Positions 1-64,000 of a DNA stretch of 64,000 bases are shown here, piece by piece. Source of the stretch: Arenicola marina (taxonomy: Eukaryota; Annelida; Polychaeta; Arenicolidae); assembly GCA_964019135.1 (NCBI GenBank), contig OZ025261.1:27202029-27266028 (forward strand), given 5' to 3'. The notes under the pieces were generated by a model. That model searched no databases. It worked only from the letters and a program-made list of their open reading frames with translations, and was not told the DNA's origin. The position numbers were made by a program, and so were the translations under genes. Position 1 is the first letter of the stretch; each line of letters begins with the position of its first letter.

Positions 1-1
1 A

Positions 2-229
2 CTACCAGCCGCGACACAGCGAATCATTGGCTTTCTGGAGCGTATCTTTGCCTTGCTGCTCTTCTCAAACCACGCCGTCAACTTCCCGATCTATATCATC
101 AGGTCGGCTAAATTTAGGTCAGAGTTCATCAAAATGATGAAGACATGCTCTCCGCAAAAGGTCACTTCCGCTGCCCAAGATGACTCCTCAGCTACGGTTG
201 GCACTGCTATAACATCTAACGAAGTTTAG
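2..229 (+). CDS. Class A GPCR, C-terminal end (partial)
   Basis: The reading frame is open from base 2 to a TAG at 227-229 (75 codons). The peptide has a hydrophobic helix followed by NHAVNFPIYIIRSAKFRSEF, which fits transmembrane helix 7 with an N-x-x-N-F-x-I-Y variant of the NPxxY motif, then amphipathic helix 8 (RSAKFRSEFIKMMKTC) with a possible palmitoylated Cys. A short Ser/Thr-rich tail follows. The NxxNFxIY form is common among invertebrate peptide-receptor-like rhodopsin-family GPCRs, but the ligand cannot be told from this fragment. The rest of the gene lies upstream of the window. No clear AATAAA was seen just downstream. Confidence 0.72.
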   Translation, partial: LPAATQRIIGFLERIFALLLFSNHAVNFPIYIIRSAKFRSEFIKMMKTCSPQKVTSAAQDDSSATVGTAITSNEV

Positions 230-249
230 AATAGAAGAGTATATATATA

Positions 250-345
250 TAAAGGGGGGAGGGGGGGGGGTGGTAATACCCTCTCTGAATCGCGAATCCC
301 CAAGAATCAATGGCGGAGATCGGAAAAGGTACCCCCCGCCCCCCA
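250..345 (-). mobile_element. Short MITE-like element, relative of 8365-8665
   Basis: The reverse complement reads G-run, GTACCTTTTCCGATCTCCGC, then GATTCTTGGGGATTCGCGAT, then a C-run. The same two motifs occur in the same order near 8375 and 8600-8630, where about 200 bp more lies between them. This copy is therefore an internally shortened version in the opposite orientation. Confidence 0.5.
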
Positions 346-1774
346 CTATAAAGGATTTGAGACATTTATTATTGTTTTTTAAATTATGAACTGCCGTTCT
401 TCTATCGTTTAAGTAATCTGATTTATTGGAACTATGAATTTAAGACCCACCCGTGTAGTCTATTAAGACACGTTAGGAGACTTAAATGTTGGCAACATAC
501 AAAGGCAACTGTCAGCAACATCTATGGATAAGGATTTTGTAGCTACTCATAAAGGGATATATATATATCAGACCATACGCGGAATTTGCCGAGCATATAT
601 TAGGCCTATATTATTTATTAAACAATGTTTATATAAGAGAGGAAAATTGTCGTTTAAAAGTTATTGTTGCAACGTAGCTAATATATTATCCGTGTCATTG
701 GACAAAACATCTACATCTATACATTACACTGAATGTGGCAGGGGATGACCACAACATATGATCTATCTATGTAGGGCTTGGTACGTAATTTTCCTTTTGG
801 GGACTTATACTTATGACTGTTACTTTGGTCTGTACAGTTAAGTTATGATATGGTAAATTATAGATACGTTAGTGTTGTTTTTCGTGTCAAAAAAGTTGTG
901 CTATATAGCATGATCAAAAATCCTATGGTTGTAGAAATGTTTATTGTCATGATGTAATACCTCAACAGCTGTGACGGTCAAGGGCGGATCCAGGAGGTTT
1001 AAAGGAGATGGAACAACTTTAATGACCCGTGGGTTCGCCATTGTTAGTCGTGCATACTATTAATATGGTTTTAAAGGCTTAATGGCATACTTGAAAATGA
1101 TATATAGTATTCAAAGTGATGTAATTATGATGAATGAAACGATGTGTATAAAGCTGTGGCATAGTTTGCTTTGATTGCTAAACACGTGTATTGTCAGCGT
1201 ACGGTGTATTGTTATGAAATGTAAGACCAAGTAAATACACCACAAAATACTGTGTACACAATGTAGTGAACCCGATACATCGCTTTGAAATACTTATGTA
1301 CTTCTTGTACTATGCTGGAGAGTTCCCGATTTTCCTTAACTCGGCACCTTCAAGAGTACCGTTGAGTACACGCGCTCGACCGGGAGACACAAATTCGTCC
1401 TCACAATTAGGACGCTTCGAATTCGATATGATCTTCAAAAAAAAAGCTCAAACGTACAGATGTTTCTAACATTAAAAAAACGTCCTCAGTGGAAGGTAAC
1501 GTTAGATGTTATGTCGATGAAAATTCAAGTTGTGTATTATCGATAATTTCGCGGTGACAGTAGAGGTCTGCAGGGGCGTCATGTAGGAATTTGGAAAAGG
1601 ATGGGGGGCTTGCGATCGGAGGGGGTGGGGGGGGGCTCTCTGCTCTGTAAAAACTTGCGACCGGGGAGGATGAAAGTGACCGCGGGTGTCCACCATTGTT
1701 TTACAACTGAGGGTGGCCTTGATTTTGCAGGAAGACACGGCATTGTCCCCCAATAAGGGGGCATTGAAATTTGT

Positions 1775-1905
1775 TCCGACTTTTACAGCCCTTAACATAC
1801 CGTTGATTGAGCGCGATAGGTTTAACCCTCCACCGACTTTAACAGCCCTTAACATACCGTTGCTTGAGCGCGATAGGTTTACCCCTCCACCGACTTTTAC
1901 AGTTC
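1775..1905. repeat. 57-bp tandem repeat, about 2.3 copies
   Basis: The block CCGACTTTTACAGCCCTTAA followed by CATACCGTTGATTGAGCGCG and GGTTTAACCCTCCA is repeated with few changes. It sits next to G-rich dispersed repeat sequence. The overlapping ORFs on both strands arise from this low-complexity structure. Confidence 0.6.
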
Positions 1906-2675
1906 CCAAAGGGGGGGGGTTGCAACCCTCTAACCCCTGTCTTTGCCAAAACTCCGAGCCTGCCCTTGCCACATTACTGCAGTTGTTCTCCGCAACAGTG
2001 CCACGAGGTTGATTGTAAGGGCTAGGTAGTCCTTGTTTTATACCGGAATTTATTTGCAACATGTTAAGGAAATAAGTGCTTTAAAAAAATTCAAGCTGAG
2101 TAGAGCCATTTTTCTATCAGAAGTATTTTAAAGCGTTCAGATGGAAATAATGGGTTTCTTGTTGCATGAAGACAATGCTATATTTCACAAAAAACTAAGC
2201 GAAGATGCTTTCAGAGATATTTCCCTTCATACTCGTACAGTCGCGGAAAATGACCTTTCGCGCACTACGTCATCAAATTAAATGATGAAACTAAATATGA
2301 TAATGAAACAATTACTGAAGACAAACACTGAAACAGATCAAACAATGCATCCGTGTCCATAACAATCAAAGATTAATTGTTCAGACAGAATGTTTAATCA
2401 TGCTGGCCCAAAACTTCTACAGTATCAGGTTTCTTCCAAAGGACACACCTGGCGTCGTTTAGGTAGTGATGTGAGTATCTCCTCATTTCTTTTGTAAAAT
2501 CTAATGTTGGCCGCATCCAATTTCCAAGATGGCGCCCATTTTGCTCCTTTTTTTTGTTAGGGCAGCAAATTGAATTTCTAAAAGGAGACATTGGGAGACT
2601 TTCTCAGGAACATGGGTGCTTGTTTCACCACTTGCACCATTCAACCCAAATGTGTAGCTTTGTCAACTACTACTG

Positions 2676-2945
2676 GGGGGGGGGCGCAAGGGGTATTTGC
2701 GTTCCTCGGGATTGGGCTTTTCATTTCAGCGTGAACTGAAATTGAGGAAAATAGTTCTTCGTGAACTGGAAATGGGGGTATTAGCCGACCGCCGTGATCA
2801 AGGAGTTCCATTAATCGTAAACTGGGAATTTTAATATTAAATCACCGTGAATTGGGAAATCGCCAATTTGGTATCGTGTATCTGCTCTTCTATTGCATGC
2901 GGAGAGTTCTGCTTTTAATTCCCCGTGACCTGGGAACACGACCAT
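2676..2945 (+). mobile_element. Dispersed repeat copy 1 (pair with 15811-16100)
   Basis: It starts with a G-run and GGGTATTTGCGTTCCTCGGG, then carries a degenerate internal motif GTGAACTGGGAA repeated about every 35-45 bp. The same order is found at 15811-16100, including ATTAGCCGACCGCCGTGAT. It has no coding potential, and the G-run at one end and C-run at the other resemble a MITE-like family. Confidence 0.6.
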
Positions 2946-3055
2946 CCCTTGCCCCTTTTTCTGTTTATAGTGACGTGGCCATCAATCTATGTTGAAGATA
3001 CGGATGTTCTAATTCGTACCCGTTCGGTCGCAATACAGTCGCAAACGAATCGGAT

Positions 3056-3806
3056 ACTATTGCTAATAATACTAATACTAATACTAATAATACTACTAAT
3101 AATAATACTAATAATAATAATAGTACAAAAAAACCTAATAATAATAATAATACCAATAATCATACTACTACTACCAATAATAATAATATTAATACTACTG
3201 ATAATAATAATACTACTAATAATACTACTAATAATAATAATACTAATAATAATACTACTACCAATAATACTAATAATACTACTACTAATAATACTAATAA
3301 TACTACTACTAATAATACTACCAATAATACTACTAATAATACTACTACCAATAATACTACTAATCATAATAATAATACTACTAATAATACTACTAATAAT
3401 ACTAATACTAATAATAATACTACTACCAATAATACTACTAATCATAATAATAATACTACTAATAATACTACTAATAATACTAATACTAATAATAATACTA
3501 CTACCAATAATACTAATAATACTACTACTACCAATAATACTAATAATACTACTACTAATACTACCAATAATACTAATAATAATACTACTACCATTAATAC
3601 TACTAATAATACTACTACCAATAATACTACTAATCATAATAATAATAATACTAATACTACTACTAATAATAATAATACCAATACTACTACTAATAATAAT
3701 AATACCAATACTACTACTAATAATAATAATACCAATACTACTACTAATAATAATAATACCAATACTACTACTAATAATAATAATACCAATAATAATAATA
3801 ATAATT
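3056..3806. repeat. (AAT/ACT)n trinucleotide microsatellite
   Basis: About 750 bp are built almost only of AAT and ACT triplets, with a few CAT and ACC variants. All frames stay open for long stretches, giving artefactual Leu/Ile or Ser/Ile ORFs on both strands. Longer internal blocks are themselves duplicated (for example around 3370-3500), which indicates higher-order expansion. Confidence 0.95.
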
Positions 3807-4255
3807 CGGAAGACAATACATGCCAGAAATGTAATAATAATTGACCCCAACCATGTAATTCGTCAATATGTTCTCGTGCTATATGGATGACCACAAAAAC
3901 CGTCACTGCGCGTTCATCAATAATGCACAACCAAGAAAAAAGCAGATTTACCGTATAGTCCTGCTGGATCTGTGGACTAGCGGCAAGGCACACAGTGTAA
4001 AGATGGGGCTTGTATTGTCAAACCACACCAATAATTTATTGGAAGTCGTCCGTGGTATGACGACAGGGACGCAGGCGTCGACCACTGGGGCGTGACTGGC
4101 ATACCTGGACCAGTTCTATGGCAGGAGAAGTCAGTGGGACTGCACGAATTACCCTTTGGATGAAACACATTGTATGGAACCAGTTGAAACCAGTGACCAA
4201 TTAAGTATTTCATATTATTTGCATATTATTTTACAACCTCTGCCTCGAACAAGAC

Positions 4256-4286
4256 ATGGATGACAAGGACCGGAACAAGCTAACAG
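4256..4286 (+). CDS. Candidate first coding exon of the channel gene
   Basis: An ATG in good context (G at -3, G at +4) opens MDDKDRNKLT and ends after one extra base at a GTAGGA donor, so it closes in phase 1. The first certain channel exon (11338) needs exactly a phase-1 partner, and joining the two gives a coding length divisible by three with a short charged N terminus, normal for this family. It is a candidate only. The intron would be 7 kb and span two minisatellites, and a similar ACAGGTAGGACATG block occurs again near 4510. Confidence 0.33.
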
Positions 4287-4900
4287 GTAGGACATGTATG
4301 TTACCTGGACAGCAATCAAAGAATTCAAATAACATATGCAGTTTAGCCATCTTTATCCATCTGGCGATGATACGTTATACAGTAACTATCACTCCAGAAT
4401 GATCCGTCATCGTTAGCACAAGGCTAAACCATCAATTGTATATCATATTTATGAATGTTTGTAATACCATGGGCCGCTGGCCTTATAGTATTAAATAAAC
4501 AACAACAACAGGTAGGACATGGATATTATAAAATCACTGGACAGTTACCTAGGTGCCAGTTTGTGAAATGCAAGGACATAAATGTGTGTTACATTTATAT
4601 GCCAGTCGCTATTTAAACAGCACTGTGTTAATAACAAGGACAAATTAAAAAATTTAGGAGAGTATTGTGTCAATCAGAGACATGACGTATAATTTACATA
4701 TTACCTATCAAAAGCGGCGATACATTTCTTGATTAATGTTGCACATTTTATTTGTCTTGATTGATTGTCTTGTCACATAGCTTTAGCCTAATTCTTCATG
4801 GATAACTACAGGGTATCTGACTTGTTAATTTCCAACTCGTATTAGCATTTATTTCGGGTTATATCCACAAATAATATATACTGTAAAAAATAAAAACGGA

Positions 4901-7700
4901 GTTATGAGGCATGGAGTCAGGGGGCATGGCGTCAGGAGGCATGGAGTCAGGGGGTATAGAGTCAGGCGGCCTGGAGTCAGGGGGTATGGAGTCAGGAGGC
5001 ATGGAGTCAGGGGGTATAGAGTCAGGCGGCCTGGAGTCAGGGGGCATGGAGTCAGGAGGCATGGAGTCAGGGGGCCTGGAGTCAGGGGGCATGGAGTCAG
5101 GGGGCATGGAGTCAGGGGGCATGGAGTCAGGAGGCATGGAGTCAGGGGGCATGGAGCCAGGGGGCATGGAGTCAGGGGGCATGGAGTCAGGGGGCATGGA
5201 GTCAGGAGGCATGGAGTCAGGGGGCATAGAGTCAGGGGGCATGGAGTCAGGGGGCATGGAGTCAGGGGGCATGGAGTCAGGGGGCCTGGAGTCAGGAGGC
5301 ATTAAGTCAGGGGGCATGGAGTCAGGGGGCCTGGAGTCAGGGGGCCTGGAGTCAGGAGGCATGGAGTCAGGGGGCATGGAGTCATGAGGCATGGAGTCAG
5401 GGGGCATGGAGTCAGGGGGCATGGAGTCAGGAGGCATGGAGTCAGGGGGTATAGAGTCAGGCGGCCTGGAGTCAGGGGGCATGGAGTCAGGAGGCATGGA
5501 GTCAGGGGGCCTGGAGTCAGGGGGCATGGAGTCAGGGGGCATGGAGTCAGGGGGCATGGAGCCAGGAGGCATGGAGTCAGGGGGCATGGAGTCAGGAGGC
5601 ATGGAGTCAGGGGGCATAGAGTCAGGGGGCATGGAGTCAGGGGGCATGGAGTCAGGGGGCATGGAGTCAGGGGGCCTGGAGTCAGGAGGCATTAAGTCAG
5701 GGGGCATGGAGTCAGGGGGCCTGGAGTCAGGGGGCCTGGAGTCAGGGGGCATGGAGTCAGGGGGCATGGAGTCAGGAGGCATGGAGTCAGGGGGCATGGA
5801 GTCATGAGGCATGGAGTCAGGGGCATGGAGTCTGGGGGCCTGGAGTCATGAGGCATGGAGTCAGGGGGCATGGAGTCTGGGGGCCTGGAGTCAGGGGGCA
5901 TAGAGTCAGGGGGCATGGAGTCAGGGGGCATGGAGTCAGGGGGCATGGAGTCAGGAGGCATGGAGTCAGGGGGCCTGGAGTCATGAGACATGCAGTCAGG
6001 GGCATGGAGTTAGGGGGCATGGAGTCAGGGGGCATGGAGTCAGGGGGCATGGAGTCAGGGGGCATGGAGTCAGGGGGCCTGGAGTCAGGGGGCATGGAGT
6101 CAGGGGGCATGGAGTCATGAGGCATGGAGTCAGGGGGTATGGAGTCTGGGGGCCTGGAGTCAGGGGGCCTGGAGTCAGGGGGCATGGAGTCAGGAGGCAT
6201 GGAGTCTGGGGGCCTGGAGTCAGGGGGCATAGAGTCAGGGGGCCTGGAGTCAGGGGGCCTGGAGTCATGAGGCATGGAGTCAGGGGGCATGGAGTCTGGG
6301 GGCCTGGAGTCAGGGGGCATAGAGTCAGGGGGCATGGAGTCAGGGGGCATGGAGTCAGGGGGCATGGAGTCAGGGGCATGGAGTCTGGGGGCCTGGAGTC
6401 AGGGGGCATAGAGTCAGGAGGCATGGAGTCAGGGGGCATGGAGTCAGGGGGCATGGAGTCAGGGGGCCTGGGGTCAGGGGGCATGGAGTCAGGGGGCATG
6501 GAGTCATGAGGCATGGAGTCAGGGGGTATGGAGTCTGGGGTCCTGGAGTCAGGGGGCATGGAGTCAGGGGGCATGGAGTCAGGGGGTATGGAGTCTGGGG
6601 GCCTGGAGTCAGGGGGCATAGAGTCAGGGGGCCTGGAGTCAGGGGGCCTGGAGTCATGAGGCATGGAGTCAGGGGGCATGGAGTCTGGGGGCCTGGAGTC
6701 AGGGGGCATAGAGTCAGGGGGCATGGAGTCAGGGGGCATGGAGTCAGGGGGCATGGAGTCAGGAGGCATGGAGTCAGGGGGCCTGGAGTCATGAAGCATG
6801 GAGTATGGGGGCATGGAGTTAGGGGGCATGGAGTCAGGGGGCATGGAGTCAGGGGGCATGGAGTCAGGGGGCCTGGAGTCAGGGGGCATGGAGTCAGGGG
6901 GAATGGGGTCAGGGGGCCTGGAGTCATGAGGCATGGAGTCATGAGGCATGGAGTTAGGGGGCCTGGAGTCATGAGGCATGGAGTCAAGGGGCCTGCAGTC
7001 AGGGGGCATAGAGTCAGGGGGCATGGAGTCAGGGGGTATAGAGTCATGGGGCATGGAGTCAGGGGGCATGGAGTCAGGGGGCATGGAGACAGGGGGCATG
7101 GAGTCAGGGGGCCTGGAGTCAGGGGGCATGGAGTCAGGGGGCCTGGAGTCAGGGGGCCTGGAGTCAGGAGGCATGGAGTCAGGGGGCCTGGAGTCAGGGG
7201 GCATGGAGTCAGGGGGCATGGAGTCAGGGGGCATGGAGTCAGGTGGCATGGAGTCAGTGGCATGGAGTCAGGGGGCCTGGAGTCAGGGGGCATGGAGTCA
7301 GGGGGCATGGAGTCTGGGGGCATGGAGTCAGGGGGCATGGAGTCAGGGGGCATGGAGTCTGGGGGCATGGAGTCAGGGGGCATGGAGTCAGGAGGCATGG
7401 AGTCAGGGGGCCTGGAGTCATGCGACATGCAATCAGGGGCATGGAGTTAGGGGGCATGGAGTCAGGGGGCATGGAGTCAGGGGGCATGGAGCCAGGGGGC
7501 ATGGAGTCAGGGGGCATGGAGTCATGAGGCATGGAGTCAGGGGGTATGGAGTCTGGGGGCCTGGAGTCATGAGGCATGGAGTCAGGGGGCATGGAGTCTG
7601 GGGGCCTGGAGTCAGGGGGCATAGAGTCAGGGGGCATGGAGTCAGGGGGCATGGAGTCAGGGGGCATGGAGTCAGGGGTCAAGGGGATCATGGAGTCGAG
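4901..7700. repeat. 15-bp minisatellite, about 185 copies
   Basis: The unit GGAGTCAGGGGGCAT is repeated for 2.8 kb with recurring variants (cctgg, tatag, gtctg, catgag). Variants themselves recur in longer blocks (for example 4950-5390 versus 5395-5810), which shows multi-unit duplications. Because 15 is divisible by three, all frames stay open, giving false MPPDS and MESGG repeat ORFs on both strands. It would lie in the first intron if the candidate exon at 4256 is right. Confidence 0.97.
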
Positions 7701-9864
7701 GGTCACTGGCATGAGGGCCGCGGGGAGAGGGGGCCAGGGGTCAGGGTTACAGGATAGTGCGGCTAGGACGTACCCTTGACGACGCAAATTTGTTTGGGAA
7801 TGGCGGTTCAATGTATATGTTTGGCTCATCCTGATAAATATTACATGAAGTCCATTATGTAACCCGCCCCATACCTGAACAGACCTCTCACACTATGAGA
7901 CACTCAAGGACTCATGTTATGTTGACGGAGTGGGTATAACATTACATGTCACATAATCGAATTCTAATCAATGTTTCAAGCATTTTACACAAACGGAAGA
8001 AAGAAATCATTGAACCAATGAGTGCAAAATTACACCCTTCTATTTTAGGCCAGGAGCTCTCGCGCGCCATGATGTGGCGCGGACAGGGATAAATGTCGTC
8101 CAACTGCTGTGTTGCAACACGCGAAATGAATTATTATTATGAATAAAGGGTCGTGTGAAGTAGTACATTACAAGGGCGGATGTAGAGGGGGGTAGGGGTG
8201 ACTTGAACATTCACTGTAAAAGTCAGGTTTGCCGACCACCCCCCCCCCCCCCGCCCTTAGCAAATTCCTAGATCTGCCCCTGCATCAGCCCGTCCCAGAT
8301 ACCCCTGGCGGTTTCCTCCGGTCAGAAAACCAATTCCCGCATGCGTATGCCATGGGTGATCCTACAGTGTGGGAGGGGTGATACCTTTTTCGATCTCCGC
8401 GATTGGCATCCAGGCATTCTTGGAGATTGGCGGTCAGCTGTTGGCCATTTTTGGGGATCGCTATCCGTATCATTTCTGGTTCAACGCAAAGATCCTTTCC
8501 CTATTTACCGCGATCCGTTACAGCAGTCTGTGAATTCCTCGATATTCGCATTTTTTTCGCGCCCAGCTTTAAAATGTCCTAATCTTGGAGATTCGATATT
8601 GCTCACCCGAATTCTTGGTTATTCGCGATTCAGTGGGTGTAATCACCACCCCCCCCCCCCCCTCCCGCTATACATTTGGATCAGGTGCCCGGCTTCAGTC
8701 AGGTATTCCATAAATAGATACTTCTGAATCAGATTTGTAACATCCTAAACATATCAACAATATCAACAAACCGGGAATATGACCGCTTGCCTTCCACGCA
8801 CAGCGCAGTGAAACTCGCCGGCTTTGATATAAGCTGTTTGCCCAGCCTGTATGCCGTCTCATTCATAAAATAGTATCCCTTGACGGTCATGACATTTATC
8901 TATACACTTTGTATTTTTATGCATATAAAACACCCTGTTAACCCTAATAAAGCGTTCAAAAGTATGCAGCTATGAATCGGTATTCGGCTTTTGCGTGCTC
9001 CGTATACCCTTATGATAACCATTGTTTCTTTGCCATATATGCGTAACAACAACCAGATAATAATGTTCTAAAAAAGATAGGTTGATAGCCTTCGCTGATA
9101 TGCCACCGTTCTCAGGTAGCGTACTGTCGCTGGCACTGGATTAACAATTGTATTATATGTTAAAAAATTTGGGTCATAATATCTGGTGAGAAAAAACGTT
9201 TACTGCCTCCATCAATTTATTGCGGCAATGAGTTTGTCATAAGACCAGGTTATGTACCACTGCCATGTTGCCGCGGCCCTGCGCAACCAATGCATATTCT
9301 ACGATTCCTATCAATATGAGAAAAGCGCCATCACATATTGAAGTTGTACTTGTCGATTCCAGGCAAGCACGCATACATGTGCCCCAAGGAAGTTAGCTAG
9401 ACCGAAATGTACCGCCCAAATGACCCCTTTTGTCTCTTTTCTCTTCTTTTGCAGGAGCTGGAATTTCACCCGCTTAATTCTTCTCACTGCGGGGTTAATT
9501 AGCTTTAAGATATAAATATCAGGAGCGTGAAAGAACCCTGTGTTTTCTCTCGATGTGCCCCTTAATAATTAGTATCAATAAGTATCTAAGGATAATCAGG
9601 GGGGGATCCAGAAATTTGAAAAGGGGGGTGGGTCCAAACTTACGACGGGGGATCCACCAATTTGTTACGACCAGGGGGGGGTCCACTGAAAACTTGCGAC
9701 CGAAGGGGGGGGGGGGGGTGGGGAGGTTCGGGCCGCCTCAAATAGAGTTCTTTCTCAAAAAGGGGGGTGGGGTGATCAGGGCCCCCTTGGCCTCCCACCT
9801 CTTGGATCCGCCCATGCAGGATGTGCTGTCAAGTAGTATGATAGCTTTTTAATCAGGCACTGTC
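7701..9864. other. Non-coding stretch between two minisatellites
   Basis: No gene was recognised. It contains G/C-run-bounded dispersed repeats (around 8170-8280, 8365-8665 and 9597-9820) with 'GGGCGGATCCAG'-like ends, and otherwise AT-rich unique sequence. Any alternative first exon or promoter of the channel gene could lie here, but no TATA box or start exon could be supported. Confidence 0.5.
8365..8665 (+). mobile_element. MITE-like element with G-run and C-run ends
   Basis: It begins with GGGAGGGGTGATACC and CGATCTCCGCGATTG and ends with ATTCGCGATTCAGTGGG, GTAATCACC and a C-run. The two ends are roughly complementary (GGTGATACC versus GTAATCACC). A shortened inverted relative lies at 250-345. 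An ORF across it is incidental. Confidence 0.5.
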
Positions 9865-9865
9865 A

Positions 9866-11262
9866 GCGTCACTGGTCGGTGACCGCCAGTCGGCTTCGGG
9901 GGTCAGTGCCTGCCTTACCCCCGCCGGGTAGAGGGCGACAGGCCCGGTCGGCCTGGGGGGTCGGTGGCTGCCTTACCTCTGCTGGGTAGAGGGCGACAGG
10001 CCTGGTCGGCCTGGGGGGTCGGTGGCTGCCTTACCCCCTCCGGGTAGAGGGTGACAGGCCCGGTTGGCCTGGGGGGTCGGTGGCTGCCTTACCCCCTCCG
10101 GGTAGAGGGTGACAGGCCCGGTCGGCCTGGGGGGTCGGTGGCTGCCTTACCTCTGCTGGGTAGAGGGCGACAGGCCCGGTCGGCCTGGGGGGTCGGTGGC
10201 TGCCTTACCTCTGCTGGGTAGAGGGCGACAGGCCTGGTCGGCCTGGGGGGTCGGTGGCTGCCTTACCCCCTCCGGGTAGAGGGTGACAGGCCCGGTTGGC
10301 CTGGGGGGTCGGTGGCTGCCTTACCCCCTCCGGGTAGAGGGTGACAGGCCCGGTCGGCCTGGGGGGTCGGTGGCTGCCTTACCTCTGCTGGGTAGAGGGC
10401 GACAGGCCTGGTCGGCCTGGGGGGTCGGTGGCTGCCTTACCCCCTCCGGGTAGAGGGTGACAGGCCTGGTCGGCCTGGGGGGTCGGTGGCTGCCTTACCC
10501 CCTCCGGGTAGAGGGTGACAGGCCCGGTCGGCCTGGGGGGTCGGTGGCTGCCTTACCTCTGCTGGGTAGAGGGCGACAGGCCTGGTCGGCCTGGGGGGTC
10601 GGTGGCTGCCTTACCCCCTCCGGGTAGAGGGTGACAGGCCCGGTTGGCCTGGGGGGTCGGTGGCTGCCTTACCCCCTCCGGGTAGAGGGTGACAGGCCCG
10701 GTCGGCCTGGGGGGTCGGTGGCTGCCTTACCTCTGCTGGGTAGAGGGCGACAAGCCCGGTTGGCCTGGGGGGTCGGTGGCTGCCTTACCCCCTCCGGGTA
10801 GAGGGTGACAGGCCCGGTCGGCCTGGGGGGTCGGTGGCTGCCTTACCACTGCTGGGTAGAGGGCGACAGGCCTGGTCGGCCTCGGGGGTCGGTGGCTGTC
10901 TTACCCCCGCCGGGTAGAGGGCGACAAGCCCGGTTGGCCTCGGGGGTCGGTGGCTGTCTTACCCCCGCCGGGTAGAGGGCGACAAGCCCGGTTGGCCTGG
11001 GGGGTCGGTGGCTGCCTTACCCCCTCCGGGTAGAGGGTGACAGGCCCGGTCGGCCTGGGGGGTCGGTGGCTGCCTTACCTCTGCTGGGTAGAGGGTGACA
11101 GGCCTGGTCGGCCTGGGGGGTCGGTGGCTGCCTTACCTCTGCTGGGTAGAGGGCGACAGGCCTGGTCGGCCTGGGGGGTCGGTGGCTGCCTTACCTCTGC
11201 TGGGTAGAGGGCGACAGGCCTGGTCGGCCTGGGGGGTCGGTGGCTGCCTTATTCCCGGTCGG
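9866..11262. repeat. 58-bp minisatellite, about 24 copies
   Basis: The unit contains GGTCGGTGGCTGCCTTACC, then a TCTGCTGGGTAGAGGGCGAC or CCCTCCGGGTAGAGGGTGAC variant, then AGGCCCGGTCGGCCTGGGG. The two variants alternate in blocks, which implies expansion by multi-unit duplication. It ends about 75 bp before channel exon 2. GGCCCGGTCGGCC-type partial palindromes occur in each unit. Confidence 0.95.
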
Positions 11263-11337
11263 CTTGATCGGTCGCCGGTTACCGAAGGGTCAGTTGTAGA
11301 CTCATAATGTAGACTTTCGCCTTATATTTCTTTGCAG

Positions 11338-11419
11338 ATGAAGAAGGCCACTTCAGCCAGGAGACTACGTGGCATGGTGTGCGGTACGTGTTTGAGGCCG
11401 GCAGCGCCTTCACCAGGAG
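11338..11419 (+). CDS. Channel exon 2: cytoplasmic N terminus with HG motif
   Basis: It follows TTATATTTCTTTGCAG and ends at AGG|GTAAGA-type sequence, in phase 1 and out phase 2. It encodes DEEGHFSQETTWHGVRYVF and then EAGSAFTRR. The F-x(5)-T-x-HG-x(3)-F pattern is the conserved DEG/ENaC N-terminal segment, and its His-Gly pair is involved in gating. The ATG at 11338 is in another frame and is not the start. In-frame sequence upstream meets a stop before any ATG, so an earlier exon must supply the start. Confidence 0.85.
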
Positions 11420-14400
11420 GTAAGATTCCCCGGCAGCAGCCCGCCACTGATGGCGTGTTTGATTTACCCGAAACCGACAGGAAACCGAAACCATTTTTAA
11501 AACCGGTTTCAACGGTTTGCCCACCTAAAGGCGAACGCGTAGTTCCATTTGTGTTCAGTTTCAGCTCGTAAATTGGCAATGGCTATGTGCTTATGAAGTT
11601 GTGCCAGCATAAATATGCCGTCTGTTTCATTTCCTACCCGCGATTGGCCTGTTCCTTAAGTAATTATTCTCATACCTTTGTCCAGAAGTCTCTATTCATT
11701 ACCTTTGTCCAGAAGTCTCTGTTCATTACATTTGTGATCAACTATGGTGTATGTGTTCATTGAACTGACAGTTCCGCGCGACCGAAACCGTCAAACCAGC
11801 TCTCTCGACAGTTTCACGGTTTCAAGCAACCCGGTTTAGGTTCGTCTTCTGTCGGACAGTCGGCAACCCGGTTTAGGTTCGTCTTCTGTCGAACAGTCGG
11901 CAACCCGGTTTAGGTTCGTCTTCTGTCGAACAGTCGGCAACCCGGTTTAGGTTTGTCTTCTGTCGAACAGTCGGCAACCCGGTTTAGGTTCGTCTTCTGT
12001 CGAACAGTCGGCAACCCGGTTTAGGTTCGTCTTCTGTCGAACAGTCGGCAACCCGGTTTTGTTTTCATGTAAATCGAACACGCCATGATAGTAGCCACGC
12101 GTGTTTAACTCGATTGTGCTTCGTTCCATGAACACAAGCAGCATAATACGTAGTATTAATATAGTCAAATATATAGTTAAAATCATGTGGAACTGAGTGA
12201 CCAATATAGTTCATCTTGCGGTTGTTCTTCCGTGAGCTTTAAAGCCCCCTTGAGAGCGTTGATACCGCTTGACAGATCCGCAAATATGTACTTTCAATCG
12301 TATAGGAAAAAACAGACCGTTTATTTTTCATCGTTTTTACAATAACTAGAAACAAATATTTTTGTCACAATTTTTGTTTAAGCATTCTCGCTTTGAGGCC
12401 TTTGACTTTAGGTACGACGTTCTTTAATTATACGAACACCTTAGACCAACTAGAGGTCATATTTGTTCTAATTAAAGTTCAAATATGTTTCATTATAGTG
12501 ACAAGATATACACACAATAGAAGATATCAGGTTGGCCCAGCCCTACGGGGTTAAAAGTCACTCTGGTTGAAGAAAATCTGTTAGCTTTGACGTATTTAGT
12601 TACTTTAATATTGTGCGGACATCCTCTTTTCCAAACAGTGTCTGGGGGCAACCCCGATAGCTCAGTGGGTTAAAGCGCACGCATTGAACGCTGTGAGTGC
12701 CTAACGGCACGTGGATCGGTGGTTTGCGCCCGGCTGTGGCCATGTCTATGTGGTCGCAGGATACAGATCCCATGTCCTTCTTCGCAAAGGGTAGGGAGTT
12801 ACCCCCGGGGACATGGCTCCACTCTCCCTTCCCCTCTCCCATTGACGCGATATGACCAAAAGTGGCTAAAGCGTCCCGAATAACCAACCAACCAATCTAA
12901 GCAGTGTCTGATGTATTTTGCTAATTGACGCGAACAATGGTTAATCATGTAAATTAGTTGTTGATCTCTAGTGAAACCACTGAAGGTAGGGCATGCACTA
13001 TGTACATTATACCAGTCATTCCGAAATTCGTTATAAAAGTAAAAGCATTCAGATACAAAGTGAAACTCATCTTCGATGACGTTATCTTCACAAAATAAAC
13101 ATATACGTTCCTCTCGCAGTGTGTAGTATATACTTTATTTTCCTGCGCATGGGGTCTTTAAAGCAGCCTATACTTACATGCGCCATCTTAGATGTTTTAC
13201 ATTTTAGAATCAAGACTAAAAGTCTCTCAAAATTATGATGCATAGATATTTTATATCGCTTTGAGTCTGTAAGACAACAATTTCAAGATAAAACAGCGTG
13301 GACTAGTTTATCGCGCGGACGTCCTACTGAGTCGCGGTCGACACATCACACAGAATACCGAACAGCGAACAGGCGCGCAGGGATATAAAGCCGGCCACCA
13401 ACTTCTGCTCCGGTGAACACATTTTCTTCTCTCCAGATAGCCCACAGGGGGCTTTCAGGATTTAAATTCAAGACAGAATATACTTATTTGACATGGAAAA
13501 GAGGTTGGTAATGAAAAAATTACGGAAGATATTGCTTTAATGGCCTTCATGAAGCTCTGGTGTGGTTTGTGTTACAGGATCGCCTGGGCCCTCGCCATCC
13601 TGGGGGCGTTCGGGACCTTCCTCTACCTGGCCTCTACGAAGCTCATGGATTATTACTCCTGGCCGTCTCAGGTCGATCTGCTCGTCAAGTACACGCCGAC
13701 ACTGAGATTCCCAGCCGTCACAATCTGTAACCAAAACCCGTACAGGTACGAGCATCATTTATTCCCAATCAGCCACGCTGTTGTTGTTTTATCGTATATA
13801 TTCTGTATCTTGTCAGTAGACCGAATACACCGGTCCACACTCCGGCACTAAGCCCCGCCCATCAATCACTCACTGACGTCACTGTTGCTTTTATCCAATC
13901 ATGTGGTGAAAAAAGGTCTTCCACGTGCGTTATGTCAGACAAACAAGTCGGACAAACAAAGCAGTATGTCACTTTCTTGCCAGGTTCAGAGATGAGTACT
14001 TCTCACATGTACCATGAGCTATGATTGTCACTTTCATACTCACGACTAAGGAAAAAGGACTCAAGCGTGGGCGGGGCTTAGTGTCGGATCGCTATATTGT
14101 ATCTAAAGAGTGGCATGCATCATTCTATTCCAGATTGATCATGCAAAATAATTTAGTTGTGCGATTTAATACCAGTTTTTTTTTGTTACAGGATGACTTC
14201 TTTGCAAAAAGAAGGGTTGTACGACGTGTTTGTTCAGTCTTACTCCGCGGCGTACGGGAGACAACTATCAGGTGGGGGTCAGTGCAAAGAGACACCCCCG
14301 GGAGGGGGGGGGGCGGCACTGCATTGGTACAGTGGTGGGGGTGTGCCGCCCGAGTCTTAGATTGCGAGAGAAAAGTGCAATATTTTGCGGTGATTGAAAG

Positions 14401-17400
14401 ATAATTTTCAGTCATATCAACGTATATGAAAGTTAATTAATTGGACCCTTTCGATATCAACTGGAATATATAGTCAAGAGCTACAATTTTGATCAAACAT
14501 CAAGAGAAATTAATGTAGTGCACATTCGCCAAATGAAAAACTCGACGCTATCGTGGTGTCTCGTGGTGTGGTGCGCTTAACAACTAACTATATGCTACAG
14601 TCAAAATATATTATTCAGTGCAAATGGTTGAGTTCCTTTCTTTGCGTTTCCTTAACAAACAAGATGTCTCGTGCGAGCTGACCTTTGAACTCCTCACAAA
14701 CGTCTGCGCCGTCACCACCGGAGCGGTCTTCAGCGCCCTCTACCGGCAGACGACGCTGGCCGCCTGTCAGCTGTTGTGTGTGAGACTGGAGTCAGATTCT
14801 TGCAGCGCCGTCATCTACGACAGGCTGACCCAGGACTGTGTGCTGACGTCACTGACCGCGGAGAAAGCCGACGGGGCGACCACCAACTGTGCAGCCCCAG
14901 CAGGCGCTCGCTACTACAGGCGACATCGCTGTCTAGGTCAGTGTCAATGTAATATCTCACGCTCCCCGCACGGTGGCGCTGCGCACGCTCCGCTTTTACC
15001 GCTGCTGCCGGTGGGGGGCAAATTTCAAGATTCTTGAAAAAACGGTCAAATCAGGTGTAATATCTTGCAACATTAGAATTTTTCAAGAATAAAACATAAA
15101 AATAATGAGGTCTTTGTATTTAATTCAGCCAAAAAACATCTTGTACCCTCTCTTTTCATCCCCTGATACCATGGGTCATTAGGCTTAGGCTGGGTCCCAT
15201 TCACTAATTTGAAATGCGCGAAAATGCATTGAGGAAGTAGGCGACAAGGGAGATATAATGGAACCCCCGCGGAGTGAGTCGAAGGCAGAGCGTGATAATA
15301 TCTGTATCTTGGGGGTTAGTTCGGATATGCGATAGGAGTAACCGGCACAGATATTTGGATCATGCGCGCTCATAAATTCCGCTCGTGTGCGGATCAAGAT
15401 AAATCTAACGCAAAATCCGTATTCCGCACGAAAGTTGCACTTGTTGAACTGTACAAATCATGAAAAACATTAAACAGTACCATAGTAATATATCAGCGGA
15501 TATGTTTTGGGTTATCTTTTTTATTCTCTTTGTTATAATATTATTTTCAGATTGTTTGCAAGTCGAAATACTACGTTATACGTATTTAGCGTATTGTGGG
15601 ACCCCATGTTGGAAATCCGCGTGATCCACCTCCGGGAGTAAAAAAATGTACCACGTGACCGCGCTATCCGACCACAATCTCCGCGTTCGGTTATGCACTC
15701 CGCCGAGTCCGATTAGGCGGCTCGCATACTCTGACTCAACTGGAGTTATTGCTGAGGTGACGATGGTGTCCAGGTCACTTGGGGGACTGCAGTAATATTA
15801 TGGAGGAGGGGGTGGGGGGGGGGGGGGCAAGGGGTATTTGCGTTCCTCGGGATTGGGCCTTTCATTTCACCGTGAACTGGGAATGAGGAAAATAATTCTT
15901 CGTGAACTGGGAAGGGGCTATTAGCCGACCGCCGTGATTAAGAATTTTCATAAATCGTGAACTGGGAATTTGGACATGTATTAAATCACCGTGATTCGGG
16001 AAAACGTCAATTTAGTATTCTGTATCGGCTCTTTTTAATTTTAATTCATTGTGACTTGGGAATAAAGAAATTTCTTTTTCGTGATCTGGGAATCCAACCC
16101 TCCCCCCACCTCCCCTTGCCCCCTCCCCCCTATTATATATGACAGCTACCTGTCGTAAGAGGTCCTCGCAAGGAAACCAATGCTGAAGTGTTACATATTA
16201 TGGCAGAACCGCACATAAAAACGGGGGAAATAATTCTTATATTCTGAGTATTCTTTTATCAAGTTTAACTGAACCACAAATGTCAGCCCCTGTACCGTGG
16301 GTAGCATTTCCTATAGATCCTGATTTGCAGGCCTGACCTATAGGTAAAAACGTGATGCCTAACCTATAGGTAAAATACATGTCTGACCTATGGATAAAAT
16401 ACATGTGTGACATGTATGACATTTACCTCATGACATGAGGTAAAATACAGGTGAAATACATGCCTGACCTATACGTAAAACGTATTGTCCATGTGGGGCT
16501 TAAAACGTCTGAAACCAACCAACGTTTTTAGCCGGGGATCAGACATACGTTACGTCGCTCTTGCATTGAACTTTCGAATGATTGTCGGTACGCGGAACGG
16601 CGGTGGAGCCGAGCGGCGACGGAACCAAGGCGACGCGGTTCTGACGCGGTGGCCAACGCCCACTGGACGCGACTCGTCGCCCGGTGGTCAACGCCCACCG
16701 GACGCGACTCGTCGCCCGGCGGCCAACGCTCACTGGACGCGACTCGTCGCCCGGCGGCCAACGCCCACCGGACGCGACTCGTCGCCCGGCGGCCAATGTT
16801 CACTGGACGCGACTCGTCGCCCGGCGGCCAACGCCCACCGGACGCGACTCGTCACGCGGCGGCCAACGCCCACCGGACGCGACTCGTCACGCGGCGGCCA
16901 ACGCCCACCGGACGCGACTCGTCGCCCGGCGGCCAACGCCCACCGGACGCGACTCGTCGCCCGGCGGCCAACGCCCACCGGACGCGACTCGTCGCCCGGC
17001 GGCCAACGCCCACCGGACGCGACTCGTCGCCCGGCGGCCAACGCCCACCTGACGCAACTAGTCGCCCGGCGGCTAACGCCCACCGGACGCAACTCGTCAC
17101 GCGGCGGCCAACGCCCACCGGACGCGACTCGTCGCCCGGCGGCTAACGCCCACCGGACGCGACTCGTCGCCCGGCGGCCAACGCCCACCGGACGCGACTC
17201 GTCGCCCGGCGGCCAACGCCCACCTGACGCAACTAGTCGCCCGGCGGCCAACGCCCACCGGACGCGACTCGTCACGCGGCGGCCAACGCCCACCGGACGC
17301 GACTCGTCGCCCGGCGGCCAACGCCCACCGGACGCGACTCGTCGCCCGGTGGCCAACGCCCACCGGACGTGACTCGTCACGCGGCGGCCAACGCCCACCG

Positions 17401-20400
17401 GACGCGACTCGTCGCCCGGCGGCCAACGCCCACCTGACGCAACTAGTCGCCCGGTGGCCAACGCCCACCGGACGCGACTCGTCGCCCGGCGGCCAACGCC
17501 CACCGGACGCGACTCGTCTCCCGGTGGCCAACGCTCACTGGACGCGACTCGTCGCCCGGCGGCCAACGCACACCGGACGCGACTCGTCGCCCGGTGGCCA
17601 ACGCTCACTGGACGCGACTCGTCGTCCGGTGGCCAACGCCCACCGGACGTGACTCGTCACGCGGCGGCCAACGCCCACCGGACGCGACTCGTCGCCCGGC
17701 GGCCAACGCCCACCGGACGCGACTCGTCGCCCGGTGGCCAACGCCCACCGGACGCGACTCGTCGCCCGGCGGCCAACGCCCACCGGACGCGACTCGTCGC
17801 CCGGCGGCCCAGTTATTTTGCCACAGTCGCCGTGTTAAAGATCATGCGGTGCATCGTGCTAAACGTTTTTTTTTTCTGGTTAACTGAAATGTCGACGGCG
17901 CGCCGACCGACGACCGCAAAATACAACATATCCCATCTCAACGCGAAGCCTCCGCAGAGCCGAGTCGACAGCGCGTGGGCGCCGCGTGCAGTGGGCGTCA
18001 GCCAAGTGAAACTCAACTATCCTTGTTTTTTTTCATCGCGCGTCAGTTCCGTCGCCGTGCCGCTAACGCGTCTAGTGGGCGTTAGCACTAAAACCTGGAC
18101 AACTGACGATAGGATGCATAGTGTTTGTATCATCCGAGCCATACATGTTGTCTACTTCAGACGTGAAGTCCCTCTTTTGTGACTTTGAGTCCGAGAAGTG
18201 CGAAGTGACCATTGCCACCAACTTGTCGGACGTCTTCGAGTTAGTTCAAGGTGCCGATTTCACGTCTGGACGAGGTAAACCCGTGACAATAAACCGATCC
18301 AGGCTGTCAATCACTGACGCCACTTTTGCTTCTACCCAATCATGTGGGGAAAAATCATGTGTGTTATGTCGGGCAAACAAGTCAGACAAACAAAGCAATC
18401 TGTCACCTGTTTTGTCAGTTTGAGAGATGAGTACTTCTCACGTGTAACAACCATGTCACCTGATTGTCAATTTCATGGTCACGATTGAGGAAACAAGACT
18501 CAGACGTGGGTGGGGCTTAGTGAAGGAGTATGGTTCTGTCCATAGCCGGATCCATACTCCGACACTAAGCCATGTTTGTCGGACTTGTTTGTCTAACATA
18601 ACACACGTGGAAGATCGTTTTCGCCACAAGATTGGATAAAAGCAACAGTGACGTCACGGAATCATTGACAGTCTGGGGCGGTCTATTATTCAGCCATTAC
18701 ATACCCAATTATTAAATATTGACAAATGAGGCCTTTACATTGATTCAGTTCGTTATTGGCTAGTAACTGTTATTATAGTAACACTTATATATGAATGTTG
18801 AGCATGTATGCCTGTGATCCAATACATATTGTGCCTACTTTAAAATGCATTGGTTATGTAGCTCCCTATATAGTGCCTTGTTGTTTTCGTGTAGGACTAT
18901 AATGATGTACAAATACAAACACAAAAAAAGGCGTTTGCGTTGTTTTCGTGTTTATCTCATTAACAGCTAGGCCAGTTGGAAGGATATAAGCCTAGCAAAC
19001 AATCGCAAAAATAAATCAGTGCATCCATGTTTTGGATTAAAGCAATATATTCTGTAATTTTTTGTATTACCAACCTCTTCCCCATGTCAAATAAGTATAT
19101 TCTGTCTTGAATTTAAATCCTGAAAGCTTGTAGGCTATCCGGAGAGAAGCAATTTGGTCACCGGAGCAGAAGTTGGTGGCCGGCTTTATATCCCTACGCG
19201 CCTGTTCGCTGTTCGGTATTTTGTGTGTGATGTCGACCGCGGCTCGCTATCACGTCCGCGCGCGATATAAATAAACCGGCAGTTTTATGTTGAAATAGTT
19301 GTTTTACAGACTCTCGGAGATATAAAAGTTATAGGCATCATAATTTTGATAATTTACTTTTAGTCTTGATTCTAAAATGTAAAAAATCTAAAATGGCGCA
19401 TGTAAATATATTGCTTTAAACTTCCACAGCTGATGGTCACTACATGAACTTCCTGGCGACCGGCGTGCGGCCCAAGTACAGAGCCCAGCTGGTGACGCCC
19501 TACATGAACACCACCAACAAGTGTCTGCGCTTTGTCTACCGCATCCGGGGAGACGTCGCCCCAACCATTGACGTCATCAGCGTGGACGAGGACCTCACTT
19601 ATGACGTCATCAAGACATTCAACAGTACGTTTCTTGACCATTTAATTTTCTGGGTGTGAGTAATGAACCTCCTTGGTCTTCCCACTGTGAGTAATGAACC
19701 TCCGTGGTGTTCCTGCTGTGAGTAATGAACTTCCTTGGTATCCCTGATGTGAAAAATGAACCTCCATGGTGTTTTTGATGTGAGTAATGAACCTTTTTGG
19801 TGTCCCTGATGCGAGTAATGAACGTCCTTGGTGTTCCTGCTCTGAGTAATGAACCTCCTTGGTGTTCCTGCTCTGAGTAATGAACGTCCTTGGTGTTCCT
19901 GCTGTGAGTAATGAACCTCCTTGGTGTTCCTGCTGTGAGTAATGAACTTCCTTGGTATCCCTGATGTGAAAAATGAACCTCCATGGTGTTTTTGATGTGA
20001 GTAATGAACCTTTTTGGTGTCCCTGATGCAAGTAATGAACGTCCTTGGTGTTCCTGCTCTGAGTAATGAACCTCCTTGGTGTTCCTGCTGTGAGTAATGA
20101 ACTTCCTTGGTATCCCTGATGTGAAAAATGAACCTCCATGGTGTTTTTGATGTGAGTAATGAACCTTTTTGGTGTCCCTGATGCGAGTAATGAACGTCCT
20201 TGGTGTTCCTGCTCTGAGTAATGAACCTCCTTGGTGTTCCTGCTCTGAGTAATGAACGTCCTTGGTGTCCCTGATGCGAGTAATGAACGTCCTTGGTGTT
20301 CCTGCTCTGAGTAATGAACCTCCTTGGTGTTCCTGCTCTGAGTCATGAACGTCCTTGGTGTTCCTGCTCTGAGTAATGAACCTCCTTGGTGTTCCTGCTC

Positions 20401-23400
20401 TGAGTAATGAACGTCCTTGGTGTTCCTGCTGTGGGTAATAAACCTCCCGTGAAGCAGTCGGCCACCTTTTTGTCGTTGTGTGCCTGGTTTTCTGCGTTGT
20501 AATTCAAAATATTAACGTTACCATGACCACCAGGTTTGAAAGCGACTTTGGACTTGTCTCGCCACAGGTTCACACTATCTTCTTGGTAATGAGTGGCAGA
20601 CGGCCTACGTCAGACTACTGGACGGCGTCAACAGCGTCATCATAGAGGCCACTCGCCCAGCAGAGGGCGTTAGTGGCTCTCAGATTGACAACGTCGAACT
20701 AAACACGTGCTCCTACCTCGGTAACTATGCTAATGTACCAATCACACTGTGCAATAAATTACCTTTTTTTCTATTGTAGGCTGGTTGGTTTCTCATGACA
20801 CTTAGAGCGTGTTCGTTTTACATCAAACCAAAGCAGGTTGACCGAACTGACTGTTCGACACGAGAAGAACCGAAACGGGTTTGCTCGAAACTGTAAAAAT
20901 CGAGAGAGCTGGTTTGACAGTTTTCAGTTCCGCGGAACTGTCATTTCGATCAACACATACACCATAGTTGATCATAAATGTAATGAATAGATACTTCTGG
21001 ACAAAGGTATGAGACTAATTAATTACGGAACAGTCCAATCGCGGGTAGAAAATGAAACAGACGGCATATTTATGCTGGCACAACTTCATGGGCACATGGC
21101 CATTGCCCAAATACATGCTGAAACTGTAAACAAATGATGCATTCGCCTTTAGGTGGGCAAACCGTTGAAACCGGTTTCAAAAACAGTTTCTGTTTCCCGC
21201 CGGTTTCAGGTAAATTGAATACGCCCTAAGTTTGTATGTCATACGGCAGCATAAGCTAGATCACATTTACTAAGGCAGCAACCTCGGTCTTAGATATCCA
21301 TTGCACCAGAACCATTCAAATACGATATTTCGGAAATAAACGATAATGTCAAAAATCTTTATCAAATGCCTTTCCCTTTTCCTACTAGAACGTGACTGTA
21401 GACCCGAGGGCAGGTACAATCTCTACCTGGGTCACCGCCAGACGTCTCTGATGGGTCTTCCATGCATCAACTGGACGGACGTCGGCTACTTTGCCAACTT
21501 CTGGGCTCACTTCAGTAACGCCGGCCTGACTCCGGCGGAAACTGAAAACTTCTGTCGATCCTGGGTTGGCAGTAGCGTCTTGGTGTGCTTAATAGCCCAA
21601 TACAGTATTGTACAATGTGACGTAGAGGCATGCGGTGAGTTCCCATCACAAGACGGGTGCAATACAGACTAGATCCAAAGATACATATATCCTGGGTGCA
21701 TGAAGCAAATTAGTGTAGCAAATGGCCGCTGCGTGTGTGACGTCATTAACTGATGACGTCACTCATTGTTCTTTCAGAGTGTCGCTCCGAGTTCAGCCAT
21801 CAGTGTAGCAATGGCCGCTATGTGGCAGAGAGAGACATCCCATGCAGCGTCATTAACTGATTACGTCACCTATTGTTCTTTAGAGTGTCGTTCCGAGTCC
21901 AGCCATCAGTGTAGCAATGGCCGCTGTGTGGCAGACACCCTGTGTGACGTCATGAACTGATGACGTCACTCATTGTTCTTTCATAGTGTCTCCCCAAGTT
22001 AAGCCATCAGTGTAGCAATGGCCGCTGTGTGGCAGAGAGATACACCCTGTGTGACGTCATTAATTGATGACGTCACCTATTGTTCTTTCATAGTGTCTCC
22101 CCAAGTTAAGCCATCAGCGTAGCAATGGCCGCTGTGTGGCAGAGAGATACACCCTGTGTGACGTCATTAAATGATCACGTCACCTATTGTTCTTTCAGAG
22201 TGTCTCTCCGAGTTCAGCCATCAGTGTAGCAATGGCCGCTGTGTGGCAGAGAGATACACACTGTGTGACGTCAATTAATGATCACGTCACCTATTGTTCT
22301 TTCAGAGTGTCTCTCCGAGTTCAGCCATCAGTGTAGCAATGGCCGCTGTGTGGCAGAGAGATACACACTGTGTGACGTCATTAACTGATGACGTCACCTA
22401 TTGTTCTTTCAGAGTACGGCTCGGGGTCCAGCCATCAGTGTAGCACTGGCTTCTGTGTGGCAGAGAGACACCCTGTGTGACGTCATTAGCTGATGACGTC
22501 ACCTATTGTTCTTTCAGAGTGTCGCTCCGAGTCCAGCCATCAGTGTAGCACTGGCTTCTGTGTGGCAGAGAGACACCCTGTGTGACGTCATTAGCTGATG
22601 ACGTCACCTATTGTTCTTTCAGAGTGTCGCTCCGAGTCCAGCCATCAGTGTAGCACTGGCTTCTGTGTGGCAGAGAGACACCCTGTGTGACGTCATTAAC
22701 TGATGACGTCACCTATTGTTCTTTCAGAGTGTCGCTCCGAGTCCAGCCATCAGTGTAGCACTGGCTTCTGTGTGGCAGAGAGACACCCTGTGTGACGTCA
22801 TTAGCTGATGACGTCACCTATTGTTCTTTCAGAGTGTCGCTCCGAGTCCAGCCATCAGTGTAGCACTGGCTTCTGTGTGGCAAAGAGACACCCTGTGTGA
22901 CGTCATTAACTGATGACGTCACCTATTGTTCTTTCAGAGTGTCGCTCCGAGTCCAGCCATCAGTGTAGCACTGGCTTCTGTGTGGCAGAGAGACACCCTG
23001 TGTGACGTCATTAGCTGATGACGTCACCTATTGTTCTTTCAGAGTGTCGCTCCGAGTCCAGCCATCAGTGTAGCACTGGCTTCTGTGTGGCAGAGAGACA
23101 CCCTGTGTGACGTCATTAGCTGATGACGTCACCTATTGTTCTTTCAGAGTGTCGCTCCGACTCCAGCCATCAGTGTAGCAATGGCTTCTGTGTGGCAGAG
23201 AGACACCTGTGCGATGGACACGACGACTGCCCAAACGGAAGTGACGAGACCATTGATCAATGTGGTAAGTAATCTAACGCATCCACTTGCATCGATCTTA
23301 ATCGAACCATTGTTTCCGTCTAGCGCTCGCATTACACGAGAAGCGCATTAGTAACCGTAGTCGACGGTGTGGACTCTAACATGGATGAACCGTGTAATTT

Positions 23401-26400
23401 GTTAATCATTAGTTCAGCGGACAACCGAAAAGTCGTGCATTTGATGGTAAAGGTATGAAATTCGGTACACATGTCCGAAATTTATGTCTAATCGAAGTCA
23501 GCTACAGTCAGCTGAATGTTAATTCTCGAGATATTGAGTATTTTTCCTGGCGTCCGCCATCTTGGAAAATGACGGACGCGTTGCTTTCAGATTGTTTTAC
23601 TTCAAGGCAGGACCATTTGTGGGTTTCCGTCTGTACTTGTTGCCTGTAAGCTTTCATCTGCCGCCGTTTGTCATCGTCTGGGGGCGCTTTTGATTGTTCG
23701 CTAGGTGGCGTAGCTGAGGTTTTGTGGGTGTTCACTAGATGGCGTAGCTGAGGTTTTGTGCGTGTTCGCTAGATGGCGTTACAACCCACAGACAGCTGGC
23801 ACAACAATTACAATGAAAATATAATCTCAAGGAGCCTGACAAAACCTTTAATTTCTTACTTCACGAATTCTACTTTGTTTCATTTAAAATACTTCGTTTT
23901 GTTTCCTTGTGTCCTTTTGTGCTGTCAACATGTGTGGTAGCTTTCTTGCATTACTGTCTCTTCAGTACCTAACATTCACGTCGACTGCCGCTTCGAAAAC
24001 CCATTCGTGTGCGGTTATGAGACAACGCAGACCCTGTCCTTCCCATGGAAACGGAGGGAAACCTTGGATGAAAAAGGTATGGAGTGGAATTCAAGTGAAT
24101 TCAAGTTCACTTCAAATGGATGTTACCTAACATGCCTCCTTGCTTCATCCATGATCATTGGTACAGCAAACAATTACCCAACGCCCCGGTAACTCGCACT
24201 ATTGTTGTGTTAGTAGGCCTACGCGGGCAGGGTCAAGGTACACAATTTTAGCCGCATTCCGCGCGAACGCTAATGTGCATAGTTAGTACACGACCATCAA
24301 CTCGGAGTCAAATCCACTGGTGACGTCACTATTATCCTCTCACGACATTATTTTTCTGCAATGTAATGTGTACGTGTCATATGGACGTGGATTTTACATA
24401 AGTTAATATCCTCGAAAAACGACATTACAGGGTAAGAATAAGGGGTCCTCGGGCTTCGCCCTCGGACTCCATAATAGACCGATCCAGGCAGTCAATCATT
24501 CACTGACGTCACTGTTGCTTTTATCCAATCATGTGGTGAAGACCACGTGCATTGTGCCTACCATCAACTATGATTTTCAATTTCATACTCACGATTAACG
24601 TCGAATTCAAGCGTGGGCGGGGCTTAGTGTCGGAGTGTGGATCGGTCTATTATGCGGCAATGTCTTGTTCCTTGGACTGTAACTGACACAGGGTGTTGTT
24701 CGTCCCTTCAGCCTGGGTTATGGAAGCCAATACGTGGGATGCCATTCCCGGGGATGTCGCGGTGATCCAGTCACCCAGTCAACACTTCCTCCTACCTACC
24801 GTCATCACCTTTCAAGTTAATCTACATAGCGTGATTTACGACACAATGTTACAGCTGAGGCTAATCAGTGTGGATTCCGAAACTGGTGTCCATACCCCCC
24901 TGAACCAATCTATAACTTACCCGGAGGTGGCGAGACAGCTGAACGAGACCCGCTCCCCGACCCCCTGGCTAGAGTACCGGGTCTGTATGCCGGCCGGACA
25001 GCGAGCGCTACAGTTTGAGGCCGTCGCGGGAGACGTGAATGAGGCCTACTTCGGGCTGGATGACGTCATGGTTACCAAGGAGACATGCGTGGCGCCAGTT
25101 GACGGTCAGTCTTTATATCTTTAAGAAAATTATGCCTTTTTTCTTTCTGCTGTTTTATAACATGTTTCATAGCGGCCGGCTCAACGAAGTGATTTGATCG
25201 GTCAGTTGTAAGCTTCTGCGGCCGTAACCGTTTGTGAACAACTTATAGTGCACAAGCGAAACTGATACAATAAGATTAAAACTTGCGTTGTTTTACAGTT
25301 TCACCCACTAAAATTGTGTGCGGTAAAGAATACTAAACGCATGCTAAGCTCTTGTGATTAATATAATGCACATGTAACTTCCTCCATTCAAATGTTATTT
25401 TTGTTGTCACTTTTCGCCCTTTGAACAATTCCACCTGTAATAAGTAACTTCAAACTTACACCAATTCGTTTCTCGTAACGTAACGAGAAAAATTCGTGCT
25501 GTTCCTTGTAGGTGGATGTTTTAAAAGGCAAACGAATATAAGGCGACGAATGAACAATTCAACACTTGCGGAATTACTTTTCATCACTTTTTGTTAATAG
25601 GCGATTTATTGAGAAGGGCAAAAACCACACGACGCGCCGAAAAACGCCACCAATTCCTGGCCCCATGTGGGTTGTACTTCATGGCGTCGGGTACCAGCGC
25701 GTATGAGAGCCATGTATCAGGGCTATGAATTTTAAAAGCGGAAAAAGTACATACATTTCCATGTCCTTATGTTCAGGTCAGTTGGGATTTGCGACTTTTA
25801 ATTATATAGTGTTAAGAACGTTGAATTACTCCTGTTTCCAATGATTCTGTCGCCCATTCAGAGTCTGCCGCCCCTACCTCAAGCCCTGCCGCCCCTACCT
25901 CAAGCCCTGCCGCCCCTACCTCAAGCCCTGCCGCCCCTACCTCAAGCCCTGCCGCCCCTACCTCAAGCCCTGCCGCCCCTACCTCAAGCCCTGCCGCCCC
26001 TACCTCAAGCCCTGCCGCCCCTACCTCAAGCCCTGCCGCCCCTACCTCAAGCCCTGCCGCCCCTACCTCAAGCCCTGCCGCCCCTACCTCAAGCCCTGCC
26101 GCCCCTACCTCAAGCCCTGCCGCCCCTACCTCAAGCCCTGCCGCCCCTACCTCAAGCCCTGCCGCCTCCGCGTCTGCCGTGTCCACCATAGACTGTGACT
26201 TTGACGACGGGTTTCGTGGCTACCACGACAGTAGTCTCAACTCCCTGTTCAGCTGGGATCTCATGCCCAAGGCGTACATCGACGAGGCGCTGGAGTACCC
26301 AACAAAGCGAATACCGCGTGAGTAATAAAGCGATTTTCATATAATATGCAATGTCCTGTTTGGGCTTATGGCTGAATAAACCAATGTGCGTCTGGCATAG

Positions 26401-29400
26401 CCTCCCACAGTCACCCTGTTGGTGGAGTCATCATGTTGATGTCGTTATCATGTCGATGGTGTCACCGTGTTGATGATGACACCATCGTTTTGAGGGTGTC
26501 ACCATGTCGATGATGCCATCGTTTTGAGGGTGTCACCATGTCGATGATGTCATCGTTTTGAGGGTGTCACCATGTCGATGATGTCATCGTTTTGAGGGTG
26601 TCACCATGTCGATGATGTCATCGTTTTGAGGGTGTCACCATGTCGATGATGTCATCGTTTTGAGGGTGTCACCATGTCGATGATGTCATCGTTTTGATGG
26701 TGTCACCGTTTTGATGGTGTGATCGTTTTGATGGTCACCATTTCGATGGCTTGTACGCCTCCGTTAAAGAGTAATCGGTCGCTTGCATGTAAATTCAGGA
26801 GGAATTGGGGATGGCGGTGAGACGGATGTTAACGTCCCCCCCCCCCCCCCCGGGAATGCGGGATGCGAATGAGGCATGAATTGGCATGACATGGCTTGGA
26901 AGCGACTTGTTTCTGAATGCTTTGTGTTTGTGTTTTTTCAGTCAAAAGTGACAATGAGGTTCGTTACTTTGGCACACGTGGTCGGCTGGCGTCCTTCGGC
27001 TTTCCTCACTCTTACGAGAACGGCCTGTCCTCTCATTATATCATAGTGCAGCCCCCGGGAGCGGAGACACAGATCACCGTGGAAACCATACAGATCGAAC
27101 CTCATTCTTGGGATCCTGGCTGTTATGACTCATTGGAGGTATGAACAAGGAACTTGGGTGTACTGAAGGCAACGGGCAACTCATCTTGATTTCCATGAGG
27201 TCATAAGCAGATTAATATGCCCCCCCCCTACCCCCACCCAGCGCCTCCTGCTCCAGCCTAAGTATGATGAGAAGCGGGATGTCCGTTTAGTGCTCTACTT
27301 GAATTCGTCATTTTCATTAAATGATGTGATTTCAGGTCTGACGTATAGGTGATAGGTGTCTTGATCCATGTGCCCGACATTTATCGATTGCTCGTAATGA
27401 TTGATGTAATCTGAACAGAAGAAAGAGAGTTGATATATATATATATATATATATTTCATTATGCCATTTATACTGACTACTAGATACAAGATGGAGATGC
27501 GGCGGACCTGCCATGCAAACTCCCTGTTAGTGGCCTTCAAAACAACAACACACTGTGTGGAGAAGTGGCTCCTGTGCTGGAGGTCTTCACGTCGAAATTC
27601 ATCCACTTGTGCTTCAAAACGGACTTTTCCGTCGTACAGCGAGGGTTCCAGGTCCGCTACAAAGGAAATCTTGCGGCTGATACTGGTCAGTAGATAGTTT
27701 CATTGAATGCCCAAAGCCATTTCAACAAAATGTAAATGCGCGAAGCGGAGGGGCCTAATCGATTAGTCGAGGAATCAGGGTTTGGAGTCTCTCTTCTGAA
27801 ACTGATGACAATACGGGAGCCCTACGTCGTTCTTGTTACTCAGAAACGTCAGCTGTCAACCGAACAACATAATATTGCCCTCGCAACACCCTACCCTCCA
27901 CGATCCGACACTCTAGCGGCTGAGCTAACGGCCTTGAAACAAGCTCCCCGCACGGTGGGGCTACACATGCTTTGCTTTTACTGCATATAATGGAGCCCTA
28001 GCGAAGTTGGTCGAAGGCAGAGAGTGGCCTTGTTAGTGATCCCTCGTGTTTGAAGGCTCCTGTTTCTAAACTCCCGATACCCTTCAACGACAAATATGTG
28101 ATAATAGCGCCTTGAATTGCCAATTCACTTTCTCCGTGTACACTTATATTGTACAACAGTAATGTCGTTATTTTTGAATTATGAAAAGGCCTTTGAAGCG
28201 AGAGCCTGCAGGGTTTGCATGACCTTGCAAAGTTTTGAAATCCGTTCATGTTTCAGATTACGTGGCATTTCTGGCTTTCCGCGGAGACGAGCAACAGAGG
28301 AGCCAAAACGTGCCAGAGGCCACGTTGTCATCGCCAAACACCCTTTTGGAAGGTCACAACTGCATATCATTCATGATGAGAGTGGAGAGTCGATTTAAGG
28401 TAGTATGCTACATTTCAAAACTAAGGGTAAATCTTTTTCTATGCTTTTTACAACGCAGGCTACTTTTTTTCCAAAAAGTGAAGCAGAAGCTCCCCACCCC
28501 CGTATTACACTCTAACATGGCGGCATATGGGGGTTTTTTCACTTATTTTTTATTGTAAAAAAAACAGACCGTAAAATATCCTGATTTTTGCACAAGGAGT
28601 ACTTTGTTTATATACTTACAAGAATAATACAATAATATTGATAGGTTCCGGGCTAGCTTTTTTTTTGCAATGTGAGCTTGAACCGTCCCACCCGCACCTC
28701 CTAAGTAAACTCAGCATTGTCACTTACGGAATTTCCGGGATAAAAAAGTTATTTACTTTTATGTACATTGTATTCTTATTGATATTTCGAGGAGAAAACA
28801 TGCTCGCAAAGACGAAAAACGGTCACATATAAGTTGCATTCGCTAGGTGGCGCCACGGTGATCTTGCGTACTACCTTAAGGTGTGTCAGAGCGGTGACCA
28901 AGTCACTGTGGGTTAAGGTTCACTCAAGAGCTATTACCATGTTTTTATATCTCTGATATTTTGTTCAAATATCTTTCATTTCTACTGAGGTTTCGAACAT
29001 TGGGTGAAATTGAGTTGTGTAGACTTCCGCCAGAGTTGATATTTCATAAGTCAAGTCATATACCGGTGCAGATATCCAGCGTACCAGCCTTAGTATTAGG
29101 ATGCATACATTGCATTGCATTATATTGCACCTTAGGATTACGAAAGCTGCAGCGTACGTGAAACAGACGAGAAAGAGGAACGTGTAGCTAGATATATAAT
29201 ATGTCTCATCGTTAATTCATAATGATATTAGTAAACTATTATCTTTGGTATGATCACAGGATCTCGCCACTGGTTGTTATGACGTAATCAATATGACGTC
29301 ATTCTGGGATCGCGTTATGATAAACAATATCATTTTTTCATTGGATATGACGTCATTAAGTGTGCTCGCATTACTCGCCACGTTATCTGCCACGACAGGT

Positions 29401-32400
29401 GACTATTCACAAGGAGCGCCGGGGCTACGCGGAGACCGTCACCCTTGTGGAGGTGGCCGGCAGTCTGGGTGATGAGTGGCACTGGATGTACATCACCCTG
29501 ACACCCCGCCCGGGGCTCTGGTCAGTCTCCTTCACAGGGGCTGCCTACCCCTCCGGTTACTATGGAGCCTTTGTGGACGACGTCTCCCTGCGACCCGGCC
29601 AGTGCAAAGACCTCGGTTAGTGAAGTGGCAGCGGGAAAGAAAAATGGGTTCATTTGTAGGATACTGTTGCTTCCTAGGAACGCTCTTAACTTCGTGGAAG
29701 GAAAGCTTTGGACCGGCCATAGGATACCGTTGATACCACCGTTTGATACATATGTCAGCTATCAGGGTTTTGCAGTGATCGAGGTTCTGCCTGCGTCAAC
29801 AAAACAATCACAAATCAGATGGACCGCTCTTAGAGAATCAGTCCTTCATCCCGGGAGGTTCCTTGTCCCAATTTAGCCTTCATGTGCACAAAAGCGGCCT
29901 AAAACACCAACATTTCATTTCTTAGAGAATCAGTAGCTCAACTTTCAGCTTATACCAGGGCATAAGTCTTATGTCCTTTTCAGTGAAATCCTATTGCTCA
30001 CCTGTCGTTGCCTTGTCTTTTGGTCTTCATGGGCGCAGTCCGGGAAGGCTCAGTGGCCTGTGACTTCAGCTCTCCGGATCAGTGTGGCTACCGGGATGTG
30101 ACGCTAGATGGCACCACCTGGTGGACCCGAAAGTGTGGTGAGTATAGATATGAAGACATACGTGGAGATTGTCTCACTAGTACACATGCATTGACTTCTA
30201 TCAATTACATAGACATTGGTAGAATATTCTGACAAAGGAAGCAAGATTGTTGTACGACAATATTATGGAAGTAGTACTAGTTCTATGGCTGTAGGATTGG
30301 CCGTACCCGAACCACCGCCATGGGACTAGGGCTAGGTCAAAAAATAACGCTTCAAACCCCCTTTCGCTTCTAGAAAACGTCACGGGCTGCTACATGGAGG
30401 TCACAATTGGATACTCTTTTGACTCCTCTGCCGCAAGTCTGCTGAGCGTGGAGGAAGTACTGCTGACCGCCAAGTGTGTCAGATACAACGTGTCCTGTAG
30501 CCAGAACTGTCGCTATGATCACCGCGTCAACGTGGGAAACGAGAACGCCACACTCGTCGACTTCAGGGTCATCGACTTCGTTAAGAACGGTAGCACGTGG
30601 GCAGAGATGAGCATGCTGGTTCCCGCTGGTCACTTCCGGTTCTCGATCCAGGCCTCGGGAGGCGTCCGTTTGGACGAGATTACATGGGACAACCTGCCTT
30701 GTGAAACCACCGGTAAGTTAAACGGTAAACACTGGTAAGATAAGCGGTAAACACTGGTAAGTTACACGGTAAACACGGGTAAGCTTAACGATAAACACGG
30801 GTAAGATAAGCGGTGAACATTGGTAAACTAAACGGTAAACACTGGTATGTTAAACGGTAAACACGGATAAGTTAAACGGCAAACACGGGTAAGCTAAACG
30901 GTAAACACGGGTAAGTTAAACGGTAAACACGGGTAAGTTAAACGGCGAACACGGGTAAGTTAAACGACAAACACGGGTAAGTTAAACTGCAAACACGTGT
31001 AAGTTAAACGGTAAACACGGGTAAGTTAAACGGTAAACACGGGTAAGTTAAACGGCGAAACGGGTAAGTTAAACGACAAACACGGGTAAGTTAAACTGCA
31101 AACACGTGTAAGTTAAACGGTAAACACTGGTAAGTTAAACGGTAAACACGGATAAGCTATAACGGTAAACACGGGTAAGTTAATCGGCAAATACGGGTAA
31201 ATTAAATAGTAAAACATTATTATATAATTTGTCTGTGAGTTTACTTTCTGACACATAAATATTTCAGATGACAGTCAATAGATTTTAAATGGGGCTCTTG
31301 TCTTTCGTGATATCCAGCAGTGTTATCCAGCAGAAACCGTCTTACAGCCGAAAGATATTTAATGATAAATGGAAATGTCTCTTCAATTAATCTCTGCTTA
31401 ATGGGAATAGATCTTATTGCCAGCGTTTTGGCCTCGTATATGAATATGTTTATGTCTCAATGTATTAATGTTGCTATTGACATTTTGTAGCGCATGTCAT
31501 GCCATCTTGTCACAATAAGTAAATAAAGTCAAGAAAAATAGAAATAAATAAACATGCGTGTGTTTCTCAGGGCATCTGTACGTGGCCCTCACACCGGCAA
31601 TGACGACAACGACCCCGAGACCTGACGTAACCATGGCGGCAAACGGGTCGGCGGGCTCATCAACTGTACGCATTTCGTTATGCATCCTAAAAGCATATGG
31701 AGCGCAATTTGTAACTACCAAGCTCACGGGGCGTGTCCAGGAGGGGGGGGGGGGGCACAGAGGGCACGAGCCCCCCCCCCCCCCTCCCTTCAGACCTTAA
31801 ATTATATCTGAGCGTCCCTTTTTCAAATTCTGGGCCCTCCCGCTGCCGTCATGGGCCCCTTGGTCGCTATTTGGTTCAGCCCCCCCCCCCGTCGTAATTT
31901 TTTTAATGTGCCCCCCCCCCCCCTTTTAAGGATTCCTGCACATGCTCCTGATGCTAAGGATGTTTTATATTAAGACAAGGAATAGTCAAATTGTAAAAAA
32001 TGTTGCTTAATTAGTTCGGCACAATGGCCGAAGAAACGGTTGCATTTTGCATCAATTTGACATAGTGACTTTGCTCAGATTTGGTATCCTTCCTTTAAAT
32101 GTCGTTTAAAAACTTTTCATAAAAGATGAACCTCAGTGTGTCTCTCTGTGTCGTGTTTTCTCACGAATGTCCTTTCTCCATGTTACAGAGTGTAGTGGGT
32201 GTCACGGACACGACCAAACGGCCCCACAGCTTCAACGAAGACGCATGGTTGGAAACAATCAACGAACTTGGTCGGTATTTATTATGAAGACTTTCGTCAG
32301 TCAGACTTATTATCGATACTCAACTATTTAAACGCTCTATATACATAGGTACAATCAGACTTATTATTGTTACTCAACTATTTGAACGCTCTATATACAT

Positions 32401-35400
32401 AGGTACAATCAGACTTATTATCGTTACTCAACTATTTGAACGCTCTATATACATAGGTACAATCAGACTTATTATCGATACTCAACTATTTGCACGCTCT
32501 ATATACATAGGTACAATCAGACTTATTATCGTTACTCAACTATTTGAACGCTCTATATACATAGGTACAATCAGACTTATTATCGTTACTCAACTATTTG
32601 AACGCTCTATATACAGAAGTACAATCAGACTTATTATCGTTACTCAACTTTTTGAACGCTCTATATACATAGGTACAATCAGACTTATTATGGATACTCA
32701 ACTATTTGAACGCTCTATATACATAGGTACAATCAAACTTATTATCGTTACTCAACTATTTGAACGCTCTAGATATACTAAATCGTCGTCGTGCCTTATC
32801 CAGTGATATCTTACTAACGTGTTACTGCGTGGTAAAAGTTCTCTCTCCAACTGGTATTGACATACCAAAACTTGTTATGCCATTAAAATAACGCCTTTAC
32901 AAAACTCAGGAGCGTGGAATATAACTTATATCACAATTGGACTACTATAATGAACTTACAGGTGCCTTGGGGGACTCATTTGGTGATCGTCATGTCTGTT
33001 TCCTTATGTCCAGGTGGCGTTAATTTACAGCAGTTCGTGAACATCACAGCTCATTCCTACCAGAAGACACTACTGGGGTAGGTTGGCATCCGTCCGTCTG
33101 ACAAAGACGATGGATTTGCAGCTTTTTTTGGGTTTAAGTTATACGATTTGCATCGCAGCATTTGCGCTTATGACTGAAAAAGCCTATCTGTGACCGACAG
33201 GGCTTACCGCAGTCGTCCCATCGGTGAACTATCAATAGGTCTTGGTTTGTGCTCGCTGGCGGGCGCCTTGAATGGCGTTTCAAGTCCTAGTAGGGTAGGA
33301 TAACTATTATAAAACCACGATTTGATCAGGAATGCCCCCAATAACAAGACGCTCATCGTTACGTCGACCTCAAATCGCCCAAATCGACGGCTTTTGCTCA
33401 TTGTCGGTTAATTTCAAGGCCGTATATTTCGTCAGTTACAATACAAATCATCGCAACAGAAACTTACACACATGGGCATGCGCTTCCCCTTGACCTTGAC
33501 CTTGTTTGGCTCGCAACCATTGACAACATACAGTCTGTTAGCATCACGAAGCACCGTGAAGTTACCATGTCAAGTTGATGTCAGTTGCGCATTTGCAGAT
33601 AAACGCAGTTTAACCGACTACGGGGCTTAATTATTAGTCGGCTAAAGTTACCATGTAAATGATGGACGATTTTAGTCGACTAAGCCCCGTAGCCGGCTAA
33701 ACTATGTACGTGATATAAGCCACTGATGTGTCCAGCCTGGCGGGGAGTCGCATACTGTCTTCCCTTTGTAGCTGTCGTTGGGGCGGGCAGCCATGCGACG
33801 AGTACTACCTGAAGGAGACTGAAACAGACATGGGGCGATGTGTCACCTTCAACTGGAACAACGAGTCATTCCTCATGGCCAACTCATCGGGTATGCATCT
33901 CAGTCATATAGGTATCCATAAAATGACATATATCTCATTTATTGAGTTCACCTAATTCAGAAGTATTAAAAGATCTCGGCGCCTTTGTACATAATAATGC
34001 AACTGTGTGGCATAATGGCCACGATACATCTAAACGTTTTGGTTACTCTGTGTCCGAAACAAGTCGGACGCAAGCTGTATCATGGCCATAATGATGTGGA
34101 CACTTTGTGTCCTAAATTTAAACATGTTAAAATTTCGGACACAACTACACCAGTGAAATGTTTCGGAAACACAGTTTCGGTCACAAAGTTTCCACAACTT
34201 CGCTAGATGTATCACGGGCATAAGTCGTCTTGTGTCGTGTGTTCGGTTTGTCTGTCTGTGTGTCTGTGTGTCTGTGTGTCTGTCTGTCTGTCTGTAGACG
34301 CATTATCTGTCGAAAGCCTAAAGATATCGTTCTCCTCTTTTACCAAAACATTCCGACAGCCAATCGACAGGTCAAGTTCGTGAATGGGCAATATAACTCA
34401 AAGGTCAAGGTCACGATGACGTCATACGTCCAAAACACACTTTCCGCTCTAGCTCTCTCAATATTGCAGCTAGATAGCCGCAATTAGTGTCAAAATACTC
34501 AGCTCCTCAAAATCTTTAGCGTTACTGACATCAGATTTGATGTAGGATGAATAGTTTTCGCGCCACAGCCTCTTGAAAATTGAAAAAATTGTATTTTTTT
34601 AATTTTTTTATAAAGTTTGAGATATTGACTCCGCCTTCTGCACAGACAATGCCACGGCCCACCGTCAGGCTAAGTTTGTAGATGGGCAATGTAGGTCAAA
34701 GGTCAAGGTCACAGGAATTTTTCAAACTTCTCTTAACCATTGAAAGATAGGACCAAAAACGGAAAAATCGCTATAACGTTCGCAGTTTCCATTTAATCAC
34801 GCTGCAAATTATTTCACGTATTGAGCCCATTAGTACCTTCTATATGGTCTTTCATTTATGCAAATCGCCCAAATAGTGTCACCGCTAAAAATTCCCAAAG
34901 TTTAACATGGGACCCTACGGGAGCATTTTGGCGGGAAAATGACCTCTCCAATTTCTCCATGAAGGGGACATGTCAGACAAACGACACCTTGCGTGAGACA
35001 TGACATTAGTATTTGGGCCAAAGCACTATATTGATCAAGGTCACGCTTCCAAGGTCAAGGTCACAACAAGGTCAAGATTACGAATCATATTTTTCTTCGT
35101 ATCTCCGTTAATATTGGCTCTAGAGATCCGCAGTTTGTCTCAAAGTATTCTTCTGAGAGAGGCACAAAAGAAATGTGGTCTCAGATTTTCCTTCACATTA
35201 ATAGCTTTCGAGCTATTGGATGGTTAAATTTGACCCGAATAAAAATGGAGAAAAATCGCTGTGCCTACATAAATGCAGATAAACTTTCTGTATGTCGTGG
35301 AATAGGTATCAATTTTACTGACATCATGTGTGCCAAATACCATTCAAATCAGACCAGTGCTTTGCACGCAAAACAACAAAGACATTTAACATGGCCGATC

Positions 35401-38400
35401 CCATTATAAAGCTTCGATACGCCAAACGACTCACGGCGCGCGGACATTTCGGCCTATACTCTGTCAGTAATGCATGTACATAGTCGGCACTCGCAATATA
35501 TATTCCAGTTGCACTTATCCCCAGATTTTCGTCTCCTTCTCAAGCTACGCTTGACGTTCTCGTGTTTTATGTAACAAGGGCCCGACGTTTTAGTGCATAT
35601 GAGTCATTATTGAGCAAGTATATGAGTTAGTATTGAGCAAGTATGTGAGTCATTATTGAGCAAGTCTATGAGTCATTATTCAGCAAGTATATGAGTCATA
35701 ATTGAGCAAGTATATGAGTCATTATTGAGCATTTATATGAGTCATTATTGAGCAATTATATGAGTTATTATTTAGCCATTATATGAGTCATTATTGAGCA
35801 GAGCAAGTATATGAGTCATTATTGAGCAAGTATTTCAGTCATTATTGAGCACGGCTATGAGCCTTTATTGAGCAAGTGTTTTAGTCATTATTGAGCATGC
35901 ATATGAGTCATTATTTAACAAGTATATGAGTCAATATTGAGCAAGCCTATGAGACATTATTGAGCAAGGCTATGAGTCGTTATCGCGGAAGTATATTAAT
36001 CATTATTGAGCAAGTATATGGGTCAATATTGAGCAAGCTTATGAGACATTATTGAGCAAGTATGTGAGTCAATACTGAGCAAGTATATGAGTCATTATTG
36101 AGCAAGTATATGAGTCATTATTGAGCAATCATATGAAGGATTATTGAGCAATCATATGAAGAATTATTGAGCAATCATATGAAGAATTATTGAGCAAGTA
36201 TATTAGTCATCACTAAGCAAGTATATGAGTCATGATTGAGCAAGTATTTTAGTCATTATTGAGCAAGCATATGAGTCATTATTGAGCAAGCATATGAGAC
36301 ATTATTGAGCAAGTCTATGAATCGTTAGTGAGCAAGTATATGAGTCATTATTGGGCAAGTGTATGAGTCAATATTGAGCAAGCATATGGAACATTATTGA
36401 GGAAGTATATGAGTCGTTATCTCGGAAGTATATGAGTCATTATTGAGCAAGCATATGAAACATTATTGAGCAAGTCTATGAGTCGTTACTGAGCAAGTAT
36501 ATGAGTTATTATTGAGCAAGTATATGAGTCATTATTGAGCAACCATATGAATAATTTTTGAGCAAGTATATGAGTCATTATTGTGCAAGTATTTTAGTCA
36601 TTATTGAGCAAGCAAATGAGACATTATTGAGCAAGTCTATGAATCGTTATTGAGCAAGTATATGAGTCATTATTGAGCAAGTGTATGAGTCAATATTGAG
36701 CAAGCATATGTGGCATTACTGAGCAAGTCTATGAGTCGTTATCGCAGAAGTATATGAGTCATTATTGAGCAAGCATATGGGTCAATATTGAGCAAGCATA
36801 TGAGACATTATTGAGCAAGTCTATGAGTCGTTATTGAGCAAGTATATGAGTCATTATTGAACAAGTTTATGAGTCATTATTGAGCAAGTATATGCGTCAT
36901 TATTGAACAGGTTTATGAGTCATTATTGAGCAAGTATATGCGTCATTATTGAGTAAGTATATGAGTTATTATTGAGCAACCATATGAATAATTATTGAGC
37001 AAGTATATGAGTCATTATTGAGCAAGTATTTTAGTAATTATTGAGCAAGCATATGAGACATTATTGAGCAAGTCTATGAATCGTTATTGAGCAAGTATAT
37101 GAGTCATTATTGAGCAAGTATATGAGTCAATATTGAGCAAGAATATCATACAATACTGAGCAAGTCTATTAGTCGTTATTGAGCAAGCATATGGGCCATT
37201 ATTGAACAAGTACATGAGTCATTATTGAGCAAGTGTATGTCATTATTGAGCAATCATATGAGTCATTATTGAGCATTGCTAAGTAAATGAGTCATTTATT
37301 GAGCAAATTATAATACTTGTTGTCAATTACAAATTAGAAAGTGAATCTCGTCTATTTATCCATTAATCGTTTGTGAATGAGTGTTCTAATATTCTCTAAT
37401 AGAACTCGTAAGTCACCGATCCGTTTATTGCACCACATGTCTTAATGCTTCCTTATTGTCGTGTCCAGGTACGAGCGATGGCCTACAATTGTGGGTGAAC
37501 GTGGAGCACTACGAGTACGTCGCTGAAGTGGCCACTGTGTCCGGCATTAAGGTGATATAACAGACACTGTTATAAGCAGTTAGAGCTAAAGTCTGTGAGT
37601 CTGTGAACTAGTCTTTCAAAACTGAGTTCTGGGCTTTCATTTTAGTTGGAAATATTCTACCTACAACATCCGTTTTATAACATAAATCGTTGTGATGTTT
37701 GTCGCAAGCTCTGCCGTCTTACAATATCATTACGTTATCCCTGCGCTATTCTTACGCTACAATTACGCTGGCAGTAGGTTACCGATACGCTGTCGTTATG
37801 TTATACGGCGCCCGAGTAGATCAAAACAGTAAGCTTAAAAATATATTGCATATATATAATTGCATATATTTTAGAGAAACGATCGACAGAAATAGGAGGT
37901 ATTCGTGTTGTGAATCAGAACTCCTTATCCCAGGTGCTGCTCAGCGACCAAGATGACGTGCCCCAGATGAGAAATATGGGATTCAACATTGGCCCAGGAC
38001 AACACGTGCTCGCTAGTCTCAGCTACAGCAGCGTAAGTTATAACAGGCTTCAACATTGGCGCAGGAAAACACGTGGTCGCCAGTCTCAGCTACAGCAGCG
38101 TAAGTTATAACAGGCTTCAACATTGGCCCAGGACAACACGTGCTCGCCAGTCTCAGCTACAGCAGCGTAAGTTATAACAGGCTTCAACATTGGCCCAGGA
38201 CAACACGAGCTCGCTAGTCTCAGCTACAGCAGCGTAAGTTATAACAGGCTTCAACATTGGCCCAGGACAACACGTGGTCGCCAGTCTCAGCTACAGCAGC
38301 GTAAGTTATAACAGGCTTCAACATTGGCCCAGGACAACACGTGCTCGCCAGTCTCAGCTACAGCAGCGTAAGTTATAACAGGCTTTAACATTGGCCCAGG

Positions 38401-41400
38401 ACAACACGTGCTCGCCAGTCTCAGCTACAGCAGCGTAAGTTATAACAGGCTTCAACATTGGCCCAGGACAACACGTGCTCGCCAGTCTCAGCTACAGCAG
38501 CGTAAGTTATAACAGGCTACAACATTGGCGCAGGACAACACGTGCTCGCTAGTCTCTGCTACAGCAGCGTAAGTTATAACAGGCTTCAACATTGGCCCAG
38601 GACAACACGTGCTCGCCAGTCTCAGCTACAGCAGCGTAAGTTATAACAGGCTACAACATTGGCGCAGGACAACACGTGCTCACTAGTCTCAGCTACAGCA
38701 GCGTAAGTTATAACAGGCTTCAACATTGGCCCAGGACAACACGAGCTCGCTAGTCTCAGCTACAGCAGCGTAAGTTATAACAGGCTTCAACATTGGCCCA
38801 GGACAACACGTGGTCGCCAGTCTCAGCTACAGCAGCGTAAGTTATAACAGGCTTCAACATTGGCCCAGGACAACACGTGCTCGCCAGTCTCAGCTACAGC
38901 AGCGTAAGTTATAACAGGCTTTAGCATTGGCCCAGGACAACACGTGCTCGCCAGTCTCAGCTACAGCAGCGTAAGTTATAACAGGCTACAACACTGGCGC
39001 AGGACAACACGTGCTCGCTAGTCTCTGCTACAGCAGCGTAAGTTATAACAGGCTTCAACATTGGCCCAGGACAACACGTGCTCGCCAGTCTCAGCTACAA
39101 CAGCGTAAGTTATAACAGGCTTCAACATTGGCTCAGGACAACACGTGCTCGCCAGTCGCAGCTACAGTAGCGTAAGTTATAACAGGCTTCAACATTGGCC
39201 CAGGACAACACGTGCTCGCCAGTCTCAGCTACAGCAGCGTAAGTTATAACAGGCTTCAACATTGGCTCAGGACAACACGTGGTCGCCAGTCTCAGCTACA
39301 GCAGCGTAAGTTATAACAGGCTTCAACATTGGCTCAGGACAACACGTGCTCGCCAGTCTCCGCTACAGCAGCGTAAGTTATAACAGGCTTCAACATCGGC
39401 TCAGGACAACACGTGCTCGCCAGTCTAAGCTACAGCAGCGTGAGTTATAACAGGCTTCAACATTGGCTCAGGACATTACGTGCTCGCCGGTCTCAGCTAC
39501 AGCAACGTAAGTTATAACAGGCTTCAACATTGGCTCAGGACAACACGTGCTCGCCAGTCTCAGGTACAGCAGCGTAAATTATAACATGCTTCAACATTGG
39601 CCCAGCACAACACGTGCTCTTCAGTCTCAGCTACAGCAGCGTAAGTTATAACAGGCTTTAACATTGGCTCAGGACAACACATCCTTGCCAGTTTGAGGCT
39701 TCTACATTTTGATAAAAGATCAATACAGTCTCTCGGTATTATTACTATTATTACGAATTGAATTGAAATTCAACTTTACCTTACATGTGCTTTAACTGTC
39801 GCATGCAACATTCCAACTTTGCATAAATTTGCATACACTTAAAAACGTGTATGAAAGCGGAGCAAATAATTTAAACCGGGGCGAATAATTAAAACTGGAG
39901 CGAATAATTAAAACCAGAGCACATAATTTAAAACGGTAAATGAAATCGACATTGAAATTGAAATCGACAAGAAAATATAATAAACGGGTGTAAATAAGTT
40001 AAACTGGAAATTGTAAATTAAACCCGGGAAATTAATTAGCGAAACTGCAGTCAGAGTCAAAATGGGAATACATGATTCAAAACGAGAATGAAATATTAAA
40101 GACGGAGGCAAATTATCAAGAAGGAATCACATATTCAAACAGGGAAAAATTATTCTAACAGGGAATTGTATATTCCAACCGGAATTTTGTTTTTATTCAA
40201 ACATGGAATTATATATTTTAGCCGGCAGTAAAGTATTCATTCAGAGCCAAATGTTTAAACTGGTCGTAAGGTACTTAAGCAGAGAATTAAATATTTCAAC
40301 GGGGAGCAAATAGAATCATACCGGGGTATGATTCAAACTGGGAAGTAAATACTAAAACCGGATGCAATTAATAAGTCAAGCCGGATCCTATTCTTAAAGC
40401 CATGAATTAATGATTTGAGCTTTGAATGAAATCGGCAAAGACAAATATTAAAAACCGACGTAAGTGATAAAAACCGAAAATTAATTATTAAAGTTGTGAT
40501 ATAATTCAAACCGGAGCTTAATTATTGAAACTTGGGAGTAAATCGGGGAATTAATTAACAAAGCCGCTAGGACATGATCAACACTGGACGTTATGTGCTC
40601 TCTCTTTGTAGCAATCGTTCGAGGAGCCACCTTACGGCACATGTGGGACGCTGCCGCTGTCCTACTACGACAACGCGACCTACACGTTCGGTCGCTGTGC
40701 CAGTCAGTGTGAGGCTGAGACCATGGTGTACCTCTGTAACTGTACTGACGTCTACATGCCAGGTGGGTTGGTGAGACCATGGCCCTCCCATGTAATTGTT
40801 CTGACGTCTACATGCCAGGTGGGTTGGTGAGACCATGGCCCTTCCTCTGTAACTGTACTGACGTCTACATGCCAGGTGGGTTGGTGAGACCATGGTCCTC
40901 CTCTGTAACTGTACTGACGTCTACATGCCAGGTGGGTTGGTGAGACCATGGTCCTCCTCTGTAACTGTACAGACGTCTATATGCCAGGTGGGTTGGTGAG
41001 ACCATGGCCCTCCTCTGTAACTGTACTGAAGTCTACATGCCAGGTGGGTTGGTGAGACCATGGTCCTCCTCTGTAACTGTACAGACGTCTATATGCCAGG
41101 TGGGTTGGTGAGACCATGGCCCTCCTCTGTAACTGTACTGACGTCTATATGCCAGGTGGGTTGGTGAGACCATGGTCCTCCTCTGTAACTGTACAGACGT
41201 CTATATGCCAGGTGGGTTGGTGAGACCATGGCCCTCCTCTGTAACTGTACAGACGTCTATAAGCCAGGTGGGTTGGTGAGACCATGGCCCTCCTCTGTAA
41301 CTGTACTGACGTCTACATGCCAGGTGGGTTGGTGAGACCATGGTCCTCCTCTGTAACTGTACAGACGTCTATATGCCAGGTGGGTTGGTGAGACCATGGC

Positions 41401-44400
41401 CCTCCTCTGTAACTGTACTGAAGTCTACATGCCAGGTGGGCTGGTGAGACCATGGTCCTCCTCTGTAACTGTACAGACGTCTATATGCCAGGTGGGTTGG
41501 TGAGACCATGGCCCTCCTCTGTAACTGTACTGACGTCTATATGCCAGGTGGGTTGGTGAGACCATGGCCCTCCTCTGTAACTGTACTGACGTCTACGTGT
41601 CAGGTGGGTTGGTGAGACCATGGCCCTCCTCTGTAACTGTACTGCCGTCTACATGCCAGGTGGGTTGGTGAGACCATGGCCCTCCTCTGTAACTGTACTG
41701 ACGTCAACATGCCAGGTAGGGTGGTGAGACCATGGCCCTCCTCTGTAACTGTACTGACGTCAACATGCCAGGTAGGGTGGTGAGACCATGGCCCTCCTCT
41801 GTGACTGTACTGACGTCTACATGCCAGGTGGGTTGGTGAGACCATGGCCCTCCCATGTAATTGTTCTGACGTCTACATGCCAGGTGGGTTGGTGAGACCA
41901 TGGCCCTTCCTCTGTAACTGTACTGACGTCTACATGCCAGGTGGGTTGGTGAGACCATGGCCCTCCTCTGTAACTGTACTGACGTCTACATGTCAGGTGG
42001 GTTGGTGAGACCATGGCCCTCCTCTGTAACTGTACTGAAGTCTACATGCCAGGTGGGTTGGTGAGACCATGGTCCTCCTCTGTAACTGTACAGACGTCTA
42101 TATGCCAGGTGGGTTGGTGAGACCATGGCCCTCCTCTGTAACTGTACTGACGTCTATATGCCAGGTGGGTTGGTGAGACCATGGCCCTCCTCTGTAACTG
42201 TACTGACGTCTACGTGTCAGGTGGGTTGGTGAGACCATGGCCCTCCTCTGTAACTGTACTGCCGTCTACATGCCAGGTGGGTTGGTGAGACCATGGCCCT
42301 CCTCTGTAACTGTACTGACGTCAACATGCCAGGTAGGGTGGTGAGACCATGGCCCTCCTCTGTAACTGTACTGACGTCAACATGCCAGGTAGGGTGGTGA
42401 GACCATGGCCCTCCTCTGTGACTGTACTGACGTCTACATGCCAGGTGGGTTGGTGAGACCATGGCCCTTTGCTGTAACTGTACTGACGTCTATATGCCAG
42501 GTGGGTTGGTGAGACCATGGCCCTCCTCTGTAACTGTACTGACGTCTACGTGTCAGGTGGGTTGGTGAGACCATGGCCCTCCTCTGTAACTGTACTGCCG
42601 TCTACATGCCAGGTGGGTTGGTGAGACCATGGCCCTCCTCTGTAACTGTACTGACGTCAACATGCCAGGTAGGGTGGTGAGACCATGGCCCTCCTCTGTA
42701 ACTGTACTGACGTCAACATGCCAGGTAGGGTGGTGAGACCATGGCCCTCCTCTGTGACTGTACTGACGTCTACATGCCAGGTGGGTTGGTGAGACCATGG
42801 CCCTTTGCTGTAACTGTACTGACGTCTACATGCCAGGTGGGTTGGTGAGACCATAGCCCTCTTCTGTAACTGTACTGACGTCTACATGCCAGGTGGGTTG
42901 GTGAGACCATGGCCCTCCTCTGTAACTGTACTGACATCTACATGCCAGGTGGGTTGGTGAGACCATGGCTCTCTTCTGTAACTGTACAGACGTCTACATG
43001 CCAGGTGGATTGACGAGACCATGGCTCTCCTCTGTAACTGTACTGAAGTCTACATGCCAGGTGGGTTGGTGAGACCATGGTCCTCCTCTGTAACTGTACA
43101 GACGTCTATATGCCAGGTGGGTTGGTGAGACCATGGCCCTCCTCTGTAACTGTACTGACGTCTACATGCCAGGTGGGTTGGTGGAACCATGGTCCTCCTC
43201 TGTAACTGTACTGACGTCTACATGTCAGGTGGGTTGGTGAGACCATGGCCCTCCTCTGTAACTGTACTGACGTCTACATGCCAGGTGGATTGACGAGACC
43301 ATGGCTCTCCTCTGTAACTGTACTGACGTCTACATGCCAGGTGGGTTGGTGAGACCATGGCCCTTCCTCTGTAACTGTACTGACGTCTACATGCCAGGTG
43401 GATTGACGAGACCATGGCTCTCCTCTGTAACTGTACTGAAGTCTACATGCCAGGTGGGTTGGTGAGACCATGGCCCTCCTCTGTAACTGTACTGGCGTCT
43501 ACATGCCAGGTGGGTTGGTGAGACCATGGCCCTCCTCTGTAACTGTACTGACGTCTACATGCCAGGTGGATTGACGAGACCATGGCCCACCTCTGTAACT
43601 GTACTGACGTCTACATGTCAGGTGGGTTGGTGAGACCATGGCCCTCCTCTGTAACTGTACTGGCGTCTACATGCCAGGTGGGTTGGTGAGACCATGGCCC
43701 TCCTTTGTAACTGTACTGAAGTCTACATGCCAGGTGGGTTGGTGAGACCATGGCCCTTCCTCTGTAATTGTACTGACGTCTACATGCCAGGTGGGTTGGT
43801 GAGACCATGGCTCTCTTCTGTAACTGTACAGACGTCTACATGCCAGGTGGATTGACGAGACCATGGCTCTCCTCTGTAACTGTACTGAAGTCTACATGCC
43901 AGGTGGGTTGGTGAGACCATGGCCCTTCCTCTGTAACTGTACTGACGTCTACATGCCAGGTGGATTGACGAGACCATGGCTCTCCTCTGTAACTGTACTG
44001 AAGTCTACATGCCAGGTGGGTTGGTGAGACCATGGCCCTTCCTCTGTAACTGTACTGACGTCTACATGTCAGGTGGGTTGGTGAGACCATGGCCCTCCTC
44101 TGGAACTGTACTGAAGTCTACATGCCAGGTGGGTTGGTGAGACCATGGCCCTCCTCTGTAACTGTACTGACGTCTATATGTCAGGTGGGTTGGTGAGACC
44201 ATGGCCCTCCTCTGTAACTGTACTGACGTCTACATGCCAGGTGGGTTGGTGAGACCATGGCCCTTCCTCTGTAACTGTACTGACGTCTACATGTCAGGTG
44301 GGTTGGTGAGACCATGGTCCTCCTCTGTAACTGTACTGACGTCTATATGTCAGGTGGGTTGGTGAGACCATGGCCCTCCTCTGTAACTGTACTGACGTCT

Positions 44401-47400
44401 ACATGCCAGGTGGGTTGGTGAGACCATGGCCCTCCTCTGTAACTGTACTGACGTCTACATGCCAGGTGGGTTGGTGAGACCATGGCCCTTCCTCTGTAAC
44501 TGTACTGACGTCTACATGTCAGGTGGGTTGGTGAGACCATGGTCCTCCTCTGTAACTGTACTGACGTCTACATGCCAGGTGGGTTGGTGAGACCATGGCC
44601 CTTCCTCTGTAACTGTACTGACGTCTACATGTCAGGTGGGTTGGTGAGACCATGGTCCTCCTCTGTAACTGTACTGACGTCTACATGCCAGGTGGGTTGG
44701 TCAGACCATGGCCCTCCTCTGTAACTGTACTGACGTCTACATGCCAGGTGGTTTGGTGAGACCATGGCCCTCCTCTGAAACTGTACTAACGTCTACATGC
44801 CAGGTGGATTGGTGAGACCATGGCCCTCCCATGTAACTGTACTGACGTCTACATGCCAGGTAGGTTGGTCAGACCATGGCCCTCCTCTGTAACTGTACTG
44901 ACGTCTACATGCCAGGTGGGTTGGTGAGACCGTGGCCCTCCTCTGTATCTGTACTGACGTCTACATGCCAGGTGGGTTGGTGAGGCCATGGCCCTCCTCT
45001 GTAACTGTACTGACGTCTACATGCCAGGTGGGTTGGTGAGATCATGGCCCTTCTCTGTAACTGTACTGAAGTCTACATGCCAGGTGGGTTGGTGAGACCA
45101 TGGCCCTTCCTCTGTAACTGTACTGACGTCTACATGCCAGGTGGGTTGGTGAGACCATGGCTCTCTTCTGTAACTGTACAGACGTCTACATGCCAGGTGG
45201 ATTGACGAGACCATGGCTCTCCTCTGTAACTGTACTGAAGTCTACATGCCAGGTGGGTTGGTGAGACCATGGCCCTTCCTCTGTAACTGTACTGACGTCT
45301 ACATGCCAGGTGGATTGACGAGACCATGGCTCTCCTCTGTAACTGTACTGAAGTCTACATGCCAGGTGGGTTGGTGAGACCATGGCCCTTCCTCTGTAAC
45401 TGTACTGACGTCTACATGTCAGGTGGGTTGGTGAGACCATGGCCCTCCTCTGTAACTGTACTGACGTCTACATGCCAGGTGGGTTGGTCAGACCATGGCC
45501 CTCCTCTGTAACTGTACTGACGTCTACATGCCAGGTGGTTTGGTGAGACCATGGCCCTCCTCTGAAACTGTACTAACGTCTACATGCCAGGTGGATTGGT
45601 GAGACCATGGCCCTCCTCTGTAACTGTACTGACGTCTACATGCCAGGTAGGTTGGTCAGACCATGGCCCTCCTCTGTAACTGTACTGACGTCTACATGCC
45701 AGGTGGGTTGGTGAGACCGTGGCCCTCCTCTGTATCTGTACTGACGTCTACATGCCAGGTGGGTTGGTGAGGCCATGGCCCTCCTCTGTAACTGTACTGA
45801 CGTCTACATGCCAGGTGGGTTGGTGAGACCATGGCCCTTCTCTGTAACTGTACTAACGTCTACATGCCAGGTGGATTGGTGAGACCATGGCCCTCCTCTG
45901 TAACTGTACAGACGTCTACATGCCAGGTGGATTGACGAGACCATGGCCCTCCTCTGTAACTGTACTAACGTCTACATGCCAGGTGGGTTGGTGAGACCAT
46001 GGCCCTCCTCTGTAACTGTACTGACGTCTACATGCCAGGTGGGTTGGTGAGGCCATGGCCCTCCTCTGTAACTGTACTGACGCCTACATACCAGCTGGAT
46101 GGGTGAGACCATGGCCCTCCTCTATAAAGTCACTGACGTCTAGATGCAGCGTCACCATTGGTAAAACTACTGTAGTAGTTACAGTAACGGATGTGGTAGT
46201 AGCAGTATGCCAAGGCGTAGTATTATTGGTTGTGGTAAGAGGGGGATATGCGTCGATGCTGCCATTCCTGTGGATTTGCATTCAATCAGCTTTGTTCAGG
46301 TAAGCCAGGACTGGTATGGCGCCTGATGTTATATTCTCATTATTTTATTTGGTCCTTACACTTGGCCGGCTTCACTTCGAATGCCAAGAATTGACAGATG
46401 ACACATGGGGCGTATTTGATTATACACTTCGCCTGCCCGGCGTGATTTCTTTGCGCATGCGCTTTTATTAAAGTTCCGTGTGTCTGATATTCAAACGTGA
46501 AATCCGCGTTGTCCGACAGCAACATGGCCGACAAAGGAGTTATGTGGATGTCATTTCACTAAGATCTTGAACTTTTGCTCGTAAAATACAAAAAGATGAA
46601 TGGCCTGCCCGAAGAGGAACGAAAAATGTTGAATTTTTCATAAATATATGGCAAACATGTTTTTGAATAATATTGCTAGAAAATAAATTGCATAACGTTA
46701 TTGGAGTATAATATTAGTAACATTAATAATATTAGTATGACAATTATGCTTATGAAGATATTGGCGTATAATACTAGTAATATTCATAATATTAGTATGA
46801 TGCTTATTTTCGTTGCTCGTAAAACTACGATCTCTCGTTAAATTAGCATGTAAAAGATACGGTTGCGAGCTCGTAATTGCAAGTGAAACGACCCACTTGG
46901 GCTGTTCCTTTGACGCCATGTTGGAAATCCTTGTGCCCCTGCTCGAAACCGAGAGCACGAGGCCCGGTGAAATTGATCACGTGAAGCAACTCTCGGGGCA
47001 TGATTTTCACTGTTTGATTTGCAAGACGTCGTGATCGAGGTACTCCGCGCGCATAATAAAATACGCCCATGCCTACACGATCACGTGATCGACCACAATG
47101 TCAAAATACTGAAATCATCTTTATCAATCAATAATTATCAATTATATAACATTTAAACATTTAGAAAAAAAGTCATATTCTGCTGTATGCAGTTATGTAT
47201 GTTTGTTAACATAGAAAGGTAACCTCAGAAAATATTGTTAGTAATGTGAATGAAACAGATTTTCCAAGGAGACTCCGCAAAGTATACAGACTTGATTACC
47301 CTTCAGTGGCTCATCACAACAAGGAGATGAAGCATGTTGCCACTTCCTTTCGCTGTATCTGGTCCATGATTTTTGTTCCAGGAGACGTTGACGACTGCGA

Positions 47401-50400
47401 CTTGTATTCCTACTTGACCTGCGTCCTGCCCGGTGAGTGAGATGCTTAACATACATGTGTAATTCAAGATTAAAAAAAACACTTATTGCGTGTTCGCCTT
47501 TTGAATGTATTGCGGTGCCCCCGTTGTAAACAAAATCCTACAGTCGGGACGTATCCATGCGAAGAGATAAGACCAGTTCAGCAATACGACGGTCCGTGTG
47601 GCTTTTTGGTGAAGTTCAGTGTCGTTTTTGTCAAAAAAAATTGCGGATGTCGCTTTTTCAGAACCTCAGTGTCGGAATTTGAGGTCAATGTCGAATGTCG
47701 ATTATTAAAATAGGCCTGTGTCGCGTGTCGCCATTTACCCCTTCCAGATCCCCAATACAGGAGTGAATTATTTAGCGTTGCTTAAGGCGAGAAATGGTAT
47801 AGTTGAGTTTTGTTTACGAGCGTGACGATGGATAAGGACATAAAGCGAGCTCTTACTCCGCAGCTTCGCTTGGTAATACCAAGCCGGACGTCGTTTGTCC
47901 CGTGAACGAGATGGGTCAGTGTAAAGGCGCCTGCGACTCACGGGAATTCGCCGCCGACCTGTCCTACGCCCAGCTCTCGGATAGTGCGTTGTTGGCCGTG
48001 ACGACTGAGGCGGTGGTCGAGGACTACCGGACGGCCCTAGAGCTGCAGCAACGACTGTCCTCCGATCTCCTGGCGGTAACCCTGGGCCGCATGCGAGATT
48101 TGGCCGGCAGTCTCCGAGAGATACAGTCCTACTTTCAGTTCAATGTCATCTCGACAACCACCTCGCTTTTCCGCCGCATTGATGCCGCAGTGACTGGTTT
48201 CGCCGCCCAGATGAACCGAGACATGGATCTACTGTACGGAGGCTTGGACGATATCCTGAATACGTACCGGATCCAGTTGGGGGCAGTTCGTAGCGTTCTC
48301 CGCTCACAGATAGAGGGTCTCAAGTCCAATCTGTTGACAGCGTATATTAACTCGTTGCCCTATGTTCACGATAGCGCAGAGGACATCGAACCTCTGTTAC
48401 CGTTTTTTCAAGCGGCCATCACTTCGTCCACCAACGTTTATAACACGGTGAATATAATGCAGGACTTCGACGGTTTTATCAAGATCGTGGTAAGGGACGA
48501 AGATGAGAGTAGACAGACCCTGCTCGATGATCTGAAGCTACCCGAACAACTGATCCCTTCAAAAGCACGTCAAGAACTATGCAAAGCAATAGTTGACAAC
48601 TACACCTCAAGGAAGCTCCAACTAGAAGGCCTGTTTGAGGTACTGATACCGCTGGTTGGTGGCGATGGACCCATTCGCAATATCAGCGCTTCTGAAATCG
48701 CCAGTATTCTGCTTGTCATGAAAGACGTGAGTAAAAATCTAACATTAGTTTATGAGTTTATTGAAGCTAGCGAGGCGTTGATGGCATGCGCCAGTGTGTA
48801 CGAGGACCATCTGACCGCAATGACAGCTCATCGCCTGTATGCCAGCCAGGAGCTAAACTACAGCGTGAACACGGCCATCTCTCTGCAGGAGGCGCTGGCG
48901 GCCATCAGACAGGTGGAGGACCAAATCGGTCAATTTTATCTGGACTACAGCCTCGCTACCATCACTAAGACAAGCATGACCTCGGGGCTGAACAGCGCGC
49001 TCAACGCTGAGCTGCAGGAGGTTCTCAGAGACGTGGAGAACCGACTTGACATCTCGTACGTGGCTCCCAGACTGGCAGTGTTCGCTGAGCTGCAGCGGCG
49101 GGCCGCGGCCGTCTACATGGCAGGCCTGAGAGACCTCGTCGACCATGGGGAGTACTTCTCGCAGGAGAAGAACGCATTCGACGACCGAACGAAGGGGATT
49201 TACCTGTGGCAGGAGCCGCTGCCCAACCTGGACAGCAGCCCGCCTATCAAAACCAAGTATGCCACCTCGGACGACGTCCCTTCGATCCCCAATATGAAGG
49301 CTTTGCTCGGTACCACAGGACTGGCAAAGATCTCAGTGAGTATTGCAGAAATTATCATACATACATATATATATATAGATATATATATATCGATGAATGT
49401 GTGGATGGTTGGATAGATGGATAGATGTATAAGGATGCAGGGGCGTGCGCAGGAATTTTTGAAAGAGGGCGGGGGCACAATAAATTGTTCCACCAAAACG
49501 TGACAAAATTGTGTGTACAATTCTGAGACGTAGGTGACCGTCGTGCACGTTACGTACTATATGCACACATTAACATAGTTGGTAATACACATAGACTACT
49601 AAGCTTAATGCATTGTAATATTATATAAGGAGAGACCAAGAGACACAAAATTTGAAAGAAAGCGGTGGGGGTGGGGGGGGGGGGAACAGATATACCTTAG
49701 GGTCTGAAAGGGGGTACGCCCATTTGGTGGGGGGTGGGATAGGTTAATCCATACCGAACTCAAATTTAATATGTCCGAGATTGGTTTATTTATACCAAAG
49801 AAAGATCTTTTCGAAATCTGTACAACCACACCGAGTTTCCTCGGCTAAATGACGCGTTGGCCTTTTCAAACAGGACCTAGGTTTGAACCAATAAGATGGC
49901 AAGATAACGTACCTGTCACCTTTAAAAACTGTCGCGGTCAGCTGCATTAATTAACATATGGCAGGTCATATCGTTGACGTGGTTTGGGCCGTTCCTTTAA
50001 GATGCCAGTGCAAGTACCATCCCAGAGTGTCTTAATCAACATATGTCTGTGACATGAACTAAATCTTAAATCATCGTTTGTTGGCGATTGGTTTTCCAGA
50101 AAATCCTGTCGAACTTTTTTGACGGCCTCTCCCTGGAGATGACGAATTTCCAGTCGGAGCTAGTGGGTAGACGACTGCAACTCGACAATGTCTTCACCAA
50201 CCTGATGCGGGACTTTGAAGACTACGACAAGAAGACAGAAATAGACACAGAATTCGTTAAGTAAGTAAGGCAGAGATTTTTGACTGGCCGCCAAATCATT
50301 ACAAATATGTACCTTTTGCCACAGTTTATGTGTTTTTTCACGTTTATTTATGTGTTATTTAAATTTACAGAGGCAAATGAACATAGTGTGCGAGTAAAAT

Positions 50401-51416
50401 ACTGATTTTAATTCTTGGTATGGTATGAACAATTGAATTTACATTTATTTCGGTACATGTCCAATTATCTGTACCGATCGATATTTGCTGCGCGGGGTTC
50501 CCCAGAACATCGGGCTTCCTCAAGGCATAGAGGTTAATGACTAATATGATGCATTATCTGGCGGGTACGGGATTCGTGCCCACAATGACGCCCATGCTCA
50601 ACGAACAAAGGTCTTCACATAAACCTGATTGATATCGTTGCGAATTGCATTCAGACTCTTCCTTTTACAGGCAAAACCTAATGCGCCTAGACATTTACTA
50701 CGCCGAGCTGAAGGAGTCACAGGTTAACCAGAGGGTGGCTTACGCGATGCCGGATTTCTGGGGTAGGTTGCCAGTGTGTATGAAGTGTGTCACGTGACAT
50801 GTGGCAGTCATTGTAGAAATAGTGGGGCGAAGATACGAAGTACGAAGATAAAAGCCGCAGATGTGAACTGGAATTGCATGATTACTTCACGGAATGTGAC
50901 CAAAAGAAGGCCTTACTGCCCTATATCGCCTTAACATGTGATTCATGAAAATTAATGACATTGTTCTGTCGGCATATGCTGCGGCGTTATCACGACAAAC
51001 CAAAATTTTCACATCTGAGCTTTCTGGTTTCAACCACATAATCATTACTGACAAATTGCCTCAAGCGTGATAACGGAAATCCATCTCCTTAACCGATATG
51101 TATCACTTTATCTTCTGTGTCATATAATAAAATGACATATCGTTGTTGTAGTTGTGAGTACTAAGTGAGTTATGTATACACGACATGTAGTCATGTCGCA
51201 AGCAAAAGATAATCTAGTGTGGCATTAATTACACGGCTGTGTGTCATACCGACAGGAGACTTGGGCGGCTACCTGGGCCTGCTACTGGGCGCCTCGGTCC
51301 TCAGCGTGGTCGAGGTCCTCGACTGGGTCATGGTCAAGGTTGCGAGACGCCGGGGACAGGCCCGCGTCATGGCCATGAAGGGGGCGCCACCCGACACGAG
51401 GGTCCTTCACCGCTAA
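11338..51416 (+). CDS. Modular DEG/ENaC (ASC) channel, about 2,080 aa, 30 exons
   Basis: This is the whole gene span, introns included. Exons: 11338-11419, 13578-13745, 14192-14271, 14664-14936, 18161-18274, 19430-19624, 20568-20720, 21389-21634, 23148-23264, 23966-24076, 24712-25104, 25862-26317, 26942-27138, 27484-27685, 28257-28399, 29399-29615, 30039-30137, 30374-30712, 31571-31665, 32189-32270, 33014-33077, 33772-33890, 37469-37551, 37934-38032, 40612-40762, 47382-47432, 47864-49335, 50100-50260, 50671-50762, 51256-51416. All junctions are GT-AG and in phase. The two ends are a canonical amiloride-sensitive (ASC) cation channel: HG motif, TM1, FPAVTICNQNPYR, Cys-rich finger and thumb, and TM2 with GAS. 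Between them lie PAN, MAM, kringle, LDLa, MAM, a PTS linker, a MAM with nested CUB, a fourth MAM and a Thr linker, then a 500-residue helical insert before TM2. Family members form trimeric plasma-membrane Na+ channels and are usually 500-700 aa. What gates this one (ligand, matrix or force) is unknown. The first exon is uncertain (see 4256). Confidence 0.88.
11451..12085 (-). mobile_element. MITE family A, copy 1 (contains a minisatellite)
   Basis: Ends are TGGCGTGTTTGATTTAC and its near-complement GTAAATCGAACACGCCA. The interior matches the reverse complement of 20802-21229 and 61030-61449 (AAACCGGTTTCAACGGTTTG, CACCTAAAGGCGAACGC). It begins about 30 bp after the exon 2 donor. One terminal region has been amplified into a 37-bp tandem array. 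Confidence 0.8.
11833..12057. repeat. 37-bp minisatellite inside a MITE, 6 copies
   Basis: The unit AACCCGGTTTAGGTTCGTCT followed by TCTGTCGAACAGTCGGC is repeated six times. The same segment is present once in the other family A copies (as complement near 20835-20880), so the array grew from MITE sequence. Confidence 0.85.
12645..12901 (+). mobile_element. tRNA-derived SINE with target-site duplication
   Basis: The head ACCCCGATAGCTCAGTGGGT looks like a tRNA gene start with an A box (TAGCTCAGTGGG) and a diverged B-box-like GGATCGGTGGTTTGCGCCC. An unrelated body follows and the tail is (AACC)n. The 9-bp sequence CAGTGTCTG flanks it at 12636-12644 and 12902-12910, a clean target-site duplication. 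Related bodies are found at 53985-54260 and 54797-55110 in the opposite orientation. The head is too diverged to be a working tRNA. Confidence 0.85.
13158..13540 (+). mobile_element. TTAA-flanked MITE family C, copy 1
   Basis: TTAA at each end brackets AGCA...TATTGCT inverted termini. The interior (ACATGCGCCATCTTAGAT, GAACAGCGAACAGGCGCGCA, GCCGGCCACCAACTTCTGCT) is shared with copies at 19037-19419 and 52501-52870. TTAA duplications are typical of piggyBac-type elements, so this is probably a non-autonomous relative. It ends 37 bp before channel exon 3. Confidence 0.82.
13578..13745 (+). CDS. Channel exon 3: TM1 and post-TM1 motif
   Basis: It encodes (R)IAWALAILGAFGTFLYLAST, the first membrane helix, preceded by the Arg-Arg pair formed at the splice. 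Then comes KLMDYYSWPSQVDLLVKY and the family signature FPAVTICNQNPYR. The YY after TM1 and the FPAVTICN motif are hallmarks of ASC channels. The acceptor is TTGTGTTACAG and the donor ACAG|GTACGA, phase 2 at both ends. Confidence 0.93.
13815..14100. mobile_element. MITE family D, copy a
   Basis: It begins AGTAGACCGA and contains CACTGACGTCACTGTTGCTT, TTATCCAATCATGTGGTGAA and, near the other end, GCGTGGGCGGGGCTTAGTGT. The same blocks occur at 18289-18690, 24474-24655 and 62261-62662. It lies in the intron between channel exons 3 and 4. Confidence 0.7.
14192..14271 (+). CDS. Channel exon 4: start of extracellular palm
   Basis: It encodes MTSLQKEGLYDVFVQSYSAA and then YGRQLSG, completing the Arg of NPYR. 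This corresponds to the first palm strand and helix of ASC channels, which normally leads into the finger. Here the next exon is an apple-type module, so the large insertion begins at this phase-1 junction. The acceptor is a T-rich tract plus TTACAG; the donor is TCAG|GTGGGG. Confidence 0.85.
14664..14936 (+). CDS. Channel exon 5: PAN/apple-like domain
   Basis: Phase 1-1 exon of 91 residues with Cys spacing typical of PAN/apple modules: CELTFELLTNVC, then C-x3-C (CQLLC), DSCSAVIYDRLTQDC and a final Cys in TNC, followed by RYYRRHRCL. PAN modules bind proteins or carbohydrates outside the cell. The acceptor CAAACAAG is weak but gives the only open phase-1 frame; the donor is CTAG|GTCAGT. A Thr/Ala-rich stretch separates the last cysteines. 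Confidence 0.75.
15811..16100 (+). mobile_element. Dispersed repeat copy 2 (pair with 2676-2945)
   Basis: G-run start, GGGTATTTGCGTTCCTCGGG, repeated GTGAACTGGGAA-like motifs, ATTAGCCGACCGCCGTGATT and a C-rich end, in the same order and orientation as the copy 13 kb upstream. Confidence 0.62.
16648..17812. repeat. 35-bp GC-rich minisatellite, about 33 copies
   Basis: The unit GCCCACCGGACGCGACTCGT followed by CGCCCGGCGGCCAAC is repeated almost perfectly, with a TCACGCGG variant every few units. It lies wholly in intron 5. Long ORFs on both strands are artefacts of the array. It is very CpG-rich (about seven CpG per unit). Confidence 0.95.
18161..18274 (+). CDS. Channel exon 6: MAM domain 1, N-terminal part
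   Basis: Phase 1-1 exon starting after CTACTTCAG. It encodes SLFCDFESEKCEVTIATN and then DVFELVQGADFTSGR. The CDFE-x3-C start is the MAM hallmark; the usual W of MAM is replaced. MAM modules mediate adhesion and protein contacts. The donor is GAG|GTAAAC. Confidence 0.82.
18289..18690. mobile_element. MITE family D, copy b
   Basis: Opens with AATAAACCGATCCAGGCTGT and closes with CAGTCTGGGGCGGTCTATTA. Terminal regions are long imperfect inverted repeats containing TCAATCACTGACG and GTGACGTCACGGAATCATTGA. It begins about 14 bp after the exon 6 donor. Confidence 0.75.
19037..19419 (-). mobile_element. TTAA-flanked MITE family C, copy 2, abutting exon 7
   Basis: TTAA at 19037-19040 and 19416-19419 bracket AGCAATATA...TATATTGCT. 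It is inverted relative to copies 1 and 3. Only ten bases (ACTTCCACAG) separate its right TTAA from channel exon 7, so the branch point and most of the pyrimidine tract must lie in the element. Confidence 0.82.
19430..19624 (+). CDS. Channel exon 7: MAM domain 1, central part
   Basis: Encodes ADGHYMNFLATGVRPKYRAQ, LVTPYMNTTNKCLRFVYRIR, GDVAPTIDVISVDEDLTYDV and IKTFN. The G-x-Y-M, A-x-L-x(2)-P and C-L-x-F-x-Y elements match MAM strands. The phase-1 acceptor is CTTCCACAG; the donor is CAACA|GTACGT, phase 1. The upstream neighbour is a MITE. Confidence 0.88.
19657..20450. repeat. 31-bp minisatellite, about 26 copies
   Basis: The unit GAGTAATGAACCTCCTTGGT followed by GTTCCTGCTCT is repeated through most of intron 7. 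Variants ending TGTGAGTAATG contain GTGAGT, a strong donor-like hexamer, but the unit does not include exon sequence. ORFs on the complement are artefacts. Confidence 0.93.
20568..20720 (+). CDS. Channel exon 8: MAM domain 1, C-terminal part
   Basis: Encodes SHYLLGNEWQTAYVRLLDGV, NSVIIEATRPAEGVSGSQID and NVELNTCSYL. The GNEWQ-x-A-x-V and S-x-I-D-N-V-x-L-x(2)-C segments are the classical end of a MAM domain. Acceptor CGCCACAG, donor CTCG|GTAACT, phase 1 at both ends. Confidence 0.9.
20802..21229 (+). mobile_element. MITE family A, copy 2
   Basis: Terminal inverted repeats are TTAGAGCGTGTTCGTTTTAC and GTAAATTGAATACGCCCTAA. The interior includes GAGAGCTGGTTTGACAGTTT, GACTAATTAATTACGGAACA and AGGTGGGCAAACCGTTGAAA, all shared with copies 1 and 3. 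This is the most intact copy and serves as the reference. Confidence 0.85.
21389..21634 (+). CDS. Channel exon 9: kringle-like domain
   Basis: Phase 1-1 exon of 82 residues encoding ERDCRPEGRYNLYLGHRQTS, LMGLPCINWTDVGYFANFWA, HFSNAGLTPAETENFCRSWV and, at the end, VQCDVEAC. The G-x2-Y-x-G-x3-T-x2-G-x2-C-x2-W pattern, the NFCR near two thirds, and the six Cys spacing match kringles. The usual D-x-W-C is altered (SSVLVC). Kringles are protein-binding discs known from secreted proteases and receptors; one within an ion channel subunit is unexpected. Confidence 0.78.
21700..23147. repeat. 105-bp minisatellite of exon 10 acceptors, 13 decoys
   Basis: The unit contains two TGACGTCA palindromes, CCTATTGTTCTTTCAG and the first half of the LDLa exon (ECRSESSHQCSTGFCVAERH in the decoys, then Pro-Val-stop). 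Acceptor-like sites recur near 21777, 21881, 21986, 22092, 22197, 22303, 22411, 22516, 22621, 22726, 22831, 22936 and 23041. The fourteenth, ending at 23147, leads into the intact exon. Decoy copies hit TGA and have no good donor. Confidence 0.92.
23148..23264 (+). CDS. Channel exon 10: LDL-receptor class A domain
   Basis: Phase 1-1 exon encoding ECRSDSSHQCSNGFCVAERH and LCDGHDDCPNGSDETIDQC. Six cysteines and the acidic CDGHDDCPNGSDE calcium-binding box give a canonical LDLa module. Its 5' half and acceptor are the source of the 105-bp array just upstream. The donor is TGTG|GTAAGT, a strong site. Confidence 0.93.
23265..23965. other. Intron 10 of the channel gene
   Basis: A 0.7 kb intron with no gene seen. 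Around 23696-23778 a 34-bp unit (GCTAGATGGCGTAGCTGAGG and flanking bases) is repeated about 2.4 times. The rest looks unique. Confidence 0.6.
23966..24076 (+). CDS. Channel exon 11: MAM domain 2, N-terminal part
   Basis: Encodes VPNIHVDCRFENPFVCGYET and TQTLSFPWKRRETLDEK. The DC-x-FE-x(4)-C-G-Y opening and the W further on match MAM starts. Acceptor CTGTCTCTTCAG, donor AAAG|GTATGG, phase 1 at both ends. Confidence 0.83.
24474..24655. mobile_element. MITE family D, copy c (short)
   Basis: Starts ATAATAGACCGATCCAGGCA and ends GAGTGTGGATCGGTCTATTA. Internal blocks are the same as in the other copies but the centre is deleted, giving 180 bp. It lies about 55 bp upstream of exon 12. Confidence 0.8.
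24712..25104 (+). CDS. Channel exon 12: MAM domain 2, central and C-terminal
   Basis: Phase 1-1 exon of 131 residues, a single exon for the rest of MAM 2. It includes AWVMEANTWDAIPGDVAVIQ, SPSQHFLLPTVITFQVNLHS, a Pro-rich loop, and EYRVCMPAGQRALQFEAVAG ending FGLDDVMVTKETC. MAM 1 uses two exons for this part, so the intron pattern differs between copies. Acceptor CGTCCCTTCAG, donor GACG|GTCAGT. Confidence 0.85.
25105..25861. other. Intron 12 of the channel gene
   Basis: A 0.76 kb AT-rich intron. Nothing beyond unique-looking sequence was recognised. Confidence 0.55.
25862..26317 (+). CDS. Channel exon 13: AAPTSSP repeats then start of MAM 3
   Basis: After CCCATTCAG the frame reads ESA, then 14 in-frame copies of the 7-residue unit AAPTSSP, a mucin-like Pro/Thr/Ser linker likely to be O-glycosylated and extended. 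It continues ASASAVSTIDCDFDDGFRGY and HDSSLNSLFSWDLMPKAYID, whose CDFDD start and W match the MAM N terminus. It ends at CCGC|GTGAGT in phase 1. The partner half of this MAM is exon 16-17, with a CUB domain in between. Confidence 0.85.
25867..26160 (+). repeat. 21-bp coding minisatellite, exactly 14 copies
   Basis: The unit GCCGCCCCTACCTCAAGCCC (plus one T) is repeated with no visible variation over 294 bp. A 21-bp unit keeps frame whatever the copy number, and the homogeneity suggests recent expansion. Frames other than the coding one also stay open. Confidence 0.96.
26410..26760. repeat. 34-bp minisatellite in intron 13
   Basis: The unit GTGTCACCATGTCGATGATG followed by TCATCGTTTTGAGG is repeated about seven times, with degenerate units at each edge. 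Confidence 0.9.
26942..27138 (+). CDS. Channel exon 14: CUB domain, first half
   Basis: Starts after a T-rich tract and CAG, in phase 1. It encodes LKSDNEVRYFGTRGRLASFG, FPHSYENGLSSHYIIVQPPG, AETQITVETIQIEPHSWDPG and CYDSLE. The G-x-L-x-S-x-G-F-P-x-S-Y-x-N-G start, W/Y-x-I-x2-P-x-G and C-Y-D-S-L-E are CUB features. It ends phase 0 at GGAG|GTATGA. Confidence 0.85.
27484..27685 (+). CDS. Channel exon 15: CUB domain, second half
   Basis: Starts phase 0 after ACTGACTACTAG. It encodes IQDGDAADLPCKLPVSGLQN, NNTLCGEVAPVLEVFTSKFI, HLCFKTDFSVVQRGFQVRYK and GNLAADT. The F-x-S-x(5)-C/F-x-T-D-x-S-V-x(2)-GF-x-V-x-Y end is typical CUB. It ends phase 1 at ACTG|GTCAGT, so the two exons form a symmetric phase 1-1 CUB cassette. 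Confidence 0.87.
27686..28256. other. Intron 15 of the channel gene
   Basis: A 0.57 kb intron of unique-looking sequence. No exon or RNA gene was seen. Confidence 0.5.
28257..28399 (+). CDS. Channel exon 16: MAM domain 3, central part
   Basis: In phase 1 it encodes DYVAFLAFRGDEQQRSQNVP, EATLSSPNTLLEGHNCISFM and MRVESRFK. It aligns with exon 7 of MAM 1 (GHYMNFLATG, AQLVTPYMNTTNKCLRFVYR) and so continues the MAM begun in exon 13. It ends phase 0 with AAG|GTAGTA; the last G and the donor are the first bases of a TTAA-flanked element. Confidence 0.86.
28395..28879. mobile_element. TTAA-flanked element supplying the exon 16 donor
   Basis: TTAA at 28395-28398 and 28876-28879 flank inverted termini GGTAGTATGC and GCGTACTACC (9 of 10 complementary). 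The left TTAA is inside the coding exon. After the right TTAA comes GGTGTGTCAG, which would have made a donor AAG|GTGTGT before insertion. The interior is 477 bp and non-coding. Confidence 0.7.
29399..29615 (+). CDS. Channel exon 17: MAM domain 3, C-terminal part
   Basis: Starts phase 0 after TGCCACGACAG. It encodes VTIHKERRGYAETVTLVEVA, GSLGDEWHWMYITLTPRPGL, WSVSFTGAAYPSGYYGAFVD and DVSLRPGQCKDL. The G-D-E-W-x-W and G-A-F-V-D-D-V-S-L-x-P-G-x-C elements match the end of MAM. Donor CTCG|GTTAGT, phase 1. Confidence 0.88.
29616..30038. other. Intron 17 of the channel gene
   Basis: A 0.42 kb intron; no other feature was recognised. Confidence 0.5.
30039..30137 (+). CDS. Channel exon 18: MAM domain 4, N-terminal part
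   Basis: Phase 1-1 exon encoding VREGSVACDFSSPDQCGYRD and VTLDGTTWWTRKC. ACDF-x(5)-CGY and the WW pair fit the MAM start. Acceptor GGGCGCAG, donor TGTG|GTGAGT. Confidence 0.84.
30374..30712 (+). CDS. Channel exon 19: MAM domain 4, divergent remainder
   Basis: Phase 1-1 exon of 113 residues. It includes ENVTGCYMEVTIGYSFDSSA, LTAKCVRYNVSCSQNCRYDH, STWAEMSMLVPAGHFRFSIQ and SGGVRLDEITWDNLPCETT. The last two blocks match the MAM end. The middle has three extra cysteines and several N-glycosylation sequons (NVT, NVS, NAT, NGS), so this copy is diverged. The donor ACCG|GTAAGT is the seed of the 22-bp array downstream. Confidence 0.8.
30713..31210. repeat. 22-bp minisatellite of exon 19 donor sequence
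   Basis: The unit GGTAAGTTAAACGGTAAACA plus CG is repeated about 22 times directly from the splice donor. Many copies keep GGTAAGT, a strong 5' splice site, so the true donor is the first of a long series. Confidence 0.92.
31571..31665 (+). CDS. Channel exon 20: Thr-rich linker
   Basis: In phase 1 after TGTTTCTCAG it encodes GHLYVALTPAMTTTTPRPDV and TMAANGSAGSST. It has no fold signature and is probably an O-glycosylated spacer between MAM 4 and the returning channel core. The 3' end is uncertain: ACT|GTACGC is used here, but GAC|GTAACC 35 bases earlier has the same phase. Confidence 0.62.
31711..31925. repeat. G-run/C-run dispersed repeat in intron 20
   Basis: It opens with AAGCTCACGGGGCGTGTCCAG and contains long G and C runs plus GGGCCCTCC blocks. 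This is the same general G/C-bounded repeat type as near 9600 and 49440. No coding potential. Confidence 0.5.
32189..32270 (+). CDS. Channel exon 21: linker back to channel core
   Basis: After CCATGTTACAG in phase 0 it encodes SVVGVTDTTKRPHSFNEDAW and LETINEL, ending phase 1 at CTTG|GTCGGT. No domain is recognised. It leads into the ASC finger segment in exon 22. Identified mainly from phase and position. Confidence 0.65.
32302..32775. repeat. 54-bp minisatellite, about 9 copies
   Basis: The unit TCAGACTTATTATCGTTACT, CAACTATTTGAACGCTCTAT, ATACATAGGTACAA is repeated with few changes in intron 21. It starts about 30 bp after the exon 21 donor but does not include it. Confidence 0.93.
33014..33077 (+). 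CDS. Channel exon 22: ASC finger segment
   Basis: Phase 1 to phase 2 exon encoding GGVNLQQFVNITAHSYQKTL and LG. It precedes the C-x-W-x-G-x2-C motif of exon 23, as in ASC channels where an F-x(4) helix leads to the first finger cysteine. Acceptor TTATGTCCAG, donor CTGG|GTAGGT. Confidence 0.72.
33078..33771. other. Intron 22 of the channel gene, with small foldback
   Basis: A 0.69 kb intron. At 33608-33702 the arms GTTTAACCGACTACGGGGCT and AGCCCCGTAGCCGGCTAAAC form a near-perfect inverted repeat around TTAATTATTAGTCGGC, a small foldback element. The rest is unique. Confidence 0.6.
33772..33890 (+). CDS. Channel exon 23: ASC finger Cys motif
   Basis: Encodes CRWGGQPCDEYYLKETETDM, GRCVTFNWNNESFLMANSS. 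The C-x-W-x-G-x2-C-x(7)-T-x(4)-G-x-C-x-T-F-N pattern is highly diagnostic of ASC/DEG/ENaC channels. Acceptor CCTTTGTAG (phase 2), donor TCGG|GTATGC (phase 1). Confidence 0.93.
33891..35590. other. Intron 23, first part: dispersed repeat sequence
   Basis: It contains a foldback-like region (about 34010-34220, ends ATACATCTAAACG and GCTAGATGTATCACGGG), a (GTCT)n run near 34245-34295, and a long dispersed repeat that includes AAAGGTCAAGGTCA several times (34400-35080). ORFs of 60-85 codons here are not supported as genes. Confidence 0.5.
35600..37320. repeat. 23-bp AT-rich minisatellite, about 75 copies
   Basis: The unit GTATATGAGTCATTATTGAG plus CAA is repeated with moderate divergence. TGAGTCAT, an AP-1-like octamer, occurs in most units. 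Confidence 0.93.
37469..37551 (+). CDS. Channel exon 24: ASC palm segment
   Basis: In phase 1 after GTGTCCAG it encodes GTSDGLQLWVNVEHYEYVAE and VATVSGIK, phase 0 out. The GL-x-L-x-(L/V)-x-V-x2-x-EY...G-x-K pattern is the conserved ASC palm strand that ends before the 'V-x(2)-x-D-x(3)-P' segment of exon 25. Confidence 0.9.
37552..37933. other. Intron 24 of the channel gene
   Basis: A short intron of 0.38 kb. It includes a CGTTATG/ATTACGCT-like low-complexity patch near 37720-37800. No other feature. Confidence 0.5.
37934..38032 (+). CDS. Channel exon 25: ASC palm, source of 67-bp array
   Basis: Phase 0-0 exon encoding VLLSDQDDVPQMRNMGFNIG and PGQHVLASLSYSS. It matches the ASC 'hDpxxxPxxxxxGxxixPGxxxxixis' block. 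Its last 51 bases and donor AGC|GTAAGT are the start of a 67-bp repeat array downstream. Only the first donor keeps the reading frame. Confidence 0.9.
37982..39690. repeat. 67-bp minisatellite of exon 25 end plus donor, about 25 copies
   Basis: The unit TTCAACATTGGCCCAGGACA, ACACGTGCTCGCTAGTCTCA, GCTACAGCAGC joins exonic sequence to GTAAGTTATAACAGGC. About 25 near-identical copies follow, nearly all with an intact GTAAGT. The unit is not a multiple of three and reading through meets a TAA in the second copy. Confidence 0.95.
39840..40560. repeat. Degenerate AT-rich tandem motif
   Basis: An irregular repeat based on GAATAATTAAAACCGGAGC and relatives (GGGAATTATATATTC, AAATAATTTAAACCGG) with a spacing of about 18-30 bp. 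It fills the end of intron 25 and looks like a decayed minisatellite. Confidence 0.6.
40612..40762 (+). CDS. Channel exon 26: ASC thumb Cys cluster
   Basis: In phase 0 after CTCTCTTTGTAG it encodes QSFEEPPYGTCGTLPLSYYD, NATYTFGRCASQCEAETMVY and LCNCTDVYMPG. The P-Y-G-x-C, Y-x(3)-C-x2-C and C-x-C-x(5)-P-G pattern is the ASC thumb. It ends phase 1 at CCAG|GTGGGT. Its last 46 or so bases and the donor are the unit of the 56-bp array that follows. Confidence 0.94.
40717..46130. repeat. 56-bp minisatellite of exon 26 end plus donor, about 95 copies
   Basis: The unit GAGACCATGGCCCTCCTCTG, TAACTGTACTGACGTCTACA, TGCCAG joins exon 26 coding sequence to GTGGGTTGGT. It fills 5.4 kb, with variants arranged in higher-order blocks (for example 41600-41960 again at 42217-42460 and 42553-42800). 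Nearly every copy keeps CCAG|GTGGGT. False ORFs on the complement (WSHQPTWHVDVSTVTEEG) are artefacts. Confidence 0.96.
46131..47381. other. Intron 26, distal part
   Basis: 1.25 kb between the array and exon 27. It holds a TIR element (46405-47071) and, within it, a 60-bp direct duplication rich in TAATATTAGTATGA (46690-46805). No exon was seen. Confidence 0.55.
46405..47071. mobile_element. MITE with GGGCGTATTT termini
   Basis: Left end ATGGGGCGTATTTGATTATA and right end GCATAATAAAATACGCCCAT are inverted repeats with two or three mismatches. The interior is AT-rich with no transposase ORF. The first bases resemble the family A terminus (GGGCGTATT), so the two may be related. Confidence 0.6.
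47382..47432 (+). CDS. Channel exon 27: ASC thumb
   Basis: A 17-residue phase 1-1 micro-exon encoding GDVDDCDLYSYLTCVLP after TTTTTGTTCCAG, with donor CCCG|GTGAGT. Fits the ASC 'C-x(5-7)-C' step after the P-G of exon 26. Confidence 0.85.
47864..49335 (+). CDS. Channel exon 28: thumb end and about 490-aa helical insert
   Basis: The largest exon (1,472 bp), phase 1 in and phase 0 out. It opens ASLGNTKPDVVCPVNEMGQC and KGACDSREFAADLSYAQLS, the ASC thumb end (C-P-x(6)-C-x3-C-x(9)-Y-x3-S). Then about 430 residues follow that look largely alpha-helical, with few Cys and heptad-like Leu/Ile spacing (for example TALELQQRLSSDLLAVTLGR, LNAELQEVLRDVENRLDISY) and several N-glycosylation sequons (NYT, NIS, NLT, NYS). 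Normal ASC channels have only a few tens of residues here. No known domain was recognised. Donor ATCTCA|GTGAGT. Confidence 0.88.
49336..50099. other. Intron 28 of the channel gene
   Basis: It contains a (TA)n/(GATA)-like patch (49365-49430) and a G-rich dispersed repeat (GCAGGGGCGTGCGCAGGAAT at 49437, G-run to about 49740). No exon seen. Confidence 0.55.
50100..50260 (+). CDS. Channel exon 29: end of helical insert
   Basis: Phase 0 to phase 2 exon encoding KILSNFFDGLSLEMTNFQSE, LVGRRLQLDNVFTNLMRDFE and DYDKKTEIDTEFV. Predicted helical and acidic, continuing the insert toward the pre-TM2 strand. Acceptor GGTTTTCCAG, donor TTAA|GTAAGT. Confidence 0.82.
50671..50762 (+). CDS. Channel exon 30: pre-TM2 palm strand
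   Basis: Encodes KQNLMRLDIYYAELKESQVN and QRVAYAMPDFWG. It corresponds to the ASC signature 'N-x(3)-L-x-I-Y-Y-x-E-L-x(5)-x-Q-x2-AY', the last palm strand before the pore. Acceptor CTTTTACAG (phase 2), donor TGGG|GTAGGT (phase 1). Confidence 0.93.
50763..51255. other. Intron 30 of the channel gene
   Basis: A 0.49 kb AT-rich last intron. Nothing else was recognised. Confidence 0.5.
51256..51416 (+). CDS. Channel exon 31: TM2, selectivity filter, C terminus
   Basis: Encodes GDLGGYLGLLLGASVLSVVE and VLDWVMVKVARRRGQARVM, ending in a TAA at 51414-51416. G-D-(L/I)-GG-x-x-GL-x-x-GAS-x-L-(S/T)-x-x-E is the diagnostic TM2 of DEG/ENaC channels, and GAS is the pore filter. A positive cytoplasmic stop-transfer (KVARRRGQAR) and a short tail ending VLHR follow. 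No PY motif is present. Confidence 0.95.
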
Positions 51417-51539
51417 GTCTGGTCCAGTGCTGCGCTGTCAGCTTCCTCGACGTGAACATCTGAGGGAAGCTGTCACAGAAGCGTTTACAGCGCCTCCGTA
51501 GAACTCGCCTCTATATGCTACTATGATGTAAACGGAAAA

Positions 51540-51952
51540 TTACAGTTGCATATCGAGCTCCTTCTCGCCAAAACTAAGCCCAGGAGGCATGTATATCACA
51601 ATCTGCAGAAAACTCACTTGTTTCATTCTATAAATTCAGAAACCTAATACAGTAAACATAGCTGGCTCGGCTGTGATGTGGCAAACGTGTCTATCCCGGG
51701 ACACCAAGGAACTCTGTCGCGGCACTGCTACTTATAACAAAGCATCGCGAAGCACACTAACTGATGACGTTTACCACTAAGTTGAAAACTTGTGGTTATT
51801 TAAAATCACGCGCAAGATCTAAGAGACTCCATTTGGCAGTCTGGTATGCGTGGAATATAGACCAAAAAACGTTTGGATGATTCACGGACTGCTTCTAATT
51901 TGTATTTTGACCTCTTTAGTTTTGGCGGGAAAGAGCTCGATATGCAACTGTA
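51540..51952 (+). mobile_element. MITE family B, copy 1, 36-bp inverted termini
   Basis: The left end TTACAGTTGCATATCGAGCT continues CCTTCTCGCCAAAACT; the right end is its complement (AGTTTTGGCGGGAAAGAGCT, CGATATGCAACTGTAA) with two or three differences. The interior block AACTCTGTCGCGGCACTGCT is found inverted at 55560-55600. Confidence 0.82.
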
Positions 51953-52500
51953 AATGGTTGAAGGCGGAGGGCTGTTCGAACGGAAAGCCGGGAGAGCTCG
52001 TCCCGTACTCAAATACTCGTACTCATCGATCTGTGTCGATGTTCGGAGTAATAAGCGAAAGAAATAACAGTATGACATTATTTTGTTTTATACGTCAAAT
52101 AGTAGCCGGCAGAAGGTAGACATTGGGCAGAAATAATATCGATAATCATATTGACATAAATTGAGACCGGGAGCTACGGAATAACGGGACATATATGTTA
52201 AGGATATTTAAACCCTGTGCAATTATTGTGCATCCAGTACAGAATACTCAAATTGCGGCTAAAGCACGATATAAACGAATATCAGTCCAGTAAAACTAAG
52301 GCCCAAGTTCATACATTGATTGAGTAAAAAAAAAAGGGTTGATTGAGTTAAAAAAGGGGTTGTTTCCCGTCCGTTGTTCGTCATTTAACGTATTACTACT
52401 ACCTTCACTGGATAATATCGTACTCTAATCGTGCTGCCTGGTATTACTGTTTGTTTTCTGCGTGTGTTAATATTATGCTTTGCTGCCTGACTTGTCGTAT

Positions 52501-52870
52501 TTAAAGCAATATACTTACATGCGCCATCTTAGATTTTTACATTTTAGAATCAAGACTAAAAGTATCTCAAAATTATGATGCATATGCTTTATATATCTTT
52601 GAGTCTGTAAAACTTTCAACATAAAACTGCGCGGTTTATTTATATCGCGCGCGGACGTGATAGCAAACCGCAGTCGGTATCACACAGAAAATACCGAACA
52701 GCGAACAGGCGCGCAGGGATATAACGCCGGCCACCAACTTCTGCTCGTGACCAAAATGCTTCTCTCCGGATAGCCCACAGGCTTTCAGGATTCAAATTCA
52801 AAACAGAATGTACTTAATTGACATTGAGAAGAGGTTGGCAACACAAAAAATACGAAATATATTGCTTTAA
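52501..52870 (+). mobile_element. TTAA-flanked MITE family C, copy 3
   Basis: TTAA-AGCAATATA start and TATTGCT-TTAA end. The interior is nearly the same as copies at 13158 and 19037 (GCGCCATCTTAGATTTTTAC, ACCGAACAGCGAACAGGCGC, CCTTCTCTCC-like block shortened). Same orientation as copy 1. Confidence 0.85.
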
Positions 52871-53458
52871 GTACTGCTAATTGGAAACTATATGACGAAC
52901 GATAGAGGGGACCTGTTCTTGAAAGTTTGTTATTGGATATTGTGTTAATATTCAGTCCATCGTATGCGAAACAGATACATGTATTTACATAATAGGTGTT
53001 AGCTAAGTATGTACATAATAGCATTATAAATTATCGAACTAATCGTTGATTTATCGCTTTGAGCCGATGAGTACGTTGCGAACGGAAACAGCTTCAAATG
53101 TTTATTGATCTCGATGTCGTACACTGTTGCCCTTTGTGCTTTATTGTTGTCTATTGCAGCGTTTGTGTCGTAGCAGTTGTTGTTTGGTGAAATCTATGCA
53201 TATCCACAGGCACGCCTTTAATTAATAAACTGGCACAAACGTAGAAATAGTTCCCTTTTGCCTGAATGTAACGCAATCTGAGATCCACCAAACATGAAGC
53301 ATGAACCACTGTCAGGCATGTGAAAACATATGGGGATGTCGATGAAGATTGTATGATAAATTAAGATACCGTTCCCGATGCCTCTGGCGACGTCTATCGT
53401 CAAAAATAGGCACCGTGTTTTTGGGTTAGAAAATCAATTCTCGCACTCTGTTGTCAGT

Positions 53459-53740
53459 GGCCAATGTAGCCTGAATGTTCAGACGTTACAGTCTTGACAC
53501 TTGTTCTTGTGACTGTAACGTCTGAACTCATCGCGTAGAATTGCTGTTCGGCCGCAAATTTTTGCCTTTAGCACAAATACTCACATGAATCAAAAAAAAT
53601 TGATATCCTAAACTTGTTCTATGGTAACTTCTTTAGTTCCGTGAGATATGGATTCGTGCCAACTCGTCGCCAATTTTGTATAAACGACAACTTTTAATTC
53701 TGTCACAAAAGTGTTCTGCCGCTCGCCGCCATGTTGATGC
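53459..53740 (+). mobile_element. Repeat family E, copy 1 (inverted partner at 56497)
   Basis: About 280 bp are nearly identical to the reverse complement of 56497-56772. One end carries a 15-bp-stem hairpin (TCAGACGTTACAGTC / GACTGTAACGTCTGA, 53479-53527). Contains GCGGCCGAA-type and GCCGCCATGTTGATG blocks. No ORF. Confidence 0.85.
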
Positions 53741-53889
53741 CCAGAAGGTGGCGCCACGGCCCAAAGCGATGCTAGAGGTAATTTTGTACGTATAGTTTTG
53801 TACGTTCAGCATTGACATCAGTAAGCAACACGTTGCAGACCTGAATACACCACGTGTAAGATGGACCTCGTGAAAACAGTTTCAGAAAA

Positions 53890-54305
53890 AATGTCAATTG
53901 GGCGGCATATATGTATATACCTAACATTTGGGGGGGCATATGTACACACCTCAATATAGGTAGTGCCCCCCAAGTGTTTTGATAGAATGATTAGTTGGTT
54001 GGTTTGTTATTCAGGACGCTTTAACCACTTTTGGTCATATCGCGTCAATGAGAGAAGGAAGGGAGAGCAGAGCGATGTCCTCGGGGGTAACCCTCTACTC
54101 TTTGCGAAGAAAGCAGATAGAATGATTGTTGTTGCTGGGCCCATTTTCAGAAATACGACGGCCAAGGAGCCTCGCGAGACGATTGACACAGATGAGAGAT
54201 TGAGGAAGCCAGTAGAGCAGGTGCCCGGAGCGCATTGTCAAAGCTGGGACCTGTTGATCTACAGGCCAGCGCGATATAACATGTAAAAATGTCAAGTGGA
54301 TTGGT
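53890..54305. repeat. Segmental duplication, copy 1 (with SINE body)
   Basis: From CATATATGTATATACCTAAC to ACATGTAAAAATGTCAAGTG, the order is repeated at 54690-55165. It encloses a SINE in reverse orientation, so the SINE was duplicated with its flanks. The tRNA-like head has been altered in this copy (CTACAGGCCAGCGC replaces it). Confidence 0.75.
53985..54260 (-). mobile_element. SINE, reverse orientation, head damaged
   Basis: On the minus strand it ends in a poly (AACC)-like tail (complement of TTGGTTGGTTTG) and has the body GACGCGATATGACCAAAAGT shared with the element at 12645-12901. Confidence 0.72.
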
Positions 54306-54689
54306 AAAGCTATGTAACGTTGGTTATATTTAATTGCATTTTGGAGCCTTTTAATTGATAGATTGTACTTAAATAGAATAAGAAGTATCATCGCATTGAA
54401 ATGAACAAGATGGTAATATGGGTGGCATTATCAATCTGTATCTGATAAATTGGGTATATATGGGAGAGGCGATGCCCGCGAGGGGGGGGGGGGGCACTAC
54501 AATACTACAGCGGTGGGAGTGTGCTGCCCAGGACATTGAGGGTATATGGAGCGCGAGAAAGTCGGGAGATTTTTGTGGTCATCAAAACAAAACAGACACT
54601 GACAGTCGTGGCCAATTATGTGGAGGTTTATCATGGGATTTTATAGGAATTGTAGCTTTCTGGGGCTTTTTGCGCCCGCGAAAAAAAGA

Positions 54690-55165
54690 TCAATTTGGCG
54701 GCAAATATGTATATACCTAACATTTGGGCGGCACATATGTACATACCTCAATATAGGTAGTGCCCCTCTGCCCCCCCCCCCCCCCCAAGGGATTTGATAG
54801 CATAATTGGTTGGTGGGTTTGTTATTCAGGACGCTTTAACCACTTTTGGTCATATCGCGTCAGTGAGAGAAGGAAGGGAGAGTAGATCCATGTCCTCGGG
54901 GGTAACCCTCTACTCTTTGGGAAGAAAGACATGGCAGATAGAATTATTGTTTTTGCTGGGCCCATTTTCAGAAATACGACGGCCAAGGAGCCTCGCGAGA
55001 CGATTGTCACAGATGAGAGATTGAGGAAGCCAGTAGAGCAGGTGCCCGGAGCGCATTGTCAAACCTGGGACCTATTGATCAACTGAGCTATGGAAACTCC
55101 CCGCGGATTTCCCATGTAAAAATGTCAGGGGTAGGAGCGGAGGGTGAATTAAGTGGATTGGTGTT
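54690..55165. repeat. Segmental duplication, copy 2 (with complete SINE)
   Basis: Second copy of the block at 53890-54305, about 800 bp downstream in direct orientation, separated by a C-run variant and extended at its right side. Confidence 0.75.
54797..55110 (-). mobile_element. SINE, reverse orientation, with tRNA-like head
   Basis: Read on the minus strand it starts GGGGAGTTTCCATAGCTCAG, with an A box (TAGCTCAGTTG) and a B-box-like CCAGGTTTGACA. It continues with a long body (GAGGCTCCTTGGCCGTCGTA, GACGCGATATGACCAAAAGT) and an (AACC)-like tail. The body between head and tail is longer than in the 12645 copy. Confidence 0.8.
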
Positions 55166-55479
55166 ATCTAACGTGCACAGGGCGGATAGCGAGGTGGATG
55201 GGCGGGCACTAGCTGACACACGTAACAGTCTTCTTGTGCATCCGAATTGTCAAATGAGACAAAAGTCACATGAGAGGTTTCAGTCGCGCAAGGGGCAAAA
55301 CAAATAAATTGATTAAAATGCTAATGAACCAATGTCAAGCTGTGTAGAAACTGCGACTGATCGCAAGGGATGGGAGGCTTGGCGAAGGGTGTCATCACTT
55401 GTGTGTGTGGGGGGTGGGGGGGGGGGGGGTTTGACGGAACTGCGTCTAGGACACAAGGTACGGCATTTCAATTTTGTAA

Positions 55480-55734
55480 AGTTACATATAGAGTTCTTTC
55501 CCGCCAAAACAAATATTCAAGTTTATGGTAAAGGTCATTAATTTTTGGGCTTCGCGATGCTTGGTAATAAGTAACAGTGCGGCGATAGAGTTCTGTGGTG
55601 TCACCGGATAAACACCTTTTGACATATCACAGTCGAAACGGCGATGAGTAGTAGGATTCTTAATTGATAGATTTTCTGCTTATTGTACGTTGCCTGGGGT
55701 TAGATTTGGCGGATAAAGCTCGACATGCAACTTT
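55480..55734 (-). mobile_element. MITE family B, copy 2
   Basis: Ends GTTACATATAGAGTTCTTTC and GATAAAGCTCGACATGCAAC are diverged family B termini. The central block CTTCGCGATGCTTGGTAATA is the complement of 51735-51755 in copy 1. About 150 bp shorter than copy 1. Confidence 0.7.
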
Positions 55735-56496
55735 CACTCACTACACAGTGGCACACACAAATTTGTAAATACAACATAGTTATACCCGTAGATATACATA
55801 GTAAGCTTATACGATTTTAGAATCGAGTTTTTGCATTGAGCGGGGTGTATTAGATATAGAAAACATTTCATCAGATACGATCATTGGCATGTGGAAGCAG
55901 AATCAGGAATCAACATTAGCTTCCGATCAGTGTCTCATAAATAGACATTTCTGTTATGTCTCTTAAATGTACGGTACTGGGGAATTGTCCTTTTGCATAC
56001 TTAGAAAATCCGTAGCCAGTAGCCTGTCTCTCAAACTCGTCTGAGCAGACGACGCACACTTTCTCAGACATGTTACATGGAAGACCACGCTACTTTCCCA
56101 GACATGTGTAAAGACCACGTGTAGACCTCCTAGTGAAGACTACGCTGTTTTCTAGCATGCACGTTGAGCCGTTACCATGACAACAAAAATAATAGCTGTG
56201 ATTTTACAAAAATATACATATATTAATATATATATATATATATAAAAGAAACCATAGCTAAATAAATAATACATTATTCAAGCGGTTTTGTACAAAATCG
56301 TGCCGACAAAGGAACGTGTTGTGAAAGACTTTGGTACTCCTAAATGGAAATCGTGGTTAAATGTGTCCGAGAAATGATCGTGAAAGACATTGTAATGGCA
56401 ATTTTTGAACGACCGAGTAGAGAGATTAGCGTACGATGACCTCTAGAATTATAACTCCGCTGTCGCTCACTAGCGGCGCTGAGGGTATGAATGACA

Positions 56497-56772
56497 CATC
56501 AACATGGCGGCGAGCGGCAAAACACTTTTGTGACAGAATTAAAAGTTGTCGTTTATACAAAATTGGCGACGAGTTGGCACGAATCCATATCTCACGGAAC
56601 TAAAGAAGTTACCATAGAACAAGTTTAGGATATCAATTTTTTTGGATTCATGTGAGTATTTGTGCTAAAGGCAAAAATTTGCGGCCGAACAGCAATTCTA
56701 CGCGATGAGTTCAGACGTTACAGTCAGCATCAGACTGTCAAACTGTAACGTCTGAACGTTCAGGCTATGGCC
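56497..56772 (-). mobile_element. Repeat family E, copy 2 (inverted)
   Basis: Reverse complement of 53459-53740 with few differences, including the terminal hairpin (56711-56755). Together with copy 1 it forms a 2.8 kb-spaced inverted repeat. Confidence 0.85.
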
Positions 56773-57372
56773 AATGTTGACACCAGTTCCGGGAAAAACC
56801 CATCCCGGTATACGTGTCAAAAATTGAGATTTTATCATATTATGTTACAGTTTGACAAATTAGTTCATGTGGCGAAGTTTGGCGGCTTAAAAGCTGAAAC
56901 TTACTTCGTAAAATCCATTTTAGTTTTCCAATCGTGCGTTTTTTTGCTGCCGCCATTCACCTTACAGATCTTGTCACTCAGTGCTCACCGCGGTGTCAAT
57001 GCGCGTAATATTTACAAAAATAGTTCCAACAAACCAACCGAAATTAATAGCTTTAGAAATGAATAATGTGAACTCCAACTATAGAACTAATAGCTACAAC
57101 TTACGAAACAAAAGGTTTATGTTAAGAAATGAATGCCATTTTGCCTAAAACAATGTTTGTTAGGTATACCTCCGCAGTAACCACTTTGACGACGTCATGT
57201 CTCCAGGGAAACGCGTCGCGCGCAACACTTAGTTACAGGTGCTATTGCGCGCCACTGGTATGATTTTAACCAAATATTTACGTGCAGTCGTCAGTATCAT
57301 TGTCATCGTTAGATCTCCGTGTTGACTTAATGGCAACGTTTGAAGTTCTATTCGAGCGAGAAAATACATATA

Positions 57373-57500
57373 GCATTGCTTCTCGTGCGAGATGGGTTTA
57401 TCTCGGCACGTATCTCAGAAATCCTGCCTTCCCCTAAAGGCTCAGGCGGGATTTTGGAGACTTGTGCTGAGATAAACCCATCTCGCACTCGACGCAATGC
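57373..57500. mobile_element. Foldback element, long stem
   Basis: Arms GCATTGCTTCTCGTGCGAGA, TGGGTTTATCTCGGCAC and GTGCTGAGATAAACCCATCT, CGCACTCGACGCAATGC pair over about 37 bp with three or four mismatches around a 54-bp loop. No coding potential; a foldback MITE or a palindromic regulatory structure. Confidence 0.75.
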
Positions 57501-58394
57501 CATATCTTACCGCATGCCTCTGCCATACATGTGTATGGAGTTAGTTATGTGACCTATTTCACGATTATGCAATCGACTATTGCGTCTATTGCGTGAATGA
57601 GCATTAGGGAAACAACGGTTTGGCTTTAAAATAAAAGAACGACCGATCCACTAATGCGCCAGTCAATGTGAAGCCCCGGGGGGAGGCGGCAATAGGAGGA
57701 CGTGCGGAAGTCGACATTTGAAAGTTTTCTAAATTCCCACACAAGGGTCAAGTCATCCCGTCTAACTTCCCTAGAAACAACTCCCCGCACTGAAGAACAT
57801 CACCAAGCCGGGTATGACCGCTTTTCTGCTACTCACAGCGTAGAGAGAACCAGCGAAATCATTACATTCGCCGGTTGGCATTTATATCAGCTAGATCTAT
57901 TTTGGTTGGCTTATATGACTCCATTGCATTCTTAAAATGTATCGTTTGATAGTCACGACATTATCTTCTCTTTTTGAGGTGAATTCTATGCCAGCGACAT
58001 TTATGTCTTAATGGGACTCTCCTCGGTCAATGCCGCTTTGTATCCGGTATTAGTGTAACATTATTTTTTCTCATATATGTGTTTGTTTTTATAATCATGT
58101 ACTTGTCATTATTATGTACTCCTTGTAACACGGCATTGGTTAAATAAATTATATTCTCTCTCTCTGTAAAAAGTATGGTTTTGTTCTTAGAAAATGATAA
58201 ACTGTTGAATATTATGCAAAAGTCCGTACTCACCTTTTGCGTGTTCCCTATACGACTATATATGCTGCGTAGAGCAAGTTACCCGAAACACGCGCATGCC
58301 AGAATTTCCCCTGGGACGGTCTATTAGAGGAGTTTACCTTGCATTATAAAGGAGTCTAAAGTTTAGAAGAGATAAATGGCGACACAGGCATATT

Positions 58395-58535
58395 TGAAAA
58401 ATCGACACAAGACCTAACGACAGGTCATCGATGCGACGACTGCGGTAAGCTAAGACAAATCTAAGACAAATCTAAGACAAATCGACCCAAGACCTAACGA
58501 CAGGTCATCGATGCGACGACTGCGGTAAGCTCTGT
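58395..58535. repeat. Direct duplication of about 54 bp
   Basis: AAATCGACACAAGACCTAAC, GACAGGTCATCGATGCGACG, ACTGCGGTAAGCT occurs at 58397-58451 and again at 58478-58531, separated by a short ATCTAAGACAA repeat. Confidence 0.85.
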
Positions 58536-58790
58536 CCGTCACAGATAAGCTTATGCAGCAAATGCCGCGGAGCAAATCATATTAATTAATTAAAACCACA
58601 AGAAAAGCTGCAAAGCCATCGTCTTTTGCAGACGGACGAATGCCAACCAACGCAGTATAATCGCATGGGAGTCACCAAGGCAACGCATTGTGATTACGTC
58701 ATAAAACTTCTTGCTGTCGCCATGGGTATTAATGTTTTATGAGTTGTCAGGTGACCGATTAGGACGACCGATCAAAAAGTGCTACTTTGT

Positions 58791-58836
58791 ATGAAGATGA
58801 AGAAAGTTGGCATCACTTTACTCTTGCTTTTCACAG
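58791..58836 (+). CDS. Gene 2, exon 1: signal peptide
   Basis: ATG at 58791 encodes MKMKKVGITLLLLFT, a basic N region and hydrophobic core, then a donor ACAG|GTGAGA in phase 1. A second ATG two codons on is in frame and equally possible as start. No TATA box was supported upstream. Confidence 0.72.
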
Positions 58837-59759
58837 GTGAGACTGGGTACAGAAATAAGTAAACAGTAAATTATGTTCGAAAGCCTCCGGAGACAAAAAT
58901 TTAAGTTTGATCTACACTCGTTACTTCGAGCACATCTAAATCCATAGGGTCTCCATTTTTTGTGCTGTATAAAGTACATACACTTTGCTTGCACACTTTC
59001 CTCTACGCTCGCCACCACCCTGCTGATACCCTTACCGATACCCCTGTTGTTGATACCCCTTTCTCTAGCCTGTCTCTACCAAGCCTCTAGCCTGCCTCTG
59101 CCTTTGCCTCTACATTTGCCTGTACCATTGGTTCTACAAGTGCCTCCCGTACCCAACCATTTTATAAAACGCTATAGAAGCTCCGTAAAAAATATTATAG
59201 AAGTATGATTTTCTATAGAACGTTTGTACATAATGCTACAGAACACTTATTTTCTATAGAACGTAAACAGATATTTAAAAAGAAAAATGAAATTCTATAG
59301 AAGGTGCACGGATACTTCAATGGAGTAATTGTTTTCTATTGAACGAATATAGAAATAACATTTCGACATGGCCATTTTTTCCTATCGTTGCCGGTTATGA
59401 TCAGGTACGCTTGCAGTTTTGTAGATAGATGTACTCTTTATGTGAAATGAACATGAAGGTAATTCTATCTTCCTAGATTTATCACGCAAATGAGTTATCG
59501 GGCGGGCTGAAACTCTATGGAAATCCTATGAAAACTCTATGGAAACGTTATGAAATCTTTATGGAAATTTTATGGAATTCTATGAAAACTCCATGGAAAC
59601 TCCATGGAAATTCTATAGAAACTCTATGGAAATTCTACGGGAAAACGTTTAGAATTTTCAAAGAAACATGAATGGAAACCTTCAGAATTTCTATACGATA
59701 TTTTCTTACGGGTCTACCTTCCTCTATCCTCGCCTCTACCAGTTTCTCGCTCCCCACAG
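58837..59759. other. Gene 2, intron 1
   Basis: 0.92 kb of degenerate repeats: a pyrimidine-rich CCTCTGCCTTTGCCTCTAC region (58985-59150) and a CTATAGAA/CTATGGAAA repeat (59210-59660). No exon seen. Confidence 0.6.
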
Positions 59760-60137
59760 TGTCCAGGGTGCTGTGTCAGGTGGACAACACCGTCGATCCT
59801 CCCTCGACCCCGATCTCATCTCTGGATCACTCCGAGAATCCATCCTCGGATTTGCTCCAGTTCCAATGGGCGGAAGGCCCTCCCGAACAAACCGGGGATT
59901 CGTCCTTCGATGTAACCCTGGATCAATCTTGGGATCGGGATGAGGATGAGGACGAGGATCAGTTCCAGGAGGGGACCTGGAGTGAATACCACAACCAGTC
60001 TCGGGCGGAGTCTCCGGAAGAGTGGTGGGGCTTATCTTCCGGCGAGCTGACCGTCCACGTGCGTGTGACTGAGGACAGCGGGGAGGAGGAGGAGTTTGAC
60101 ATGTTCGCACCGGTGAAATCACGCACCGAACTCTACG
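59760..60137 (+). CDS. Gene 2, exon 2: acidic secreted region
   Basis: After CTCCCCACAG the phase-1 frame encodes VSRVLCQVDNTVDPPSTPIS and SLDHSENPSSDLLQFQWAEG, then DQSWDRDEDEDEDQFQEGTW, EYHNQSRAESPEEWWGLSSG and TEDSGEEEEFDMFAPVKSRT. It is very rich in Asp/Glu and Ser, has a single Cys and no recognised domain, and is probably disordered and possibly cation-binding. It ends CTACG|GTATGT in phase 1. A MITE begins 12 bp after the donor. Confidence 0.72.
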
Positions 60138-60149
60138 GTATGTCCTCCA

Positions 60150-61023
60150 GGGGCCGTGTTCACAAAGATTCCTTATAAAGAATTCCCTATTTTTATTAAC
60201 GCAAAAGATTTTGCTCTGTGAAGAAAATTTGTAAGAATCGTTTCTCGAAGAGAGATTAAAGAATTCTTTACAGAGTAAAACTTTGAGAATTCTTCAGGGC
60301 GTGATTTGTCCTGCCCGCTCTGGACCAATCAAAACAGCCGTATAAAAGCGGATATGGCACTGTTATTATCAGTGTCGTCACTGTTGTCATGGTGATAAAT
60401 ACGTCTTCTGTTTTGTTGCTTAGTGACGTCAAGTGTTCTGTGACGCAATGCGCCAAAGCAGCAAACTATGCATACACCCCCCCCCCCCTCGGCAACTGAT
60501 TATTCGATGGCTCTTACATTACCTTGTCAATTCCTCATGGCAATCCATATAAAACACTGAAAGTTTGGTAAAATCGAAATTAGTGAAATAAATATATGTT
60601 AATGTGCATTTAAACATAAGACTCTTCAAAGCGATGGTTTTGACGTTGTAGTGCCTCGAATATGTTACGCTCCATATGCCAAAAAACAATAACTGCCGCG
60701 TCGATTTCTAAAATATTGGGCATGTCACTCCTTCGTGGCAATCCTCTTAAAGTGCGAAAATTTCCGCAAAATCGAAGCAACAGTTTCTGCGTAATCATTG
60801 AAATAATATCGCCATGTCTTCAAATTATCAACTTATGACACTTTAAAGAATTCTCAGGACACCTTTACCATTTCCTTATTTTTTACTCTAATAGAGTAAA
60901 ACATTTTACTCAAGAATTTTCGAGAAACACTTTTAGAATTCTTATGCAAATTATTGAGAATTCTTGAAAATTCGGAAGAATTTGCTTGAGGATTTACTTA
61001 AGAATCTTTGTGAACACGGCCCC
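60150..61023. mobile_element. MITE family F with 22-bp perfect termini
   Basis: Ends GGGGCCGTGTTCACAAAGAT (then TC) and the exact complement GAATCTTTGTGAACACGGCC (then CC) delimit 874 bp. The interior is AT-rich with GAATTCTTTA-like repeats near both ends and no transposase. It sits in gene 2 intron 2, next to the exon 2 donor on one side and a truncated family A element on the other. Confidence 0.9.
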
Positions 61024-61029
61024 AGTTGT

Positions 61030-61449
61030 ATGAAACCAAAACCGGTTTGCCGAACTTACTGTTCAACAGGGGAAGAAAAGAAACCGTTTTGCTCGAAACC
61101 GTGAAACTATCGATAGAGCTGGTTTGACAGTTTCAGTTCCTCGGAACGGTCAGTTCACTCAACACATAGGCCTACGCCATAGTTAATCATAATTGTAATG
61201 AATAGAGACTTCTGGACAAAAGCATGAAACTAATTTATTAACGGAGAGTCCAATCGCGGGGAGAAAATGAAGCAGACGGTATATTTTTACTGGGACAACT
61301 TGATAAGCCCACGGCCATTGCCTAAATACATGCTGAAACTGTAAACAAATGAAACTATGCGTTCGCCTTTAGGTGGGCAAACTATTGAAACCGGTTTTAA
61401 GAACGGTTTCGGTTTCCCGTCGGTTTCGGGTAAATCGAAGACGCCCTAA
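61030..61449 (+). mobile_element. MITE family A, copy 3 (left end lost)
   Basis: It matches 20820-21229 throughout (GAGCTGGTTTGACAGTTTCA, AGGTGGGCAAACTATTGAAA) and ends GTAAATCGAAGACGCCCTAA. The left terminal repeat is missing and the family F element directly abuts that side. Confidence 0.82.
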
Positions 61450-62098
61450 ACCATTTTACTGCAATTGTCCTATGTTTTTACGGCAAATGTCTATTTATAT
61501 TTTAGCATATAATTACAAGTATATTATATGCAATACGTAACCGGACATGTTGTCAAGCCACTTTTTTTTATCCAAATTGGTGCATATTGTGTGGGAAAGT
61601 GTGTATTGCGTCATCCAAATTCGCACCTTACAGCATTTTTTTACCTACTAACATGACGAGATAACACATCTACTTCTCACAGAGTTAACATTCACACAGT
61701 CAGATAATGCGTCCAGAACGGGGTTTTTTTTCAAAATATTTCTTAAATCAAAATGTAGGTGAAAAATTGCTGTATGAGCAGCTCTACCCCTTCGGGACCG
61801 AAGAGGAAAATTGTTGAATTAACATAAAACCTAAATTTGAATAATCTGAAACGCGTTCATCGCTCAATTTCGTTGCTGTTGCAATCAGTCGTTAGCATAT
61901 ATATACGGTTATGTATACGGTTATGAGCTCATAACCCTCAGGGACACGATCCCCTGACTCAATATAAATCACCCTTCATAGACCGCATCGTCCGGTACGT
62001 TTTAGACAACGGCACAGGGAGGTGAAAGCAAAATTAAAAAAGAAGACATTTAAAAAAAATAAACTGGTCGGCGTGTATTTCTTTTTTCCATTGCACAG

Positions 62099-62167
62099 AA
62101 AGCCACGGAGGGGCTGAACTTATCCGAGAAGAAAAACAGGAGGTGCTTCGAAGAGCCAGACGGGGGT
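62099..62167 (+). CDS. Gene 2, exon 3: basic linker
   Basis: In phase 1 after CCATTGCACAG it encodes ESHGGAELIREEKQEVLRRA and RRG, ending phase 1 at GGGGT|GTGAGT. The LRRARRG run resembles a furin-type dibasic cleavage site, but that is only a suggestion. Confidence 0.6.
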
Positions 62168-62260
62168 GTGAGTATAATCAGATAATGCCTATGTCTCACC
62201 TCATTGACAGATTAATGCAATAATGCTGCAATAAACGCCCAACGGCCGCTCCCTTTCCCA

Positions 62261-62662
62261 ATAGACCGATCCAGGCTGTCAACCATTCACTGACGTTGCT
62301 GTTGCTTTTATCCAATCATGTGGTGAGAAAAGCTCTTCCATTTGCGTCAGGTCGGATACACAAGTCGGACAAACAAAGCAGCATGTCGCTTTCTTGTCAG
62401 TTTCAGAGATGAGTACTTCTCATTTTTACCTACATTAAGCCCCGCCCACCCTTGAGTTCTTTTCTTTAATCGTGAGTATGAAATTTACAATTACAGCTGA
62501 TGGTAGGTACAAGCGAGAAGTACTCTGAAATTGACAAGAAAGTGTCATGCTGCTTTGTTTGTCGGACTTGTTTGTCCCACATAACGCACGTGGAAGACCA
62601 CATGACTGGATAAAACTAGCAGTGACGTCAGTGAATGATTGACAGCCTCGATCGGTCTATTA
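62261..62662. mobile_element. MITE family D, copy d (long palindromic ends)
   Basis: ATAGACCGATCCAGGCTGTC at the left and GACAGCCTCGATCGGTCTAT at the right. The termini pair over more than 60 bp (ATTCACTGACG, TTTTATCCAATCATGTGG and their complements). The longest and most symmetrical family D copy here. Confidence 0.8.
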
Positions 62663-62751
62663 ATCAGCCACGAATAAACAAGATTAAACCATATTTACAA
62701 TTTGCGCGCTTGACCTAATTGCGTCGTGTCTCTATATTATAATCCATACAG

Positions 62752-62884
62752 TCAGCAGTAAAAAAAAAAAGAAAAAGAAGTTCGACGAGTGTAAGAAGGA
62801 GCACCAGAAGGCGCGAGCCACACAACCACAAATCGCCAAGATTGTGGACATGGGAGAACAAGTGGAACTGCCTTGTCGTTACTG
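62752..62884 (+). CDS. Gene 2, exon 4: Lys run and start of Ig-like domain
   Basis: After ATCCATACAG (phase 1) it encodes FSSKKKKKKKFDECKKEHQK and ARATQPQIAKIVDMGEQVEL, then PCRYW. The G-E-x-V-x-L-x-C-x-(Y)-W piece matches the B strand and Cys of an Ig domain. Splicing at TACTG|GTAACG (phase 2) avoids a TAA that follows directly. The seven Lys come from an A-rich tract with an 11-A run. The gene continues beyond the window. Confidence 0.62.
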
Positions 62885-62924
62885 GTAACGTTCGTACCCT
62901 GCCATTGGTATTTATGCCAGTAGA

Positions 62925-63745
62925 TTTATGCCGGAGACGGGCGCATTGGATGAGCGGGGACGGGCGCATTGGATGAGCGGGGACGGGCGCATTGGATAAG
63001 TGGAGACGGGCACATTGGATGAGCGTGGACGGGCGCATTGGATGAGCGGGGACGGGCGCATTGGATGAGTGAGGACGGGCACATTTGATGAGTGAGGACG
63101 GGCGCATTGGACAAGCGGGCGCGGGCGCATTGGATGAGCGGGGACGGGCGCATTGGATGAGCGGGGACGGGCGTATTGGATGAGCGGGGACACGTGCATT
63201 GAATGAGTGGGGACGGGCGCATTGAATGAGCGGGAACGGGCGGATTGGATGAGCGGGGACACGTGCATTGAATGAGTGGGGACGGGCGCATTGGATTAGC
63301 GGGGACGGGCGCATTGGATGAGCGGGGACACGTGCATTGGATGAGCGGGGACGGGCGCATTGGATTAGCGGGGACGGGCGCATTGGATGAGCGGGGACGG
63401 GCGCATCGGATGAGCGGGGACGGGTGCATTGGATGAGCGGGGACGGGCGCATTGGATTAGCGGGGACGGGCGCATTGGATGAGCGGGGACGGGCGCATTG
63501 GATTAGCGGGGACGGGCGCATTGGATGAGCGGGGACGGGCGCATTGGATGAGCGGGGACGGGTGCATTGGATGAGCGGGGACGGGCGCATTGGATTAGCG
63601 GGGACGGGCGCATTGGATGAGCGGGGACGGGTGCATTGGATGAGCGGGGACGGGTGCATTGGATGAGCGGGAACGGGCGCATTGGATAAGTGTGGACGGG
63701 TGCATTGGATGAGCGGGAACGGGCGCATTGGATGAGCGGAGACTT
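62925..63745. repeat. 23-bp minisatellite in gene 2, about 35 copies
   Basis: The unit GCGCATTGGATGAGCGGGGA plus CGG is repeated in the intron after exon 4. Because 69 bp equals three units, complement frames stay open and give an artefactual MRPSPLIQCARPRSSNAPVP ORF of 337 codons. Confidence 0.94.
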
Positions 63746-64000
63746 ACTGCGGTACTATTAATATTACTGTGGTGCTATTAGCTGGTACTGCGGTACTCCT
63801 ACTCTTACTGCGGTCCTATTACTATTACTCCGGTACTAATACTATTACTCTGGTCCTATTTATTTCACTATTATTACTGTGGTACTATTGTTATTACTGC
63901 CATAGTATTAATGTTACTGCCGTAGTATTAATATTACTGCAGTTCTATTACTTACCGCGGTACTATTTATATTACTCCGGTACTATTTACTTTACTCCGG
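63746..64000. repeat. ATTACTGCGGTACT low-order repeat
   Basis: Irregular repeats of TACTGCGGTACTATTA and TATTACTCCGGTACT continue to the window end. Confidence 0.8.

What the first reader, a model, noticed from the sequence alone, without database searches (positions are those of the whole stretch)
11338..51416. A DEG/ENaC channel with a giant modular ectodomain
Seen: one phase-consistent exon series joins a canonical ASC channel start (HG motif, TM1, FPAVTICNQNPYR) to a canonical end (GDLGGYLGLLLGASVLSVVE) with PAN, four MAM, kringle, LDLa and CUB modules between, about 2,080 residues in all. Known: typical ASC subunits are 500-700 residues with a compact ectodomain and no such adhesion modules. 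Inference: the modules could tether the pore to matrix or ligands, giving a new type of mechanosensory or ligand-gated channel.
Basis: partly seen in the sequence, partly recalled or inferred. Interest (0 to 1): 0.93.

Follow-up and report, generated by a model that had tools for sequence, protein, structure and literature searches.

The report
Ion channel with giant modular ectodomain
One 31-exon gene, probably from an amphioxus-like animal, is predicted to encode a sodium-channel subunit of the DEG/ENaC family whose outer part is swollen to about 2,000 residues by two inserts, one a chain of adhesion-type modules and one a long, probably helical segment, and an annelid worm has a predicted protein with the same order of parts, so the design looks old and kept rather than an accident.

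Summary
Without the inserts the core matches the ASC family (6.6e-80) and ASIC1 (2.5e-53). Decisive: a predicted Capitella protein (2,127 aa) and a truncated Paralvinella one (1,332 aa) have the same order. Scored singly at 1e-2, 13 and 12 tblastn hits lie on the + strand in order; 24 fall in model exons, 1 in a copied exon end. So it is no chance join and not unique to this genome. The inserts fall at finger and knuckle, where FMRFamide opens FaNaC and matrix tethering has been proposed. ASIC-type proton gating is unlikely. No transcript or function was tested; kringle, PAN and MAM4 are below Pfam cut-offs here. Best reading: a conserved DEG/ENaC class set or opened by what the module arm binds. 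New variant of a known kind.

The parts
4256..4286 (+). exon 1, aa 1-10 (MDDKDRNKLT), putative start; least certain exon
   Evidence: ATG, donor 8.7 bits, phase fits exon 2; 3 of 10 identical to P0001, i.e. no real homology support
11338..11419 (+). exon 2, aa 11-37, cytosolic N-terminus with HG motif (TWHGVR)
   Evidence: H23 G24 identical in P0001; no tblastn hit of its own
13578..13745 (+). exon 3, aa 38-93, TM1 and first palm strand, FPAVTICNQNPYR
   Evidence: Pfam ASC 1.1e-10; tblastn of P0001 and P0002
14192..14271 (+). exon 4, aa 94-120, finger helix 1 region (MTSLQKEGLYDVFVQS)
   Evidence: tblastn P0002, 0.008
14601..14936 (+). exon 5, aa 121-232, PAN-like module; start may be 14664 instead
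   Evidence: PAN_1 3e-4, 21.0 bits, just under cut-off; tblastn
18161..20720 (+). exons 6-8 (18161-18274, 19430-19624, 20568-20720), aa 233-386, MAM1
   Evidence: MAM 5.6e-13; tblastn for exons 7 and 8
21389..21634 (+). exon 9, aa 387-468, divergent kringle, six Cys at 390, 412, 442, 453, 463, 468
   Evidence: Kringle 6.8e-4, 20.3 bits, below cut-off 34.3; aligned with passing kringles of P0001/P0002; single tblastn hits only 0.057 and 0.041
23148..23264 (+). exon 10, aa 469-507, LDLa
   Evidence: Ldl_recept_a 1.3e-5, 25.8 bits when cut out
23966..25104 (+). exons 11-12 (23966-24076, 24712-25104), aa 508-675, MAM2
   Evidence: MAM 4.1e-7; tblastn
25862..26317 (+). exon 13, aa 676-827: 14-copy 21-bp coding repeat (APTSSP-type linker), then N-terminal third of MAM3
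   Evidence: P0002 hit 26188-26259 in a linked set, 0.050 singly
26942..27685 (+). exons 14-15 (26942-27138, 27484-27685), aa 828-960, CUB nested inside MAM3
   Evidence: CUB 3.1e-9; MAM3 score rises from 36.2 to 43.0 bits and covers 1-158 of 158 when the CUB is cut out
28257..29615 (+). exons 16-17 (28257-28399, 29399-29615), aa 961-1080, rest of MAM3
   Evidence: no tblastn hit
30039..30712 (+). exons 18-19 (30039-30137, 30374-30712), aa 1081-1226, divergent MAM4
   Evidence: MAM 5.9e-4, 20.1 bits, below cut-off; tblastn exon 18
31571..31665 (+). exon 20, aa 1227-1258, Thr/Pro/Ser linker (weak donor, weak homology)
32189..33890 (+). exons 21-23 (32189-32270, 33014-33077, 33772-33890), aa 1259-1346, ASC resumes: finger helix 3 region and CxWxGxxC motif
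   Evidence: Pfam ASC best stretch 1287-1515; tblastn exon 23; exon 21 only 5 of 27 identical to P0001
37469..38032 (+). exons 24-25 (37469-37551, 37934-38032), aa 1347-1407, ASC palm (SGIKVLL)
   Evidence: tblastn
40612..40762 (+). exon 26, aa 1408-1457, ASC thumb region (YGTCG ... CNCTDVYMPG)
   Evidence: tblastn 47% to P0002, 2.9e-11
47382..47432 (+). exon 27, aa 1458-1474, ASC thumb region (DVDDCDLYSYLTCVLP)
   Evidence: 9 of 17 identical to P0001; tblastn 0.078 singly
47864..49335 (+). exon 28, aa 1475-1965: end of thumb/palm strand, then most of the knuckle insert (491 residues in all, 1517-2007)
   Evidence: tblastn P0001 3.3e-13; predicted helical but mean pLDDT only 36
50100..50260 (+). 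exon 29, aa 1966-2018, end of the insert and return to ASC (IDTEFVKQN)
   Evidence: no tblastn hit
50671..50762 (+). exon 30, aa 2019-2049, palm strands before TM2 (QNLMRLDIYYAEL)
   Evidence: tblastn 0.002
51256..51416 (+). exon 31, aa 2050-2102, TM2 with GAS filter, short C-terminus, stop
   Evidence: 27 of 47 identical to P0001; no tblastn hit
21734..23211 (+). tandem array, 105 bp x 14, copies of the exon 10 acceptor boundary ('mirage')
30708..31213 (+). tandem array, 22 bp x 23, begins on the exon 19 donor
37982..39692 (+). tandem array, 67 bp x 25.5, copies of the exon 25 3' end and donor
40716..46147 (+). tandem array, 56 bp x 96.8, copies of the exon 26 3' end and donor

Best explanation
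A real, single DEG/ENaC (ASC) subunit gene of an old animal class with two inserts. SHOWN by sequence: two membrane segments only (39-57, 2058-2076), a complete ASC core once the inserts are removed, insert 1 (aa 121-1258: PAN, MAM, kringle, LDLa, MAM, linker, MAM with nested CUB, MAM, linker) and insert 2 (aa 1517-2007), same order of parts in a Capitella protein and, up to the thumb, in a Paralvinella protein. INFERRED: as a trimer the channel would carry three ~1,140-residue arms rooted in the finger between helices 1 and 2, and three stalks rooted at the knuckle; finger and neighbouring knuckle meet at one outer corner of the trimer. A partner held by the arm (matrix, cell-surface or soluble ligand, or a protease) would move finger against knuckle and thumb and so open or set the Na+ pore, as FMRFamide does in FaNaC. 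The modules fit protein binding; the linkers give reach. Proton gating of the ASIC kind is not expected. The stated confidence is for a real single subunit that works as a channel; for the gating step I put about 0.5.
For: 31-exon single frame, GT-AG throughout. Two hydrophobic segments by a Kyte-Doolittle scan, threshold 1.5. Core without inserts: Pfam ASC 6.6e-80, positions 4-454 of 455; ASIC1 2.5e-53. Capitella P0001, 2,127 aa, 6.5e-174, with ASC, MAM, CUB, kringle and LDLa; Paralvinella P0002, 1,332 aa, 8e-199, same module set. Ordered tblastn hits, scored singly: 13 and 12, 24 of 25 in model exons. With the CUB cut out MAM3 matches the whole MAM profile in all three proteins, in Capitella below cut-off. 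Insert sites read from the ASIC1 alignment, about residues 124/125 and 385/386 of 6ave. In FaNaC1 the peptide pocket is formed by finger alpha1-alpha3 and the knuckle alpha6, which lies in the adjacent subunit; the same corner is listed as a proposed matrix-tethering site (PMC11026163, passages). H73 position is Q69 here, Q in P0001, L in P0002; K211 position is S1345 here, F in P0002.
Against: All three proteins with this order are gene predictions; no cDNA was seen. Kringle, PAN and MAM4 are below Pfam cut-offs in this protein; in Capitella only two MAM stretches are found by Pfam, so its MAM3 and MAM4 rest on alignment. Exons 1, 2, 6, 16, 17, 19-22, 29 and 31 gave no tblastn hit of their own even at E<=1. 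P0002 stops before insert 2, so that insert is shared with one protein only. At the K211 position Capitella has R, so a basic residue is not lost in all relatives. The mechanism rests on insert position and module habits only. Structure prediction of exon 28 failed (mean pLDDT 36). Finger/knuckle helix boundaries on ASIC1 are recalled.
Confidence: 0.75

Rival explanations
1. Two or three neighbouring genes (ASC start, a secreted MAM/CUB/kringle protein, ASC end) wrongly joined.
For: Phase-1 introns (20 of 30 here) are the rule for shuffled modules (recalled), so phase match across module borders is weak evidence by itself. No transcript available; the relatives are predictions too.
Against: Neither ASC part alone has both TM helices; the same order occurs in one predicted polypeptide in Capitella and, up to the thumb, in Paralvinella; the exon 4/5 and 20/21 joins are in frame; at about 30% identity between the proteins a shared annotation error is unlikely.
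Confidence: 0.04
2. The modules mainly hold a protease-controlled gate, a counterpart of the GRIP domain of ENaC: cleavage of the arm releases inhibition.
For: Double cleavage in the extracellular GRIP domain frees inhibitory tracts and opens ENaC (PMC8791634, passages); that GRIP sits in the finger region is recalled. PAN, kringle, CUB, MAM and LDLa are common in extracellular protease systems (recalled). A YRRHRCL stretch between PAN and MAM1 is identical in Paralvinella.
Against: No RX[K/R]R motif in the model; the YRRHR stretch is absent in Capitella; an insert of 1,138 residues is far larger than a GRIP domain (recalled).
Confidence: 0.15
3. A non-conducting or accessory subunit: an adhesion receptor that keeps an ASC fold only for trimer assembly with other ASC subunits.
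For: Many DEG/ENaC subunits need partners (recalled); the arm is far larger than the pore.
Against: GAS filter and HG motif are kept, and exon 31 with TM2 is the exon most like Capitella (27 of 47 identical), which argues for a working pore.
Confidence: 0.15
4. A decaying gene: splice-site arrays and a degenerate kringle mean it no longer makes the protein.
For: 95 copies of the exon 26 donor context and 12 of the exon 10 acceptor context, native sites included; kringle below cut-off.
Against: No stop in 2,102 codons of the curated frame; GC3 0.673 in the CDS against intron GC 0.473; such 'mirages' are reported not to disturb regular splicing in amphioxus Adh3 and globin genes (PMC3087553, passages).
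Confidence: 0.05

Closest known systems
Capitella teleta CAPTEDRAFT_229395 (P0001) and Paralvinella palmiformis LSH36_5g02006 (P0002)
   Same: Same module order, CUB within MAM3, insert between TM1 and palm; P0001 also the long insert before TM2
   Different: About 30% identity; linkers differ; P0002 ends after the thumb; both are unnamed predictions
ASIC1 and ASIC5
   Same: Best solved relatives of the pore and palm core, ASIC1 2.5e-53
   Different: No modules; H73 and K211 equivalents missing in the window protein
FaNaC (FMRFamide-gated Na+ channels)
   Same: Activating site is built by finger and neighbouring knuckle, the two places enlarged here (PMC11026163, passages)
   Different: No such modules known to me (recalled); weaker sequence match (3.7e-23)
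ENaC alpha/gamma with GRIP domain
   Same: Regulatory extra domain in the finger region (location recalled)
   Different: Cleavage at paired polybasic tracts (PMC8791634, passages); no such motif here
Branchiostoma Xlink-F5/8C-kringle ASC proteins (LOC118430223 P0008, LOC109475034 P0005)
   Same: ASC with adhesion-type modules and a kringle between TM1 and palm
   Different: Other module set; no long insert before TM2 by reading of the sequence; only ASC parts align with the model

Membership tests
DEG/ENaC (ASC, PF00858) | Whole-family profile match | tested here: met
   269.8 bits, positions 4-454 of 455 with inserts removed; 235.2 bits with them
DEG/ENaC (ASC, PF00858) | Two TM helices with a large ectodomain between | tested here: met
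   Two hydrophobic segments, 39-57 and 2058-2076
DEG/ENaC (ASC, PF00858) | HG motif and G-x-S filter in TM2 | tested here: met
   H23 G24; G2061 A2062 S2063
DEG/ENaC (ASC, PF00858) | Amiloride-sensitive Na+ current, trimer | not testable with these tools
   needs expression
Proton-gated ASIC | H73 and K211 equivalents | tested here: not met
   Q69 and S1345; importance of the two residues from PMC10507113, passages, which also lists proton-activated channels without them
FaNaC/WaNaC | Peptide gating | not testable with these tools
   sequence only; the finger is split by the insert
ENaC with GRIP | Paired polybasic cleavage tracts in the GRIP domain | tested here: not met
   no RX[K/R]R in the model; RXXR only at 224, 227, 388
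Annelid-type giant ASC (P0001, P0002) | Same module order with CUB within MAM3 | tested here: met
   MAM3 of Capitella below cut-off (20.5 bits)
Annelid-type giant ASC (P0001, P0002) | Long insert before TM2 | tested here: met
   aligned with P0001, 3.3e-13; P0002 ends before it

The most novel reading that the evidence does not exclude
A separate, unnamed class of DEG/ENaC channels that goes back to the protostome-deuterostome ancestor, in which a matrix- or protein-binding arm in the finger of one subunit and a helical stalk in the knuckle of the next form a composite receptor or force-bearing tether that opens the pore: one polypeptide doing what, in touch-sensing degenerins, is thought to need separate matrix proteins.
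Probability: 0.3. Interest if true: 0.9.

Novelty: new variant of a known kind. Interest (0 to 1): 0.74.

Why it matters
A class that carries its own ~1,140-residue adhesion-type arm at the known gating corner would give a direct, testable case of a tethered or ligand-operated channel, and shows that finger and knuckle tolerate very large inserts. The Capitella protein sits in databases as 'hypothetical protein' and 'Kringle domain-containing'. I found no description in the open library: searches returned no paper; others (2 listed of 2; 14 of 14; 1 of 1; 14 of 15; 15 of 207) listed none that looked relevant by title and abstract start; and the word 'kringle' does not occur in the main text of four DEG/ENaC papers (PMC9949801, PMC10507113, PMC9822975, PMC9234716). 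That library lacks most subscription journals.

Tried and rejected
Structure prediction of exon 28 with P0001 as the only other row gave mean pLDDT 36; I ran no fold search on it and use it only for the cautious word 'helical'. The third protein search (model residues 1259-1520 alone) had 1,438 candidates and no hit at 1e-3, not even P0001: a limit of the word filter, not evidence of absence, so the phyletic range is open. In the first search only the 7,983 candidates sharing most words were scored, I think because of the APTSSP linker. Other hits (P0003, P0004 cubilin; P0006, P0007 CUB/sushi; P0009 unnamed) list no ASC domain; P0003 and P0006 gave no tblastn hit to the window, P0005 and P0008 only TM1-region hits; P0004, P0007 and P0009 were not tried. 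My first control let tblastn link neighbouring hits, which favours ordered sets, so I repeated it with hits scored singly: at 1e-2 order holds; at E<=1, 1 of 18 Capitella hits is out of order and outside the gene (2650-2715, E 0.22), and 16 of 30 Paralvinella hits lie in the exon 25 copies. I considered calling the gene chordate-specific and rejected it on the annelid hits. Source species: not given by any tool. Tandem copies of exon boundaries ('mirages') are described from amphioxus (PMC3087553), hence 'probably amphioxus-like'; but no Branchiostoma protein of this architecture turned up, so this stays an inference. The fragment at 1-230 looks to me like the end of a peptide-receptor GPCR (recalled), but Pfam found nothing in its three frames. 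Pfam coverage was partial: on the + strand 231-11301, the third frame of 11.3-16.3 kb, 16.3-18.0 kb and 41-46 kb were not scanned as raw frames; on the - strand only 52-64 kb and one ORF, 12799-13134 (nothing).

Full report
What was checked. I read most of the + strand of the locus, scored splice sites and joined exons by hand. The result is 31 exons from 4256 to 51416, all introns GT-AG, one open frame of 2,102 codons plus stop. Of 30 introns 20 are phase 1, 6 phase 0, 4 phase 2. A Kyte-Doolittle scan shows two segments fit for a membrane helix, 39-57 and 2058-2076.

Domains. On the whole model Pfam gives ASC 2e-69 in three stretches, MAM 2.3e-31 in four, CUB 9.5e-8, LDLa 1.1e-4. Cut out one by one: MAM1 5.6e-13, LDLa 1.3e-5, MAM2 4.1e-7, CUB 3.1e-9, MAM3 6.5e-9, MAM4 5.9e-4, PAN 3e-4, kringle 6.8e-4. 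PAN, MAM4 and kringle are below Pfam's own cut-offs in this protein. The kringle keeps six cysteines at about the usual spacing (rule recalled) and aligns with kringles of P0001 (51.5 bits) and P0002 (55.1 bits) that pass the cut-off of 34.3. PAN is below cut-off in the relatives as well (15.3 and 17.2 bits). Without inserts the ASC core scores 269.8 bits over positions 4-454 of 455.

A domain inside a domain. The third MAM is split: its first third is in exon 13, then a CUB in exons 14-15, then the rest in exons 16-17. With the CUB removed the MAM match grows from positions 45-158 (36.2 bits) to 1-158 (43.0 bits). After the same cut Paralvinella gives 41.1 bits over 1-157 and Capitella 20.5 bits, below cut-off, over 1-158.

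Relatives. Of 7,983 candidates scored one passed 1e-3: Capitella teleta CAPTEDRAFT_229395, 2,127 aa, 6.5e-174. A search with the two-sequence profile (5,205 candidates, 8 hits) added Paralvinella (1,332 aa, ending after the thumb) and two Branchiostoma proteins with another module set (Xlink, F5/8C, kringle); the five others list no ASC domain. A third search found nothing. Independent of my exon choices, tblastn of P0001 and P0002 against the window, each hit scored singly at 1e-2, gives 13 and 12 hits, all on the + strand and in order; 24 of 25 lie in model exons and one in the tandem copies of exon 25. Linked scoring gives 15 and 14. Reversed sequences gave none; 20 shuffles of each gave none with linking at 1e-2 and 3 and 5 in all when scored singly at E<=1. 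In a global alignment, identity to Capitella runs from 19% to 57% by exon. This rules out a chance join and makes a lineage-specific fusion unlikely.

Where the inserts sit. In the alignment to ASIC1 insert 1 (121-1258) falls at about residues 124/125 of 6ave, between finger helices 1 and 2, and insert 2 (1517-2007) at about 385/386, at the start of the knuckle helix. The helix names on ASIC1 are recalled. In FaNaC1 the peptide pocket is formed by finger alpha1-alpha3, the beta6-beta7 loop and the alpha6 knuckle helix of the adjacent subunit, and the finger closing round the peptide starts the opening movement; the authors list the same corner as holding protease-binding sites in ENaC and proposed sites of matrix tethering in mechanosensitive relatives (PMC11026163, passages). 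In ENaC, cleavage of the GRIP domain opens the channel (PMC8791634, passages); its place in the finger region is recalled. So both enlargements of this protein lie at a known control corner. That is the basis of the proposed mechanism; it is inference.

What it probably does not do. H73 and K211, common to proton-gated ASICs (PMC10507113, passages), are Q69 and S1345 here; the first is Q in Capitella and L in Paralvinella, the second R in Capitella and F in Paralvinella (read). Channels without these residues can still respond to protons (same paper), so this lowers but does not exclude acid sensitivity. No RX[K/R]R site exists.

Doubts. No transcript was seen. Weakest acceptors are those of exons 15, 18, 5 and 17, weakest donors those of exons 20, 21, 7, 17 and 8; exons 20-22 have little homology, so small errors there are likely. 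The structure attempt failed. The species is not given.

Verdict. Real and conserved; a new variant of DEG/ENaC. One gene and one polypeptide: about 0.93. Given that, a working channel: about 0.8; together about 0.75, the confidence stated. Opened or set by something bound by the arm: about 0.5. These odds are judgements, not computed.

Noticed in passing
window 21734-23211, 30708-31213, 37982-39692, 40716-46147: Four tandem arrays whose unit contains a splice site of the neighbouring exon (acceptor of exon 10; donors of exons 19, 25, 26). Within two mismatches of the native context there are 12, 10, 25 and 95 copies, native site included. Such 'mirages' are described from amphioxus Adh3 and globin genes (PMC3087553, passages); four in one gene, one with 95 donor copies, seems extreme.
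   Followed up: partly
window 25865-26166: Coding 21-bp repeat, 14.4 copies, 100% match, giving the APTSSP-type linker; likely variable in length between alleles.
   Followed up: no
P0005, P0008 (Branchiostoma): ASC channels with Xlink, F5/8C and kringle modules between TM1 and palm: a second modular DEG/ENaC class, so the finger may be a repeated insertion point.
   Followed up: partly
model aa 226-232 (end of exon 5) and P0002: YRRHRCL between PAN and MAM1 is identical in Paralvinella but absent in Capitella; a possible basic cleavage site.
   Followed up: no
window 1-230: Looks like the 3' end of a peptide-receptor-type GPCR gene on the + strand (recalled; no Pfam match).
   Followed up: partly
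window 3064-3805, 4908-7678, 9889-11251, 16647-17809, 35597-37275, 62932-63743: Further minisatellites, e.g. 15 bp x 185 and 58 bp x 23.5, in introns and flanks.
   Followed up: no
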